A stretch of 64,000 nucleotides of DNA from Siphonodentalium dalli. Lineage: Eukaryota > Mollusca > Scaphopoda > Gadilida > Siphonodentaliidae. The stretch spans positions 93,858,707 to 93,922,706 of the forward strand of contig CP136067.1 of NCBI GenBank assembly GCA_032622095.1. The letters are read 5' to 3'. The translations under genes were made by a program, and so were the position numbers. This document shows, in pieces, positions 1-64,000 of this stretch (position 1 is its first letter; every line of letters begins with the position of its first letter). The notes below the pieces were generated by a model. That model was not told the origin of the DNA and did not search any database. It was given only the letters and a program-made list of their open reading frames with translations.

Positions 1-48
1 ACTTGCACCAATATAAATGGTGGTTAATTACAGTGATTCTCTTTGCAG

Positions 49-204
49 GATAGATTTCATCTGATTTGTTAGGGAACCGGTCATTTGACAATATGCCATC
101 TGCCGGGGGGATACATGTCCCCACCATCACGGCACTACGGCGACCCTCAAATGGGCTCTCCACGTCACATATAGATTCTACTGTTCTCATAGAGTTAGCA
201 ACAG
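49..204 (+). CDS. Annexin gene exon 1 (5' UTR 49-92, start codon 93)
   Basis: The exon encodes residues 1-37 and begins the DZANK1-like domain (HVPTITALRRPSNG). The ATG at 93-95 has A at -3, and an in-frame TAG at 51-53 rules out a longer reading in this exon. A good acceptor (tctctttgcag, ending at 48) precedes it, so an untranslated exon probably lies before the window. Only the GC donor at 205-206 (acag|gcaagt) gives the phase exon 2 needs; the GT at 209 does not. Confidence 0.75.
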
Positions 205-3200
205 GCAAGTTATCTCATTGTTGTGACTGTTGTTAATGTGTAGTTGTCAAATTGCTCCATAAATGTTAGATTCTCAGTCTTTTTGATGCTTAGGCTTTAA
301 AGTGATGCACAGTGAATCACTCTGGTAGGGTGATCAAATAGAAATGGAGAATAATCTTGTTCAAAGTAGTTGTTTTACTAAAATAATATGTAAATTGACA
401 ACGCACACCATCATTCTTATATATTAATTAAATGCAGTGACTCTCGATGACGAAATCGTATTCGTTAGTTTATCACCGATATTTGCGTCCCGAATCGAGT
501 AGTAAATATTTACAATTGAGCATAGTTCAGATGATGTTGTCTATGGAGTGGTATGGTCGATTTGCTTGAGATTTTCGACGATGTTAGTAGAATGCTACAT
601 TCACCCAGTTGGCACAACACCTGAATACTAACTTATCAGTTTCACGCACCCGAACAAGTACATAATATGTCTTTAACATTAAATTTTGCACTAATCTTGA
701 GACTCATTTGGTCAAGTTTTTACCATTTTTGAATATGCTGATTAATTAATAGAGGATATCCACACTTTTTCAGTGGATATGGGTTATATCTCATGAGTGA
801 TAACAAAACATTGTATTTCCACGAGTGGAAATTCAAATGTTTTGTCATCACGAATGAGATTTAACCCATATCCACTGAAAAAGTGTGGATATTCTGTTTA
901 TTATATACTTCAATAGTTACTTGCCTATGGCCCCCAATGAATGTCAATACATCATAAATTTCAAGCTGAAATCACTCACTAGTGGGATATCACTTATATC
1001 TCACTGCTAAAACCTTATAATTCATGGGCAAGTATATAATAAACTGGTATACCATCTAAGGACCTAACCCTTTTTATACTAAATGGGTACTCCCACTCAG
1101 CTACAAAAGTGTATATTGGAATTGTCTATTATTCATCCGGAGGGGTGTTCAGGAAAAATAAGCAGACGACAGATAACAAAAGTGCAGAGGAACAAGTCCT
1201 ACTTATTGGAGGGAAATGTTCAGATAATAAGTTCGACAAATGACCTGTGGGATAACTATTAATCTCAATGAGTATTTAGTATAGAATGGGTAAAATAAGA
1301 TATGGTGATAATTTAGAATTTATGACCTCACCCAATTGGCACATCTGTTTTTTTTACCAATGCATTATTATAACATGTACATTTAGAGATGTGATTGTTG
1401 GCAAGGCTTTAAATATTTTGGCCACATGAAATCTCAATGAGTATTTACTATAGAAATGGTAAAATAAGATATGGTGATAATTTTGAATTTATGATCTAGT
1501 GCCCATTGACACTACTGTTTTGTTTTGTTTTTTGCCAATTCATTTGTATGTACATTTATAGAGGTGATTGTTGGCTAGGCTTTAAATATTTTGGCCAGAT
1601 GACATTTTCTTTTGTCTTTTCTAAATAATGGCAAATTTGGCCAGCAATGGCATCCAATTGGAATTTACTTCTTGGGGGTGGTTTGTTGTCATGACTGTTG
1701 TTAACAAGTCTGCAAATAGTGTGTCTTTCATTTGCAGAATGAGGTCCCCAGAGGGTGTATTTAGTGATGCTATCATGCACAATGGGCTAATCAACAAATT
1801 CACCCTAGAGCTGTGAACCTCATTCTGCTTAGGCCTAAATCTTCTGGGAAGTATCTATAGTCTCAAATTTAACATTGTTTTTAGTTACTTTTTCCCTTCT
1901 GGGAAGTTTCTGTATCCCCTAATTTTCAGAAGACAAAATGCATAATCAAGGTGACTAATGGGTGAACTTCACCAACTTCAATTAGGGAAATGCAATCTGA
2001 TCCTACATGTTGGTCTCCCATAGCAGTTGAGGCCTCAACAAAATGAGGTCCCCCATAGGGTGAATTTGATGATGTTAGCCCACAATGTGGGATAGCATCA
2101 CTAAATTTACCCTCTGGTACCTCATTCTGCAAATGACAGACACACTGTGAGTATGTGGAATAATGGCCAATCAGTATGTCAAGACCTGTCTGTGCTTTAA
2201 AATAATTCCTTCCTCCATCCTGTTCCATAAAGAGATTTTTCCCTGATTTACGTAAATCACCATTTAAAATTGCTGTTGCCATACACTGTTATGTAAGTGA
2301 GGTTTGGGACGAATGTCTCAGGGATTACTATATGAATAGTTGTCAAATTGATCCATAAATCTTTGATTCTCAGTCATTTAGTAAAGATTTGTAAGCTAAT
2401 GGAGCTTTCCACAATTTGTCAATCAAATATATATTCTAAATACCATTGTTGTTTGCTGTCAATCAAATAATTATTAACATACGAGGATATATTGCTAATA
2501 ACTTGTAAAATGCATGCTTATTTGTGGGATGTCATACTATTTGTGCTCTCAGTACATGTATAGCTCTCAGTACACATACATGTACTGGTTAAAATGACCC
2601 ATTTATTCAGTTCTATTTCTTTATTTCAGAATCCGATGACTGTAGGATATTCTTCACGACTGACGGGTCAAAGCCAAGCCCTTTCCAACGTAAAATAGGT
2701 GGGCGTGAAGTTACGCACAAATATATCGCTCCTTTTGTGTTGAATTCTGGGAAAAGATGTATAAAAGCTATAGCTGTTACAAGGTCAGTTTTATTCCAGC
2801 ATTTGCTGTGTCTCTTTCCCACAAGGCTGGATATAGTGTGTCTGAGGGTGAATTTAGTTATGCTATCCTGCATAGTTGGCTAGTATCACAAAATTCCCCC
2901 TTTGGGGACCTCATTCTGCTTAGGCCTCATCTTCTGGGAAGTATTTATAGTCTCAAATTAACATTGTTTTAGTTACTTTTTCCCTTCTGTTCAGTTTCAA
3001 TATCCCCTAATTTGCAGAAGATAAAATGCACAATCGAGGTGACTAATGAGTGTACATCACCAACCTCAACTGGGGAACTTCAATCTGATCCTAGGTCACC
3101 AAATAGCAATTGAGGCCAAACTAGAATGAAGTTTCCATCAGATCTACGGGAGACCTAGGATCAGATTAAAGTTCCACAGTTGAAGTTCAATGTTCACCCA

Positions 3201-6200
3201 TTAGTCACCTCGATTATGCAATTTATCTTCTGCAATTTATGGGACATAGAACTTGAACAGAAGGGGAAAAGTTACTAAAAGCAATGTTAATTTGAGACTG
3301 TAGATACTTCCCAGAAGATGAGACCTAAGCAGAATGAGGTCCCCAGAGGTAGAATTTAGTGATACTACCCCGCACAGTAAAAGATTCTTATTTCTTACCA
3401 AAAATATGTCATGTTTGGATGATTTCTTTACTTATTTCGATAGGTCAGATGAGATCAAGTCTATCACTAATTTGTTTTATTATGCCCCGACCCTCTGAAG
3501 GAGGATTCAGAATCAGGAGTATATAGTGGAGACCTCTGTCTGTTCTTCCGTCCTTAACAAACGTTTCACAACACAGCTCAAGCATCGATAGTCCAATTTG
3601 GATGTCCTTTATTATGCCGGTAGACCAGCATTGTGGAAAGGATCTCCACATATTGCAGGTTTTGTTCGCCCTTTTTTTCAAGAGTTATGGCCCTTTGCTG
3701 GACTTAGTATAAAAACGCGTCAATGTGTCCATAACAAACATTATGCTGTGAATGTCTTTATTATTGGATTTTGTTGTCCTCTGGCATGTTGATAGCACTG
3801 ATTGGGGGGATATTTTAGGATATCCACATACTACAGGTTTCGTCCATTAATTTTTACCAGAGTTACGGCCCTTATTTGACTTGGAAATTCATGAATTTTG
3901 TGTCCGAAAGAACATTTCAGTTTGTAACTTGGGCAAGGATCTTCTGACTCAGTTGTGCTTTATGTTGATAGCACAGCTCGGGGGAAAGGATACTGACATA
4001 CTTCATGTTTCATCCATTCATTTTAACAGAGTTACAGCCATTGGTAATTTCTGAATTTTGTCTCTGTATGAACATTTCAACTTGTACCTTGGGCATGAAT
4101 CATCGGATTTTGTTGTGCTTTAATGGTGTATTGATAGCCCAGTTTAAGGGGAAAGGATACCCATTTCTATGATTTAGAAAATCAAAAAAAAAAATCCATC
4201 CATTTTCCACTCTCTAAACTGAGCATTGGGACATATGCCATGCTTAATAAAACACCTGTTGTCTGCCGTGGGTGCTATTTTTCCTCGATGGTGTCTTCTG
4301 AACAGCAACCAGGACTATTGATACCACCTCGGGAAAATACTTCTCACTATCCAGGGCTTAAAATCTGATGAGAATCAGAATCATGATTCTTAGTTTGAAT
4401 CTGTTTGATTCTCGTAAAAGCAGCTGATTTGCTGTAGAAATGCTATATTTTGATTCTCGCAAAATTTTATGAATTTTAAGCCCTGCTATTCTACCCCAAG
4501 GCTGTCAATAGGTGTATACTATTTAATGAAGTGATATCAACATTAGTTTCAGCTGTAGTCAGTCTTTTTGAAATATTAAACATATAATGACACATTTAAT
4601 ATACATAGAATGACATATTTAATAAACATAGCATGATACGTACATTTAATAAACATAGAAAGACACATTTATTGTACATAGAATGACACATTTAATATAC
4701 ATAGGATGACACATTTTTAATTAACATAGAATGACACATTTAATATTCATAGGATTTCACATTTTTAATTAACATAGAATTACACATTTAATTGACATTT
4801 AATTCTTTGACTATTTTTTCTTAGAGATGAGCTTAAGGAGAGTGCTACAGTAACTAAAACATATACCGTCGATGAAATCGGATCAACCACAGATGAATAC
4901 GACAGCTACTTCGAGAGTGAATCAGATTCCACACTTAAGTCCAAATCAGTCAAATTTTCGTCGACATCAGACTCTGATACCAGTTACCGAGATTCTCGGA
5001 AATCTCCTTCAAGGAAATCTCTACGCAGTCGATCTAGGGTGAGTCCAGTTGAAATTATTTCACCTTTTGATATTACCTAGCAACCTCCAGATTACAACAA
5101 CTAAACAATTAATAAATCATAAAATTGATTCTCCCTTTCATTTATACAAGTGTACAATGTTGGAATGACCTATTATTCGTTCAGTGGCGTGTTTTTACAA
5201 TACTAGTGTGGAGGACATAGCAATTTTTTAGCCTTGGCAAATATTTTCTAATTAGCAGCGCTGTTGTTATCATTTCTGGTTATGTGAATTCTCAAAACAA
5301 TACCCTGCTGGACAAAACAAGTGCATGTCCACTTTACCGCGGTGCGGTTAGCTTTGCCACCGCGGCCGAAATGCAACTACACCGCGGCTCCACCGGCTAA
5401 CTAAAGTTGGGCTGTGGTGTACTTGCTGTTCGGTCATGGTGTAGTTGCCGCGGTGTACGTTCATTAAACTGAAAAAAGATGACACAAACCAGAAATCTAA
5501 CCACGGTGTACATGCTGTTCGGCTACGGTGTAGTTCTCGTTCGGTCGTGGTGTACTTGCCGTTCGACCGCAGTGTACTTGCCGTTCGGCTGCAGTGCTCA
5601 ACTGCAGTTACAAACTCTGACACCGCGGCCGAACACATATACACCGCGGTGCCAATGGACACTTGTTTTGTCCAGCGGGGTATGTTACTATCAACCCACC
5701 ACAATAACTTATACCATTTAGCCAGTAATAAGGTAAAATAAACTCCTCTATAAATTTAGCACCTACCGTTTATATATTACATTAACCCTTCCATGTCTGA
5801 AGCTTCCTGAATCTTTTTTAGAAAACCCTGTGCCAAAGCATTCTCTAATATAATTATGAGAGTCTCCCATAGGGAGCTTCACATATCTAAGAGAATACAT
5901 TGGCCTAACAATATTTACCTTGACATTGTAAGCCAGTTCATTCACTTTTGTATGCCAGGCTCCCTCTGCATATATATATAAAAGAATGCACTGGCACAGG
6001 ATCTTTAATGTTGCACCAGCGCAGCTCCCATCATGAAAGGGTTAATGACCTGTGTATCATTCCTGTGATATGTGAATTCTATACACTTTTTCAGTCGAAG
6101 TCACCGTCAAGAAAATTTAAGAATTCAGCACCAAAAGAAGCATGGGCAAGTAATGGATTCCACGACACAAATTCAGGGGCTTTCAATGATACTCCACCAG

Positions 6201-9200
6201 GTTAGTTATTGAACTTGTTGTCCCACAGTGAGCCCCACATAGTGGAGAGCAGACGACACTCAGCAGTACATGGTTCTCTGTGTGTGGGGTTCCATAAGGA
6301 GTTTTTACTTTCACATCACAAATTCAGGGGCTTTCATTAATCAATGATCCTCCACCAGGTTAGTTATTGAACTTGTTATTCCTCAGTGAGCCCCACATAG
6401 TGGAGATCTGTCAACACTCAACAGTACATGGTTAACTGTGTGTGGGGTTCTATTAGGGGCTTTTACTTCCACATCACAAATTCAGGGGCTTTCATTAATC
6501 AATGATCCTCCACCAGGTTAGTTATTGAACTTGTTATTCCTCAGTGAGCCCCACATAGTGGAGATCTGTCAACACTCAGCAGTACATGGTTAACTATGTG
6601 TGGGGTTCTATAAGGAGTTTTTATTCCGCATCACAAATTCAGGGGCTTTCATTAATCAATGATACTCCACCAGGTTAGTTATTGAACTTGTTATCCCACA
6701 GTGAGCTCCACATAGTGGAGATCTGTCAACACTCAGCAGTACATGGTTAACTGTGTGTGGGGTTCTATTAGGGGCTTTTACTTCCACATCACAAATTCAG
6801 GGGCTTTCAATGGTACGCTGGACACCAGGTTAGACCTATTGTATGATTCAGAAGTGGGTCCACCGGGTCTACCCATAACCCGCCCCTGGCATATTTTTTG
6901 TCGTAATCTCAAATTTTTCTTCATCAAAAATAAAAAAAAATTATAGTTCACCGAACCTTGACAGAGTAAGAGAGACATAAATATAATAAATAATCATGTT
7001 CTCTTTTCATCATATAATAATACTGACACAGTTCTATTTTGATTGACCTGACCTATAAATTTAAATTAAAATTGTTATCTTTATCAATCTCATATATTCA
7101 ATCCAGACTTGTTCCCTTCAAGGGGCCTCGGTGGCTCAGTAGGTAAGGGGAAAAACTCCAAGCCGTCTTGCCCTCCAGCGCTGGTGATAAGGGTTCAAAT
7201 CCATATGTTTCCATCATGGACTTTGTAACTCAAAATTGTTATCTGGTGGAGTTGCCAGTTACTCGCTGATGGCCGGTGGTTTGCCGCACATGGCGACGAG
7301 TTTATCAGCCATGAAATCACTGTTATATTAGCCATAAGTGTGCAGATTTCTTCCACCACTAAAACTATGATCTTAGTAGCTGAAAGCAATCAATCAATCA
7401 ATATATTCCCTTCAATTAATTGCTAGTTTGTTCTTATAAGTTGCATCTATTTAGCTGATAACATAAGTTTTTATTTTATTTCCTTCCTTTATTCTTTCAG
7501 CAATGCAGTTACCAGAGGGACCATTCAACCCAACCAATTATTCCGGAACCCAGATTAATGTATGGGGTACCCCTGGAGGGGTATCTAATGGGGCTACACC
7601 CGGAGCCATCATGATTGGTCAGCCGGTCCAGCCAGCATCACCTTATCCAGTGCAATATGGCTACCTAACAGAAAACATGATTGGGGTAGGTTAAATTTTG
7701 TGGGTGGTATCCCGAGTATACCGAGTGTTATGATTCATTATTCCATTAATATGATTTTTTAATATGATTCATTAGCGGCCCTCCATAAATGATTAACCCT
7801 TTACCCAACAAACCAGCCAAAACCGGCCAAATAAAGCTTCAACAGCCTAAAATATCTTCGGTCTGTCTCAATAGAACCATACAAATATGGATATCATTGG
7901 AACCGGCTCCTTGACCACATTGTGATAGTTACAGTTATGCCCTGTGCCAATGCATTCTCTTATATATGCGAGTCGACCATAGGTCGCCTCGCATATATAA
8001 GAGAATGCATTGGCCTAAAAAAAACAACTTTTTTTAACACTTTTTACCATTTTTTCTTACATTCTTTAACAATTTTATAATTTTTAATGTGTTAAGCCAA
8101 TGCATTCTCTTATATATGCCAGGCGACCTATGGTCGACTCACATATATAAGAGAATGCATTGGCACAGGGCCCTTCTGTTGGGTAAAGGGTTAACATGCA
8201 GTCCTCCATCTTTATTAGTGACCCTAGACTTTGTCTCGAGCCTCCAATATTATGTCAGCTAGATTGTAAACTCTTTCATACTGGGAGCTGCGCTGGTGTA
8301 TCATTAAAGATCCTGTGCCAATGCATTCTCTTATATATGCGACTCTCCCATGCATATGGGAGATTCGCATGTATAAGAGAATGCATTGGCACAGGGTTTT
8401 CACAAAAATTTAGGAAGCTCCAGTCATGGAAGGGTTAATTATTTCTGCCTGGATATGCTAATGAAACTGTAAAGCCAGACAGGATCATGTTATGGAGTTC
8501 CGTGGTCCAGTGATTAGTGTGTCGGACTTGTCTTCGAGATGAGTTCGCAGTCCGTAGGTCGTCTATTGTGAGTTTCACACAACAGTGGCTTGGCTGAATT
8601 GAAAAAGATAATCGGTGACTAAAAAATTAAATGGGCCTTTGAAGCCAACTATAATTTTCTATATATCAACTGCCTCTGATCTTAATCCATTTTCTATTTT
8701 TATTAGAAATTGCAGCCTGACAAGCCGGTGACTATGACTGACATGCATAAGTTTCTGGATAAGGGTCTGAGGCCAAAGACTCCGGAGCCAGTGGCTGCCA
8801 TAGAATATAAACAATCTTACGATGACCCACCCCTCAATGCTGTCAGCCCGGGCAATGGTAAGTCAATCATACGATGACCCTCCCCTGAACGCTGTCAGCC
8901 CAGGTAACATTAAGTCAAAGATGCCAGAGCTGGTTGTTTCCATAGAATATAAACAAGCTTATATGATGACTTACCCCTCAATGCTATCAGTCCGGTAAAT
9001 CAAATACTCCAGAGCCAGTGGCTGCATGCCATAGAATATAAACAATCTTAAGACAATCCTCCCCTCAACACTATCAGTCCACGCAACTGTAATTAAAGCT
9101 TACGACGACCCTCCCCTCAGTGCTGTCTGCCCTAGCAATGGTAAGTCAATGACTCCAGAGCCGGTGGCTGCCATAGAATATAAACAATCTTACGATGACC

Positions 9201-12200
9201 CACCCCTCACCACTGTCAGCCCGGGCTACGGTAAGTCAAAGACTCCAGAGCCGATGGCTGCCATAGAATATAAACAATCTTATGATGACCCACCCCTTAC
9301 CACTGTCAGCCCGGGCTACGGTAAGTCAAAGACTCCAGTGCCGGTGGCTGCCATAGAATATAAACAATCTTACGATGACCCACCCCTCACCACTGTCAGC
9401 CCGGGCTACGGTAAGTCAAATACTCCAGAGCCGGTGGCTGCCATAGAATATAAACAATCTTACGATGACCCACCCCTCACCACTGTCTGCCCTAGCAATG
9501 GTAAGTCAATGACTCCAGAGCCGGTGGCTGCCATATAATATAAACAATGTTATGATGACCCACCCCTCACCACTGTCAGCCCGGGCTACGGTAAGTCAAT
9601 GACTCCAGAGCCGGTGGCTGCCATAGAATATATAAACAATCTTACGATGACCCACCCCTCACCACTGTCAGCCCGGGCTACGGTAAGTCAAAGACTCCAG
9701 AGCCGGTGGCTGCCATAGAATATAAACAATCTTACAATAACCCACCCCTCAATGCTGTCAGTCCAGTAAACTTAGTGATTATCTCATTCCGTGTTGTGGT
9801 ATACAATAATATGCATTCAATGGCTTGGATTCTGTTAACCATTTCATGGTGGGAGCTGCGCTAGCACAATATTAAAGACCCTGTGCCAATGCATTCTCTT
9901 ATATATGCGAGTCGACCATAGGCATTGGCCTAACAGATTTTTATTATTTTTTATCAATTTTTCTTACATTCTTTAACAATGTTTATCATTTTTTATCATT
10001 TTTTCTTACATTCTTTAACAATTTTATCATTTTTTATCATTTATTCTTACATTCTTTAACAATTTTATTATTTTTTAATAATTTTTTCTGACATTCTTTA
10101 ACAATTTTTATCATTTTTTTTTATTTTTTCTTACAATCTTTAACAATTATAAAAAATATAATAAAATTTGTTAGGCCAATCATTCTCTTATATATGCGAG
10201 GCGACCTATGGTCGACTCCCATATATAAGAGACTGCATTGGTACAGGGTTTTTGCAAAATTTCAGGAAGCTCAGTCATGAAAGGGTTAAATACAATGGCT
10301 GGGATTCTGTTGAAATACTAGACGTCAACAGATGTGGAATAAATTTAGTTTGTTACTGTTGCACCTCTATATTGAGTATTGTTACTGTTGTATCACTATA
10401 TTGAGTAGATGACAACAATAAACTAACCCCAGGAACTTATCATATATGCTACAATAGAATACTTAAAGATGCATGATCCAAATTAACGCTCCCAAATTAC
10501 TATTTCTTTGGCTCGGGGGTAACAAATATTTTATTCGAGTCGCGGAACCCATCAATGCTCAGAGTGATCAGTTATCAAATTTTTTTAATTTGTTATTTCC
10601 CGAGATATGTAATTTTTGGCGGCCTGGCAAATATTTGTCAAGCCGACGGTCTCGGACCAAATTGTGCATGAAGATGGATAACTCTAAAACCAAGTGACTT
10701 TGAGTGTTGAAAATTATTTTTATAAATAACACGTTTTGGGCAATATACTATAGTTGACTGTGGTTTGCATTATTTTTGGGCAATTCGCGGCTTTTCAAAA
10801 AATGTTGTTGGATCTGATGAATCATCGAATTGGATTGAGTACCTTTAAATTAATTTATATTTGTATGTATTACACCATTTTACAGTAGCATAACCATTGA
10901 TTTCTGTGCTAATTCCAGGTGACTTCAAAGAACAGTTACTGCACATTTATGCTCATATGTTAGAGCACGCCAAATCAAATGGGGACTTCAGGCTTAGTGT
11001 CGCCAAACCCAAAATAGGCAAGGTAAGGCATACACCATATATGAGATACTTTGCTCCCACAGAAAATATTATTAAATCAGTGTGGTAAAATAGTGAAATT
11101 TTCACTTATTTTTGTGTACCAGGATAAGAATATGTGACAACATAATATTTGTATAATTATTTGGTGTTTTACTTCACTTTTTAAAGTGACTCATGACCTT
11201 CGAAGTGGGTTCATGCAAAATAACATAAAAGACTGTGAAATAATTATCATCTGTAGTACCTTTAAAAATAGATTGACTTTTATTTTCATTATTAGTAACT
11301 CTCCTATAACGAGATTTTGCGTATCAAACCACTGTTATGTAAACCTTACTGTTACAGTGGAATTAATGCAAAAAGTCAAATTTGTGCAATATATGATACA
11401 TAAGGATTAACTGTCATGTGGACTGTTTTTATGGAGATGTAACGGTGAGGTAAGTGGACATAACTTGTGTAAAACCCGAAGGGTTTTACATACAAGTTAT
11501 GTCCACTTACCTCACCGTTACATCTCCATAAAAATAGTCCACATGACAGTTAATCCTTATATTTATATACATTTAGCGAAAAAGACACTTTTGTAAATAT
11601 ATTTAAATCGAAAAGTGTATCGTGACAAGATCAGCCCAAAATACCCAATAGCACCCTTGGCAAAAGTTAATAGGAACAATTTCTCTTCATGTTGAAACCC
11701 GATGATGTATTAAGTCAATCCTGCGCGAGTCCAAATGCGCCCAAAACATTACGCGTTCGTCTTTCCAAACCTAATGACGTATCGATTGTGTTATTAGCTT
11801 GGTGTTATGAGGCGTTACGCATTCACCGAGAAATAACTGCAACTAGCCACGTGGGCGCCGACCAATCAGAATGCTGGATTTAGTGATGACAACACTTAGT
11901 GTGTAAATATACAAGTTTAATCAAAACTCAATTTTAAACATTGGAAAATATTCTGAAAATCATATTCAGATTAAAATATTATAACTTACTACATGATAAG
12001 CGATGTTTGTTGACAAATAACCATAACAGTTTTATTTACATATTTATAACAATGGTTTCAACACACAAATTTTTGCTATTGGACAACTATCAATATGAAT
12101 TATGAAAATAAAAAAAAAGTTCAAATTATAAACTTTTGTTTCTACAGATGTTGGAGGGTCAATTTCTGGATGATGGAGATTGCTTCAAGTTGTCTGTCGT

Positions 12201-15200
12201 CATGGCGAAACCAGGTGTTCCCAGTGAGTAGAGATTCCATGGAATAATCTCAAAGGGTACTTCCATGTCCAGCAAAAGTTTGTTGGAAATTTATCGAAGT
12301 TTGTCAGCATATATTCGCTCAACATTCGTTAAGTTTTTCTGTTAATCACTATAGTTTATTGCTAATGGATATTTGTGTGCAGAACTAGATTAGTCTTTTT
12401 TATATCAAATTTATGGTTCCCACACCTGTAATTATTCGAAACTGCTACAGTGCTAGAATTGGAAGATTATTCTCCAAGGGCTTCCTAAAACTTCTTGAAC
12501 TCCAATACATAGACAGACAGAATATAACCATAAGCCTCAAGTTGTAACTGGCGGAAAGCCTTGAAATATTGTGTCTGTCATTTGCAGAATGAGGTCTCCA
12601 GAGGGTGAATTTTGTGATGCTACTGCACACATCAGGATAGTATCACAAAATTCACCCTCTGGGGACCTAATTCTGCTTAGGCCTAATCTTCTGGGAGGTA
12701 TTGACATTGTTTTCATTACTTTCTTCCCCTTCTGTTCAGTTTCTATATCCCCTAATTGCAGAAGATAAAATGCATAATCAAGGTGACTTCAACTGGAGTA
12801 CTTCAATCTGATTCTAGGTCTCTCATAGCAGATGAGGCCTAAGCAGAATGAAGTCCCCAGAGGGTGAATTTGGTGATGCTAGCCTGCCATGCGGGCTAGT
12901 GTCACTAAATTCACCCTCTGGGGACCTCATTCTGCAAATGACAGACATCCTATTTCAAGGCTTGACTAGCGGCATGGCTAACATGTGCAATAAAGTTAAA
13001 CTCCTTCACCTGCCTGTTCGGTTCGGTTTATTACACACTCACAGTCAATATTCTTTAGTTTCTGTTTGACTTTCATGCTAGTTTGTCATCTGCTCAACAC
13101 AAACTAAAGTTGAGATTATTATTGTAGTTCCGGTTCGGTTTTCATGCATGGCTTCATTTACATCACACAAGCTATCGGTATCACTCAAGTGTGAAAGATA
13201 CCATTAGGTGTGTAATAAAGACAAATCATTCATGGAGATGTCTTTACTCAAACTTTTGCCGTGAATAAATCTTCGGTTCAGATTCTTGAAGCATTATTTT
13301 AGAAATTATAGTTGTTGGACGATCACTTTCAAGTGGACAATTTGAACATACACATTGTATAAACCCTTCATGACGGGAGCTTCACTGGTGCAGCATTAAA
13401 TATCCTTGCCAGTGCATTCTCTCATATATGCGAGTCTCCCATAGGGAGCCACACATATATAAGAAAAGGCAGTGACTTACAAGGTCAATGTAAATATTGT
13501 TAGGCCAATGTATTCTCTTATATGCATGAGGCTCCCTATGGGAGACTCGCATATATAAGAGAATGCATTGGCACATGTTTTTTGCAAAATTTCAACAACT
13601 ATTATGTTACCTACTTATTTTTTATTCAAGCTCACATGAAACCCCTATTATATCATTAAAAAAGCCATTACATGTTTCCTTATTTCTCACTGGTGATGGT
13701 AAAGCCACACATGACAACAACACCAGACAATGGAAATTGATTGCTTTGTTCATTAAAGTTAAATTCTTGTCCAACTTTGTTGCACTAACAAAAACAAAGA
13801 GGCAAATTGGGGGACTATATTTTTTGTCGGCAGCTCGAGCACGCAATACTGTTGTATACAGTTGTGAAGCGTCTCAGTCAACAATGTAAATGGAGATCCT
13901 CTATATATGATATCTTACAAGAGTTGTAGTTGTTATTCTTTGAAACATTTAAATCACACTGATGTGTCACATTCTTATTGCTGTCCATTGTTGAAGATTC
14001 CAAAATAATTCATTGAAAACTCCTGGATTTAAGTCCCCCCCCCCTGCATATTTTTGTTTGCTATTACAAGTATCATATTACACAATATGGAACTGTGATT
14101 TCTTCAAGCTTAAATTTACTTTATTGTTGAGAATAAGTTCCTTCTTATATTAGGTTATAATTTTGAGATCCATATATTTTGTTAATAATATATTTCATAT
14201 GAGTTAACATGAAAAATATGTTAGTTGGTTCCATTTTGAACACAAACCCATGTTTGTAGTTGAGAATTTGTTCCATTTTGACCACAAACCCATAATTGTA
14301 CTTGTACTGCGCTTTGTTACATTTATCAAGCATACAAATAAAGATATATTTTCGAAAGATTTCTCTTTTTCTTTCCCTTCTGATGAGGGGCACTGGCTAC
14401 AAATACAACGGGTTTATGATTAAATATGAGGGGCACTACAAGTACAAACAAGGGTATGTGATTCAATATGGTTTAAAGGCCCACTTAATATTCAAACCCC
14501 CAGATCACTTTATATAAAATATATGTCATAGTTTATATCACTTGATAGAGGAAGCTCCAAAATATTGTATTATCAACTTATCCGGTGTAATAAACTGTGA
14601 ACATGTTGTTTTTGTTGAGGTACCGATGTGTTTTCTTTGCTTAAGTTTCATCTGGATTGTAGTGCAAAGTAAATTATTTTCTATGGCTTGATATTATTGG
14701 CCTGATATCAGCACTTGGTAACCTCATATCAGTCTTCGACCTTCGGTCTCAGGCTGATATGAGGTTATCTCGGGCTGATATCGGGCCTAATATCAAACAA
14801 ACCAAGTAATATCCTCTAAATATAAACTATCATGTCATAAACTGATGGCCAGCAACATACACATGCAGCTCTGTGTGTGTATCTACAGTAATGCCCTAAT
14901 TAATAGACCCTTTAACCACAGCAGAATTATGGGTAACTTTTCAGGATTTAGTCGGAAATATGGCTTGTTGCCATTCATCGGAAAGCTCTCCCCGAGAGCT
15001 TTCCGATGAATGGCAACAAGCCATATTTCCGACTAAATCCTGAAAAGTTACCCATAATTCTGCTGTGGTTAAGGGGTCGAATATTTAGGGCATTACTGTA
15101 CTTTCTTAATCTGTGAAGCCATAAACAATATTACATCAATAAACAGGAGGGTCTATACGGAAGGCACCAGTTCAGAAGCCGAAGCCAAAGATAAAGAGAA

Positions 15201-18200
15201 CCCCTCCACCCTCTCCACCCCCACCCAAACCCAAACCCAAACCAGTCGAGCCAGCACCTGTCCCAAAAAAGAAACCTGTCGCCAAAAAAGACCCGTATTT
15301 TGAGATGGAGACGGAGAATCTTGACTGCCAGGGTACAGTGGTGCCATATGAACACTTCAACGCTGAACAAGATGCTGAGTGTCTCAAGAAGGCTATGAAA
15401 GGCCTAGGTAAGCCCTTAATGTGTTGATTTTACTCAGGTGGGGGGAATGCTATGAAAGGCCTAGGTAAGCCCTTAATGTGTTGATTTTACTCAGGTGGGG
15501 GGAATGCTATGAAAGGCCTTGGTAAGCCCTTAATGTGTTGATTTTACTCAGGTGGGGGGAATGCTATGAAAGGCCTTGGTAAGCCCTTAATGTGTTGATT
15601 TTACTTGGTGGTGGGAATGCTTTGAATAATTGAAGGTACTAGCAATGTAATTTTCAGTCAATTACAGCCAGAAAATGTTATGGATTCCTTTCATTTATTG
15701 GATGTAAAACTGATATAAGTTAACCAAGCAGGTTTTAACAAACATACTTAGCCAGATAATCATTTGATGGATTCCCATTCTTTATTGGGTTTGCACAGCA
15801 AAGATGTTGTTTGTTACATCTGTACAAATGACAGTCTCTTTGAAAAGCCAACAAAAATCCTATCGGATGTACGTCTCGAGATCTCTCGATTATATTTCAT
15901 TTCTACGATGACACGGCAATCCCAACATGATGTAATAAACTGTTTCCTAATATGGAGTGCATTCCTGGCACATTAAATGTTTGTGAAAATCGTAGTATTT
16001 AGAAGTAGTTATAAATACAACAAGATGCAAAAGAATAATCAGTCATGAATATCGTTGACTGATAAAAACTTGAAGATGATGTCTCCTATGTTGCAATGAG
16101 TATAATGCATTATGGATATATCGCCTGTATTCAGTTTTACAACATTAGTTGTGTTTGACAATGCGTAGGATAATTGTTAACATATCATTGACGTCTGATC
16201 TCTCTATTTAAATATAACCAACCATGAAACAGTGTCTGTCGTTGCTATCTGCTTTTTATAGAAATTGGATTCTGCCTTGAAGTGATCTGTTAAGTCATTA
16301 ACCAATGAAATCACTTATGCTCGGCGCCACTCTCCAATGAAATGGGAGGAATCCCATCTATACAGAAACTAATTTTAAACCACAGATGTAGACACGTACA
16401 TCTGATAGGATTTTCGACGGCTATTCAAAGAGACTGTACAAATGACTGAATGAGAATCTATAATGTGTTTACTATATCTCGTCTGCTTTTATTATCAGAA
16501 TATCCCTATAAATGGGAAATAGACTCAAAATATTGATACAGCCGAAAGTGATGGTTCATAGCTGGGAAGTGGCCAGGTATCCCTCATATATGTGGAGGGG
16601 AAGAAATAAGCTACCTTGTATGTTTTTTTAGAATTTAACCATCTTAAGAAAGAGTAAGTATTTGCTCTTTCTTGCGGTGGCTAAATAAAATGTTATTTTT
16701 AACACTTTATGCAGTAACTGTGCTGGTTGAAAAGTTGACTTAATTAGTATGACATTCAATGCGACTCTATAGATCCAGTCTGAAATTGATGATTGTACAT
16801 GTACTGGATAATATTTTCAGGGAATTGTCATGAGTCCTATATAACTCTTAATAAGCTTGGGCATACTACAAATTTTTTTAATTATTAATTGGCATTGGAC
16901 TCATCACAATAGAACAGACAAAAATCGGAAACTGTGAAATTGTTGTATGTATTGGGGAACAGTGATCAAGTGTCTTTTAGTTTCAAGAGGTAATGAAGTT
17001 TTCCCCATATGGTCAAGTTTATCGTTCAGTTGTGTTTGTAAATACAGGTATGGCCAAAACAGTCCAGCTGTGCTCATAAATACGCCACTTATGAGACCAT
17101 TGCAATGTATACTTTTACAGAGCTGGGAATTATGCCTAGGTAAAAAGCAGATTCAGTTTTTCTAGGCAGCTAGGAAATATTATTGCCTAAGTAAAATAAG
17201 TTCATTGGGTTACCAAAATTTTGTTGTGTCATTATACAGTAATGCCCTAAATAATCGACTCCTTAACCACAGCAGAATTCTGCTGTGGTTAAGGAGTCGA
17301 TTATTTAGGGCATTACTATATGTTGAGTAGTGGCCTGAAAACAATGTTCCCGAAAATAACTAAGAATTTAGATGGCAGTAATTTGAGTGAATTATATTTA
17401 TATTTATAATGACTATAAGCTCTTTGATAACTAATCATAATAAAATAACATACCTGAGTTGTAAGCTACCTTAGGTTACTATGATTTCTAATGGCATTAT
17501 TGCTGTAAAAATTAATTTTACTGCAATATTGCCTAGGTAAAATTAGATTTCTTCCACCTAGGCTGCTTTTCCTCAATTGCCAGGGCTACTTTTATAACTG
17601 ACCAGGAATAATTTGTTCAGTGATCAGGATTAATTGTTTTGTTTCCAATAAATTGTAGGAACTGATGAGGATATGATAACTAACATACTGCCATACAGAT
17701 CCAACACACAAAGACAAGAACTCACGTCGACATACAAAACCATGTTTGGAGAGGTCAGTTAACACTACCATGTCTGGAGCTTCTTGAAATTTTGCGAAAA
17801 TCCTGTACCATTGCATTCTCTTATATATGCGAGTTGCCCCTAGGGTGCCTCGCATATATAAGAGAATGCATTGGCCTAACAATATTTACCTTGACCAGTG
17901 CCTTCTCTAATATATGCGAGGCTTCCTATGGTAGACTCGCATATATAAGATAATGCACTGGCACAGGATCTTCAATGCTGCATAAGTGCAGCTCCCATCA
18001 TGAAAGAATTAAGAATATTTCAAATGTTTCTTTTATCTCATACATTATTTTCCCAATCAGTTCAAAATATGCTTGATTAAGTATTAAATTGTGGCTTAGG
18101 CAATTAGTATAAAATATCTGGTTTTTTTCAGGCATTTAGATCTCAATTTTGAGATGAGGGAGGGAGGCTATTTAGTTCTATTTGATATCTCGAAATCTGG

Positions 18201-21200
18201 AAAAAATACTCCAGAAACCAATTAATTTTTATTGTTCAAATCCAATATTTATAACAAAAAATATTGAAATCAAATGTTTGACAAGGCTTTTAAAAAGAAC
18301 ATTTCAGTAACGAAGGAGGTGTCTGAGTGATGAGGGAGGTACCTGAGTGATGAGGGAGGTGTCTGAGTGATGAGGGAGGTACCTGAGAACACATAATTGT
18401 TATTTATTTGTCCTTAGTTGTTCATAATATTAACTCAATTTAAAGAAGGAACAGGAGGATATGATTCGAGGAAGCTTCATGGTCTAGTGGTTAGCGCGTC
18501 CGGTCAAAACATCAGATGAGTTCACAGCCCACCGGTGGAGAATTGAGTTTCCTACAACATGTGGCTTGGTCAATTAAGCAACGTGTGGCTGTTGGATCAT
18601 ATGCTGTTCAAATTTCATGCCAAGTTGTGACCCTTGGGCAAGGTCAATTGTATTGTGCTCACTTTGTCAAACCTAGATTAACAATTATAAATATGGTGAC
18701 ATGTAAGTTTGAAATATATTATGATGAAGGTTGTTATCTGTTTATTCCAGAGTTTGATAAAGGCATTGGAAGGGGAGTTAAGCGGTAATTTCCTCGACAC
18801 GTGTAAGGCATTGTGCATGGCTCCAGCAGAGTATGATGCCTATCTTCTTAGGAAAGCTATAAAGGTTAGTATGAAAATCTACACCTGTTTTACTCATCTC
18901 GACACACATAATGTGAACAATTTGCGTGATCTAAAAATTGCACTTTTGAAATTTGTGCACATTGACTTAGTGTTTTAGAAATTGGGCAGCTAAGAGTGAA
19001 GCATTTACTTGTAAATTAATGATACGATGATTCATGCCTAAACTTCCCACACAATATGAGAGTAATACTCTGTTTTTTTATCTATCTTGTATCCCCCCCC
19101 CATTTTTCCTGGTCAGAGAGAAGTTAAGTCTCAAATTCCCTGTGAGAAGCCCTAGCTGCCATAAGAATTAATAATTTTATTCTTTCTTTTATTAAATGAG
19201 TTTCAAAATACTCTTAGACTTTATGGAATATATTTGGTAAACATTCAAGGTATAAATGGAGATTTTCCTCATTTGATATGTATAATATTTAAACATTAAT
19301 TTGATAATCTATTTTTATCACGCAGGGCGTGGGAACGGATGACGATGTTTTAATAGAGATGTTATATACTTGATCTAACGCACATCTATTTTTATCACGC
19401 AGGGTCTGGGGACAGATGATGATGTTTTAATAGAGATATTATGTACTCGATCTAATGCACAGATGAAGTGTATCATCAAAACCTACAAAGAAAGTAAGTT
19501 CTTAATGTCATATGAAATTCTCTTCTTGAATGTTCAGATACACATAGCCGTTAGCTACGTGTACACTGTCCATATCAGTGGTAGTATATATGTACAATAG
19601 AGAAACACTATATTTAAAGATGCATAATCCGAATAATGCTCCCAAATTACTATTTATTTGGCTTTGGGGGTAAAAAATATTTGATTCGAGTCGAGGAATC
19701 CACCCAAAGCTCAGAGTGATCAGATATCGATTTTTGAAATTTCTTATTTCCCGAGATATGTAAATTTTGAGGCCTGGCAAATAATTTTTCAAGCCAATAT
19801 TCTTGGACCAAATTGCAGATGAAGATGGATAACTCTAAAATCAAGTGGCTTTGGGTGTTAGATATTTAACCATCCGGCCAAATTTCGTTGAACAAAATAT
19901 TGATAAATATCACATTTTGGGCAATTTTATATCAGTTGACTGCGGTTAGCATTATTTTTGGGAAATTAATCAATTCCGATAACTGAAAATCAGTTATAAT
20001 TGCATAAATTGCATTTATAAATTACAACACCTATTTGTTTACGGAAATTAGGGGATTTCCCACATATCTTCTGAAACATCCTGAAACATCTGAGGATTCC
20101 CCCATCTAAGTTCTTGACAGTCACTGGTTAGCACAGTTTTACTATCAAACCCAGATCCCAGGTGGTCAGTATTTCCCACAGTAAGACAAGACTTGTCATA
20201 AATGTGTTTTTGACTTTGATTTCGCTTAATGTTTGGACAATTGTGGACATTTGATTATATTTCAATGGATTATGTCCACTGTTTTGATTATATTTCAATG
20301 CATTATATCCAGTGTTTCAATTATATTTCAATGGATTATGTTCAGTTTCGATTATATGTCAATGGATTATGTTGACTGTTTCATTATATATTAATGGATT
20401 ATATCCACTGTTTCGATTATATTCCAATGGATTATGTCGACTTTTTCGACCGTTTGGCACTTCATCTCTGATGCATACCTTGTTTTTGTACTATTATTTT
20501 ATATATCTCAGAATATAACCAATTAAAGATGAATTATCCGAATGAAAATTACTATTTCTTTGGCTCCCGGGTAAAACAATTTTGATTCGAGTCGAGGAAC
20601 CCACCCAGCTCAGAGTGATCAGATATCGATTTTTTAAATCTATTATTTTTCACCACTGGTACTTTTTAGTGGCCTGGAAAAAAGTCGACAAGCAGGTTTT
20701 TGGAAATTTTATACTATAGTTGACTGTGGTTAGCATTACTTTTGGACAATTAATCGACTCTGATAACTGAAGCGGCATTTCAATAAATTTTGTTGTTGTT
20801 GGAATCTGATGATATGGGGATCATCGAATCAGATTGAGTACCTTTAAAGGTCTTATTATTATTCAACCCCAGCGCAAGCCTGATATTGATAATCTTGGTT
20901 TTTTTATTGTGAGTTCGTGTGATGTCATGTGTGATGTATTTCAGAATATAACAAAGATCTTGAGAAGGATATTATTTCGGATACGTCAGGCAGCTATAAG
21001 AAGTTGATGGTCGGACTGCTACAAGCAAACCGGAGCGACAGCAATGAGGTCGACAGAAATAAGGCCCACCAGGACGCGAAGGCCCTGTACGAGGCCGGCG
21101 AGAAGAAATGGGGCACCGACGAATCTCGATTCAACTCTATACTAGTGTCAAGGAGTTACCCACAACTCAGAGCAACGTTTGAAGAGTACGGGAAGATTTC

Positions 21201-24200
21201 TAAGAAAGATATCGAGAAAGTGCTAAAGAGTGAATTCTCCGGAAATGTTCTCAGTGGAATGAAAACCATTGGTAAGTTTAATTTATTAGTTGTTTTGAAG
21301 CTCATGCGATAAAAAAGAAATAATTACATGCACTCCATTTTCTTTTAACCCTTTACCCAACAGAACGGCCCTGTGCCAATGCATTCTCTTATATATGCGA
21401 GTCGACCATAGGTCGCCTCGCATATATAAGAGAATGCATTGGCTTAACACATTAAAAATTATAAAATTGTTAAAGAATGTAAGAAAAAATGGTAAAAAAT
21501 ATTAAAAAAATATTTTTTTTAGGCCAATGCATTCTCTTATATATGCGAGGCGACCTATGGTCGACTCGCATATATAAGAGAATGCATTGGCACAGGGCAT
21601 AACTGTAACTATCACAATGTGGTCAAGGAGCCGATTCCAATGATATCCATATTTGTATGGTTCTATTGAGACAGACCGAAGATATTTTAGGCTGTTGAAG
21701 CTTTATTTGGCCGGTTTTGGCCGGTTTGTTGGGTAAAGGGTTAATAGTAGTAAAATCTATTGTGTTTAAATGGGAAAAATACATGAAGGCAAACAAAATT
21801 TCCGGAGCACGGAATTCATGGCAATTTCACTATAAAGTTCCAAATAATCAAGTATTTCCAACTCCAAATGCGTTTTGTTGTTACTATTTTTATCGAGATG
21901 TCGAGATTGCCGTCATTCAGGAGATAAACGTACTCTGTTCATTGAATATTTGGGTATTCGAGCATGAAAATAGTTTGTGAACTTGCCTTCGTTTCCACAT
22001 AATAAACATTATTTTTACAATCACCTGATCACAAACTAATTACAACTTTTCACATTTCACTGTGTAATCATTGAACCAATGATTACTCCTTGCACAAGTG
22101 CAACCTGCAAATAGTGTGTCTGTCATTTGCAGAATGGTTTTATGATGGCAGTTGAGTTGTCAAAACAACCATCTTGCCCTTTTGACAATACTCTTTCTAT
22201 CACTCTATCTACTTCTGTTATTACAGTTCGGTGTATCAGAAATAAGGCAGGACATTTCGCAAGACAGTTGATGAAGACGATGAAGGGTATGGGAACTGAT
22301 GACGACACGTTAGTCAGAATCTGTGTTTCTCGGTGTGAGATTGATATGGTCCAAATCAAAGAAGAATTCGAGAAAGAAAATAGCCAAAAACTAGAAGAAT
22401 TCATCGCCGTAAGTTACTAAAAATTACCACTACATATATCAATACTTCTAATAATGACGTTAACCCTTTCTATACTGAATAGAATCTCCCACAAAGTTAA
22501 AATGTGTACATCGGAATGGTCTATTATTGATTTGGAGGGATACTAAGGTGATAAAAGCAGACAAAAGATAAATAAAAGTGCAGAAAGTCCTCTTAATTGA
22601 GGGAAATGTTTAGATAACAACCTATGGTCGTGTAATTGTTGAACTTATTATATGAATATTTCCTTCGGGATAACTACTCATAAATGATGCTTTAACCCTT
22701 TCAGTGCCAGGGGCCGATCTCATCAGCCCTAATTTACGGTCTGTAAATTTTTTGTTTGTTTTTGGGTTGAATTTTTTTGGGTATGCTTAAGCATGCTATA
22801 GCGAATTTAAAAACAAACTGGATAAAACCTTAGGGGCATGTTATAACTCAAAACTATCACCAAGTATTCATAGTAATAATTTTGATGCCCATGAAAAAAC
22901 GTAAGATTCCCTGGCACTAAACCTACAAAATAAGTCTGGCACTGAAAGAGTTAAAGAATATAAGAAAAAAATTATTAAAATTTATTAAAATTGTAAAAAA
23001 TAATAACAAATTATAAAAAATTGTTAGGCCAATGCATTCTCTTATATATGCGAGGCGACCTATGGTCGACTCGCATATATAAGAGAATGCATTGGCACAG
23101 GGTATATGGGTTGATACAAAAATCGAACCTGGCACTGAAAGGGTTAAAGGGTTAAACTTATTATCTGAATATTTCCTATTTGATAACAACTCGTCAATGA
23201 TGCTTTAGTATAGAAAGGATCAAGCTTTCCAAAATATACAGCTTCAGATGTTTTTTCCATATAGACTTATCTTTAATTATTGTTGGCAGCCCAGGTGGCA
23301 TTTGTTATAAGGAAAGATGCTGGAAAAGACAAACTTTCATCCCATGGTTCTGATAATTAGTGATGTGCAGTTTTGAAATTTCATGTTGGTTTTGGTTTCA
23401 GTATGGTTTTTGTAGAAAAATCAGGTTTTGGTTTCGGTTATGGTTTTACTCAATACACCATTGACTATATGCATAGAGCAGATGGTATACTATTTGACAT
23501 CATATTTGCAGTCATTTTCCAGTGATTTCCATATTCAATGGTAATATGTGCCATTATCGCTCATATCACACCCAAATGTTCCAAATTGAAACTGCTACTA
23601 GTAATGGTGGCAGATAGCATCTGACAAAAGCGTGCGTTAACCACACATCTTGTTAAAGCGACATTCAGTGACTACTGGTGTTGGTATTGATACCAGAAGA
23701 ATAGGTTTTATAGAATATGTCGGTTGAGGTTTGGTTTTGAAATAAAACCGAAAGAAAACGGAGAAACCATAAAAACTGCACATCACTACTGATAGTATAG
23801 AACTGGGCATAGCTTTAGGTTGCAGAATATAATGGGCGAGTATGCTTTTAGATAATCAGTCTTCTTGATACTATACAATGAAAAAAAAATCATATTGTTC
23901 CAATAATCATTCCAGCTGCTAATGATATGGAATTAAAATATATAAAAGGTCTCAAATTATAGACAATGATTTTTGGAGGTTTTCTCTACTGACAGTATCT
24001 ACATGAATATGATATGAGTTTCTAATAGATGCTTTATAGGCTGCTTACATGACTTGAATGTCCTTAACATCATGAAGACTGATCACTTCTCTTTCAGGAC
24101 GATATTTCTGGTGATTATCAGAAGGTCATTCTGTCTCTGGTCACGGGAGGAGCCCCGCCATCCATGACCGCCAAATGTAAGTTTATTATCACATATTACC

Positions 24201-27200
24201 CCATATTGTGAAATGAATGTTAAAAGTTTATTATGCGATACTGTGAAATGAATATTAAGAAGATTAACTGAGTATTTATTTAGTATCAGGCCTCCAAATA
24301 TATTGCCGGACATTTGCAGAATGAGTTATCCAGAGGGCGAATATTGACACTACCCGCACAGGAGGCTAGCATCACTAAATTCACCCTCTGGGGACCTCAT
24401 TCTGCTTAGGCCAAGCAAAGTCAGTTTCTGAGGCCCAACATTTTTTTAAAGCATGCGAGCAGTTCTTAATTAAATTATTTTTTTCTGGGCACACGCCCAT
24501 GAAGCATTCCGCCCCTGGATCGGCTAGCTCCGGGTTTAATATGAGTTGCCCGTGGCCATTATTACCCAAACAAATTTCCACAAATGTTTGTTGATAGTCT
24601 CCGTACAATTTATTTTACCCATTAAATTGTCATTGACACATATTTTAATGAGTTTGCAGACAACTGTTGTGTATTAATCGGAAATTTGAATCTGGAAACG
24701 GGTATATTCAATCTCAGTTTGGAGCAAAATTTTGTATAAATGTACCGCAATTATTTCGTACTATTATAATTTTTTCCGACATATAAAATGTTTATAAAAA
24801 GGTTGCACGTGTTGAGTTTCGGGACCTGAGAAACGCAAAATTGACTTTGTATAAATGTACCGCAATTATTTCGTACTACATGTATTATAATTTTTTCCGA
24901 CATATAAAATGTGAATAAAAAGGTTGCACGTGCGGAGTTTCGGGACCTGAGAAACGCAACATTGACTTTGCACTGGAGTGGATGTTTGCATGTTTAAAGT
25001 TTTGAAACTTCTGATTCTTTATCAAAAATTAGCAAAAATTCTCCTGGATATGTTTTCACTTAAATGCTCTAAAATCATTCATTTTGACAAATTAAAATCC
25101 TCCTCTATACAGCTGGTAAAGCTTTCGTCGAAGCAACAAAACTCAAGACGGAAGAAGAGTTGGACGAAGAAGTCAGGATGGAAAGTGAAGAAGTTCAGGT
25201 AAGATTAGAGATGTGGCGGAATGAGGTTCCCAGAGAGTGAATTTAGTGAAGCTATCCCGCATGGTGGCCTAGCATCACCAAATTCATCCTCTGGAACCTC
25301 ACTCTGCTTAGGCCTCAACTGCTATGGGAGACCTAGGATCAGATTGATCCCCAGTTGAAGCGGGTGATGTTTGAGACTATAGATAGTTCCCAGAAGATGG
25401 GGCCTAAGCAGAATGGGGTCCCCAGAGGGTGAATTTGGTGATGCTAGCCCACTGTCTGGGGTAGCATCACTAAATTCACTCTCTGGGGACCTCATCCTGC
25501 AAATGTCAGACACAATACTTTCAGGCTTGTCAGTGATATGGGACTAACTCAAGTGCACTAGACCAAAATATCAACTTTGGTAATCTTTTTCCTTCTCCCA
25601 CCCTACTTAAGTCAGAATTTACTGATTTTTTTACTAACGGATTAGTCTGGCCTTGTGAATATATAATTTTATTTGAAATTAGGAAAATATTCATCACATG
25701 ATCTAAAAATCGCACACTTTAATATGCTAAATTTTTATAGGAAAATTTTTAAAATACAAAAATATATCAACTCTTTTCTCAAAATATTTCCAACTGTATG
25801 TCATTGTTTGAAACATGTTTCGGTTAATACTCAAGTCATAAATGCATTATTTTGTAGGAGGATCCAACAGTGATGCCAGCTGATCCGTTTGATGTGGAAA
25901 CTGATTGCGAGGTGCTCAAGAAAGCAATGAAAGGATTCGGTAGGTTGACTCAAATAACTTTTGATCATCTTCATTGACCCGGACTAAAAACTTAAAAAAA
26001 ATTTGGACTGAAATAGTCTTTAACCATTCCGTGACTGGAGATTCCTGAATTTTTTGAAAACCCTGTGCCAATGCATGCTCTTATATATGTGAGTTTCCCA
26101 TAGGGAGCCTCACATATATAAGAGAATACATTGGTCTAACAATAGTTACATTGACCTTGTAAAACGGTGCATTCTCTTATATATGCAAGGCAAAGGACAC
26201 TCACATATATAATAGAATACACTGGCACAGCTCCCGCCATGAAAGGGTTAATGATGCTAGTACGCACATCTGACTTCATCAAACATATGTGTTTAAACAT
26301 GTTTTCTTTACTCCAGGTACTGATGAGAAAGCGATAATCACATGCCTGTGTTACCGCTCTCCTGAACAGAGGGTCGAAATAGCAAAAACATACAAAACCA
26401 AGTTCGGCAAGGTAAACACTGCACATACTACAAGCTCAAATTTTAAGCTTTGAAGCTACTGAAGTGAGTGATTTCAATCAGTGATCAACCTCAACTGTAC
26501 TAAATCAGTATGTTATATCTGCTTACAAATGTCTGTATCTATAAAGCCCGTCATCTGTGTATAACTCTGTCACACTTTTGGCCCATTTATAACTTTTCAA
26601 CCAATGTGGCCCAAATTTGGACCACGGCCTATATTGCATTGTAAAAGATGACTCACCAAATTTCATACTGATTGGTCAAAGAAATCCTGAGATAGACCAT
26701 AGTCCCCAAACACCGTATTTGCACTCAAGTATATACTATTTCTTATGGTGTTTGTCGAAATGACATCATATGACGTCCCTCAAAAACCCACACTTGCTCA
26801 TATTTTTAGGCCAATGTATTCACTTATATATGAGAGGCTCACTATGGGAGACTCGCATATCTAAGAGAATGCATTGGCTTACAAGGTCAAGGTAAATATT
26901 GTTTGGCCAATTTATTCACTTATATATGCGAGGCTCACTATGGGAGACTTGCATATATTATAAGAGAATGCATTGGCTTACAAGTTCAAGGTAAATATTG
27001 TTAGGCCAATTTATTCACTTATATATGCCAGGCTCACTATAGGAGACTCACATATATAAGAGAATGCATTGACACAGGGTTTTTGCAAAATTTCAGAAGC
27101 TCCAGTCATGGAAGGGTTAATATAACATAAAAATGCTCCAAATATAGATTTCAGATAAAGCTCAGGAATGCAATGCTATGTGAGTGAGTGAGTGAATGAG

Positions 27201-30200
27201 TGAGTGAGTGAGTTTATTCGGCCCAATGCCCGGGATAGCATAGTAAAGAGCAGAGCCTTATTTCCACTGTGGTCCCGTGAGTCTGATGACTCAAATTTGA
27301 TCCTGTAATTTTGCCTTTTTACCCATGACTTCATCGCCATGGTAGGGTTCTTTAACATGCGCACATTGTTGCATATGGGACAGTCATTAATGTCGGCTCC
27401 CGCTTTGATGGGGTGCCTAGCACAGTGTCATCCCTGGACATGACACCGTAGAGGAGTGGATTTACGAAATGTCTGTTCATGATGCAACTTAGTAGCAAGC
27501 CTCTTAGAAGAAAAAATATATACCCACATCTGTGGGCAATCAGAAATCCTCAGATTTGGTTTTCAGACCAAAGTTTGATTATAGTTAGGTGCCTGGGTGG
27601 ATATGTTCAGCCTTGATAATATGTGATCTAAACTTAGTAATGTTATAAGAACTGTTTGTGTGGTTCGATTACTACCCTGAGTCAGTCTATAATGCTGTTT
27701 GCTGCTGTGGAACTGTGAATTTTTAATGTGTTTTCTTACTATTTTATAGGATTTGGTTAAAGAATTGAAGTCTGAGACGAGTGGTAACTTTGCCACGTTA
27801 TTAGAGGGGTTGTGTTACAGTGCACCTGATTTTGATGCTGTGCAGATCAAGAAGGCTGTTAAGGTAAGGAAGTTCGCATATAGCATACGGTATGAATTCT
27901 CAAGCCATAATTTCCAATTAGCAATATTTGTTCCACGACATTCTGTCAGAGGACTATAGTAATGACCCATTGTCCATCTGGAACTTTGTTCGAGTCTGTA
28001 TACTGTCATTTTTGGTAAAATTTTTTAAAACTTGGCACATATATCAACCAGCATGGGAACCTGCGCACCTGCGATTTTGAGTTCGGTCAGTCTCATTTTG
28101 ACAGAGTTTTTGCCATTTTTTTTACATAATCGTACATCCTGGGACGCATCTTTTGTCCAAGCATGTATTCCGTCATTTTCCAGTCAATTATTTTTAAACT
28201 TGGCACATATGTCAACCAGCGTGGGCACCTGCGCACTTGCGATTTTTAGTTCAGTTGGAGTCATTTATGATTTACTGCCCTTTATCAACCATAAATCCTT
28301 CAAACCTGTCACCTTTGTCAGGGGACATTTTGGTCAGCGACCTTTTATTTGTATAGTAATGGACTTTTCCACATATGTCAATCAAATTATTATTAGCTGA
28401 TATAATCCACCAGTTACTGGCTGAGCAGAATTCTTTGTTTACCTGGTTTACCCTCATTTTTCTGTCTGCATATACAGTAATGTCCTAAATAATCGACTCC
28501 TTAACCACATCAGAATTATGGGTAACTTTTCAGGATTTAGTCGGAAATATGGCTTGTTGCCATTCATTGGAAAGCTCTCAGTGAGAGCTGTCCGATGAAT
28601 GGCAACAAGCCATATTTCCGACTAAATCCTGAAAAGTTACCCATAATTCTGCTGTGGTTAAGGAGTCGATTATTTAGGGCATTACTGTACTTTAGTGTTA
28701 AATTGCCTATTTTCAAACAACTTTTTTGTTGTCAAATCATACTCAAATTTAGATTTGTGCAATAATGTTAGAAATTCATTAATGACCTAATCACCTCGGC
28801 TACAGGGACATCCTTAAAAGGAAGACCTTTCACTGAGAGTTAGGAAGCGTATCAGTCTAATCATGGCTTTGAATAATTGACACAGATCGGATCTACCATA
28901 TTACAGTAATATAAGTTATAGTTGTCTTTTAAATTTCAGGGTCTGGGAACTGATGATCAAGCGTTGGTTGAAGTAATTTGTACGAGGACAAATGACCAGA
29001 TCAAAGCATTCAAAGAGTCCTACAAAAACTGTGAGTTTGATGATAGCATGAAACGAAGCCTGGAAATACGGTAATACTCTAAATAATCGATTCCTTAACC
29101 ACAGCAGAATTATGGGTAACTTTTCAGGCTTTAGTTGGAAATATGGCTTGTTGGCATTCATCGGAAAGCTCTCAGTGAGAGCTTTCCGATGAATGGCAAC
29201 AAGCCATATTTCCGACTAAATCCTGAAAAATTACCCATAATTCTGCTGTCGTTAAGGAGTCGATTATTTAGGGCATTACTGTAACTCATATTTTGGTGCT
29301 GGAAAAAATGACAGGCACCAATTGATCTGCGCTGGTCATTAATAATTATGTGCCTGTCAAATAAATTTTTACAAAATATATGACATATGTGTTATGGGAT
29401 AATTAAGGTATCTAATAAATTAAAATTGTTTGCTAAAACTTAGCAAAAAATGAATTTGATTTTCTCTAATTTGGTTGATATCACTTTCTCACTAATAATG
29501 TTGACTATTTTATATTTTATGAATGTGCTAAATATGGCTTTCAATTAAAATGAGCCCTGGTAATAGGTAAACACCAAAAAAATTGAACACTGAAATACAA
29601 AACTCGCCAAGTTAATGTTTACGTAAACATGTGGTGCGTGTTATTCGAAACCCATACCATTTCAAGCATTTTTTATTTGAGCAAATTATTTTGTCAATTT
29701 TAAAACAAAATGTCAGTATTGTTTTCCCTGTGCATAATGACATGTATATTCAAACTTGATAATGACATGTATATTCAAACATCGGTCATTTGGTCATATT
29801 TGGCTGGTCATTGACCGTGACTGGACGCTAATTATTTCCAGACTTGGAGGAAACAAATTCAAAGAAAATGTAAAGCATATGTTATCAATATTCATAACTG
29901 CAGTACCATTTTGTTGAAAAAAAATTATCATTTATAAATGAAATATCTTTTACATGCACTGCAACTGTTTTTTTTATAAGTCTTAAAATGAACTGGCAGG
30001 ATTGATGCTGGCCCAAAATATTTTGTGTCAGAAACATTTATAATTTTTTCAAACATTTTCCTGGAGTTAATTAATGCCTAATCTTACAATAAAACATGAC
30101 GAGTTTGGATTTTGTGACTATCGAGGTGTAAGTTAAACTTGAGATTGTGGAGCTCACAAAACAAAATATTACTATTTTTCAAATGAACTACACATATTGA

Positions 30201-33200
30201 AAAAAATCATTGTTATCTGTTTGTAGTGTATAGCAAAGAACTGGAGGCTGATGTGTCATCAGATACTTCAGGGGACTTCCGAAAACTACTGGTTGGATTG
30301 CTGCAAGCCAATCGTGATGAAAGTAAAGAGTTTGATAGAAACAAAGCGAAACAAGATGCCAAGGCTCTGCTCGATGCTGGAGAAGCTAAGTGGGGCACAG
30401 ACGAGTCAAGATTTAACGTCATCCTTGTCGCCCGCAGCTACGCTCAACTCAGAGCAACATTCCAAGAATACGCAAAACTAGCCAACAAAGATATTGACGA
30501 TACGATAAAGAGCGAGTTGGGTGGGGATGTTAGGGACGGCATGCTGTCTGTCGGTAGGTTTATATACAGATTTCTTTATTGTTTTTTGTATTATTGTCTT
30601 CATATCAGCCATGAGCAATGGGGGGTTGTGCCACATTGTACTGGGCACACTAAAAGGGTACCTTGCCTTGCACACCGGAAGCAATAAATCATGCTAATGA
30701 TATGCACAGACAATCTACTGTCAGAGTAGTTTTAGAACGGTCAGATAGAGAAATAAAACATGAGGGAAACCCAAAAGACTCAATGTTTAGCAAATGATTT
30801 TTTAAACGTTGTGATCCTACATTATTATTATAGAATTATACACATATGTGTTCTTACTTGTATGTGTAGATGGGGGCACTTGAGTCCCTGATAACATGGA
30901 ACTCAAACCAGAAATAGATTGTATATGTCATTGCCAAGCCTGGAAATGGTGTGTCTGTCATTTGCAGAATTAGGTCCCCAGAGGGGTATATTTATTTATG
31001 CTATCCCGCATAGTGGGCTAGCATCACCAAATTCACCCTCTGGGAGCCTCATTCTGTTCAGGCCTCAATCTTATCTTCTGTAAATTAGGGAATATAGAAA
31101 CTGAACAGAAGGGAAAAAATAACTAAAACAATGTTATTTTGAGACCAGAAGATGAGGCCTAAGCAAAATGAGTAAATTTGGTTATGCTAGCCCATTGTGC
31201 AGGGTAGCGTCACTAAATTCACCCAATGGGGACCTCATTCTGCAAATGTCAAGACATTTTTTCCAGACTTGGTCCTTGCAGTAAAATATATCGCGATGGA
31301 GTCGTGCAATTTCTGTGAATATTAATGACTGGTGCTTCCTGAAATTTTGTGAAAACCCTGTGCCAGTGCATTCTCTTATATATGTGAGTCTCCCATAAGG
31401 AGCCTCACATATATAAGAGATTACATTGTCCTAACAATATTACCTTGATCTTGTAACGCAGTGCATTCTCTTAGATATGCGAGACTCCCTATGGGAAAAA
31501 GTTACTAAAAACAATATAAATTTTTGACTAGATGCTTACCAGAAGATGAGGCCTAAGCAGAATGAGGTCCCCAGAGGGTGAATTTAGTGATGCTAGACTG
31601 CTGTGAGGGGTAGCATCACTAAATTCGCCCTCTGTGGACCTCATTCTGCAAGTTACAGATACACTATTTCAAGGCTTGTCCTGGGCCCACTAAAATGATA
31701 CCATGTCTTACACACCAGAAGCAATATATTCTGCTAATGATGGCATTCTGGCTATCAGTAGGTTTATATATGAATTTCTCATTCCATCTTGCATTTTCAA
31801 AATCTCAAGTGTATTATAATCGATATGTTTATCTTCACCAAAATCAACTTTTCAGATTCGATATGCAATAAACTGATGTATGTTAAAGATGATAACATTA
31901 GAATTTAACCCTTTCATCAGTGGAGCTTACTGAAATTTTGCAAAAAACCCTGTGCCAGTGCATTCTCTTATATATGTGAATGTCCCTTAATCTTATATAT
32001 GCGAGCCTTTGCTAGGCTCCCTATGGGAGACTGGCATATATAAGAGAATGCACTGGCACAGGGTCTTTAACACATTCACTGCTGACACCCATTCAATTAC
32101 ATGCAAAAAGTATGAGATAACTCATAGTAGGCAGTGAAAGTGTTAATGCTGTACCAGTGCGGTTCCTGTCATGAAAGGGTTAAACTATATTTCCTAAGAA
32201 CTGACTAATACATCTTATTTTGTTGACAGTGAGGTGTATTCGCAGCAAATCAACACATTTCGCCACAGAACTCCATAAATCAATTAAAGGCCTCGGTACT
32301 GACGATGATACCCTCGTTAGGATAGTCGTATCCCGTAGTGGTGTCGATATGGTGCAAATTAAAGAAGAATTCCAGAAGAATTTCAAGCAGACACTTGGAA
32401 TGTTCATTAAGGTAGGTAGCAATAAATTGGTACAAGGGAAACAAGGGAGACATACTCAGATTGAAGTTCCTAAAAAGGTGAATGATGTGATGGACACCCA
32501 TTGGGGACCTCGATTATGCAATGTGTCATCTGCCAATTTGGGGATATAGAGAATCTATGTGCAGAAGTTTCTCTAGATATTTTATAATAAAGAAACTTTC
32601 CAGAGAAGATGAGGCCTAAGCAGAATGAGATCCCCAGAGGGTGAATTTAGTGATGCTATCCCGCTATGCGGAATAGCATAACTAAATTCACCCTCTGGGG
32701 ATCTGCAAATGACAGGCACCTTATTCTCAGGCCTGAACAATTTCATAAATGTATTTGCCTTGAGATATTTCGGTGAAGTCACTTTGTCTTCATCAGTCTA
32801 CTGTTGACTTATTGGCTGTCACGTGACCATTTGTGTCGGTCATGTGAGAAACATAAGCAACAACTAACTCCCTAATAACCAAACAGGGAGACGTGACTTC
32901 TTCTAATTTGAAACCTCTAGGCTGGTCCCTGATATAGGCCCATACCCATCCAGATAACATAATTAATCAAGTGCCGATTGATAATTAATTTCTAGGGGCT
33001 TTTGGACACTTGATCTATTTATGTGCTCTTTTTGGTGTTACATAGAAAGTAGACTAAATCAACCAACGTATGATAATTTAACACAATAAGCTTGTTGTGA
33101 CAAATACTGCAGATGTATCAGTCCTATTTCATCACCACCCATCACGATGTCAACACCAAATCAGACCAGCGATATCAACATCGAATCGAATCTTGAATAT

Positions 33201-35302
33201 TTCATATTTACTAAAAAAATAGTCTAAAATAGATCTAGAGGGCATTTGAAGCTAATATTAAGCATTGAGTATTATTCAGTAATTATCGACAGGTGTTTTT
33301 TGAAGTACTAACGAAAACTCTCTCTCTTTGAATAACTCCGATTAACTGCATATAATGCTTTGATATTGGAGAATTTTTCATCAACCTTTTTGGTTATTTT
33401 TTTCAGAAATAGATGCTGAATTGCTTGCGTTCTATAGAGCTCTTATGGATGCAAGTTGGTCTGACATTTTGTGTGGAACACGATACCAAATGTCAAACCA
33501 ACTTGCATCCATATTCTACAGAACGCAACATGGATCCATTACTTATATTTACACTCAACTGGCTGATTAAAAGAGCATTTAGTCCCCATTTCCAATATCA
33601 TTCTTGTAACAATATATGAAAGAATTTAGGGGTCGGCATATGACGTCACATGACAAAATTATTCGACGAACCAACGTCCTGCTGTCATGTTCCACACCAC
33701 GAATGCATGTGTGAGTGTAAATATAACGCATTTTATGACATTTATAGAACCACCATTTATTGCTTAGATAAATGTAGATGAGTTTGTGATATTATGAGCA
33801 TTTCGATGATTTGTTTTGGTATATTATTAATGTTATATATTCATAGGATGACACATCTGGTGACTACAGAAGGGCATTGCTAGCATTAACAGGAGACGAG
33901 GGAATGGTCAAGAAATGTAAGTAGAACATCCAGTTATGTTTGTTGTAAAGGTACACTAGTGTTCCATGTATACATACATGCACATTTATTAATCTCATAG
34001 AAAATTTCCATCTTGCACGTTGCTAATTTGGGTCTGCACGCTTATTTTATTTCTACGTCCACCGGAAACTAATGTCAGTAATGTAATCTCTAAACCACCG
34101 ATTCAGACATTCAGGGACCTGCGTCACTAATGTAATCTCTAAACCGCAGATTCAGATGTTCAAGGCCAGGAACCTACATCACTAATATAATATCTAAACT
34201 GCCGATTCAGATGTTCTGTAACCTTCGTCACTAATGTGATCTCTAAACCACCGAATCAGACATTTAGGAACCTACGTCACTAATGTAATCTCTAAAGTAC
34301 CGAATCAGATGTTCAGGAACCTACGTCACTCATGTCATCTCTAAACCACTGAATCATACATTTAGGAACCTACGTCACTAATGTAATCTCTAAACTGTCA
34401 AATCAGACATTCAAGAACCTATGTTATTAATGTAATCTCTAAACTGCTGATTCAGACATTCAGGAACCTTCGTCATTAATGAACCATCATTTCAGATGTT
34501 CAGGAACCTACATCACTAATGTAATATCTAACCCGTCACTTCAGTCTTTCGGATAGGTGCTATCTGGAATGCATGCAGTGGATGAGCTAGACAGTTGTTG
34601 CAGGAATTATTGTACTTACTAGTGAAGAGAATTATGTGCATTTTACGAACATCTATTAAATGGTCAAGGCGTGTTTGATGTTCAAAATCGGGGCACAATC
34701 CATCCATATTTTCCTTGTAAATTTCAGTAATATGAGTTTTTAATGATTACCAATTTTTGAATATGCATCGTGAATTTCCACAGCTCATGTACTAGTTTAT
34801 CCCGTTAGACAAACGTTTATCTATGTTTGAAACAAATTTAAAATCAGAACCGCTTTGGATTAGAGACATGATTGGCGACATAGGTTTCTGTCCCTGATAC
34901 CTCGTGGGGGTATGCACCTTGTGGGGGGGTATGCACCTCGTGGGGGTTTGCACCGGGCGATAGCCCAGCTCTTGTTTTTTGTTTTTGGTGTACATTGTTA
35001 TTTGCATTTCAAAATTGGGGGAATGTATCATTCTACTAGCATCGCCGAAAATCTCAAAGAAATCGACCATTCAATTCCATAGAAAACATCTCTTGAACTA
35101 TGCTCAATTGTAAATATATACTTCTCGATTTGGGATGCAACTATCGGCGATAAACCAACGCAAATGATTTCGCTATCGAGAGTCACTGCATCGAATTTAT
35201 ATATAACAATGACATTGTGTGTCTAAATTGAGCAAGATTATTCTCCAATTCTATTTTATCACCCCACCGGACTGTTTCACATCACTTTAATTTATTTCAG
35301 AG
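93..35302 (+). CDS. Octa-annexin with DZANK1-type N-terminal domain (24 exons, 1099 aa predicted)
   Basis: I assembled this gene by hand from splice signals and phase. Coding segments are 93-204, 2630-2783, 4825-5038, 6095-6200, 7501-7685, 8707-8857, 10919-11022, 12148-12223, 15147-15407, 17659-17753, 18751-18864, 19403-19493, 20945-21271, 22227-22408, 24098-24176, 25113-25198, 25858-25939, 26317-26411, 27750-27863, 28940-29030, 30227-30553, 32230-32411, 33847-33916 and 35301-35302. They total 3300 nt with every phase matching. Residues 1-108 resemble the DZANK1 N-terminus (TTDGSKP at 47-53). Residues 145-168 are Ser/Arg-rich and 371-415 Pro/Lys-rich. Two four-repeat annexin cores cover about 436-750 and 780-1099. 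Annexins bind acidic phospholipid membranes in a calcium-dependent way. All eight GxGT/KWGT loops and their distal Asp/Glu are present, so calcium-dependent membrane binding is expected. The role of the N-terminal domain is unknown. The annexin identity is very secure; the exact N-terminal joins rest on phase and motif only. Confidence 0.9.
428..600. repeat. Diverged repeat, inverted partner at 35035-35225
   Basis: The stretch from the gcagtgactctcgatgacga region to ttttcgacgatgttagtaga is found, diverged, in reverse orientation at 35035-35225. The two copies sit in the first and last introns of the annexin gene. Confidence 0.7.
756..892. repeat. 137-bp hairpin (MITE-like)
   Basis: atatccacactttttcagtg on the left is mirrored by cactgaaaaagtgtggatat on the right, and the pairing continues to a short loop near 812-824. 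There is no coding content. Confidence 0.8.
1063..1291. mobile_element. MITE, CCCTTTCTATACTAAAT family (degenerate ends)
   Basis: The copy starts taaccctttttatactaaat and ends atttagtatagaatgggtaa. Other copies in the window have TTAA flanks and longer internal similarity, which suggests a piggyBac-type non-autonomous family. Confidence 0.6.
1261..1603. repeat. Tandem duplication, two units of about 171 bp
   Basis: Units 1261-1431 and 1432-1603 both run from atctcaatgagtattta to ggctttaaatattttggcca with moderate divergence. The element is intronic. Confidence 0.75.
1715..2165. mobile_element. CAAGCC-family MITE (double hairpin)
   Basis: It contains gtgtctttcatttgcagaat, then gaggtccccagagggtg, and later the inverted ends ccctctggtacctcattctg and caaatgacagacacac. 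The layout matches the better-bounded copies at 36072-36222 and 40223-40478. Confidence 0.65.
2630..2783 (+). CDS. Annexin gene exon 2: core of the DZANK1/CHB_HEX-like domain
   Basis: The exon encodes residues 38-88, including RIFFTTDGSKPSPFQRKIGG and the strand CIKAIAVT. The TxDGSxP motif followed by KxxAV is the signature of the chitobiase/Fn3-associated fold at the DZANK1 N-terminus. Splice sites are ttatttcag at 2621-2629 and gtcagt at 2784. Confidence 0.8.
2822..3385. mobile_element. CAAGCC-family MITE, long form
   Basis: It runs from caaggctggatatagtgtgt through ggggacctcattctgcttag to a second partial hairpin near 3330-3380. It starts 38 bp after the exon 2 donor. Confidence 0.6.
3560..4190. 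repeat. Degenerate tandem repeat, roughly 165-bp units
   Basis: Phrases such as agagttatggcccttt, agagttacggccctta and agagttacagccat recur with aacatttca and ggggaaaggata. A related stretch lies at 40840-41105. It probably derives from an older interspersed element. Confidence 0.5.
4580..4800. repeat. Minisatellite, about 28-bp units
   Basis: Units of the type acatagaatgacacatttaa repeat about eight times just upstream of the exon 3 acceptor. Confidence 0.75.
4825..5038 (+). CDS. Annexin gene exon 3: end of N-terminal domain, then Ser/Asp- and Ser/Arg-rich stretch
   Basis: The exon encodes residues 89-160. RDELKESATVTKTYTVDEIG continues the DZANK1-like strand pattern. An acidic Ser-rich stretch and an RS-rich tail (SPSRKSLRSRSR) follow, probably disordered and open to phosphorylation (inference). 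The donor is gtgagt at 5039. Confidence 0.8.
5301..5682. mobile_element. GC-rich MITE with TA flanks
   Basis: The ends are perfect or near-perfect inverted repeats: ctggacaaaacaagtg on the left and cacttgttttgtccag on the right, both next to TA. The interior is rich in ccgcggtg motifs, so its GC content is far above the surrounding intron. Open frames here are by-products. Confidence 0.8.
5782..6045. mobile_element. piggyBac-type MITE, palindromic GCATTCTCTTATATATG family
   Basis: The element is bounded by ttaacccttccatg and catgaaagggttaa, giving TTAA flanks and CCCTT termini. The interior carries paired short palindromes around ctcccatagggag. It ends 49 bp before exon 4. Confidence 0.75.
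6095..6200 (+). CDS. Annexin gene exon 4: basic low-complexity linker
   Basis: The exon encodes residues 161-195, opening with SKSPSRKFKNSAPKEAW. The acceptor is ctttttcag (ending 6094) and the donor gttagt at 6201. The last part of this exon with its donor is tandemly copied into the following intron. Confidence 0.75.
6122..6830 (+). repeat. Array of exon 4 tail plus donor, about 157-bp units
   Basis: The exon 4 tail acaaattcaggggctttca recurs starting near 6322, 6480, 6637 and 6795. Each copy is followed by a copy of the donor ccaccag|gttag (GT at 6201, 6359, 6517, 6674 and 6829). Spacing is 151-158 bp. The copies drift, and only the first is coding. Confidence 0.9.
7122..7402 (+). mobile_element. 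tRNA-derived SINE with (AATC)n tail
   Basis: An A box (tggctcagtagg, 7132-7143) and a B box (ggttcaaatcc, 7192-7202) sit at tRNA-like spacing. A non-tRNA body follows, ending in caatcaatcaatcaata. No acceptor stem or cloverleaf closes, so it is not a tRNA gene. Confidence 0.75.
7501..7685 (+). CDS. Annexin gene exon 5: Gly/Pro/Asn-rich linker
   Basis: The exon encodes residues 196-257 (PEGPFNPTNYSGTQINVWG and PVQPASPYPVQYGYLTEN). Such Pro/Gly/Tyr-rich tails occur before the cores of ANXA7 and ANXA11, but no direct homology is claimed. The acceptor is ttctttcag (ending 7500) and the donor gtaggt at 7686. Confidence 0.75.
7793..8194 (+). mobile_element. piggyBac-type MITE, CCCTTTACCCAACA family
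   Basis: TTAA at 7793-7796 precedes CCCTTTACCCAACA, and TGTTGGGTAAAGGG precedes TTAA at 8191-8194. It contains two long palindromes with cttatatatgcgag arms. A nearly identical copy lies in reverse at 21345-21744. Confidence 0.9.
8266..8438. mobile_element. piggyBac-type MITE, palindromic family (left end degraded)
   Basis: It holds one palindrome (tgtgccaatgcattctctta with its mirror) and ends catggaagggttaa. Confidence 0.65.
8490..8690 (+). mobile_element. tRNA-derived SINE
   Basis: The A box is tggtccagtgattag (8503 onward) and the B-box-like sequence agttcgcagtcc (8542-8553). The downstream body shares cacaacagtggcttgg with the element at 18470. It ends just before exon 6. Confidence 0.6.
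8707..8857 (+). CDS. Annexin gene exon 6: linker with KTPEPVAAIEY motif
   Basis: The exon encodes residues 258-307, including MTDMHKFLDKGLRPKTPEP and AAIEYKQSYDDPPL. The donor is gtaagt at 8858. The 3' half of the exon plus this donor is the source of the 90-bp array in the next intron. Reading past the donor meets TGA at 8875. Confidence 0.75.
8778..9765 (+). repeat. 90-bp array of exon 6 tail plus donor
   Basis: The exon 6 tail (ccagtggctgccatagaata to the donor) is repeated about ten times. Regular 90-bp copies run from 9141 on, with gtaagtca at 9141, 9231, 9321, 9411, 9501 and 9591 and one more near 9682. The earlier copies are decayed. The regular copies stay in one frame (KTPEPVAAIEYKQSYDDPPL) for 129 codons at 9149-9538, but the frame from exon 6 is closed at TGA 8875. 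Confidence 0.93.
9835..10289. mobile_element. piggyBac-type MITE, palindromic family with expanded centre
   Basis: The bounds are ttaaccatttcatgg and catgaaagggttaa. Between the palindrome halves lies a T-rich repeat of cattttttcttacattcttt (about 9950-10160). Confidence 0.7.
10461..10855 (+). mobile_element. TTTAAAG-ended interspersed element, about 390 bp
   Basis: It runs from ttaaagatgcatgatccaaa to gattgagtacctttaaa. Relatives lie at 19613-20010, 20525-20855, 38345-38780 (reverse), 43044-43320 (reverse) and 51560-51700 (reverse). No protein is encoded. Confidence 0.75.
10919..11022 (+). CDS. Annexin gene exon 7: first half of an unrecognised module
   Basis: The exon encodes residues 308-342, with an amphipathic helix-like run (DFKEQLLHIYAHMLEHAKS) and then RLSVAKPKIGK. 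I do not recognise the family. With exon 8 it forms a compact unit of about 60 residues. Splice sites are aattccag (ending 10918) and gtaagg at 11023. Confidence 0.7.
11401..11559. mobile_element. Long hairpin MITE with TA flanks
   Basis: aggattaactgtcatgtgga is mirrored by tccacatgacagttaatcct, and pairing is almost complete to a loop at acccgaagggt. TA lies at both outer ends. Confidence 0.85.
12148..12223 (+). CDS. Annexin gene exon 8: second half of the unrecognised module
   Basis: The exon encodes residues 343-367 (MLEGQFLDDGDCFKLSVVMA). KLSVVMAKPG echoes RLSVAKPKIG in exon 7, which hints at a beta-hairpin (inference). Splice sites are tttctacag (ending 12147) and gtgagt at 12224. Incoming and outgoing phases both fit. 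Confidence 0.7.
12560..12960. mobile_element. CAAGCC-family MITE, long form
   Basis: Two hairpins built from agagggtgaatttngtgatg and its complement flank a spacer. Outer ends are ccttgaaatattgtgtctgt and cctatttcaaggcttg. Confidence 0.75.
13362..13600. mobile_element. piggyBac-type MITE, palindromic family (truncated right end)
   Basis: It starts aacccttcatgacgggagct and contains two palindromes around gcattctctcatatatgcga. The right terminus is lost. Confidence 0.6.
14691..14800. repeat. Hairpin of about 110 bp
   Basis: ttgatattattggcctgata and taacctcatatcag pair with ctgatatgaggtta and ggcctaatatcaa, with a loop near cgaccttcgg. Confidence 0.7.
14884..15100. mobile_element. TA-flanked long-hairpin MITE (CAGTAATGCCC family), copy 1
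   Basis: The ends are TA-cagtaatgccctaat and its mirror gggcattactg-TA. The arms pair through gcttgttgccattcatcgga to a short centre. TA flanks and a CAGT start suit a Tc1/mariner-type origin. It ends 46 bp before exon 9. Confidence 0.88.
15147..15407 (+). CDS. Annexin gene exon 9: Pro/Lys-rich linker and start of annexin repeat 1
   Basis: The exon encodes residues 368-454. It runs from a PPPPKPKPKP linker into the start of the first annexin core (FNAEQDAECLKKAMKGL). The donor is gtaagc at 15408. The intron interrupts the first calcium loop (KGL|GTD), as it does in exon 17 of the second core. Confidence 0.88.
15391..15620 (+). repeat. 57-bp array of exon 9 tail plus donor
   Basis: The unit gctatgaaaggcctaggtaa followed by gcccttaatgtgttgatttt recurs four times. 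Donors are at 15408, 15465, 15522 and 15579. Each unit also holds an acceptor-like tttactcag, enclosing 27-nt potential microexons at 15438-15464, 15495-15521 and 15552-15578. Confidence 0.93.
15832..16436. mobile_element. Mutator-like non-autonomous element with 9-bp target duplication
   Basis: Inverted ends of about 45 bp (cagtctctttgaa... and ...ttcaaagagactg) are flanked by the same 9 bp, tacaaatga, at 15823-15831 and 16437-16445. A 9-bp duplication with long terminal repeats suits a MULE origin. A diverged relative lies at 43330-43860. Confidence 0.85.
17235..17320. mobile_element. CAGTAATGCCC MITE, copy 2 (internal deletion)
   Basis: The TA-flanked ends are intact but only the outer arms remain, fused at agcagaattctgct. 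It forms a perfect short palindrome. Confidence 0.88.
17659..17753 (+). CDS. Annexin gene exon 10: repeat 1 calcium loop and helices
   Basis: The exon encodes residues 455-486 (GTDEDMITNILPYRSNTQRQ). It supplies the GTD of type II site 1. Its 95-nt length and phases equal those of exon 18 in the second core. Confidence 0.93.
17757..18012. mobile_element. piggyBac-type MITE, palindromic family
   Basis: The bounds are gttaacactaccatgtctgg and catgaaagaattaa. Two palindromes sit around tgcgagttgcc and tgcgaggcttcc. It starts four bases after the exon 10 boundary. Confidence 0.7.
18313..18384. repeat. Short minisatellite, 19/38-bp units
   Basis: gaggtgtctgagtgatgagg and gaggtacctgagtgatgagg alternate. 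The array is intronic. Confidence 0.85.
18470..18700 (+). mobile_element. tRNA-derived SINE
   Basis: The A box is tggtctagtggttagcgc (18480 onward) and the B-box-like sequence gagttcacagccc (18518-18530). The body includes catgtggcttggtcaatt. It lies just before exon 11. Confidence 0.7.
18751..18864 (+). CDS. Annexin gene exon 11: end of repeat 1 to start of repeat 2
   Basis: The exon encodes residues 487-524 (IKALEGELSGNFLDTCKAL). The Glu of GELSGNF is the distal ligand of calcium site 1. Its 114-nt length and phase match exon 19. Confidence 0.93.
19317..19402 (+). pseudogene. Broken duplicate of exon 12 (acceptor plus 5' half)
   Basis: tttttatcacgcagggcgtg copies the acceptor and start of exon 12, spelling GVGTDDDVLIEMLYT. 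A TGA then stands where the working exon has CGA. The true acceptor follows at 19402. The copy has no donor. Confidence 0.9.
19403..19493 (+). CDS. Annexin gene exon 12: repeat 2 calcium loop
   Basis: The exon encodes residues 525-554 (GLGTDDDVLIEILCTRSNAQ). Its 91-nt length and phase match exon 20. A damaged copy of its acceptor and 5' part lies just upstream at about 19317-19390. Confidence 0.92.
19613..20010 (+). mobile_element. TTTAAAG-ended element
   Basis: It starts tttaaagatgcataatccga and shares cccaaattactattt, gaagatggataactctaaaa and gttgactgcggttagcatta with the copy at 10461. Confidence 0.75.
20255..20450 (+). repeat. Minisatellite, about 36-bp units
   Basis: tatatttcaatggattatgt with short joining pieces recurs five to six times. 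A 102-bp unremarkable stretch separates it from the next element. Confidence 0.85.
20507..20855 (+). mobile_element. TTTAAAG-ended element next to a short copy of the exon 13 acceptor
   Basis: atctcagaatataac at 20507-20521 resembles the acceptor and first bases of exon 13 (tttcagaatataac at 20939-20952). An element copy of about 330 bp follows to gattgagtacctttaaag. Confidence 0.6.
20945..21271 (+). CDS. Annexin gene exon 13: repeat 2 end and repeat 3
   Basis: The exon encodes residues 555-663. It contains SDTSGSYKKLMVGLLQANR (Asp ligand of site 2), KKWGTDESRFN (site 3 loop) and KSEFSGN (Glu ligand of site 3). Its 327-nt length equals that of exon 21, and the two peptides are strongly similar. 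Confidence 0.96.
21345..21744 (-). mobile_element. piggyBac-type MITE, CCCTTTACCCAACA family, reverse copy
   Basis: TTAA flanks lie at 21345-21348 and 21741-21744. Read in reverse it is nearly identical to 7793-8194, including gcttcaacagcctaaaatat. Confidence 0.9.
22227..22408 (+). CDS. Annexin gene exon 14: repeat 4
   Basis: The exon encodes residues 664-724, including MKGMGTDDDTLVRICVSRC. Length (182 nt) and phases equal those of exon 22. Splice sites are tattacag (ending 22226) and gtaagt at 22409. Confidence 0.95.
22456..23225. mobile_element. Nested piggyBac-type MITEs
   Basis: A CCCTTTCTATACT-type copy (22456-22690) is broken near atgatgctttaa and resumes at about 23150 (ttattatctgaatatttcct to tttagtatagaaagg). 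Inside lies a degenerate CCCTTTCAGTGCCA-type copy, and inside that a palindromic GCATTCTCTTATATATG unit at 23025-23103. Confidence 0.65.
24098..24176 (+). CDS. Annexin gene exon 15: end of first core
   Basis: The exon encodes residues 725-750 (DDISGDYQKVILSLVTGG), which supply the Asp ligand of site 4. It ends one base into a codon, exactly as the last long coding exon (exon 23) does. Confidence 0.92.
24305..24420. mobile_element. CAAGCC-family MITE fragment
   Basis: It runs from catttgcagaatgagttatc to ctctggggacctcattctgc, as a single hairpin. Confidence 0.65.
24731..24970. repeat. Tandem duplication, two units of about 120 bp
   Basis: tttgtataaatgtaccgcaa to tttcgggacctgagaaacgc occurs twice with small changes. 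Confidence 0.9.
25113..25198 (+). CDS. Annexin gene exon 16: charged linker between the two cores
   Basis: The exon encodes residues 751-779 (ATKLKTEEELDEEVRMESEE), a highly charged, probably helical connector. It has no counterpart in the first core. Splice sites are ctatacag (ending 25112) and gtaaga at 25199. Confidence 0.85.
25213..25530. mobile_element. CAAGCC-family MITE, long form
   Basis: Two hairpins (25220-25310 and 25405-25505) are joined by a spacer with ggagacctaggatcagattg. The right end is aatactttcaggcttg. Confidence 0.7.
25858..25939 (+). CDS. Annexin gene exon 17: start of repeat 5
   Basis: The exon encodes residues 780-806 (FDVETDCEVLKKAMKGF). It is the counterpart of the C-terminal part of exon 9. 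The donor is gtaggt at 25940. Confidence 0.92.
26018..26250. mobile_element. piggyBac-type MITE, palindromic family
   Basis: The bounds are tttaaccattccgtgactgg and catgaaagggttaa, with two partial palindromes between. Confidence 0.7.
26317..26411 (+). CDS. Annexin gene exon 18: repeat 5 calcium loop
   Basis: The exon encodes residues 807-838 (GTDEKAIITCLCYRSPEQRV). Its 95 nt and phases equal exon 10. Confidence 0.94.
26805..27120. mobile_element. piggyBac-type MITE remnant with triplicated palindrome
   Basis: gaggctcactatgggagact and its neighbours occur three times, joined by acaaggtcaaggtaaatatt. The right end is catggaagggttaat. Confidence 0.65.
27178..27450 (-). repeat. (GTGA)n-tailed interspersed repeat, SINE- or LINE-end-like
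   Basis: A gtgagtgagtgagtg tract (27179-27213) is followed by a body with cccaatgcccgggatagcat and ggttctttaacatgcgcaca. The simple tail on one side suggests retroposition read on the minus strand. Confidence 0.55.
27750..27863 (+). CDS. Annexin gene exon 19: end of repeat 5 to start of repeat 6
   Basis: The exon encodes residues 839-876 (VKELKSETSGNFATLLEGL). The Glu of SETSGNF completes site 5. Its 114 nt equal exon 11. Confidence 0.94.
28030..28265. repeat. Degenerate direct repeat of about 165 bp
   Basis: aaacttggcacatat.tcaaccagc.tggg occurs at 28028 and 28196 with similar downstream text (cctgcgcac.tgcgattt). Confidence 0.7.
28473..28689. mobile_element. CAGTAATGCCC MITE, copy 3
   Basis: It is a TA-flanked long hairpin of 217 bp, upstream of exon 20, with arms as in copy 1. 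Confidence 0.9.
28940..29030 (+). CDS. Annexin gene exon 20: repeat 6 calcium loop
   Basis: The exon encodes residues 877-906 (GLGTDDQALVEVICTRTNDQ). Its 91 nt equal exon 12. Two near-identical 217-bp palindromic MITEs lie in the introns on either side. Skipping this exon would shift the frame. Confidence 0.94.
29067..29283. mobile_element. CAGTAATGCCC MITE, copy 4
   Basis: It is a TA-flanked long hairpin of 217 bp starting 36 bp after exon 20. With copy 3 it brackets that exon. Confidence 0.9.
30227..30553 (+). CDS. Annexin gene exon 21: repeat 6 end and repeat 7
   Basis: The exon encodes residues 907-1015. It contains SDTSGDFRKLLVGLLQANRD (Asp of site 6), AKWGTDESRFN and KSELGGD (site 7). 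It is 327 nt, as is exon 13. The donor is gtaggt at 30554. Confidence 0.96.
30945..31260. mobile_element. CAAGCC-family MITE, long form
   Basis: It starts ggaaatggtgtgtctgtcat, has hairpins near 30970-31050 and 31165-31240, and ends cattctgcaaatgtcaagac. Confidence 0.65.
31325..31680. mobile_element. Palindromic piggyBac-type MITE fragment fused to CAAGCC-family fragment
   Basis: 31330-31495 carries tgtgccagtgcattctctta palindromes. It breaks at ccctatgggaaaaagttact and continues as a CAAGCC hairpin (31550-31675) ending gatacactatttcaaggctt. Confidence 0.65.
31905..32183. mobile_element. piggyBac-type MITE, palindromic family
   Basis: TTAA at 31905-31908 precedes ccctttcatcagtgg, and catgaaaggg precedes ttaa at 32180-32183. 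It ends 46 bp before exon 22. Confidence 0.8.
32230..32411 (+). CDS. Annexin gene exon 22: repeat 8
   Basis: The exon encodes residues 1016-1076, including IKGLGTDDDTLVRIVVSRSG. It is 182 nt with the same phases as exon 14. A piggyBac-type MITE ends only 46 bp before it. Confidence 0.95.
32600..32715. mobile_element. CAAGCC-family MITE fragment
   Basis: gagggtgaatttagtgatgc is mirrored by gcataactaaattcaccctc. Confidence 0.7.
33424..33528. repeat. Hairpin of about 105 bp
   Basis: ttgcgttctatagagctctt and ggatgcaagttggt pair with accaacttgcatcc and tctacagaacgcaa. Confidence 0.8.
33847..33916 (+). CDS. Annexin gene exon 23: C-terminal end of second core
   Basis: The exon encodes residues 1077-1099 (DDTSGDYRRALLALTGDEGM then VKK), supplying the Asp of site 8. 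Spliced to 35301, the last T joins AG to make a TAG stop. If the intron is retained, the reading is KKCK then TAG at 33923-33925. Confidence 0.9.
34070..34545. repeat. Minisatellite, about 52-57-bp units, in the last intron
   Basis: taatgtaatctctaaaccac and cattcaggaacctacgtcac alternate about nine times with divergence. Confidence 0.85.
35035..35225. repeat. Diverged repeat, inverted partner of 428-600
   Basis: gaaaatctcaaagaaatcga, ctatgctcaattgtaaatat and atcgagagtcactgc are the reverse complement, with drift, of the stretch in intron 1. It ends just before exon 24. Confidence 0.7.
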
Positions 35303-35454
35303 ACATTCCGTTCATCAATACTGAAGCATTACCTCAGCTATGGATGACGTCAGAACAGAAGATCTCCTGCTCCATTCAAATAGCGAAACCCATGACAGCT
35401 CACCAAAATCAAGATTTTAATTCAGTTAGGAGACTACAGCATGATGTTGAGGAA

Positions 35455-35735
35455 ATTGGGATGATACAGTTGAAGTTGGTGATGTTCACCCATTAGTCAC
35501 CTCAATTATGCTATGTTATCTTCTGCAAATTAGAGGAAATACATGTAGAAAGGAAAAAGTAACTAAACACAATGTTACTTTGAGACTATAGATACTTCCC
35601 AGAAGATGAGGCCTAAGCAGAATGAGGTCACCAGGGGGGGATTTGGTGATGCTATCCCACTGTGGGATAGCATCACTAAATTCACCCTCTGGGGACCTCA
35701 TTCTGCAAATGACAGACACTATTTGCAGTCTTGAT
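35455..35735. mobile_element. CAAGCC-family MITE (left part long, right hairpin complete)
   Basis: It contains ggtgatgttcacccattagt, agatacttcccagaagatga and a hairpin 35620-35705, ending gacactatttgcagtcttg. It lies inside the proposed 3' UTR. Confidence 0.7.
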
Positions 35736-35837
35736 GATATTAAAACCTAAGGTATGACTATGATAACATCTCGAACACTAGACTATCTCAGTCTCAACTC
35801 CTCACAGCCAAGAGCATTTTTTATTGTAGGAAATGAC

Positions 35838-36260
35838 TTTAACCCTTTTTATACTAAATTGATTCTCCCATTCAGTTATAAAAGTATACAATGGAACAGT
35901 ATATTATTCACTAGGAGGGGGTGTTCAGGCAATAAAAGGAGACAACAGACAGGAAAATATATTACACAAGAGCAGATTGATTCATATTAATTGGTGGGAA
36001 ATGTTCAGATAATAAGTTCAACAAACTTGTTGAACTTATTATCTAAATAGTTCCTAATGGAGCTACTCATCCAAGCCTTGAAATAGTGTGCCTGTCATTT
36101 GCAGAATGAGGTTCACAGAGGGTGAACTTAGTGATGCTATCCTGCACAGCGGGCTAGCATTACTAAATTCACCCTCTGGGGACCTCATTCTGCAAATGAC
36201 AGGCACACTATTTCAAGGCTTGTACTCATCAATGAGTATTTAGTATTGAAAGTGTCAATG
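35838..36260. mobile_element. CCCTTTCTATACT-type MITE interrupted by a CAAGCC-family MITE
   Basis: The host element runs from tttaaccctttttatactaa to gagtatttagtattgaaag. It is split by a 151-bp CAAGCC element at 36072-36222. The 8 bp tactcatc (36064-36071) is repeated at 36223-36230 as the insertion duplication. Confidence 0.88.
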
Positions 36261-36635
36261 ACTCTTATTATTCAGTAACTTATTCAGAACAGAATATAAA
36301 TGTATGTTTATGTTTATCCATCCCCCATTTTCAATAAAGCCTCATATAAATTTATGACACCACTTTCTAAACATAACTAAAAAACACAAGATACTATCAT
36401 CTAGGAATGGAAGGTATGGTGATTTCTATTTAAAATGTGCTCTTCACTATGCGACCACAGAGTATAGAATAAATATAAATTAGCTCGATACAATAATTTT
36501 GTTTCACGCTCTGAAATTCTTGCATACACCAGACAAAATAAAAGTGCCCTGCTTATACTTATTGTGCGATGGATAAACAAAACATCGACATAGTTTAATG
36601 AGATTATAGAGATATTTTCAGTTTAATTGAATGAG

Positions 36636-36852
36636 TACAGTAATGCTCTAAGTAATTGACTTCTTAACCACAGCAAAATTATGGGTAACTTTTCAGGATT
36701 TAGTCGGAAATATGGCTTGTTGACATTCATCGGAAAGCTCTCGGGGAGAGCTTTCCGATGAATGGCAACAAGCCATATTTCCGACTAAATCCTGAAAAGT
36801 TACCCATAATTCTGCTGTGGTTAAGAAGTCAATTACTTAGAGCATTACTGTA
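36636..36852. mobile_element. CAGTAATGCCC MITE, copy 5
   Basis: It is a TA-flanked 217-bp hairpin (cagtaatgctctaagtaatt and mirror), downstream of the proposed annexin 3' end. Confidence 0.9.
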
Positions 36853-37877
36853 TATAGCAGCATTGTTACACAAGCTCATCATCCATATCTGTTAATCAAA
36901 TCTCAAACAATATCAATTTCAAATCTCGTTGAACTATGTGGATGTTCTATATATCTTTGTATAGTTATTTATTTTGTGTACAGTAATTTATTTATATGAA
37001 TGTTCAAACATTTTTTTATATTCTAGCTCATTTATTTATATTAATGTTGAACCATTTATTACATGTGATCTTATACTGCGCTAACAATTAGCATGTTGTT
37101 ATTCCTTGTTGCCAATGTCTATAAACTCATCTCTCATATAGTCACTTATTCTTGTTACTCTGTCATTTCACAGTTGGTCATTCAATGAATGGGCTTCCGC
37201 TAGTATGGTTCAGCGTCCATAGAGTGGCCTCAGTCCCCTCGCCGTGTGTCATGTTTCAGACATACATGGACCTAAAGTTGATCATAATTGATGCAACAGT
37301 AGTGCGAAGGTTGAGCAGAACGGTGGTGAAAAAGTGGCGTCATCTGATGTTACAACGTAACCCTCTGAAATAAAAGTGCCACAAATATCTCAGGTGCTTG
37401 GAAATGGCTACCTTTCAGTGACTAAAATCAAAATTTTCACCCCCATGAAGCTAACCATGGTCGCCCCATTGCGATAAGTGTTTCTCAAAACGGCCTCATT
37501 TATTTTACCCTGGCGGAAACCCTGTTTCATATAAACCATAAAACAGCAATGCCTCTATACATGTATTCATATTCAAAGTGGCAATTATGGTTAACTGGAT
37601 GAAATTAGTTTCAATTCCCATGTCTTTTAGTTGGTTGGGGGATTAGTTACACTAAGAAATTATATTTTCCATCAAAATGTATTTATTTACTATATTTATC
37701 ACTGAAGCTGGTTTGATTCTCGATAAGTGCAGGTTGTGAAGATTTTTGTGTCTGGACTTGCCAGCTGCTTTCCAGTGGTTTCTACATGTGGTGGAGTGAT
37801 TTCCTGGTGAAATTAACCCATTGAGTGGTCTTTCCTCCACCTGTAAAACAGACAATTGTTATGTGGCCCAGCAACTT
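36853..37877. other. Intergenic stretch without a recognised gene
   Basis: There is AT-rich sequence with a 73-codon open frame at 37152-37373. That frame has no recognisable domain, and I saw no splice context to support it. Confidence 0.5.
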
Positions 37878-38137
37878 AACCATTCCATGACTGGAGCTTC
37901 TTGAATTTTTGCGAAAACCCTGTGCCAATGCATTCTCTTATATATCCGAGTCTCCCATAGAAAGCCTCGCATATATAACAGACTACATTGGCTTAACAAT
38001 GTTTACCTTGACTTTGTAAGCCAAAGCATTCTCTTAAATATGTGAGGCTCCCTATGGGAGACTCGCAAATATAAGAGAATGATCTGTCACAGGATCTTTA
38101 ATGCTGCACCAGCACAGCTCCCCATCATGAAAAGGTT
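37878..38137. mobile_element. piggyBac-type MITE, palindromic family
   Basis: The bounds are cttaaccattccatgactgg and catgaaaaggttaa, with two palindromes around ctcccatag and ctccctatgggag. Confidence 0.7.
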
Positions 38138-38344
38138 AAACAACAATAAAACTACAATAAACCAACCGAAAGGGGCAGGTGTAGTTTGTAGTTTTTTTTA
38201 TACTAAGTCGAACTTGTTTTTTTACAGAATTGAGAAGTTTTTTTTAAATAGATTAGGTATGTCTCTTGGTTGGTTCAATAGATATGTTCTATCTGACTTG
38301 AATGATTATGACGTTTTTAACAAATTGCTCTTTTATTGCATTTC

Positions 38345-38780
38345 TGAGCACTCACTGGTTAAAGGTACACAATGCAATTTGATGGTCCCCATATCATCAG
38401 ATTCCAACAACATTTCTTCAAAAAAATGCTTTAGTTATCAGTATCGATTAATTTATGGTATAAAATTGTTCAAAACGTGTTATTTTAAAATCAATATTTT
38501 TTCAACGAAATTTGGATAGATTGTCAAATATCTAAAAACCCCAAGCCACTTGATTTTAGAGTTATCCATCTTCATCCGCAATTTGGTCCGAGACCGTCAC
38601 TTGACGAATATTTGCCAGGCTAAAATTTACATATCTCGGGGAAATAACAAATTTCTAAAATTGATATCTGACAAATCTGAGCTTTGATGGATAGTTCCTC
38701 GAATAAAATATTTTTCACCCCCCAAAGCCAAAGAAATAGTAATTTAGGAATCAATGAATCATGAATTTTTAAATGGTCAA
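38345..38780 (-). mobile_element. TTTAAAG-ended element, reverse copy
   Basis: It contains ggttaaaggtacacaatgca, gagttatccatcttcatccg and accccccaaagccaaagaaa, all reverse complements of the 10461 copy. Confidence 0.75.
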
Positions 38781-40214
38781 TCTCGGACATCCATAATGAT
38801 AACCATCAGATTACTTCTTCCATCTATTTATAGACATAAGGATACTCACTGCTGGAGTGAACCCTGGCAAACAAACTCTTTATAATGCTCATGTAACAGT
38901 TAACTATTACACCACTCATAACAATCTCTCAGCATGTGGTAGAGGATAGACGATTGGGGGTGTCAAACTTTGAACTTCCAACAGCAGAATGGACCAGATA
39001 GCAACAAAAAGATGTGAAGGAAACTAGAAAAAATATTCTACTTTGGTCTAAACACAACAAATTTTACACAAAAATACTAGTTTGGAAATCAGATTATTGT
39101 TCTGTTGAAAATTTTGGCCATATTTGGGGGGGGGGAGGGTAATGTGAGACCCCCTTCACTGTAGTTACATCCCTGTCAGCTCTCTGTAGCCTTACATCCA
39201 TGTAACCTTGCCTCCCTGCCAGTTCTCTGTAACCTTGCCTAACTTTCTACTGTGCTTGTTATTCAATCATGATATTGTAACAATTGCTTCCGTCATTATA
39301 ATCATTATATGGTGGGAAAACCTTCAAAGGAAATAAAATTATCATAACTATTACTCAGTTCTAATTCGTTCATTCTTCTCCTGGCTGTGTGGGATATCGG
39401 TTGGGTTGATTCTGTTTTTGGACAGTCCCCTCCCATTACTCTTCTGTAACAGACTTTCATTCAAAAGACGTGCTATATGTACACGTGTAGACCAGGCATT
39501 CACGTGAATGCATGAATGTGATCAATCATCTGACATGTCTGCGATTAATCTGTCTTCAAAATGATATATTGCATTGCCGATGATGCCGTGCATCATTTCT
39601 ACAAAATCTTAAATAAACTTTTGGCTCAGACATACTCAAGCGCAATTCAAAACAATCCAACAGGCATATTAATTAGTCCATGTATAGCAGTGCTCACATT
39701 CTCATCCAACGATACCTGATCAATAACAACAAAACAGCATAATTTTTATTGTAATTTTTATTGTATATTTTTATTATATTTATCGATAAACAAATGAGTT
39801 ATTCTTCAAAAACAAATTGAGAGTTCACATGTAATATGAGACTAGAACTTGATATTAAGCAGACATGACTTTCATCAATCATAAATATTTAAAGGGACCA
39901 AGGCACTTGCAGTGGGTAAATGTGCTAACAATATTATAATTTGCATGTTGAAACCATTGTTATGTAAACAAAACTGTTAGTCATTTGTCAACAAACAACG
40001 TTAATCACGCAGTAAGTTCAAAATTTTTATTCTGAATTACGATTTTCAGAAATATTTTTCAATGTTTTTGACCTTGTCCAATGTTTACCATCAAGTTTTG
40101 ATTACCTTCGGTATCTTATTGGATTAATTGGACCTTTCTAGGCAATTCCACTGTAAAAGTATTGTTTGCATAACAATGGTTTTAATATGCAAAATCTCGT
40201 TATTGGAGTTATAT
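38781..40214. other. Intergenic stretch without a recognised gene
   Basis: I see no coding signal. A poly-G tract lies at about 39127-39136. The rest looks like unique AT-rich DNA. Confidence 0.5.
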
Positions 40215-40486
40215 AATGAAACCAAGCCTTGAAATAGTGTGTCTGTCATTTGCAGAATGAGGTCCCCAGAGGGTGAATTTAGTGATGCTATCCCCGCATA
40301 GTGGGCTAGCATCACCAAATTCACCCTCTGGGAACCTCATTCTGCTGAGGTGTAAGCAGAATGAGGTCCCCAGAGTGTGAATTTGGTGATGCTAGCCCAC
40401 TATGCGGGGATAGCATCACTAAATTCACCCTCTGGGGACCTCATTCTGCAAATGACAGGCACACTATTTCAAGGCTTGAATGAAAC
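40215..40486. mobile_element. CAAGCC-family MITE with 8-bp target duplication
   Basis: The 256-bp element 40223-40478 starts caagccttgaaatagtgtgt and ends with the mirror sequence. It is flanked by aatgaaac at 40215-40222 and 40479-40486. Two hairpins share agagngtgaattt arms. Confidence 0.9.
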
Positions 40487-40839
40487 TATAAGTCAACCTA
40501 TTTTCACATGTACTTGTTGATGATACCATAGTTGTATTACAAACTTGGTTAAATTTTATGTTATTTCACATGAACCCACCGTGAAAGCCTTGAGTCCCTG
40601 TTAGTATAAAATTGTAAAATCAAAATGCTTCAATGAGATTCATGTAAATCTCGATGGATGCCTTGACCAGGTCTGGCCCATGTGCAAATCTGAATTTATA
40701 GTCCAATCCGCATATATGAATCTGACTTTATATAGTCTAATTCGTGTTTAATGTATGAATCTGACTTCATATAGTCCGATCCACATATAATGTATGAATC
40801 GGACTATATAGTCCAATCCGCATTTAATGTATGAACATA

Positions 40840-41105
40840 TCAGCTTGTAATTCGGGCATGGATCCTCAGATATGGTTGTGCTTTGGTATGGTGATAGCCC
40901 AGCACACGATACGGATACCACATACCACGGGTTTCATCCAATCATTTCTACCAGAGATACAGCCCTTGTTTGACATGGGAATTTCTTATTTTTTTTTTAT
41001 TATGAAACTTGGGCATGGCTCATCAAATTTGGTTGTGCTTTGGTTTTCTGGTAGCACAGTTTATGGGAAAAGGATGCCCACTTCTAGGATTTAGAAAATA
41101 AATGT
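40840..41105. repeat. Degenerate repeat related to 3560-4190
   Basis: agatacagcccttgtttgac, ttgtgctttggt and gggaaaaggatgcccacttc match phrases in the earlier stretch. A short tandem of gaatctgacttatatagtc-like text precedes it (40685-40825). Confidence 0.6.
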
Positions 41106-41316
41106 CCATCCATACAAATATTTAGTATTGCCCACTTTCTAAACTGAGCGTCGGGGGCATATGCTACACTTGGCGTTGGACTTGTATGTTTTGCACATAT
41201 TCCCACTGTGAGTGCCTTGAGTCCCTCTCAGGGACCAGACCAGAAGACGACTTGGGAGATATCTTCTCCCTAAATAATGCCACAGGCTATATATGTCCCC
41301 GGGAGATGTGGCATAT

Positions 41317-41447
41317 TTAACCCTTTCAGTGCCAAGTCCGATTTTTGTATCAACCCATATTTCCTTGATCATTTTTCAAATTTATTGATTACAATAATGT
41401 AATACATTGATGGAAAGAGCTCTTAGACTTGGCACTGAAAGGGTTAA
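41317..41447. mobile_element. piggyBac-type MITE, CCCTTTCAGTGCCAAGTC family
   Basis: TTAA flanks lie at 41317-41320 and 41444-41447. The ends are ccctttcagtgccaagtc and gacttggcactgaaaggg. It is an intact 131-bp copy. Confidence 0.9.
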
Positions 41448-41814
41448 AGTGAATTTCCTCCTGATTATAATGGTGTAATTACTCATAATAATGTTTTTTT
41501 TAATTGGATTTTGTATTACATAAACATTATTGGATCACATAATGGTTATGTTGGGGTATAAATGAACTTGAGCCATTAAGACTTCTCCCTGATAACAGTT
41601 CACTTCTCCCTCATAAGCAAATAGGGAGAAGTGACTTCTCCCAATTAGTCTGGTCCCGGGACTCACTTTAACTGGTTCGCTGCTAAATATCCTACATACA
41701 AGTAATAAAATGCGTATATATTTTCAACAAACAGAAAATTAGTGAATTTTATGCTCGGAGTTGATAATTTGCACTCTTTTCTCAAATTGACCCCCAAATA
41801 TATGCATTTGTGAT

Positions 41815-42135
41815 TATGTTTTGAGCCCGGATGTCTCACTAGGCTATGGTTATGAGCTTGGATGTCTCAATAGGCTATGGCTATGCCTACGGGCCTGGAT
41901 GTCTCATTAGGCTATGGTTATGAGCCTTGATGTCTCATTAGACTATGGTTATGGATCTGGATGTCTCATTATAGGCAATGATTATGAGTCTGGATGTCTC
42001 ATTGGGCAATGGTTATGGGCCTGGATGTCTCATTAGGCTATGGTTATGAGCCTGGTTGCTCTGTTTGTCAAAGTAGGTTATCGATATGAGCCTGGATGTC
42101 TGATTAGGTTATGGTTATGAGCTTGGTTGTCGGCC
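41815..42135. repeat. Minisatellite, about 32-bp units
   Basis: ctggatgtctcattaggcta with tggttatgag joins repeats about ten times. Confidence 0.88.
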
Positions 42136-42412
42136 GCCCTTAGGGCAAAACATTTGTAATTTTTCTCAAACTTTTCGCGATATAAGTACCTTTTCTGACA
42201 ATTTTATTGGTCGGCATCCATTCAAACTTCACAATGTCCCAATTTAATTATATATGTAACAATATTTCTGAAATATTACCTGACAAACGCTATTTAAATG
42301 ATTAAACTAAACAAGAGTTGACTAAACAAGACAGTGTCATTGCCAAAGCCCATATCTGGGCTTCAAGCACTCTTACATAGGGTCCAAATATGGGCTTTCA
42401 GCACTGAACCAG

Positions 42413-42630
42413 TTAACCCTTCCATAACTGAAGCTTTCTGAAATGTTCGAAAACCCTGTGCCTCACATATATAAGAGAATGCATTGACCTAACAATATTT
42501 ACCTTGATCTTGTAAGCCAGTGCATTCTCTTATATATGTGAGGCTCCCTATGGGAGCATATATAAGAGGATGCACTGGCACATGAACTTTAATGCTGCAA
42601 TAGTGCAGCTCTCGTCATGAAAGGGTTAAC
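42413..42630. mobile_element. piggyBac-type MITE, palindromic family
   Basis: The bounds are gttaacccttccataactga and catgaaagggttaa. The left palindrome is mostly deleted. Confidence 0.7.
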
Positions 42631-42805
42631 TATTGATGATTTTATAAATCATTAAAATAATATAATATAAAATAAATTGGTAAAACATTCTATATCTAAC
42701 ACGACAGTCTGTTGACATTTCATGACTAAAGTAGGTTTAGTTTATTTACATGAAAAGCAAAAATCCGAAACCCTAAATACATCTATATCTCAATGCATCA
42801 TAACC

Positions 42806-43048
42806 CCCTTTTATATACTAAATGGATTCTCCCACTCAGTCATAAAACTATTCTTCTGAACAGTCCATTATTCATCAGTTCAGGAAAATTAAGCAGACAA
42901 CAGGTAATAAAAGTGCGTAAGGAGTCCTATTTATTATTTAAATAATAAATTCAACAAATGACATTTGGTTATATGTTGAACTTATTATCTGAACATTTCC
43001 TAAGGGATAACAACTGTTCAATGAGTATTTAATACAGAAAGGGTTAAA
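42806..43048. mobile_element. CCCTTTCTATACT-type MITE
   Basis: It starts ccccttttatatactaaatg and ends atttaatacagaaagggtta. The interior contains aagttgaac and its mirror. Confidence 0.7.
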
Positions 43049-43320
43049 GGTACTCAATCCGATTTAATGGTCCCCATATCATCAAATTCCAACAACAACA
43101 TTTTTTGAAATGCCGCTTCAGTTATCAGAATTGATTAATTGCCCAAAAATAATGCTAACCACAGTCAACTATAGTATAAAATTGCCCGAAACCTGTTATT
43201 TTTCAACATTTTGTTCAACGAAATGTGGGTTCCTCGACTCTAATAAAATATGTTTTACCCCGAAGCCAAGGAAATAGTAATTTGCGAGCGTTAATTCAGA
43301 TTATGCAACTTTAAAGCTGA
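43044..43320 (-). mobile_element. TTTAAAG-ended element, reverse copy (truncated)
   Basis: It runs from ttaaaggtactcaatccgat to ttatgcaactttaaag, sharing the terminus with the preceding MITE. Confidence 0.7.
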
Positions 43321-43329
43321 AAATCTTAC

Positions 43330-43860
43330 CAGATTTACGTCTCTGGAACTCGACTAATTTTATATCTTGGATGATGTGGCTTTCCCAAAATGACATAATA
43401 AATTGTTTCAAAAATGGGCATGCCTGGTGTAGTCAAAGTTTGTCAGAATCGTAGTATTCAGTAGTAGTTATGAAAATTAATACCGGTAATCTGTAATAAA
43501 TATTGATGACTGATAAAACTCAAAGATGATATCTCCTAGATTGTGATGGGTATAATGAATTATGAATATGTCGCCTGTATTCTGTAAATATTATAAAGTT
43601 TGTTGTGTTTCACCATATGACGAAAAATCTACGACACGTTAATGACCTATGTTTTTGCAATTTAAATATAACCAACCACGAAGCAGTGTTTGTAATCGTT
43701 ATCAGCTTTTTATAGAGACTAGATTCTGCCTTACAATGAGCTGTTGTGGCACAACCAATCAAATAGCACCAATGAAATGGAGGGAACCCATCAATACAGA
43801 AATGAAACCTGAATCACAGTTATGGAGATGTAAATCTGATAAGGTTATCATCTGCTTTTA
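43330..43860 (+). mobile_element. Diverged relative of the Mutator-like element at 15832
   Basis: gtagtattcagtagtagtta, gatgatatctcctag and gctttttatagagactagat match 15990-16290 in order. The terminal repeats are eroded. Confidence 0.6.
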
Positions 43861-44200
43861 TCCCTTTCTATACTAAAGAATCATTGATGAGTAGTTACCT
43901 TATTAACCGCTTCTATACTTAAGAATCATTGATGAGTAGTGACCTAATTAACCCTTTCTATACTAAAGAATTATTGATGAGTAGAAATGATCAGATAATA
44001 AGTTCAACATACGACCATATGTCGTTTGTTGAACTTATTATCTAAACATTTCCCTCAATAAATATGGCTCCTTCTGCACTTTTAGTTATCTGTCATCTGC
44101 TTATATTACCTGTACATCCCTGAAAATCAATACTACACCATTCCGATGAACACTTTTAAACTGACTGGGAGAACCCATTCAGTATAGAAATGGTTAAAAG
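43855..44200 (-). mobile_element. CCCTTTCTATACT-type MITE, with repeated end
   Basis: The terminus ccctttctatactaaagaat is repeated three times (43862, 43905, 43953). The far end is cattcagtatagaaatggtt. Confidence 0.65.
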
Positions 44201-44204
44201 AGAC

Positions 44205-45057
44205 TCTTAATTCCTATTCTGATAAGCTAGTGCACCACTCGTAAGATAAATATTTCACAACTCTTCATTCCCATTCTGCTGAGCCAGAGTGCCACTCGGA
44301 AGGTAAATATTTCACAACTCATCATTCCCATTCTGCTAAGCTAGTGCGCCATTCAGAAGGTAAATATTTCACAACTCTTCATTCCCATTCTGCTAAGCCA
44401 GAGTGCCACTCGTAAGGTATATATTTCACAACTCTTCATTCCCATTCTGCTAAGGCAGAGTGCCACTCGTAAGGTATATATTTCACAACTCATCATTCCC
44501 ATTCTGCTAAGCTAGTGCGCCATTCAGAAGGTAAATATTTCACAACTCTTCTTTCCCATTCTGCTAAGCCAGAGTGCCACTCGTAAGGTATATATTTCAC
44601 AACTCATCATTCCCATTCTGCTAAGCTAGCATGCCACTTGGAAGGTAAATGTTTCGCAACTCTTCATTCCCGTTCTTCTAAGCTGGTGCGCCACTCGTAA
44701 GGTATATATTTCACAACTCTTCATTCCCATTTTGCTGAGCCAGAGTGCCACTCGGAAGGTAAATATTTCACAACTCATCATTCCCATTCTGCTAGGCTAG
44801 TGCGCCATTCAGAAGGTAAATATTTCACAACTCTTCATTCCCATTCTGCTAAGCCAGAGTGCCACTCGTAAGGTATATATTTCACAACTCTTCATTCCCA
44901 TTCTGCTAAGGCAGAGTGCCACTCGTAAGGTAAATATTTCACAACTCTTCATTCCCATTCTGCTAAGCTAGCATGCCACTCAGAAGGTATATATTTCACT
45001 ACTCTTCATTCCCATTCTGCTAAGCCAGAGTGCCACTCGTAAGGTAAATATTTTGCA
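44205..45057 (-). repeat. 57-bp array of the TUT1 coding tail and stop
   Basis: About 15 units of 57 bp contain, on the minus strand, a close copy of the last codons of TUT1 (KYLPYEWHSGLAEWE) with the TGA. The copy nearest the gene is the real coding end (45006-45055); the rest lie in the 3' flank or UTR. 57 bp equals 19 codons. Confidence 0.93.
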
Positions 45058-45950
45058 ATCACTCTGTCCAAGAAAGATTTGAGGAAATGAAAGAAAGACT
45101 GAAACTCCTTGGGTCCCTCGAATGGGTTAAGTTTGACGATGACGGCAGTATCATTCGACTCCATCAATGGCTCCAACACACACTGAAAACTAATCAAAAC
45201 TTTTGGGGACATTTTTTCCATTTCTAGAATCTTTTCAGAAATCTTTTTCTCAATTTTCAATCCATCATATCCGAACACTTCACTGTCAGGGATTTCTTTT
45301 CTAGCATTTTTCCGATTTGTCCAAGTCCGACAATAGCCATAGAACAGTAAATCAACAGATTCTAGTTTTTCTGTGACAAAATGTGAATGCGCGAGAGAAT
45401 TATCAACACAGTCTTGACTGCCTGTCCGACTTTGCTTGGAGTTTGAAGCCATATCTTCGCTTCCAGAATGCAGTCTCTTTAGCGAATCCATTTTCTGTGG
45501 TGACGCAGATGCAAGAGAACCAGGACGATGTTTAAACTTTAACAGGAGACAATCGGTTAGAATTTCGGGAATCCTTCGAATCACCCGTTTACACCATTCT
45601 TTCCTATGATCGCCGCTAACCGTTAACACATGCATGATATTTTTCGGCAGTAAAGAGGTTTTCAGCACTAATGGGAACGAATACCCACTTTGTCCCATCC
45701 CGTCCTTTTTTGGTCCCATCGACTCCCATCTTGTCGTCACACTTAAATCTAATCCAGATGGAACTTCATCCGAGAAGAGGAACACTAACCCTACGCAGTC
45801 TTTAGACGGAGCTGATTCGAGGTCCCATTGAGCCGATTTTTGGGCGGCAATACGCAGCTCGTCGATGAACTTGTCCTTTGCTTTTTCGTTAATACTCCCG
45901 GTTATATTGTGGTCCAATACAAACGGATCCTGAACATTTATGAAACTAAT
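45006..45950 (-). CDS. TUT1: TUT1 last coding exon: PAP-associated end and KA-1-like domain
   Basis: The exon encodes 314 residues from ISFINVQDPFVLDHNITGSI to the stop TGA at 45008-45006. A middle segment rich in Ser/Lys (SPQKMDSLKRLHSGSEDMAS) probably is a disordered insertion. The last part resembles the KA-1-like domain of TUT1. The final 15 codons and stop are the unit of the downstream 57-bp array. Confidence 0.95.
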   Translation of the reverse strand: MSFINVQDPFVLDHNITGSINEKAKDKFIDELRIAAQKSAQWDLESAPSKDCVGLVFLFSDEVPSGLDLSVTTRWESMGPKKDGMGQSGYSFPLVLKTSLLPKNIMHVLTVSGDHRKEWCKRVIRRIPEILTDCLLLKFKHRPGSLASASPQKMDSLKRLHSGSEDMASNSKQSRTGSQDCVDNSLAHSHFVTEKLESVDLLFYGYCRTWTNRKNARKEIPDSEVFGYDGLKIEKKISEKILEMEKMSPKVLISFQCVLEPLMESNDTAVIVKLNPFEGPKEFQSFFHFLKSFLDRVIAKYLPYEWHSGLAEWE

Positions 45951-48900
45951 CTGCAAAATAGAAATTTAAACAAGTTAACCCTTTCCACAACAATTGGATT
46001 CTCCCACTCAGTTATGAAGGTGTAGGTTGGAATGGACTATTATTAATCTGGAGGGATTTTCAGGAATAATAAGCGACAGATAATACAAGTACAGAAGGAG
46101 TCCAAGCTGTTCATGAGAGGGAAATGTTGAACTTATTATCTGAACATTTCCCTACGGGATAACTACTCGTCAATGAGTATTTAGTATAGAAATGGTTAAA
46201 CTTATTATCTAACATTTCCTGAGGGAAAACTACTCGTCAATGAGTATTTAGTATAGAAATGGTTTAACTTATTATCTAACATTTCCTAAGGGATAACTAC
46301 TCGTCAATGAGTATTTAGTATATAAATGGTTACCTAACTCAGTTATGACAGGCAGATGATTATCTATAGTCTCAATTAACATTGTTTTTAGTTACTTTTC
46401 CAATCTGGGAAGTTTCTATATCGCCTAATTTGCAGAAGATAAAATGAATAATCGAGGTGACTAATGGGTGAACATCACCAACTTCAACTCGGGGAAATTT
46501 AATCTGATCCTAGGTCTCCAATAGCAGTTGAGGCATAAGCAGAATTAGGTTCCCAGAGGGTGAATTTGGTAATGCTAGCCTGCCGTGTGGGATAGCATCA
46601 CTAAATTCACCCTCTGGGCACCTCGTTCTGCAAATGACAGACACACTATTTGCAGGCTTGTAAGTTATTGTGATTGATTTGACTGTAACACGGTATGACC
46701 CTGACGGCTTGGAGTTTATGTTCATCTCAGTCGCGGAGTGACAAGGTTGAACACAAGGCTTCAAGCTGTCAATGTCAGACCATGTTACCATCAATCCACC
46801 GCAATAACATACATGTTCTGCTGACAATCGTGGTCATTTATAATAATTTAACATTTATTCCGAAGAACGATCAGCACACACTGTCAAAATCTCCTATCTG
46901 TCTCTCCATAACATTTTTCAACGTAAATGACGTCATGCATGAAAAAGCAGAGATATTTAGCTGCCCTCATTCTAATCAGGCCATTAGATTAGTGTTATAT
47001 GAGCACATCAGGTTCGGCCATGTAGGAGGATAAAATGTAAAAATATAGACTAAACAAGACAGTCAAAGACTGTGGGGTCGCTCACCAGACTGCAAAGACT
47101 GATGAGACTGGGACTCTGGAGACCACAATAATCAGAACTTTTCATAATCACTTTGAAAGAAGTAGATCTAAACACGATATGTGGCTAGAGAGGCTTCAGT
47201 AGAACTGTAGTGTACAGTGGGTAATTTCAAGGTAAATATCCACCTTGAAATTACCCACTGTACAATACTGATCACCCCCCTCCTCCAGCTCAACAAGTCC
47301 CCTCCCGACCGGGCTCCAGACTCCCAAGTCTTGGGTTGGAATTTCACAACCGACATCTCAAACTTTCTCAATTTTTGGAAATTTCCAATCTCACAAGCAC
47401 CTTTTTATAAAACCATTTAGACATGTTTGAAGCCCATTTATCCATGGACCCAAAACACCATACATGTATGTCAGATTAATCAGTTAGGTAGTTCCAAGGA
47501 AGATGTTTTAATGAATTTAGTATTTCAATGATTTTTTAAACACAAAAGTGTTAACTCCCCATAGCCCCGTCATTTCTTAACAGGTTGACCTGATGTTAAC
47601 AAATCTGAATATCAGTCACTAAAGGATCCTCCATACTATATGTAAGCTAAACAGTCCAACCTCTCTTGAGAAGACAATTTAAGAATGACTATAGAGACAT
47701 ACAGTTATGTCCCTGGTCACACCCTATTTAACCTGGTGACCACATCTGAATAAATTTGAATACCAGACACCAAAGAACCCTTCATACTAAATATCAGTAA
47801 AATAGACCTGATGGTCTTGTGGTGGAAGCATGTTAAAATTTGTGGCTATTTCGGTCGAACAGTTTAACCCGAAGTAGGAAAATATGGACTGTTACTGGTT
47901 GAAAAATCCAATCTACAGCCTCATTGCCCCCACCCAGGCAGCTTAGAAATCAATAGGAATCTATATATTATTATTGTCGCGGATCATGAATGCAAACGCT
48001 TTGGGCTAATAGTGAAGCAATGCACTCCTCAGTATTAAGTGTCAAATATACTCAATGTGGGGATTAAATGTTTGCACCTGAAGCGTACAGCATAACATAA
48101 TGTTTATGTAATATCAATAGGAATTCGTGGCTTCGCACTGAAGCCTCATTAAACTATTTGGAGTCAGGGTTTTATTCCTTCCCGGGCTTTAAATAAACAC
48201 TCCGATGTGACGTAATCTGGTAGAAGTTTAGAGCCACGTGCAGCTTCTAAACAGTTTACTATGTCGCAACACTGCAGACATCAAAGCGATGACACCGCCG
48301 TCATTGAATGTGGGTCAATTATGCACGTGCCCAGAATTGTTACACAGTCAGGTCAAGGACGCCAACTGTTTGTGAATTTGCTGCTGTTTGCGTTGAATTC
48401 TCAGATACTAATGCATATAATATGCTAAATAACAGTGAAGACGGGGGTGTTTATTTGTATAATAAATGGTGTAATAATGAGTCCATTTCTTTTAGAGGTG
48501 AAACCGTAAGACGAGTCCATTTTGTTGTTTAAGCGGAATTTGTACTTTCGGTTTCACAAATATCCGGTTGTATCACACTTTCTTACCGGGATTTTGGGAA
48601 TAAAAGTTAATATTAGTGAAGAGTAAGATAACTGTGATATTTAAAATTCAATGGATATTATCCTTCTTTATGGAGAGTTTTGTGGCTGAATCTCCGCCGA
48701 TATTTGCTGTGAATATCTGCTTGTCCCGAAATTTACAGTACAGCCTTCGAAATTGGCTATGTACAGCAAAAGACAATGCCGTAGAAAAGGATATAGAAGC
48801 GAATATCGAATTTCATGCAATTCTAAAGCAATGCTGTAGAAGAAAAATACCAATTTCAAGGGTTGAGGATAATTTTTTCATTGACATTAACTTACCGGTA

Positions 48901-51900
48901 TATATAATCATTTCAGTATAATATTGAATCCCAGTGCGACAGGTATAAATACAGCTATTCAATGGCACAGCGTTTACCGACTAGAATTGGAAGGAATATG
49001 AAGGCCTGATTCTAATAAATCTAATTTATTTCTAGAATGACTAATTGTATAGTACATACTTTCATCTGTCCATGATCATCTCTAGGTTGATGTATAAATT
49101 CATTCATTGTCAATGTCTTCGCTGATTTTGTTAGAATTACGCTCGACTCAAAACTAGTGTTATTGTAGAATTTGAAGAATCCAGCCAACAGTTCATCTGA
49201 AACAGAGACCCATATAGTTAGTGTGGAGCATCTGACATAGAGCCGTATAGTTAGTGTGGAGCATCTGACATTGAGACCTGTATAGTTAATGTGGAGCATC
49301 TGACACAGAGACCCTTATAGTTAGTGTGGAGCATCTGACATCGAGACTCATATAGTTAGTGTGGAGCATCTAACATAGAGACCTTTGTAGTTAGTATGGA
49401 GCATCTGACATAGAGACCCTTGTAGTTAGTGTGGAGCATCTGACAGAGACACCCTTGTAGTTAGTGTGGTGCATCTGACATAGAGACCCTTGAAGTTAGT
49501 GTGGAGCATCTGACATTGAAACCTTGTAGTTAGTGTGGAGCATATGACATAGAGACCCATATATTCAGTGTGGAGCATCTGACAGAGACCCATATAGTTA
49601 GTGTGGAGCATCTGACAGAGACCCGTATAGTTAGTGAGGAGCATCTGACATAGAGACCCTTGTAGTTAGTGTGGTGCATCTGACATAGAGACCCTTGAAG
49701 TTAGTGTGGAGCATCTGACATTGAAACCTTGTAGTTAGTGTGGAGCATATGACATAGAGACCCATATATTCAGTGTGGAGCATCTGACAGAGACCCATAT
49801 AGTTAGTGTGGAACATCTGACAGAGACCCGTATAGTTAGTGAGGAGCATCTGACATAGAGACCCTTGTAGTTAGTGTGGAGCATCTGACATAGAGACCTT
49901 TGTAGTTAGTGTGGAGCATCTGACATAGAGACCAAACAGACATGGTCTGACATTTCAAAATGAGGCCTCACATGTCATTTTTATCACCGGAAATAATGCC
50001 AAGTGAAACTAATAATGATAAAGTATCCCCCAATTATGTTCCTCTTTTCAATTGTCACTTTTTTTACTATAAATAATGCAAATCTTCACACCCTGGCCAC
50101 AACATCAAACATGCTTGCCAATTTCAAGGTCAATTCTAAGGTTATAGAAATCTTCAATTGCTCTGATCCTGGCACTGTTACTAGCACCATGTAAGGGTAG
50201 GCCTATCATTACAAACATATGACTGTATGGAACGCAAGACAGTGGTATGATGTTATAACTCGACCGGGCGGAAAAACTTGTTCCATAAATTTTCCAATTT
50301 CAATATTATGTAGACATCCAAGTTCTAATAATCATACATCTGAAAAATCCAGATTTTGGCAAAACAAATAATTAAAAACTACTCTCCAATAGAATAAATT
50401 TCATTTACCAGCACACTTTATCAATTTATTTTGCAAAATATCACATTACCAGTGATATTTTCCTTTAAAATATATCAATACTACAACCTGACATTATGTC
50501 AGATAGTTTCAAAGCAGATCCCGACAACCTATAAAAATTCGAATTTGGCATCTGACAATTGTCCATGTCAGACCACTTATTTGGAGCCTTGCATAGAAAC
50601 CCTTGCAGTTAGAATGGAGCTCATCTGGTTTCTTGCAAACTCTTTGAAAATCTTACCTTACTGTATACATGTACACCCAAGCCTTGAAATAGTGTGTCTG
50701 TCATTTGCAGAATGAGGTCCCCAGAGGGTGAATTTAGTGATGCTATCCCGCATAGCGGGCTAGCATCACAAAATTCACCCTCTGGGGACCTCATTCAGCT
50801 TACACCTCAGCAGAATGAGGTTCCAAGAGGGTGAATTTGGTGATGCTAGCCCACTATGCGGGGTAGCATCACTAAATTTACCCTCTGGGGACCTCATTCT
50901 GCAAATGACAGACACACTATTTCAAGGCTTGCTTATGACTGGGGTTACCTTCGAGGACCCCCACATGCAAAATCTCAGTTTGCATTCATAGTGCTAATCT
51001 AATGTCGTGTTTTAACCCTTTCATGATGGTGCAGCATTAAATAAACTGTGCCAGAACATTATCTTGTATATGCGAGTCTCCCATAAGGAGCTTCGCAAAT
51101 ATAAGAGAATGCGCTGGGTTACAAGGTCAGTTAAATATTGTTAGGCCAATGTATTCTCTTATATATTCGAGGACTATAGATTCGCATACATAAGAGAATG
51201 TTTTGGCGCAAGGTTTTGCAAAAATTCAGAAAGTCATAGAAGTGTTAAAGGAGTCATGAAGTATATTATTTTATTTAAAGATGCCTTTGTGGTGGGTTTT
51301 TCTGTTAAAATAGTCACATCTGCTAAAACCACAATAAACAGAAAGAATATTATATAATAGACAGCTCTTGTTCTTATACCAATCATAAATATCGCGTACA
51401 TTGCATGTTATTGTCACATTTGTATGCTTTATGTAAACAAACATCAATGTTACAGAACCATTTGTTTATAGACAAACACTTGGAACTACCGGATCGTCCA
51501 ATGAAAATGTTCTGTTGCGCTGTGGGAGGCTGCCAAATATTGCAAGTGGGTTAAAAAACCAACAGATTTCAAAATCAATATCTGACAACTCTTGAGCTCT
51601 GATGTGTGGGTTTCGACTTGAATCAAATATCTTTTACTCCTGAAGATAAAGAAATGGTAATTTAGGAGTGTTAATTCGGATTATGTATCTTTAAGCTTTT
51701 GCTTAGATTTAACTCTAAGTGACCAGTTGACATAAATTTATTGACAGATAATTTAATCACCTCACATATTGTGCCATTTGAAGTGACGGAACATTAATAC
51801 ATACCTGCGGATGTTTGGTTCTCGGTCGGGGTGATCTTTTTTAAGTCACTAGTGAAATAACACTTGTGTCCATCAGTCAGCTTCTTTTCTTGCGGTTCTG

Positions 51901-54900
51901 AATATAAATTATATACATATATATTTGAGAATGGTTAATCATGCTTTCTCCTAATTGAGGATGTGTTATCAATGCCCTATGACGTGGTAATTAATAATGA
52001 TGTAGAGAACATTGAAATTAATTCATATTATCCAGACGTACAACAAAAATTTAATAAAGTGAGTGTGAATTTAGTTAGCTTACATGTAGGTCAAGCATTT
52101 GGACCGCCACTGTACATCTGCAAATTTTTATTTAAAGGGACATGCAGTCTTCATTGTAGGTTATAATTTAGAAATAAAAGTCATCAAATTATGAAAATTT
52201 CCTCAAGAATATACTAATAGCATAATGATGATATGAATGTGATATTATTCACAAAACATGCTTTGCATCAGAGAATATGCAGGTCGAGTGTCGTTCAGTT
52301 ACTCACGAACAGCAAAGTGAATTGTTTATTTATAAACAGATTCACGATATTGAGTCAATTCCTTATTTAGATTCATGCGCATTATACGTCTGTTGTAAAG
52401 CCCTAATTTGGTGCGTTTACAACTCACAATAGTATCATAGTAAATTTCTTATTTGGTATGTATTGCCGTATATAGGTCAGAAGAAAATACTAACTGGATT
52501 GAAATATAGTCACCTCTTTGCAAGAACAATTATATTATGTACACATTTTCTGTCTGATCATTTCCCAATCATGAAGTGACATTCATCAGCTGGATTTTGA
52601 TCTGACAGCAGGCAGAATGGGTTGATTAAAATAAAATTTGGTGTGATTTGAATGCGATTGTTGATGGTGCCAATAATTTTATCTTGGCCTTTCACAGGGC
52701 AACATAACATTTTGATTGCACGATGGGTAGTTCAGAGTGTTTGTCTATAAACAAATGGTTCTGTAATATTTTTGATGTTTGTTTACATAAAAAGCATACA
52801 AACATGACAATAACATGCAATGTATGCAACAACATCTGTCTATTATATAATATTCTTTCTGTTTATGGCGGTTTTAGCGGATGTGACTATTTTAACAGCT
52901 ATATCCACCACAAAGGCCACCCATATCTTTAACTACACAACTGTGCTGCACAAATTTTATATCTATCTACACAGAGTAAAATCTCACCACATAATGACTG
53001 AAGATGTTCGAGCATTGGAAGTAACTTGATGGCCTGTAAATACACGGCTACTAATACTGTGAGAGCGTAGTTTGGAATTCTCTATACAATCTTACCACAT
53101 AATGTCTTGATGTACAAGCCTTGGAAATAACATGATGGTGTGCAAATACACGGCTACTAATACCGTGAGAGCGTAGTGTGGAATTCTCTATACAATCTTA
53201 ACACATAATGACGATATACAAGCATTTGAAATAACATGATGGTCTGCAAATACACGGCTACTAATACCGTGAGAACGTAGTTTGGAATTCTCTATACAAT
53301 CTCACCACATAATGACGATATACAAGCCTTGGAAATAACATGATGGTCTGCAAATACACGGCTACTAATACTGTGAGAGCGTAGATTGGAATTCTCTATA
53401 CAATCTTACCACATAATGTCTTGATGTACGAGCCTTGGAAATAACATGATGGTCTGCAAATACACGGCCACTAATAAAGTGAGTGTGAAGTTCGTTAGCT
53501 TATATGTATGTCCAGCATCTGGTCTGCCACTGTACATCCGCAAATTTTTATTTAACTACACAACCCTACTGCTCAAATCTTGTATATATCTACAGAGTAA
53601 AATCTTACCACATAATGACTGAAGATGTTCAAGCGTTGGAAGTAACTTGATGGTCTGTAGATACACGGCGACTAATAAAGAGAGAGCATAGTTCGACAAC
53701 TTATGTCCCGCATTCTGCCCTCCGCTGATCTCCTTCTGTTTCGCCCAGTATCTCAGAGCGAATACGAGCAGCTTCACACGCTCATCGTATCGGCCATAAA
53801 CATCGAGGAGTTTAGTGTTTCTCATTGCAACTCTGTAATGAATGGGTACAATTACACTGTAGCTCAACTACAAATTAGGACAAATTCTTCAAAAAGTACG
53901 TGTTACCTGGGCGAAAGTTGGTTCTCGGTGAACAAAACATATGGAAAAGATTTATGTTATGAATAAAATTAAATTTTTTATCATATACTATTCAGGAATA
54001 TGATCATACATTACAGGTAGGCTGCAATGTCCATGTCACGGTATGATACGTACAGCAATACAAACCTCACGGTACGATACATATCTCGATACGTACATGT
54101 ACTGATGTAGGTAGCTTAAGTTTTGGATAATTGGTCAATAATTTGAGTTATAACTTTAATATAAAACTAAAATGGTGAATGTACAGAGTACTAAATATTA
54201 TTAGTAGCAATTGATGCAGCTTGATTGTTTGACCAATCAGCATCCATGTTTTATTTCCACATGCTAAATATATATCCTGGAATTTCCCAAGCAGCGACCT
54301 CGAATGTATGGAAGGTTACGTAAACAATCGAAGCTTCTCACGAGTTTCCTCAAGCGAGGGTTTTAATTAACTACATTACATAACTAAACAAAATCAATAT
54401 CAGCGATGGTAATGTGTAGTATCATCAACTATATATAGTTAAATATTAAAATAAATAATAAAAGACAGTAACACAAAAACCGAACTGAAAACATATCGAA
54501 ACGAACTGTGAATCATACCGTCGGCATGTACCATGAATCACCGAAACAGCGATGTATCTTTGCAGACCTAATGACACGTAGTGGAGCAACCACATAATGA
54601 TGCTAATCAATATATCAATAATCATAGAATGGTAAGTATGTGAATACAGACATGTTTGTATCATCACATTAAAATACCAAATTAGAAAGTGGGTTGAAAT
54701 AATAGTTTATAGTTATCATTAGCAGGGTTACCTGGCATATCATAAGGCTGAGAGGTATTCAAACATTTGCAATCATTTGATATGGTTTTCTATCAGCGAA
54801 AAAACCAGTGACATACTTAGTGACGTGGTTAGTGACGTAGTTAGAGCATCTTCAATGGGGATGTACACCTTGGAAATTCGAACTACATACAGTAATGCTC

Positions 54901-57900
54901 TAATTAATCGACCCCTTAACCACAGAAGAATTATTGGTAACTTTTCAGGATTTAGTCGGAAATATGGTTTGTTGCCATTCATGGCAACAAGCCATATTTC
55001 CGACTAAATCCTGAAAAGTTAACCCATAATTATTCTGTGTGTAAGGGGTTGATTAATTAGAGCATTAATGTACCCTTGAGCCAGATCAAAGTCTCAACAT
55101 TGTGAAATCTCATTTGCACATCACCCTTGTCACAGAATTTTACAGCTGGTACTTGAATGTTTCCAACTGTTGGCAAATGCCAACGTAACAGCATATGGTT
55201 GGAAATTTCCAGCTAATTGCCATTTCAGTCCAAAAATCTACTATATATTTTGGGACTTCTGTTTGTCTGTTAGCTATGGCCGGGAAAACTGCCCAAACTT
55301 GCTATCTAAGGGTAAAATCCCAGATGGAGTGTCATCGCACCGCTTCTGAGAACGTCAGAGCACTCATTCTCCAATCCCCCGCCACTGCAATGGAAATTCA
55401 TGGGTTAATCGCGTGATAGTTAAAGAGCGTTCGTATCCGCAGTGTCGTTGATAAAGAGCGTGTATGTGTCCAGACATGAGCGTGTTGTGTCTGTGTACAG
55501 ACATGAGCGTGTTGTGTGATTCTGTGTTCGTACTTAGGGGTTCCTGGGAATGGGGGAGATTTTCATCAGGTCAGTTTTTCCGCCCGAGGTGACCTTCACC
55601 TTGAAACGGGTACCCACAAATGATCTAATATATATTTTGGGACTTCTGTCTGTTTGTTGGTCTGTTAGCTATGGCCGGGAAAACTGCTGGATGGATTTTG
55701 ACGAAATTTGATACCTGAGTGTTTTGGACGGGTCAAATCATGACACCGACCTGACCTTGACCTTCAAAATGGTCAATTCAAGGTGAAAGCCCGGACGAAG
55801 TCGGGTCACCTGCTATATAGTTAAATATTTGATTTTAGGTAGGAAAACAATATTCCACACTAATTATCTGTATACGTGATAAAAACCAAAAATTCCAAAT
55901 ATTGAGCTGATCATATCGAAAAATTATATGACGTCATTCACCTGAGCATAATGTATAGGCATAATGTGTGGTTGCTATTATTTAATTGAAAGAAAGTTAA
56001 AATTGTTTATCCAAAGTTTTAGGTACTTAGTGTCAATGTTCTTCTAAATTATTTAAGCCTGAAAACAAAAGGTTCCATTAGACTGAACAAACCTGTTGTT
56101 AACGGAGACGTCACATTTGACCTTGGATGGTCCATATACGAATCGGATAATTGGGCAGCGTGCACATGGAATGACGATGATGTTCTTTACATCTCGACAT
56201 CGCTGCCGAAGAATCACTGATAACAGCTTGACAAGATCCACCTGATCGATTTCTTGACAGTCCTTCACGCTCAGCGGACCATCCGACTTTGTCAGACTCT
56301 TAGCATCAGGGACGAATGGTAGAGTGAGTGAACCCTTCTTTGGTGACTGGAAATTAATTAAAAAACAATAGGCCTTAACCCCTTCACTACTGACTGACGT
56401 CATGACGTCGTATGTTGGGTGGGTGACAAAATGGCAATTTTCCAGTAGAAAAATTGAATGAGAAGCTGTAAAACTAACTCCGCACATTGTCGTCATCATA
56501 TACAATCCTGGTCCATCATACACCGTTTAACCCTTTCAGTAGTGTTGAATCAATTAATCGATTAGTCGAAATCGATGAGATTATTAAATTAGTCGATCCC
56601 GAAATCTGCTAGTCGACTAGTCGGGAAAAAGCAGTACCTATGTGCTATCATGACAGCAGTGCCATTGCACAGCCATATTATCATGTAATCTGTAACAGTT
56701 AACACATATTAACTTCTTAAAGCCTTATTGCATTGTTCCTTTAACAATGCCACTGCCAGTCATGCACGGGCGGTGAACTCCATGACCTGAACTGAACCCA
56801 ATGTATGCACGTGTAGGCGCAGTTTCATTTATGTTGATCATCAAAGACATGTTCAAAGTGTCGCTGCCGACTGAACACTGTCTAGTTCCATGGGGCGCAA
56901 TTGACCAGTGATAACTTCTCACTGCCGCACATGTAATACTAGAGTAATGATGCAACAAAATGGCTTCAATGATATACGAAACATAATTCGCGACAAGTCA
57001 AGCTGGTAAAGCCAACTCAGTAACTGAATAAATTCTAGATCATTCTTATACCCATACCCCCCAACCCCCCACCCCGCGACGCATGAGGCGCCAATTCAGA
57101 GAGACAATAGAACACACCCGACATCTCGTTAGCGAGACTTGCGAACAAGACTTGCCTATTTATTTCCAGGTTACGGCAACAATTTAAAAAAAAATAAAAT
57201 GTTTTTATTACCTGCATTCCCCAAACCGTGAGATTATATGGAGGTTGCAGGAGAGCCGGTTTAATACATCAAATTGGGAGACTCACGGGCAAAACGGAGA
57301 TTACATAGTTCACGTGCTTTCCGTTTGAACGTTCTGACACGGAAGAGGATACTCGAAACTGCGATGCCACATGGCCCATTTTATACTTCATATGGGCATA
57401 GAAACGGGAACTCTTAGAAGGGGTCCGACTAGTCGACTAGTCGACTAGTAGACTAGTAGTCGATTACCTCTGGCAACTAGTCGATTCCTTAAAATCGCTA
57501 ATAGTTTCAACACTACCTTTCAGTGCCAAGTCCGATTTTTGTGTCAACCCATATTTCCTTGATCATTTTTCAAATTTATTGATTATAATAATGTGATACA
57601 TTGATGGAAAGAGCTCTTAGTTGATACAAAAATCGGACTTGGCACTGAAAGGGTTAACACATAGAGACATTGGTTCTGATGCGCTAATATCTGAGCTCCT
57701 GTTATGATTGATGGTTGACTGCTGGGGCACTGAAGTAGGTCCATACTCAGTAAGGCTGAAATGGGTCAATCTCACCAGCGCTCACCGTTTTTTGGTGATA
57801 AAGTTACCCAGGTTGGGGAGAATTGAGATAAAGTTAGCCATGTTAAGCAAATCTCACAATATGAACATGATTTAACCCTTTGCCAAGTAAACGACATATA

Positions 57901-60900
57901 TGTCGTCTATCGGTTGATGAGTAGAACGACATATATGTCGTTTCAGGAAGTGTTATTTTATGTAGACATAACTTCAATAAATCATCTGATTTATAAATGA
58001 TTTGTATAGGAGTTATTTTGATTAATATAATGTCCCAAATGTATAAGTGCAATCGATTACGATAACACACGTTAACAAAAAATGCACATAAATTAAAACG
58101 AATTATTGGACCCTTTTGACAAGAACTTGTTAATAATTATTGCTATGACGTTGACGTTATATTTACTCATGACGTAATGTATATGACGTTACAGATACTC
58201 TCCAAAGGGTTAAAAGTGACTGAGTATCTTATTTGTTTAAATTTTTTTTTATTGAGAAAAGAATAACAGAGGAAATGTTTTAGCTTATGTGACTGGGTAT
58301 CTTGATTGACCGTGGTTGTTTAGCTTGATTGACTGTGGTTGTTTAGTTTGATTGACCATATAGATTTACTGGTACCTTAAATGTTGAGCCGCTGCCCTGA
58401 AGATCAATAAAGATGTCCATGTCACATCCTTTAACACCAAACCCATTAACAGATGATCCAAATTGGTTTACACTGCAAACTGAAAGCATATAAAATGTCA
58501 ACAAGAGCATCGTTAGGCCTTGGTAAAATATGCCAGTGGTAATATCAACAAAGGTCCAAACTCTGGTAAAATTTGGCAGCAGAACCCAAATTCGAACTTG
58601 ATCTGTTTTGGGATAATAAACTCATACCGTTCAGTAATCATTTGTAAATGAAAATTGAGTGCACAAAACAAACAAATTCCAACAAAACGGCCCTAACTCT
58701 TTTGAAAATTGGCAGGTGAAACCCAAATTTGAACTTGACCTGTATTGTGCTTGTAAACCCACATACAAAATTTCTTTATTTTCAGTTTAGATTTACTAAA
58801 GGTATCATCCAGAAATGAACGAGAGGCCGATCACGATCGGCAGATGTTTAACCCATACCTTGGCGATAGTGACTAGCCATAACTGATAATTTGTCAAAGA
58901 TATGATCACAGGAATTAATCCATATATCAGTACCCAACTTGAAATCAAAAGCTCAAATAATTTGTCTTAAGAAAGGGTTAAAGTATTTGGGTTGGGGGAG
59001 GAGTAGTTTTAAATCTCATAACTCTGTCCCTATTCACACAAGGACCTCTCACTGTGAGATCCAATGGTTTAGTGATTTCGGAGGACATGTTTAGGAGTTT
59101 AAGTTAATTCATTGGAAGCAAAAGTGATAAATCCCTATCTTTGCCACTTTTGACATGCCAGATATTCAAAATTTATTATTCACTTCTAAAGAGAAATTAT
59201 AATTGTTGACAAGCCAGACTGCTTAGAACGACATATATGTAGGGGATTCCATCTCGTATTTAAATGGTACTTTAATTACCCCCCCCCCCTTCCCGCATTC
59301 TCCCCAGTTATTTGTTTATCAAACATGGACAGATATAAGATCAGATCTGACCTGTGTATTAAATAAGATTAAGTGTTTCATAACAGGGGTGTATGTTTTT
59401 CAAAAATATTGGTAGTTTATACAATTCAAAAGTATTATCTATATAATGTTATACAGACATAATATGATGGGGATGACCACTAAATCGTTCATATAAAAGA
59501 AAGTAAGTTAGACCTCATTTGAATGGTTTCACACATTACAATGTTTTACAAGTAGCTTGGGCACTAAAGCCACAACCTTCAATGTTAATCTTCTAAGTGC
59601 TCTGTGGCCCCTAAAATTCAATCAACCATGAAAATGTGAACAAATGGGAAAATAAGGTTCCTGGAAATACTAACATCTACCATATTGATTTTCAAAACAA
59701 GTCATCACTTACAATAGTCATGTATATTTATCTGCCTGTTTCCCCATTGCATAGATAAATCAAATTGGCTATCAGCTGTTGTTTTAATTTTGAAAGCACG
59801 TGTCTGAAGGGTTAATATATTTTTCAAAAATCAATTAATCAGTCAATACCAAAATTGATAGAAGTGTGCAAAGATACCCAATATATATTAAGAGATATGA
59901 GAAAGAGTCCATGTACATTATAGCATGTGTCTATGGAAACCTTGGAAAGGGTTAATTATTTTTGAAGCAAATTAATGGAATTTAGAAGACACTTATATAG
60001 GTGAGGGGGCCCTTATCTCATCCTGTAATGAAATTTCAAGAATAGGAAAAACACCTGTCTTGTGCTGCCATTAATCAATTTGACAGTTAGAATAAACAAA
60101 CAGCCAGCCACCAGTGTTGTTTATCTTGCTTGACCCACCAGAGCTCTGTATCATATGTCATCACTCATTTCACTTGGAATGACAACATCTATAAAAAATC
60201 CTCTGATATACTCTGGATGTTGGATTACATGGTAATTTATTGATATCATTATATTACATGAAACTATTGCAATAAAATCTTCATATTTTCAAAACAGGAT
60301 ATCACACGGATTCACACCTAATTAATCGTATAAAACTAAAATAAATGAAAGCGTCAATTTTTTTTTATTATTTAATTTTTTTTTTTATTGTTATTAAAGT
60401 TCAAACACAAAATTTAATATCTGTATATGCTAAATTTAGCAAGGAGCTAAATCTAAAAAAAATAAAATTTAAAAAAAAAAATATTCTCGAAAAAGGGTCA
60501 TAACTCCTTTAAAATTAATCGGATCAAACCCATATTCGAACTCGATCTGTATTATGGGCTGTGAAACTAACATTCCAAATTTGGTTCCAATCAGATAAAA
60601 AATGTTTGAGTTATGGCAGAATGCGTGAATTCTAAGTTGAAAAAGGGCCATAACTCTGTAACAAAATCTCGGATCAAACCCAAATTCGAACTCGATCTGT
60701 ATTTTGGGCTGAGAAACCCATATACAATTTGGTTTCGATCGGATAAAAAATGTTTGAGTTATCGCATTACTCGTAAAGTGTCTACGGACAGACGGACAGA
60801 CGGACAGACAGACGGACAGACAGACAGACCAACGACGAGTGGTCAATCCGGGCAACGACACTATGTTTACCATACTATGGTATGGGTAAACATAAAAAGC

Positions 60901-63900
60901 GAACTTACGGATGGACCACTAACATTTTTTAAAGTTTTTAGAAATTTGAACAAATTTGCCAATATCAAAATATTTCGTGAAAGAGGCCATAATTTGATTG
61001 AAAAGAAACCGATCATATTTAGAATAAAATATGAAGGAATTCTGCAAATGTCAGACACACTATATCCAGGCTTGTTTGTTAAGAGTAGATAGTCTGGTCG
61101 ATAAAAGGTTTGACCTAGAATAAATTTGGACTAAGTTGGTTTTTATTCCATTTTGAAGAGGAATATATCCTCTACAACATATCCAAAATCCGCTAAAACC
61201 GTTTTGAGCAAACTTTTTTTACAGAGATTTTAAAATATGCCCATTTTTCGACCTTGTGAAGTACGTTTTTCTACAATATCCCTAATCGGCGACACCAAAA
61301 TGCATTAATCCTCCATCCGATATACCAGTTTGTGTGAAATTACTGTATAGGGGGGGCGAATAGAGCGACAAGGACCGAAAATAATGCAATCGCGGCGATG
61401 AAATGGCTGTCAGAATGGCCACAACTCCAATCAATGCTACGATGAAAGCAACATATTGGATAACCACCTATAAGCGAAAATACACATTGGTAATTAATAC
61501 ATTGGTAATTATATATCTTTAAAGGTACACATATAATTAAAATCAGATCTATCTGAATGATTTATCGATCACTGCAACGCATGTTAACCCAGTGATTTAC
61601 GTTCCTGTTTTCTGCTTAGAATGCATCAAACAGTCGGGCCAAAAACAGTTATTTCGGGCATGCAACACACGAAGTAATATTTTGTCACACAGTGCGTGGT
61701 AGTTTCATTTGGAATGATGATTAATTATTGAATGTAACGCAGAAACTGAAGTGCACACCCTTGCTGTGTAAATACTAATTATATTTCCGGAAGTTTCAAT
61801 ACTCTCCGTGATAATAAACCATACACGTATGTCGTAATGCTGATTATACTTTAAAGAATCACTCATCTTTTCAACAGAATAGTACGCTATCTCACTAGGT
61901 CGAAGAGACTGTACATCGTACATTTTATTTAATACCATATTTCATGCTGCTTCCAAATCAGTTTCTTAGTAGACAATTTTTTTCAAATTACTTCAATCAG
62001 CACTTTACAATGGGAATATGTACCACACAATGCACACTATTAGTTTTCAGTATCTTGTTGTTTGAAATGATATTACCATTGCCACCCACATACTTGTGTT
62101 AAATATCAGGTCATCAGTGTTTAAAGTTATTAGTTCTGCATTTACCGTTCACTCAATGTTGCTATTTATGGTTTTGTCTGCAGCAGATATGTGTAACATT
62201 AGGGAGAATGGGTAAACCCGGCGATGCGGTTGCAGAAAAGGTAGTACGTCTCGCGTATATGTGGCCTTAGTGCATTTAAGCACATATAATTTCCAGGTAT
62301 AAAGACAGTCTCTGCCACAGAGTATGTAGGCAAATTTGGTTATGTTGAGAATTTATTGAAGATAGTCTATTATTCTCCTTTGTATTTTGATAAATTGCGT
62401 TCATGGTATACCACCATGTATTTGTGTGATAAAAACAAAATATTCGTGTTTAATCACTTGACCGGAGGCAACTATCACTACTATTATACGACACGGACAA
62501 TAGGATCTACACATTTTACCTAGTACCATATGAATAGCTCTCATACTGTTCTATAGTAGTGAATTTTGACATATTTGGTTTTGTAGATTTAAAAATAAAT
62601 GATTATCGGTCACATACGTGAGACTGTTTTCATTACATACATTTCTGCTTCCAGAAAAGGTCACATAATCAATACATCCCCATTAGATCACATTTAGCTG
62701 TTTAATTACACATATATTACAGGATTCAAGATAAATAGTACAGATAAAACTGCGTTATTCTTCTGTTTCTTGGCGCCCAAAAAGTCCATATTTAATCTTT
62801 GTTTGAAACCTGGCTTTCGTTTGCTCTCTCGCGAGGTACATTAGAGAGAATTCTTACATCCATTATTAAATGCTCCCCTTATACTCTGAAATCATTCTTC
62901 CCCGTATAATTCGAGGGCTTGTTCGTTCTTGTATGACTAGCTATTCAATTTTCCACAAATTGTAAATTTCATTCGATTTTGTCCATTTTGGCGGCCATAT
63001 TGGGATAGACATTCTACCGATATGGTTTATGACTAAGCATTGTTTGTGTGCATTTTATTTTATTACAAATTTGGTATAGTTGGCGCACCTACCACCGAAA
63101 TTCAGAATTTTTCGATACCAACTGCCATCATAGACGCCATCTTGGATTACAGAAAATGCTCAAAGCCGATTTTAGCGAATTTTGGATATGTTATAGGGGA
63201 TATATTCCTCTTCAAAATGGAATAGAAACCAACTTAGTCCAAATTTATTCTAGGTTGACCCTAAAATTTTAGTTTATCGACCACACTAATAATGAGACCT
63301 TCCATAATACTCACAATCGAAATAGGGAGACAATACTTTTATGAGGCCGACACAAATCATCTCCCTTTGTTGGTAGTCTGCTTCTGTTAGTCTGAGGGTG
63401 TCGTACAGTAACTTCATCTGTGATATCACCTGTATACAGAATTACAAATGGTAAGGTTAGTTAAACCGATAACTGGTTACTCGACTGTTAACGCTGTCTA
63501 TACTAAATGGATTCCTTCATCAGTTATGAAAGTAATTGCTGAATATAGGGTTGAAACTTTTATTGGTCAAAGGTTTGGCCAAATATAATTTTATTTTCCC
63601 TTTTTCGAAAAAATATTTTCAATGGCCACTGACAGCGTGAACCATTTAAAAGTCCTAGCAAATGAAGAAGAGAGTATAACATTCAAATGCTTAGCTTTCT
63701 GTAATAAATGGAATCTCCTAACCAGTTATAAATATATACATTGGAATGGTCTATAATTCATTTGGAGGTTGTTAAGGATATATGAGAAGACGACAGCTAG
63801 ACGAAATGATAATACAAGTGCAGAAGAATTCATATTCATTAGCGGGAAATGTTCAGATAATAAGTTGAACAAATGACCTATGGTTGAACTTATTATATGA

Positions 63901-64000
63901 ACATTTCCTAAGGGAACTAATGTACTCGTCAATGAGTATTTGGTATATAAAAGGTTAAAATGGAACTAAATTGGTTCAAGATAAGAAACTCACCGAGGAC
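45006..64000 (-). CDS. TUT1: TUT1, U6 snRNA terminal uridylyltransferase / Star-PAP (5' end outside window)
   Basis: The coding exons in transcript order are 64000-63994 (end only), 63429-63315, 58479-58376, 56346-56093, 53832-53609, 51897-51805, 49196-49060 and 45950-45006. From 63429 onward they join in phase into 623 residues plus a stop. FGSSVNGF followed by GCDMDIFID is the G-S helix and DxD of a noncanonical poly(A)/U polymerase, and KCDVSVNNR carries the third Asp. RYWAKQKEI, LSNYALSLL and FINVQDPFVLDHN belong to the PAP-associated region. The C-terminus (LISFQCVLEPLMES to the end) aligns with the KA-1-like RNA-binding domain that TUT1 has and generic TENTs lack. In other animals the enzyme adds uridines to U6 snRNA in the nucleus. 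The Pro-rich insertion of the vertebrate palm is reduced here to about 35 residues. Confidence 0.92.
45978..46335. mobile_element. CCCTTTC-type MITE with triplicated right end
   Basis: It starts taaccctttccacaacaatt. The segment cttattatctaacatttcct to gagtatttagtatagaaatg occurs three times (46130, 46200, 46265). Confidence 0.7.
46360..46665. mobile_element. CAAGCC-family MITE, half element
   Basis: It runs from tctatagtctcaattaacat through a hairpin at 46545-46630 to cacactatttgcaggcttgt. Confidence 0.7.
47213..47263. repeat. Short perfect hairpin
   Basis: cagtgggtaatttcaaggt is mirrored by accttgaaattacccactg, with a loop of about 10 bases. Confidence 0.85.
47264..49059. other. TUT1 intron stretch without recognised features
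   Basis: Open frames of 74 and 101 codons occur on the plus strand (48308-48532, 48616-48921). I recognise no domain, and neither has clear splice or start support. Confidence 0.5.
49060..49196 (-). CDS. TUT1: TUT1 exon: ELLAGFFKFY segment
   Basis: The exon encodes ELLAGFFKFYNNTSFESSVI and ends DDHGQMK before gtatgt. This matches the TUT1 segment before the LNVQDPF motif. Its acceptor (gtctctgtttcag) abuts a 35-bp array whose units carry a related acceptor-like sequence. Confidence 0.9.
49197..49940 (-). repeat. 35-bp array carrying acceptor-like sites next to a TUT1 exon
   Basis: About 20 units, on the minus strand ctctatgtcagatgctccac plus actaactacaagggt, lie upstream of exon 49060-49196. 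Each unit has a tctctatgtcag|atg resembling the true acceptor ctctgtttcag|atg. A block of 205 bp is itself duplicated (about 49440-49644 and 49645-49849). Confidence 0.9.
50680..50935. mobile_element. CAAGCC-family MITE, double hairpin
   Basis: It starts caagccttgaaatagtgtgt and ends with its mirror, like the 40223 copy. Flanking target duplications are not evident here. Confidence 0.85.
51013..51247. mobile_element. piggyBac-type MITE, palindromic family (right end eroded)
   Basis: It starts tttaaccctttcatgatggt, with two partial palindromes, and ends tcatagaagtgttaa. Confidence 0.65.
51805..51897 (-). CDS. TUT1: TUT1 exon: small linker exon
   Basis: The exon encodes PQEKKLTDGHKCYFTSDLKK and ITPTENQTSA. 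It is too short for open-reading-frame detection but is flanked by tatattcag and gtatgt. It joins its neighbours in phase, giving SADELLAGFF at the next junction. Confidence 0.85.
52058..52140. repeat. Copy of 53480-53560
   Basis: gtgagtgtgaatttagttag to ctgcaaatttttatttaa matches the later stretch with few changes. It belongs to the larger duplication around the TUT1 exon array. Confidence 0.75.
52915..53608 (-). repeat. Array of TUT1 exon tail plus donor, about 105-bp units
   Basis: Read on the minus strand, copies of the exon tail (ttagtagccgtgtatttgca to tcattatgtg|gtaaga) recur five times in the intron after exon 53609-53832. The farthest copy (52970-53040) is closest to the real exon. 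Confidence 0.9.
53609..53832 (-). CDS. TUT1: TUT1 exon: fingers/PAP-associated helices
   Basis: The exon encodes VAMRNTKLLDVYGRYDERVK, ALRYWAKQKEI and HKLSNYALSLLVAVYLQ. These are standard noncanonical PAP motifs. The tail of this exon with its donor is copied several times in the intron that follows it (52915-53560). Confidence 0.94.
53833..54887. other. TUT1 intron stretch without recognised features
   Basis: AT-rich sequence includes a short cluster of tacgtaca-like text near 54040-54110. I see no coding signal. Confidence 0.45.
54888..55072. mobile_element. CAGTAATGCCC MITE, copy 6 (centre deleted)
   Basis: The TA-flanked ends are cagtaatgctctaattaatc and the mirror attaattagagcattaatg. 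The centre around ggaaagctctc is lost. Confidence 0.88.
55225..55830. repeat. Dispersed repeat with duplicated module
   Basis: ttttgggacttctgt.tgt, gttagctatggccgggaaaa and ctgc occur at 55250 and 55630. The following text (gaccttgaccttcaaaatgg, ggacgaagtcgggtcacctg) looks like a retroposon end, but no tRNA boxes were found. Confidence 0.5.
56093..56346 (-). CDS. TUT1: TUT1 exon: shortened palm insertion and third catalytic Asp
   Basis: The exon encodes a linker of about 35 residues (SPKKGSLTLPFVPDAKSLTK), then LLSVILRQRCRDVKNIIVIP and FVYGPSKVKCDVSVNN. The Asp of KCDVS is the third catalytic acid. It ends at AG|gtttgt, and the next exon completes an Arg codon. Confidence 0.93.
56527..57657. 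mobile_element. piggyBac-type MITE (CCCTTTCAGTGCCAAG family) split by a hAT-like insertion
   Basis: TTAA lies at 56527-56530 and 57654-57657. The right part (57516-57653) matches the intact copy at 41317-41447; the left keeps only ccctttcag before the insertion. Confidence 0.9.
56540..57515. mobile_element. hAT-like non-autonomous element, 976 bp
   Basis: The termini tagtgttgaa and ttcaacacta are inverted. The 8 bp cctttcag at 56532-56539 is repeated at 57516-57523. Subterminal gactagtcgactagtcgac motifs occur on both sides. I recognise no transposase in the interior. Confidence 0.92.
57872..58213. mobile_element. piggyBac-type MITE, CCCTTTGCCAAGT family
   Basis: TTAA flanks lie at 57872-57875 and 58210-58213, with ends ccctttgccaag and ctctccaaaggg. 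Two copies of acgacatatatgtcgt lie near the left end, and one more partial copy occurs at 59228. Confidence 0.75.
58376..58479 (-). CDS. TUT1: TUT1 exon: nucleotidyltransferase motif with DxD
   Basis: The exon encodes CSVNQFGSSVNGFGVKGCDM and DIFIDLQGSGSTFK. It holds the Gly-Ser motif and the first two catalytic Asp residues (CDMD). The donor is gtacca. The acceptor at 58480-58481 is chosen over one at 58473-58474 because only it keeps the phase. Confidence 0.92.
58480..60460. other. TUT1 long intron, repeat-poor part
   Basis: AT-rich sequence has a poly-C tract at 59281-59290. I saw no exon candidate that would keep the TUT1 frame. Confidence 0.5.
60470..60895 (-). repeat. Dispersed repeat with GACGGACA microsatellite
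   Basis: Two related modules (gggtcataactcctttaaaa and gggccataactctgtaacaa, each followed by catattcgaactcgatctgt-like text) precede a gacagacggaca tract (60786-60830). The overlapping long open frames are a by-product of the repeat. Confidence 0.7.
61093..61205. repeat. Inverted repeat arm, partner at 63165-63285
   Basis: acctagaataaatttggact to tatatcctctacaacatatc is the reverse complement, with small changes, of 63175-63275. Confidence 0.8.
61282..61467 (-). other. Orphan open frame with membrane-like helix, inside TUT1 intron
   Basis: After a fair acceptor (ttttcgcttatag) the frame reads VVIQYVAFIVALIGVVAILT and closes 42 codons later at TAG. It cannot join the TUT1 exon at 63315 in phase. 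It could be a terminal exon of another gene or chance. I do not recognise it. Confidence 0.2.
61500..63160. other. TUT1 long intron, no recognised features
   Basis: AT-rich sequence with short open frames only. I see no convincing exon, RNA gene or complete repeat. Confidence 0.45.
63165..63285. repeat. Inverted repeat arm, partner at 61093-61205
   Basis: ttttagcgaattttggatat to tttattctaggttgac mirrors the other arm. The loop between the arms is about 2 kb. Confidence 0.8.
63315..63429 (-). CDS. TUT1: TUT1 exon: helix before the catalytic palm
   Basis: The exon encodes MKLLYDTLRLTEADYQQRE and LIKVLSPYFD, matching the segment of TUT1 just before FGSSVNGF. It ends one base into a codon, and the next exon supplies two. 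Splice sites are ctgtatacag and gtgagt. Skipping the 4.8-kb intron restores a continuous frame. Confidence 0.8.
63690..63957. mobile_element. CCCTTTCTATACT-type MITE, internally intact, ends drifted
   Basis: It contains ataaatggaatctcctaacc, gaaatgttcagataataagt and ttgaacttattatatgaaca, and ends tttggtatataaaaggttaa. A short fragment of the same family lies at 63490-63535. Confidence 0.65.
63994..64000 (-). CDS. TUT1: TUT1 exon, 3' end only (cut by window edge)
   Basis: The last bases, read on the minus strand, give CCTCG followed by the donor gtgagt at 63993-63988. This fits the exon preceding 63429, but only seven bases are visible. Confidence 0.4.

Follow-up and report, generated by a model that had tools for sequence, protein, structure and literature searches.

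The stretch of DNA analysed here, referred to as the window, comprises 64,000 nucleotides of the Siphonodentalium dalli genome (positions 93,858,707-93,922,706 of contig C7, in an assembly of 2.23 Gb and 9 contigs). Its plus strand carries, between positions 93 and 35302, a predicted gene of 24 coding exons (Table 1), with a coding sequence of 3300 nt including the stop codon, no internal stops and a product of 1099 amino acids. The initial annotation had proposed that an N-terminal domain is joined in phase to eight annexin repeats, and this is borne out by the single reading frame that runs through the 24 exons and by eight stretches of the Pfam annexin family PF00191 (E 5.2e-183). Splice borders were set by eye around two runs of annexin exons, which a crude scan placed at approximately 15356-24148 and 25888-33888, and around the exons proposed in the initial annotation, whose limits of 49-204, 2630-2783 and 15147-15407 are compatible with the rebuilt gene model. 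The acceptor is AG in all 23 introns and the donor is GT in 22 of the 23, the exception being GC in the first intron. The start codon is the ATG at position 93, and the TAG stop is split between 33916 and 35301-35302.

Table 1. Predicted coding exons of the fusion gene, with positions in the window
Feature	Positions	Strand	Encoded part and remarks
Exon 1, coding part	93..204	+	Residues 1-38, start of DZANK1-type domain; GC donor
Exon 2	2630..2783	+	Residues 38-89, core of Fn3_assoc/CHB_HEX_C_1 domain (TTDGSKP)
Exon 3	4825..5038	+	Residues 89-160, end of Fn3_assoc/CHB_HEX_C_1 domain, then Ser-rich part
Exon 4	6095..6200	+	Residues 161-196, linker
Exon 5	7501..7685	+	Residues 196-257, Gly/Pro-rich linker; candidate LC8 motif SGTQIN (210-215)
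Exon 6	8707..8857	+	Residues 258-308, second DZANK1 block begins (PPLNAVSPGNG)
Exon 7	10919..11022	+	Residues 308-342, second DZANK1 block
Exon 8	12148..12223	+	Residues 343-368, second DZANK1 block ends
Exon 9, junction	15147..15407	+	Residues 368-455, Pro/Lys-rich linker and start of annexin repeat 1
Exon 10	17659..17753	+	Annexin core 1
Exon 11	18751..18864	+	Annexin core 1
Exon 12	19403..19493	+	Annexin core 1
Exon 13	20945..21271	+	Annexin core 1
Exon 14	22227..22408	+	Annexin core 1
Exon 15	24098..24176	+	End of annexin core 1
Exon 16	25113..25198	+	Linker between cores
Exon 17	25858..25939	+	Start of annexin core 2
Exon 18	26317..26411	+	Annexin core 2; equals exon 10 in length
Exon 19	27750..27863	+	Annexin core 2; equals exon 11 in length
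Exon 20	28940..29030	+	Annexin core 2; equals exon 12 in length
Exon 21	30227..30553	+	Annexin core 2; equals exon 13 in length
Exon 22	32230..32411	+	Annexin core 2; equals exon 14 in length
Exon 23	33847..33916	+	End of annexin core 2
Exon 24, coding part	35301..35302	+	Finishes the TAG stop; remainder would be 3' UTR

The 5' end of the gene probably extends beyond the window. Exon 1 contains an in-frame stop 5' of its ATG and is preceded by an acceptor-like AG (47-48), and because it starts directly after this AG a further 5' exon is likely to lie outside the window. Another version of exon 1 (MPSAGEIIAPQITPI...LIQLST) was found 1310 to 1191 bases 5' of the window (L010; C7:93857397-93857516). 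It is identical to exon 1 at 18 of 37 positions, has the same phase and the same GC donor, and is likewise preceded by an acceptor-like AG; over 20 kb on the 5' side, no duplicate of exon 2 was found at E values up to 1. The simplest reading is that the two versions are alternative first coding exons, which would probably endow the protein with two different N-terminal faces.

The introns contain several kinds of repeated sequence. The 3' end of exon 6, donor site included, is present within intron 6 (9099-9751) in approximately seven copies of 90 bases arranged in tandem, and the 3' end of exon 9, again with its donor, forms a tandem array of approximately four 57-base copies at 15388-15626 that runs into intron 9. 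Just 5' of exon 12 (19323-19388) the beginning of that exon is incompletely duplicated, in a copy that contains a stop codon. Palindromic repeats of the CCAATGCATTCTCTTATATATGCGAG type and the CATTCTGCAAATGACAGACAC type were spotted by eye in the introns (examples are at 2100-2150, 7970-8165, 13500-13580, 21380-21600 and 23020-23100), and look like short hairpin mobile elements. On the minus strand of the window, a fragment of a gene resembling poly(A) polymerases occupies 56053-56526, with a palm domain of the MTPAP-like type (E 2.6e-8); at 45006-45965 there is a frame of 319 residues that has no match in Pfam or in the PDB.

The two annexin cores

The annexin repeats form two complete four-repeat cores joined by a linker, an architecture shared with annexin A6 (PDB 1m9i, 1avc), which is also what residues 368-1099 match best in the PDB (E 1.6e-169). 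The two cores are identical to each other at 182 of 308 positions (59%), whereas either core is 45-47% identical to either lobe of annexin A6, and the two lobes of A6 agree at 148 of 307 positions (48%). Orthology with annexin A6 was rejected on these figures; since the cores are nearer to each other than to the A6 lobes, the four-repeat core is, judging by identity, doubled independently of annexin A6. A further difference is that annexin VI as represented in the PDB (672 amino acids) offers no space for a DZANK1 part, since its annexin core, with which the match opens, starts as early as residue 10.

Five internal exons are of equal length in both cores (95, 114, 91, 327 and 182 nt). Vertebrate annexin genes have exons of 95, 114, 91, 80, 57, 94, 96, 59 and 123 nt, and the merger of 80+57+94+96 on the one hand and of 59+123 on the other would yield exactly the exon lengths of the fusion cores.

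Calcium sites of the GxGT-(38)-D/E type are retained, in that GT and an acidic cap 38 positions further on are present in all eight repeats; the full GxGT occurs in six of them, repeat 3 of each core having KWGT. By analogy with known annexins, each core would be expected to bind calcium and membranes, and the presence of two cores on one chain could permit membranes to be bridged. Weak Pfam matches to Myb_DNA-bind_7 (E 1.9e-5, within the annexins), Fer4_Nqo3 and Leu_zip fell below the cut-offs and were set aside.

Kinship of the N-terminal half with DZANK1

Residues 33-102 match the Pfam families Fn3_assoc and CHB_HEX_C_1 with bit scores above the Pfam cut-offs, at E values of 1.2e-9 and 3.6e-6 respectively when the whole protein is searched. 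Residues 1-108 alone, in which a DZANK1-type domain had initially been recognised, return both families above the cut-offs at 3e-11 and 2.2e-8. When residues 1-436 were compared with PDB sequences at E values up to 10, there were two matches, of which one is due to chance (E 0.5) and the other is DZANK1 (11xu chain G1, 752 residues; E 3.7e-27). This similarity falls into two blocks: residues 3-106 of the fusion align with 2-104 of 11xu (i-E 6.2e-16), and residues 291-353 with 461-523 (i-E 1.1e-7), a position that precedes the ankyrins of DZANK1. Both are collinear with DZANK1, the spacing between them being shorter in the fusion. Hence the kinship claimed for the N-terminus holds and is wider than was claimed, the second block being new.

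DZANK1 has zinc ribbons and ankyrins, whereas the fusion has neither and carries annexins instead. There are four Cys in residues 1-440, CxxC is absent from the fusion protein, and Pfam Ank was not found in it at E values up to 10. The ankyrins of a separate DZANK1 encoded elsewhere in the genome have no match on either strand of the window, and that protein as a whole matches exons 1, 2 and 7 only, apart from one chance match (E 7.7). A zinc ribbon concealed in an intron was considered and rejected, paired CxxC being absent from the plus strand of positions 1-27000. Zinc ribbons and ankyrins therefore seem to be truly missing from the locus and not just unannotated.

The separate DZANK1 is on contig C2 (L009:4531-6462). 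A search of the genome with the N-terminal 370 residues of the fusion gave 16 matches, 14 within the span of the fusion gene (six of these being the exon 6 copies in intron 6) and two on C2. The C2 gene is a single intronless frame of 644 residues from Met, which carries an Fn3_assoc-like block, the second block, in the same order as in the fusion, and ankyrins. It matches PDB DZANK1 over residues 1-279 and 307-636 (E 1e-100). Pfam detects no zinc-ribbon family in it at E values up to 1; in the alignment to PDB DZANK1 one CxxC...CxxC ribbon is retained and the cysteines of the preceding ribbon are lost. Mouse Dzank1 has at least 20 exons according to the exon numbering used in PMC4910986, so the intronless gene is probably a derived copy. 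It looks as though a retrocopy had taken the place of a gene with introns, or as though the gene itself had shed its introns.

For the first and second blocks respectively, the fusion is identical to the C2 protein at 44/102 (43%) and 23/68 (34%) positions, and to PDB DZANK1 at 45/102 (44%) and 23/66 (35%), while the latter two proteins agree with each other at 52/101 (51%) and 41/66 (62%). The fusion is approximately equidistant from both DZANK1 proteins, as would be an old or fast-changing paralogue; its DZANK1 part does not seem to have been copied recently from the C2 gene.

Evidence for a single fusion gene

The gene anatomy and the domain matches, taken together, go far beyond what chance would explain. 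Coding potential was assessed with a codon score trained on annexin exons 10-23 and the frame of the separate DZANK1, as against intron triplets. Across exons 1-9 the predicted frame scored best in 9/9, and the same score was reached by 0.00-4.6% of 4000 length-matched random stretches of intron, although the score penalises stops, so that openness accounts for part of the signal.

Whether the two halves belong to one gene turns on exon 9. The part of this exon before its first Met (a Pro/Lys-rich linker with 50 scored codons) has a score matched by 0.1% of random intron stretches, and an in-frame TAA (15140-15142) is situated directly 5' of the acceptor; together, the coding score and the stop imply that the frame of exon 9 needs an upstream exon. 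Exon 8 ends in the phase that exon 9 requires, a fit that chance alone would give in one case in three. These features of exon 9 are the main evidence, indirect in kind, and favour a single gene. We consider it likely, from the sequence as it stands, that the locus is one fusion gene, consisting of a front half from a DZANK1 paralogue and an annexin with an independently doubled four-repeat core.

A variant that is compatible with this explanation, and which is possible if somewhat doubtful, is that the fusion is real and that a plain octa-annexin is also made from an internal start in exon 9, leaving the DZANK1 part optional. The first Met of exon 9 is positioned as in an ordinary annexin start, and the second version of exon 1 upstream suggests that the gene has an alternative 5' end.

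It is distinctly unlikely that two adjacent genes are present, a short DZANK1-like gene ending with exon 8 and an eight-repeat annexin beginning at the exon 9 Met. That Met (FEMETEN) does sit where an ordinary annexin would start, but exon 9 scores as coding ahead of it, in a frame that the stop before the acceptor shows must come from upstream and with which exon 8 is in phase. It also speaks for two genes that read-through of the exon 8 donor would meet a stop after two codons and that intron 8, which contains ten polyadenylation-signal hexamers, is the longest of the gene at 2923 bases; however, intron 1 is not much shorter (2425 bases), and such hexamers would be expected in AT-rich introns.

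Still less probable, to the extent that we give it very little weight, is that the fusion is a relict, either a silent or decaying gene or an assembly join. Introns 6, 9 and 11 contain tandem or incomplete duplicates of exon ends, which would suit such an origin, but the frame is unbroken over 24 exons, the first nine of them with coding bias in the predicted frame, the calcium caps are kept in 8/8 repeats, and the locus is internal to one 212 Mb contig. Finally, the notion that the N-terminus amounts to a generic Fn3-associated domain without kinship to DZANK1, for which it could be said that Fn3_assoc and CHB_HEX_C_1 are both broad families, is scarcely credible, given that the DZANK1 match starts from the second residue of that protein, ahead of the Pfam domain, and that the second block matches where Pfam has no family.

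A possible calcium-switched adaptor

Annexins combine a uniform calcium- and membrane-binding core with unique N-terminal regions that set their partners (PMC10882027). An annexin with a DZANK1-type N-terminus was not found in the openly licensed literature, represented mostly by titles and the beginnings of abstracts; in PMC8754002 and PMC5533585, DZANK1 occurs in the reference list only. DZANK1 itself is described as binding NINL via its zinc ribbons, as associating with DYNLL1/2, and as located at basal bodies and microtubules (PMC4617706). Since NINL binding maps to the zinc ribbons, which the fusion does not have, this interaction should be gone. We found no function in the literature that has been mapped to either of the DZANK1 blocks retained in the fusion.

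A mode of action can be proposed tentatively for the fusion protein. A rise in calcium would cause the two annexin cores to bind or bridge acidic membranes, while the DZANK1 half, held on a long, flexible Ser/Pro/Lys-rich arm, would retain partners of DZANK1 other than those bound by the zinc ribbons. The best candidates for these partners are the dynein light chains DYNLL1/2, which might be bound through an LC8-like motif. The outcome would be a calcium-switched adaptor that connects vesicle or ciliary membranes with the dynein/basal-body machinery. The adaptor scheme as a whole is an uncertain conjecture, somewhat less likely than not; its DYNLL step is rather unlikely.

DYNLL-binding motifs are described in two classes, [K/R]xTQT and GIQVD (PMC3078936), and many TQT peptides are reported to fail to bind (PMC6607443). 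PDB DZANK1 has the sequence IGTQTVGLFYP, and the C2 protein, between its two blocks, VATQTVGLFYP, from which we infer that this TQT could be the DYNLL site of DZANK1. The fusion similarly has a TQ[T/I] element between the blocks, GTQIN at 211-215 (in the context YSGTQINVWGT), but the elements are not aligned with each other: in a MAFFT alignment the GTQI of the fusion is not opposite the TQT of DZANK1, and it lies 86 residues before the second block as against 35 for TQT. The motif has Ile at +1 instead of Thr/Val, and TQ[TIV] occurs in 7% of shuffles of residues 110-290. It is a weak LC8-like candidate.

A more elaborate proposal, and something of a long shot, is that the protein is a dedicated calcium-gated dynein adaptor. 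It would consist of the half of a second DZANK1 that lacks zinc ribbons and binds light chains, with an independently doubled annexin replacing the ankyrins; calcium would pick the membranes destined for the dynein/basal-body route, and the alternative first exons would tune the DZANK1-type face. On this proposal, the survival of the intronless DZANK1 would have freed the intron-bearing locus.

The nearest working analogue is annexin A11, which tethers RNA granules to moving lysosomes (PMC10882027). In both annexin A7 and annexin A11 a long arm ahead of the core sets the partners (PMC10882027), as is envisaged for the arm of the fusion. These arms are described respectively as proline-rich (PMC10634317) and phase-separating (PMC10882027) and, in the excerpts of those sources, not as part of another gene, which is where the fusion differs. 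Both proteins are taken to be four-repeat annexins, since the same review, in the part drawn upon here, names only A6 as having eight.

In the fusion, the N-terminal region of an annexin would be a recognisable half of another cell-biological protein, DZANK1, and as such it predicts which machinery the annexin reaches. Conversely, the DZANK1 half, separated from its zinc ribbons and ankyrins, would serve as a natural test of the function of this half. The doubled core would represent a second, independent origin of an eight-repeat annexin beside annexin A6. If transcripts confirm the fusion, it may prove to be a calcium-switched membrane adaptor, built in part from DZANK1, which has links to dynein and to the ciliary base.
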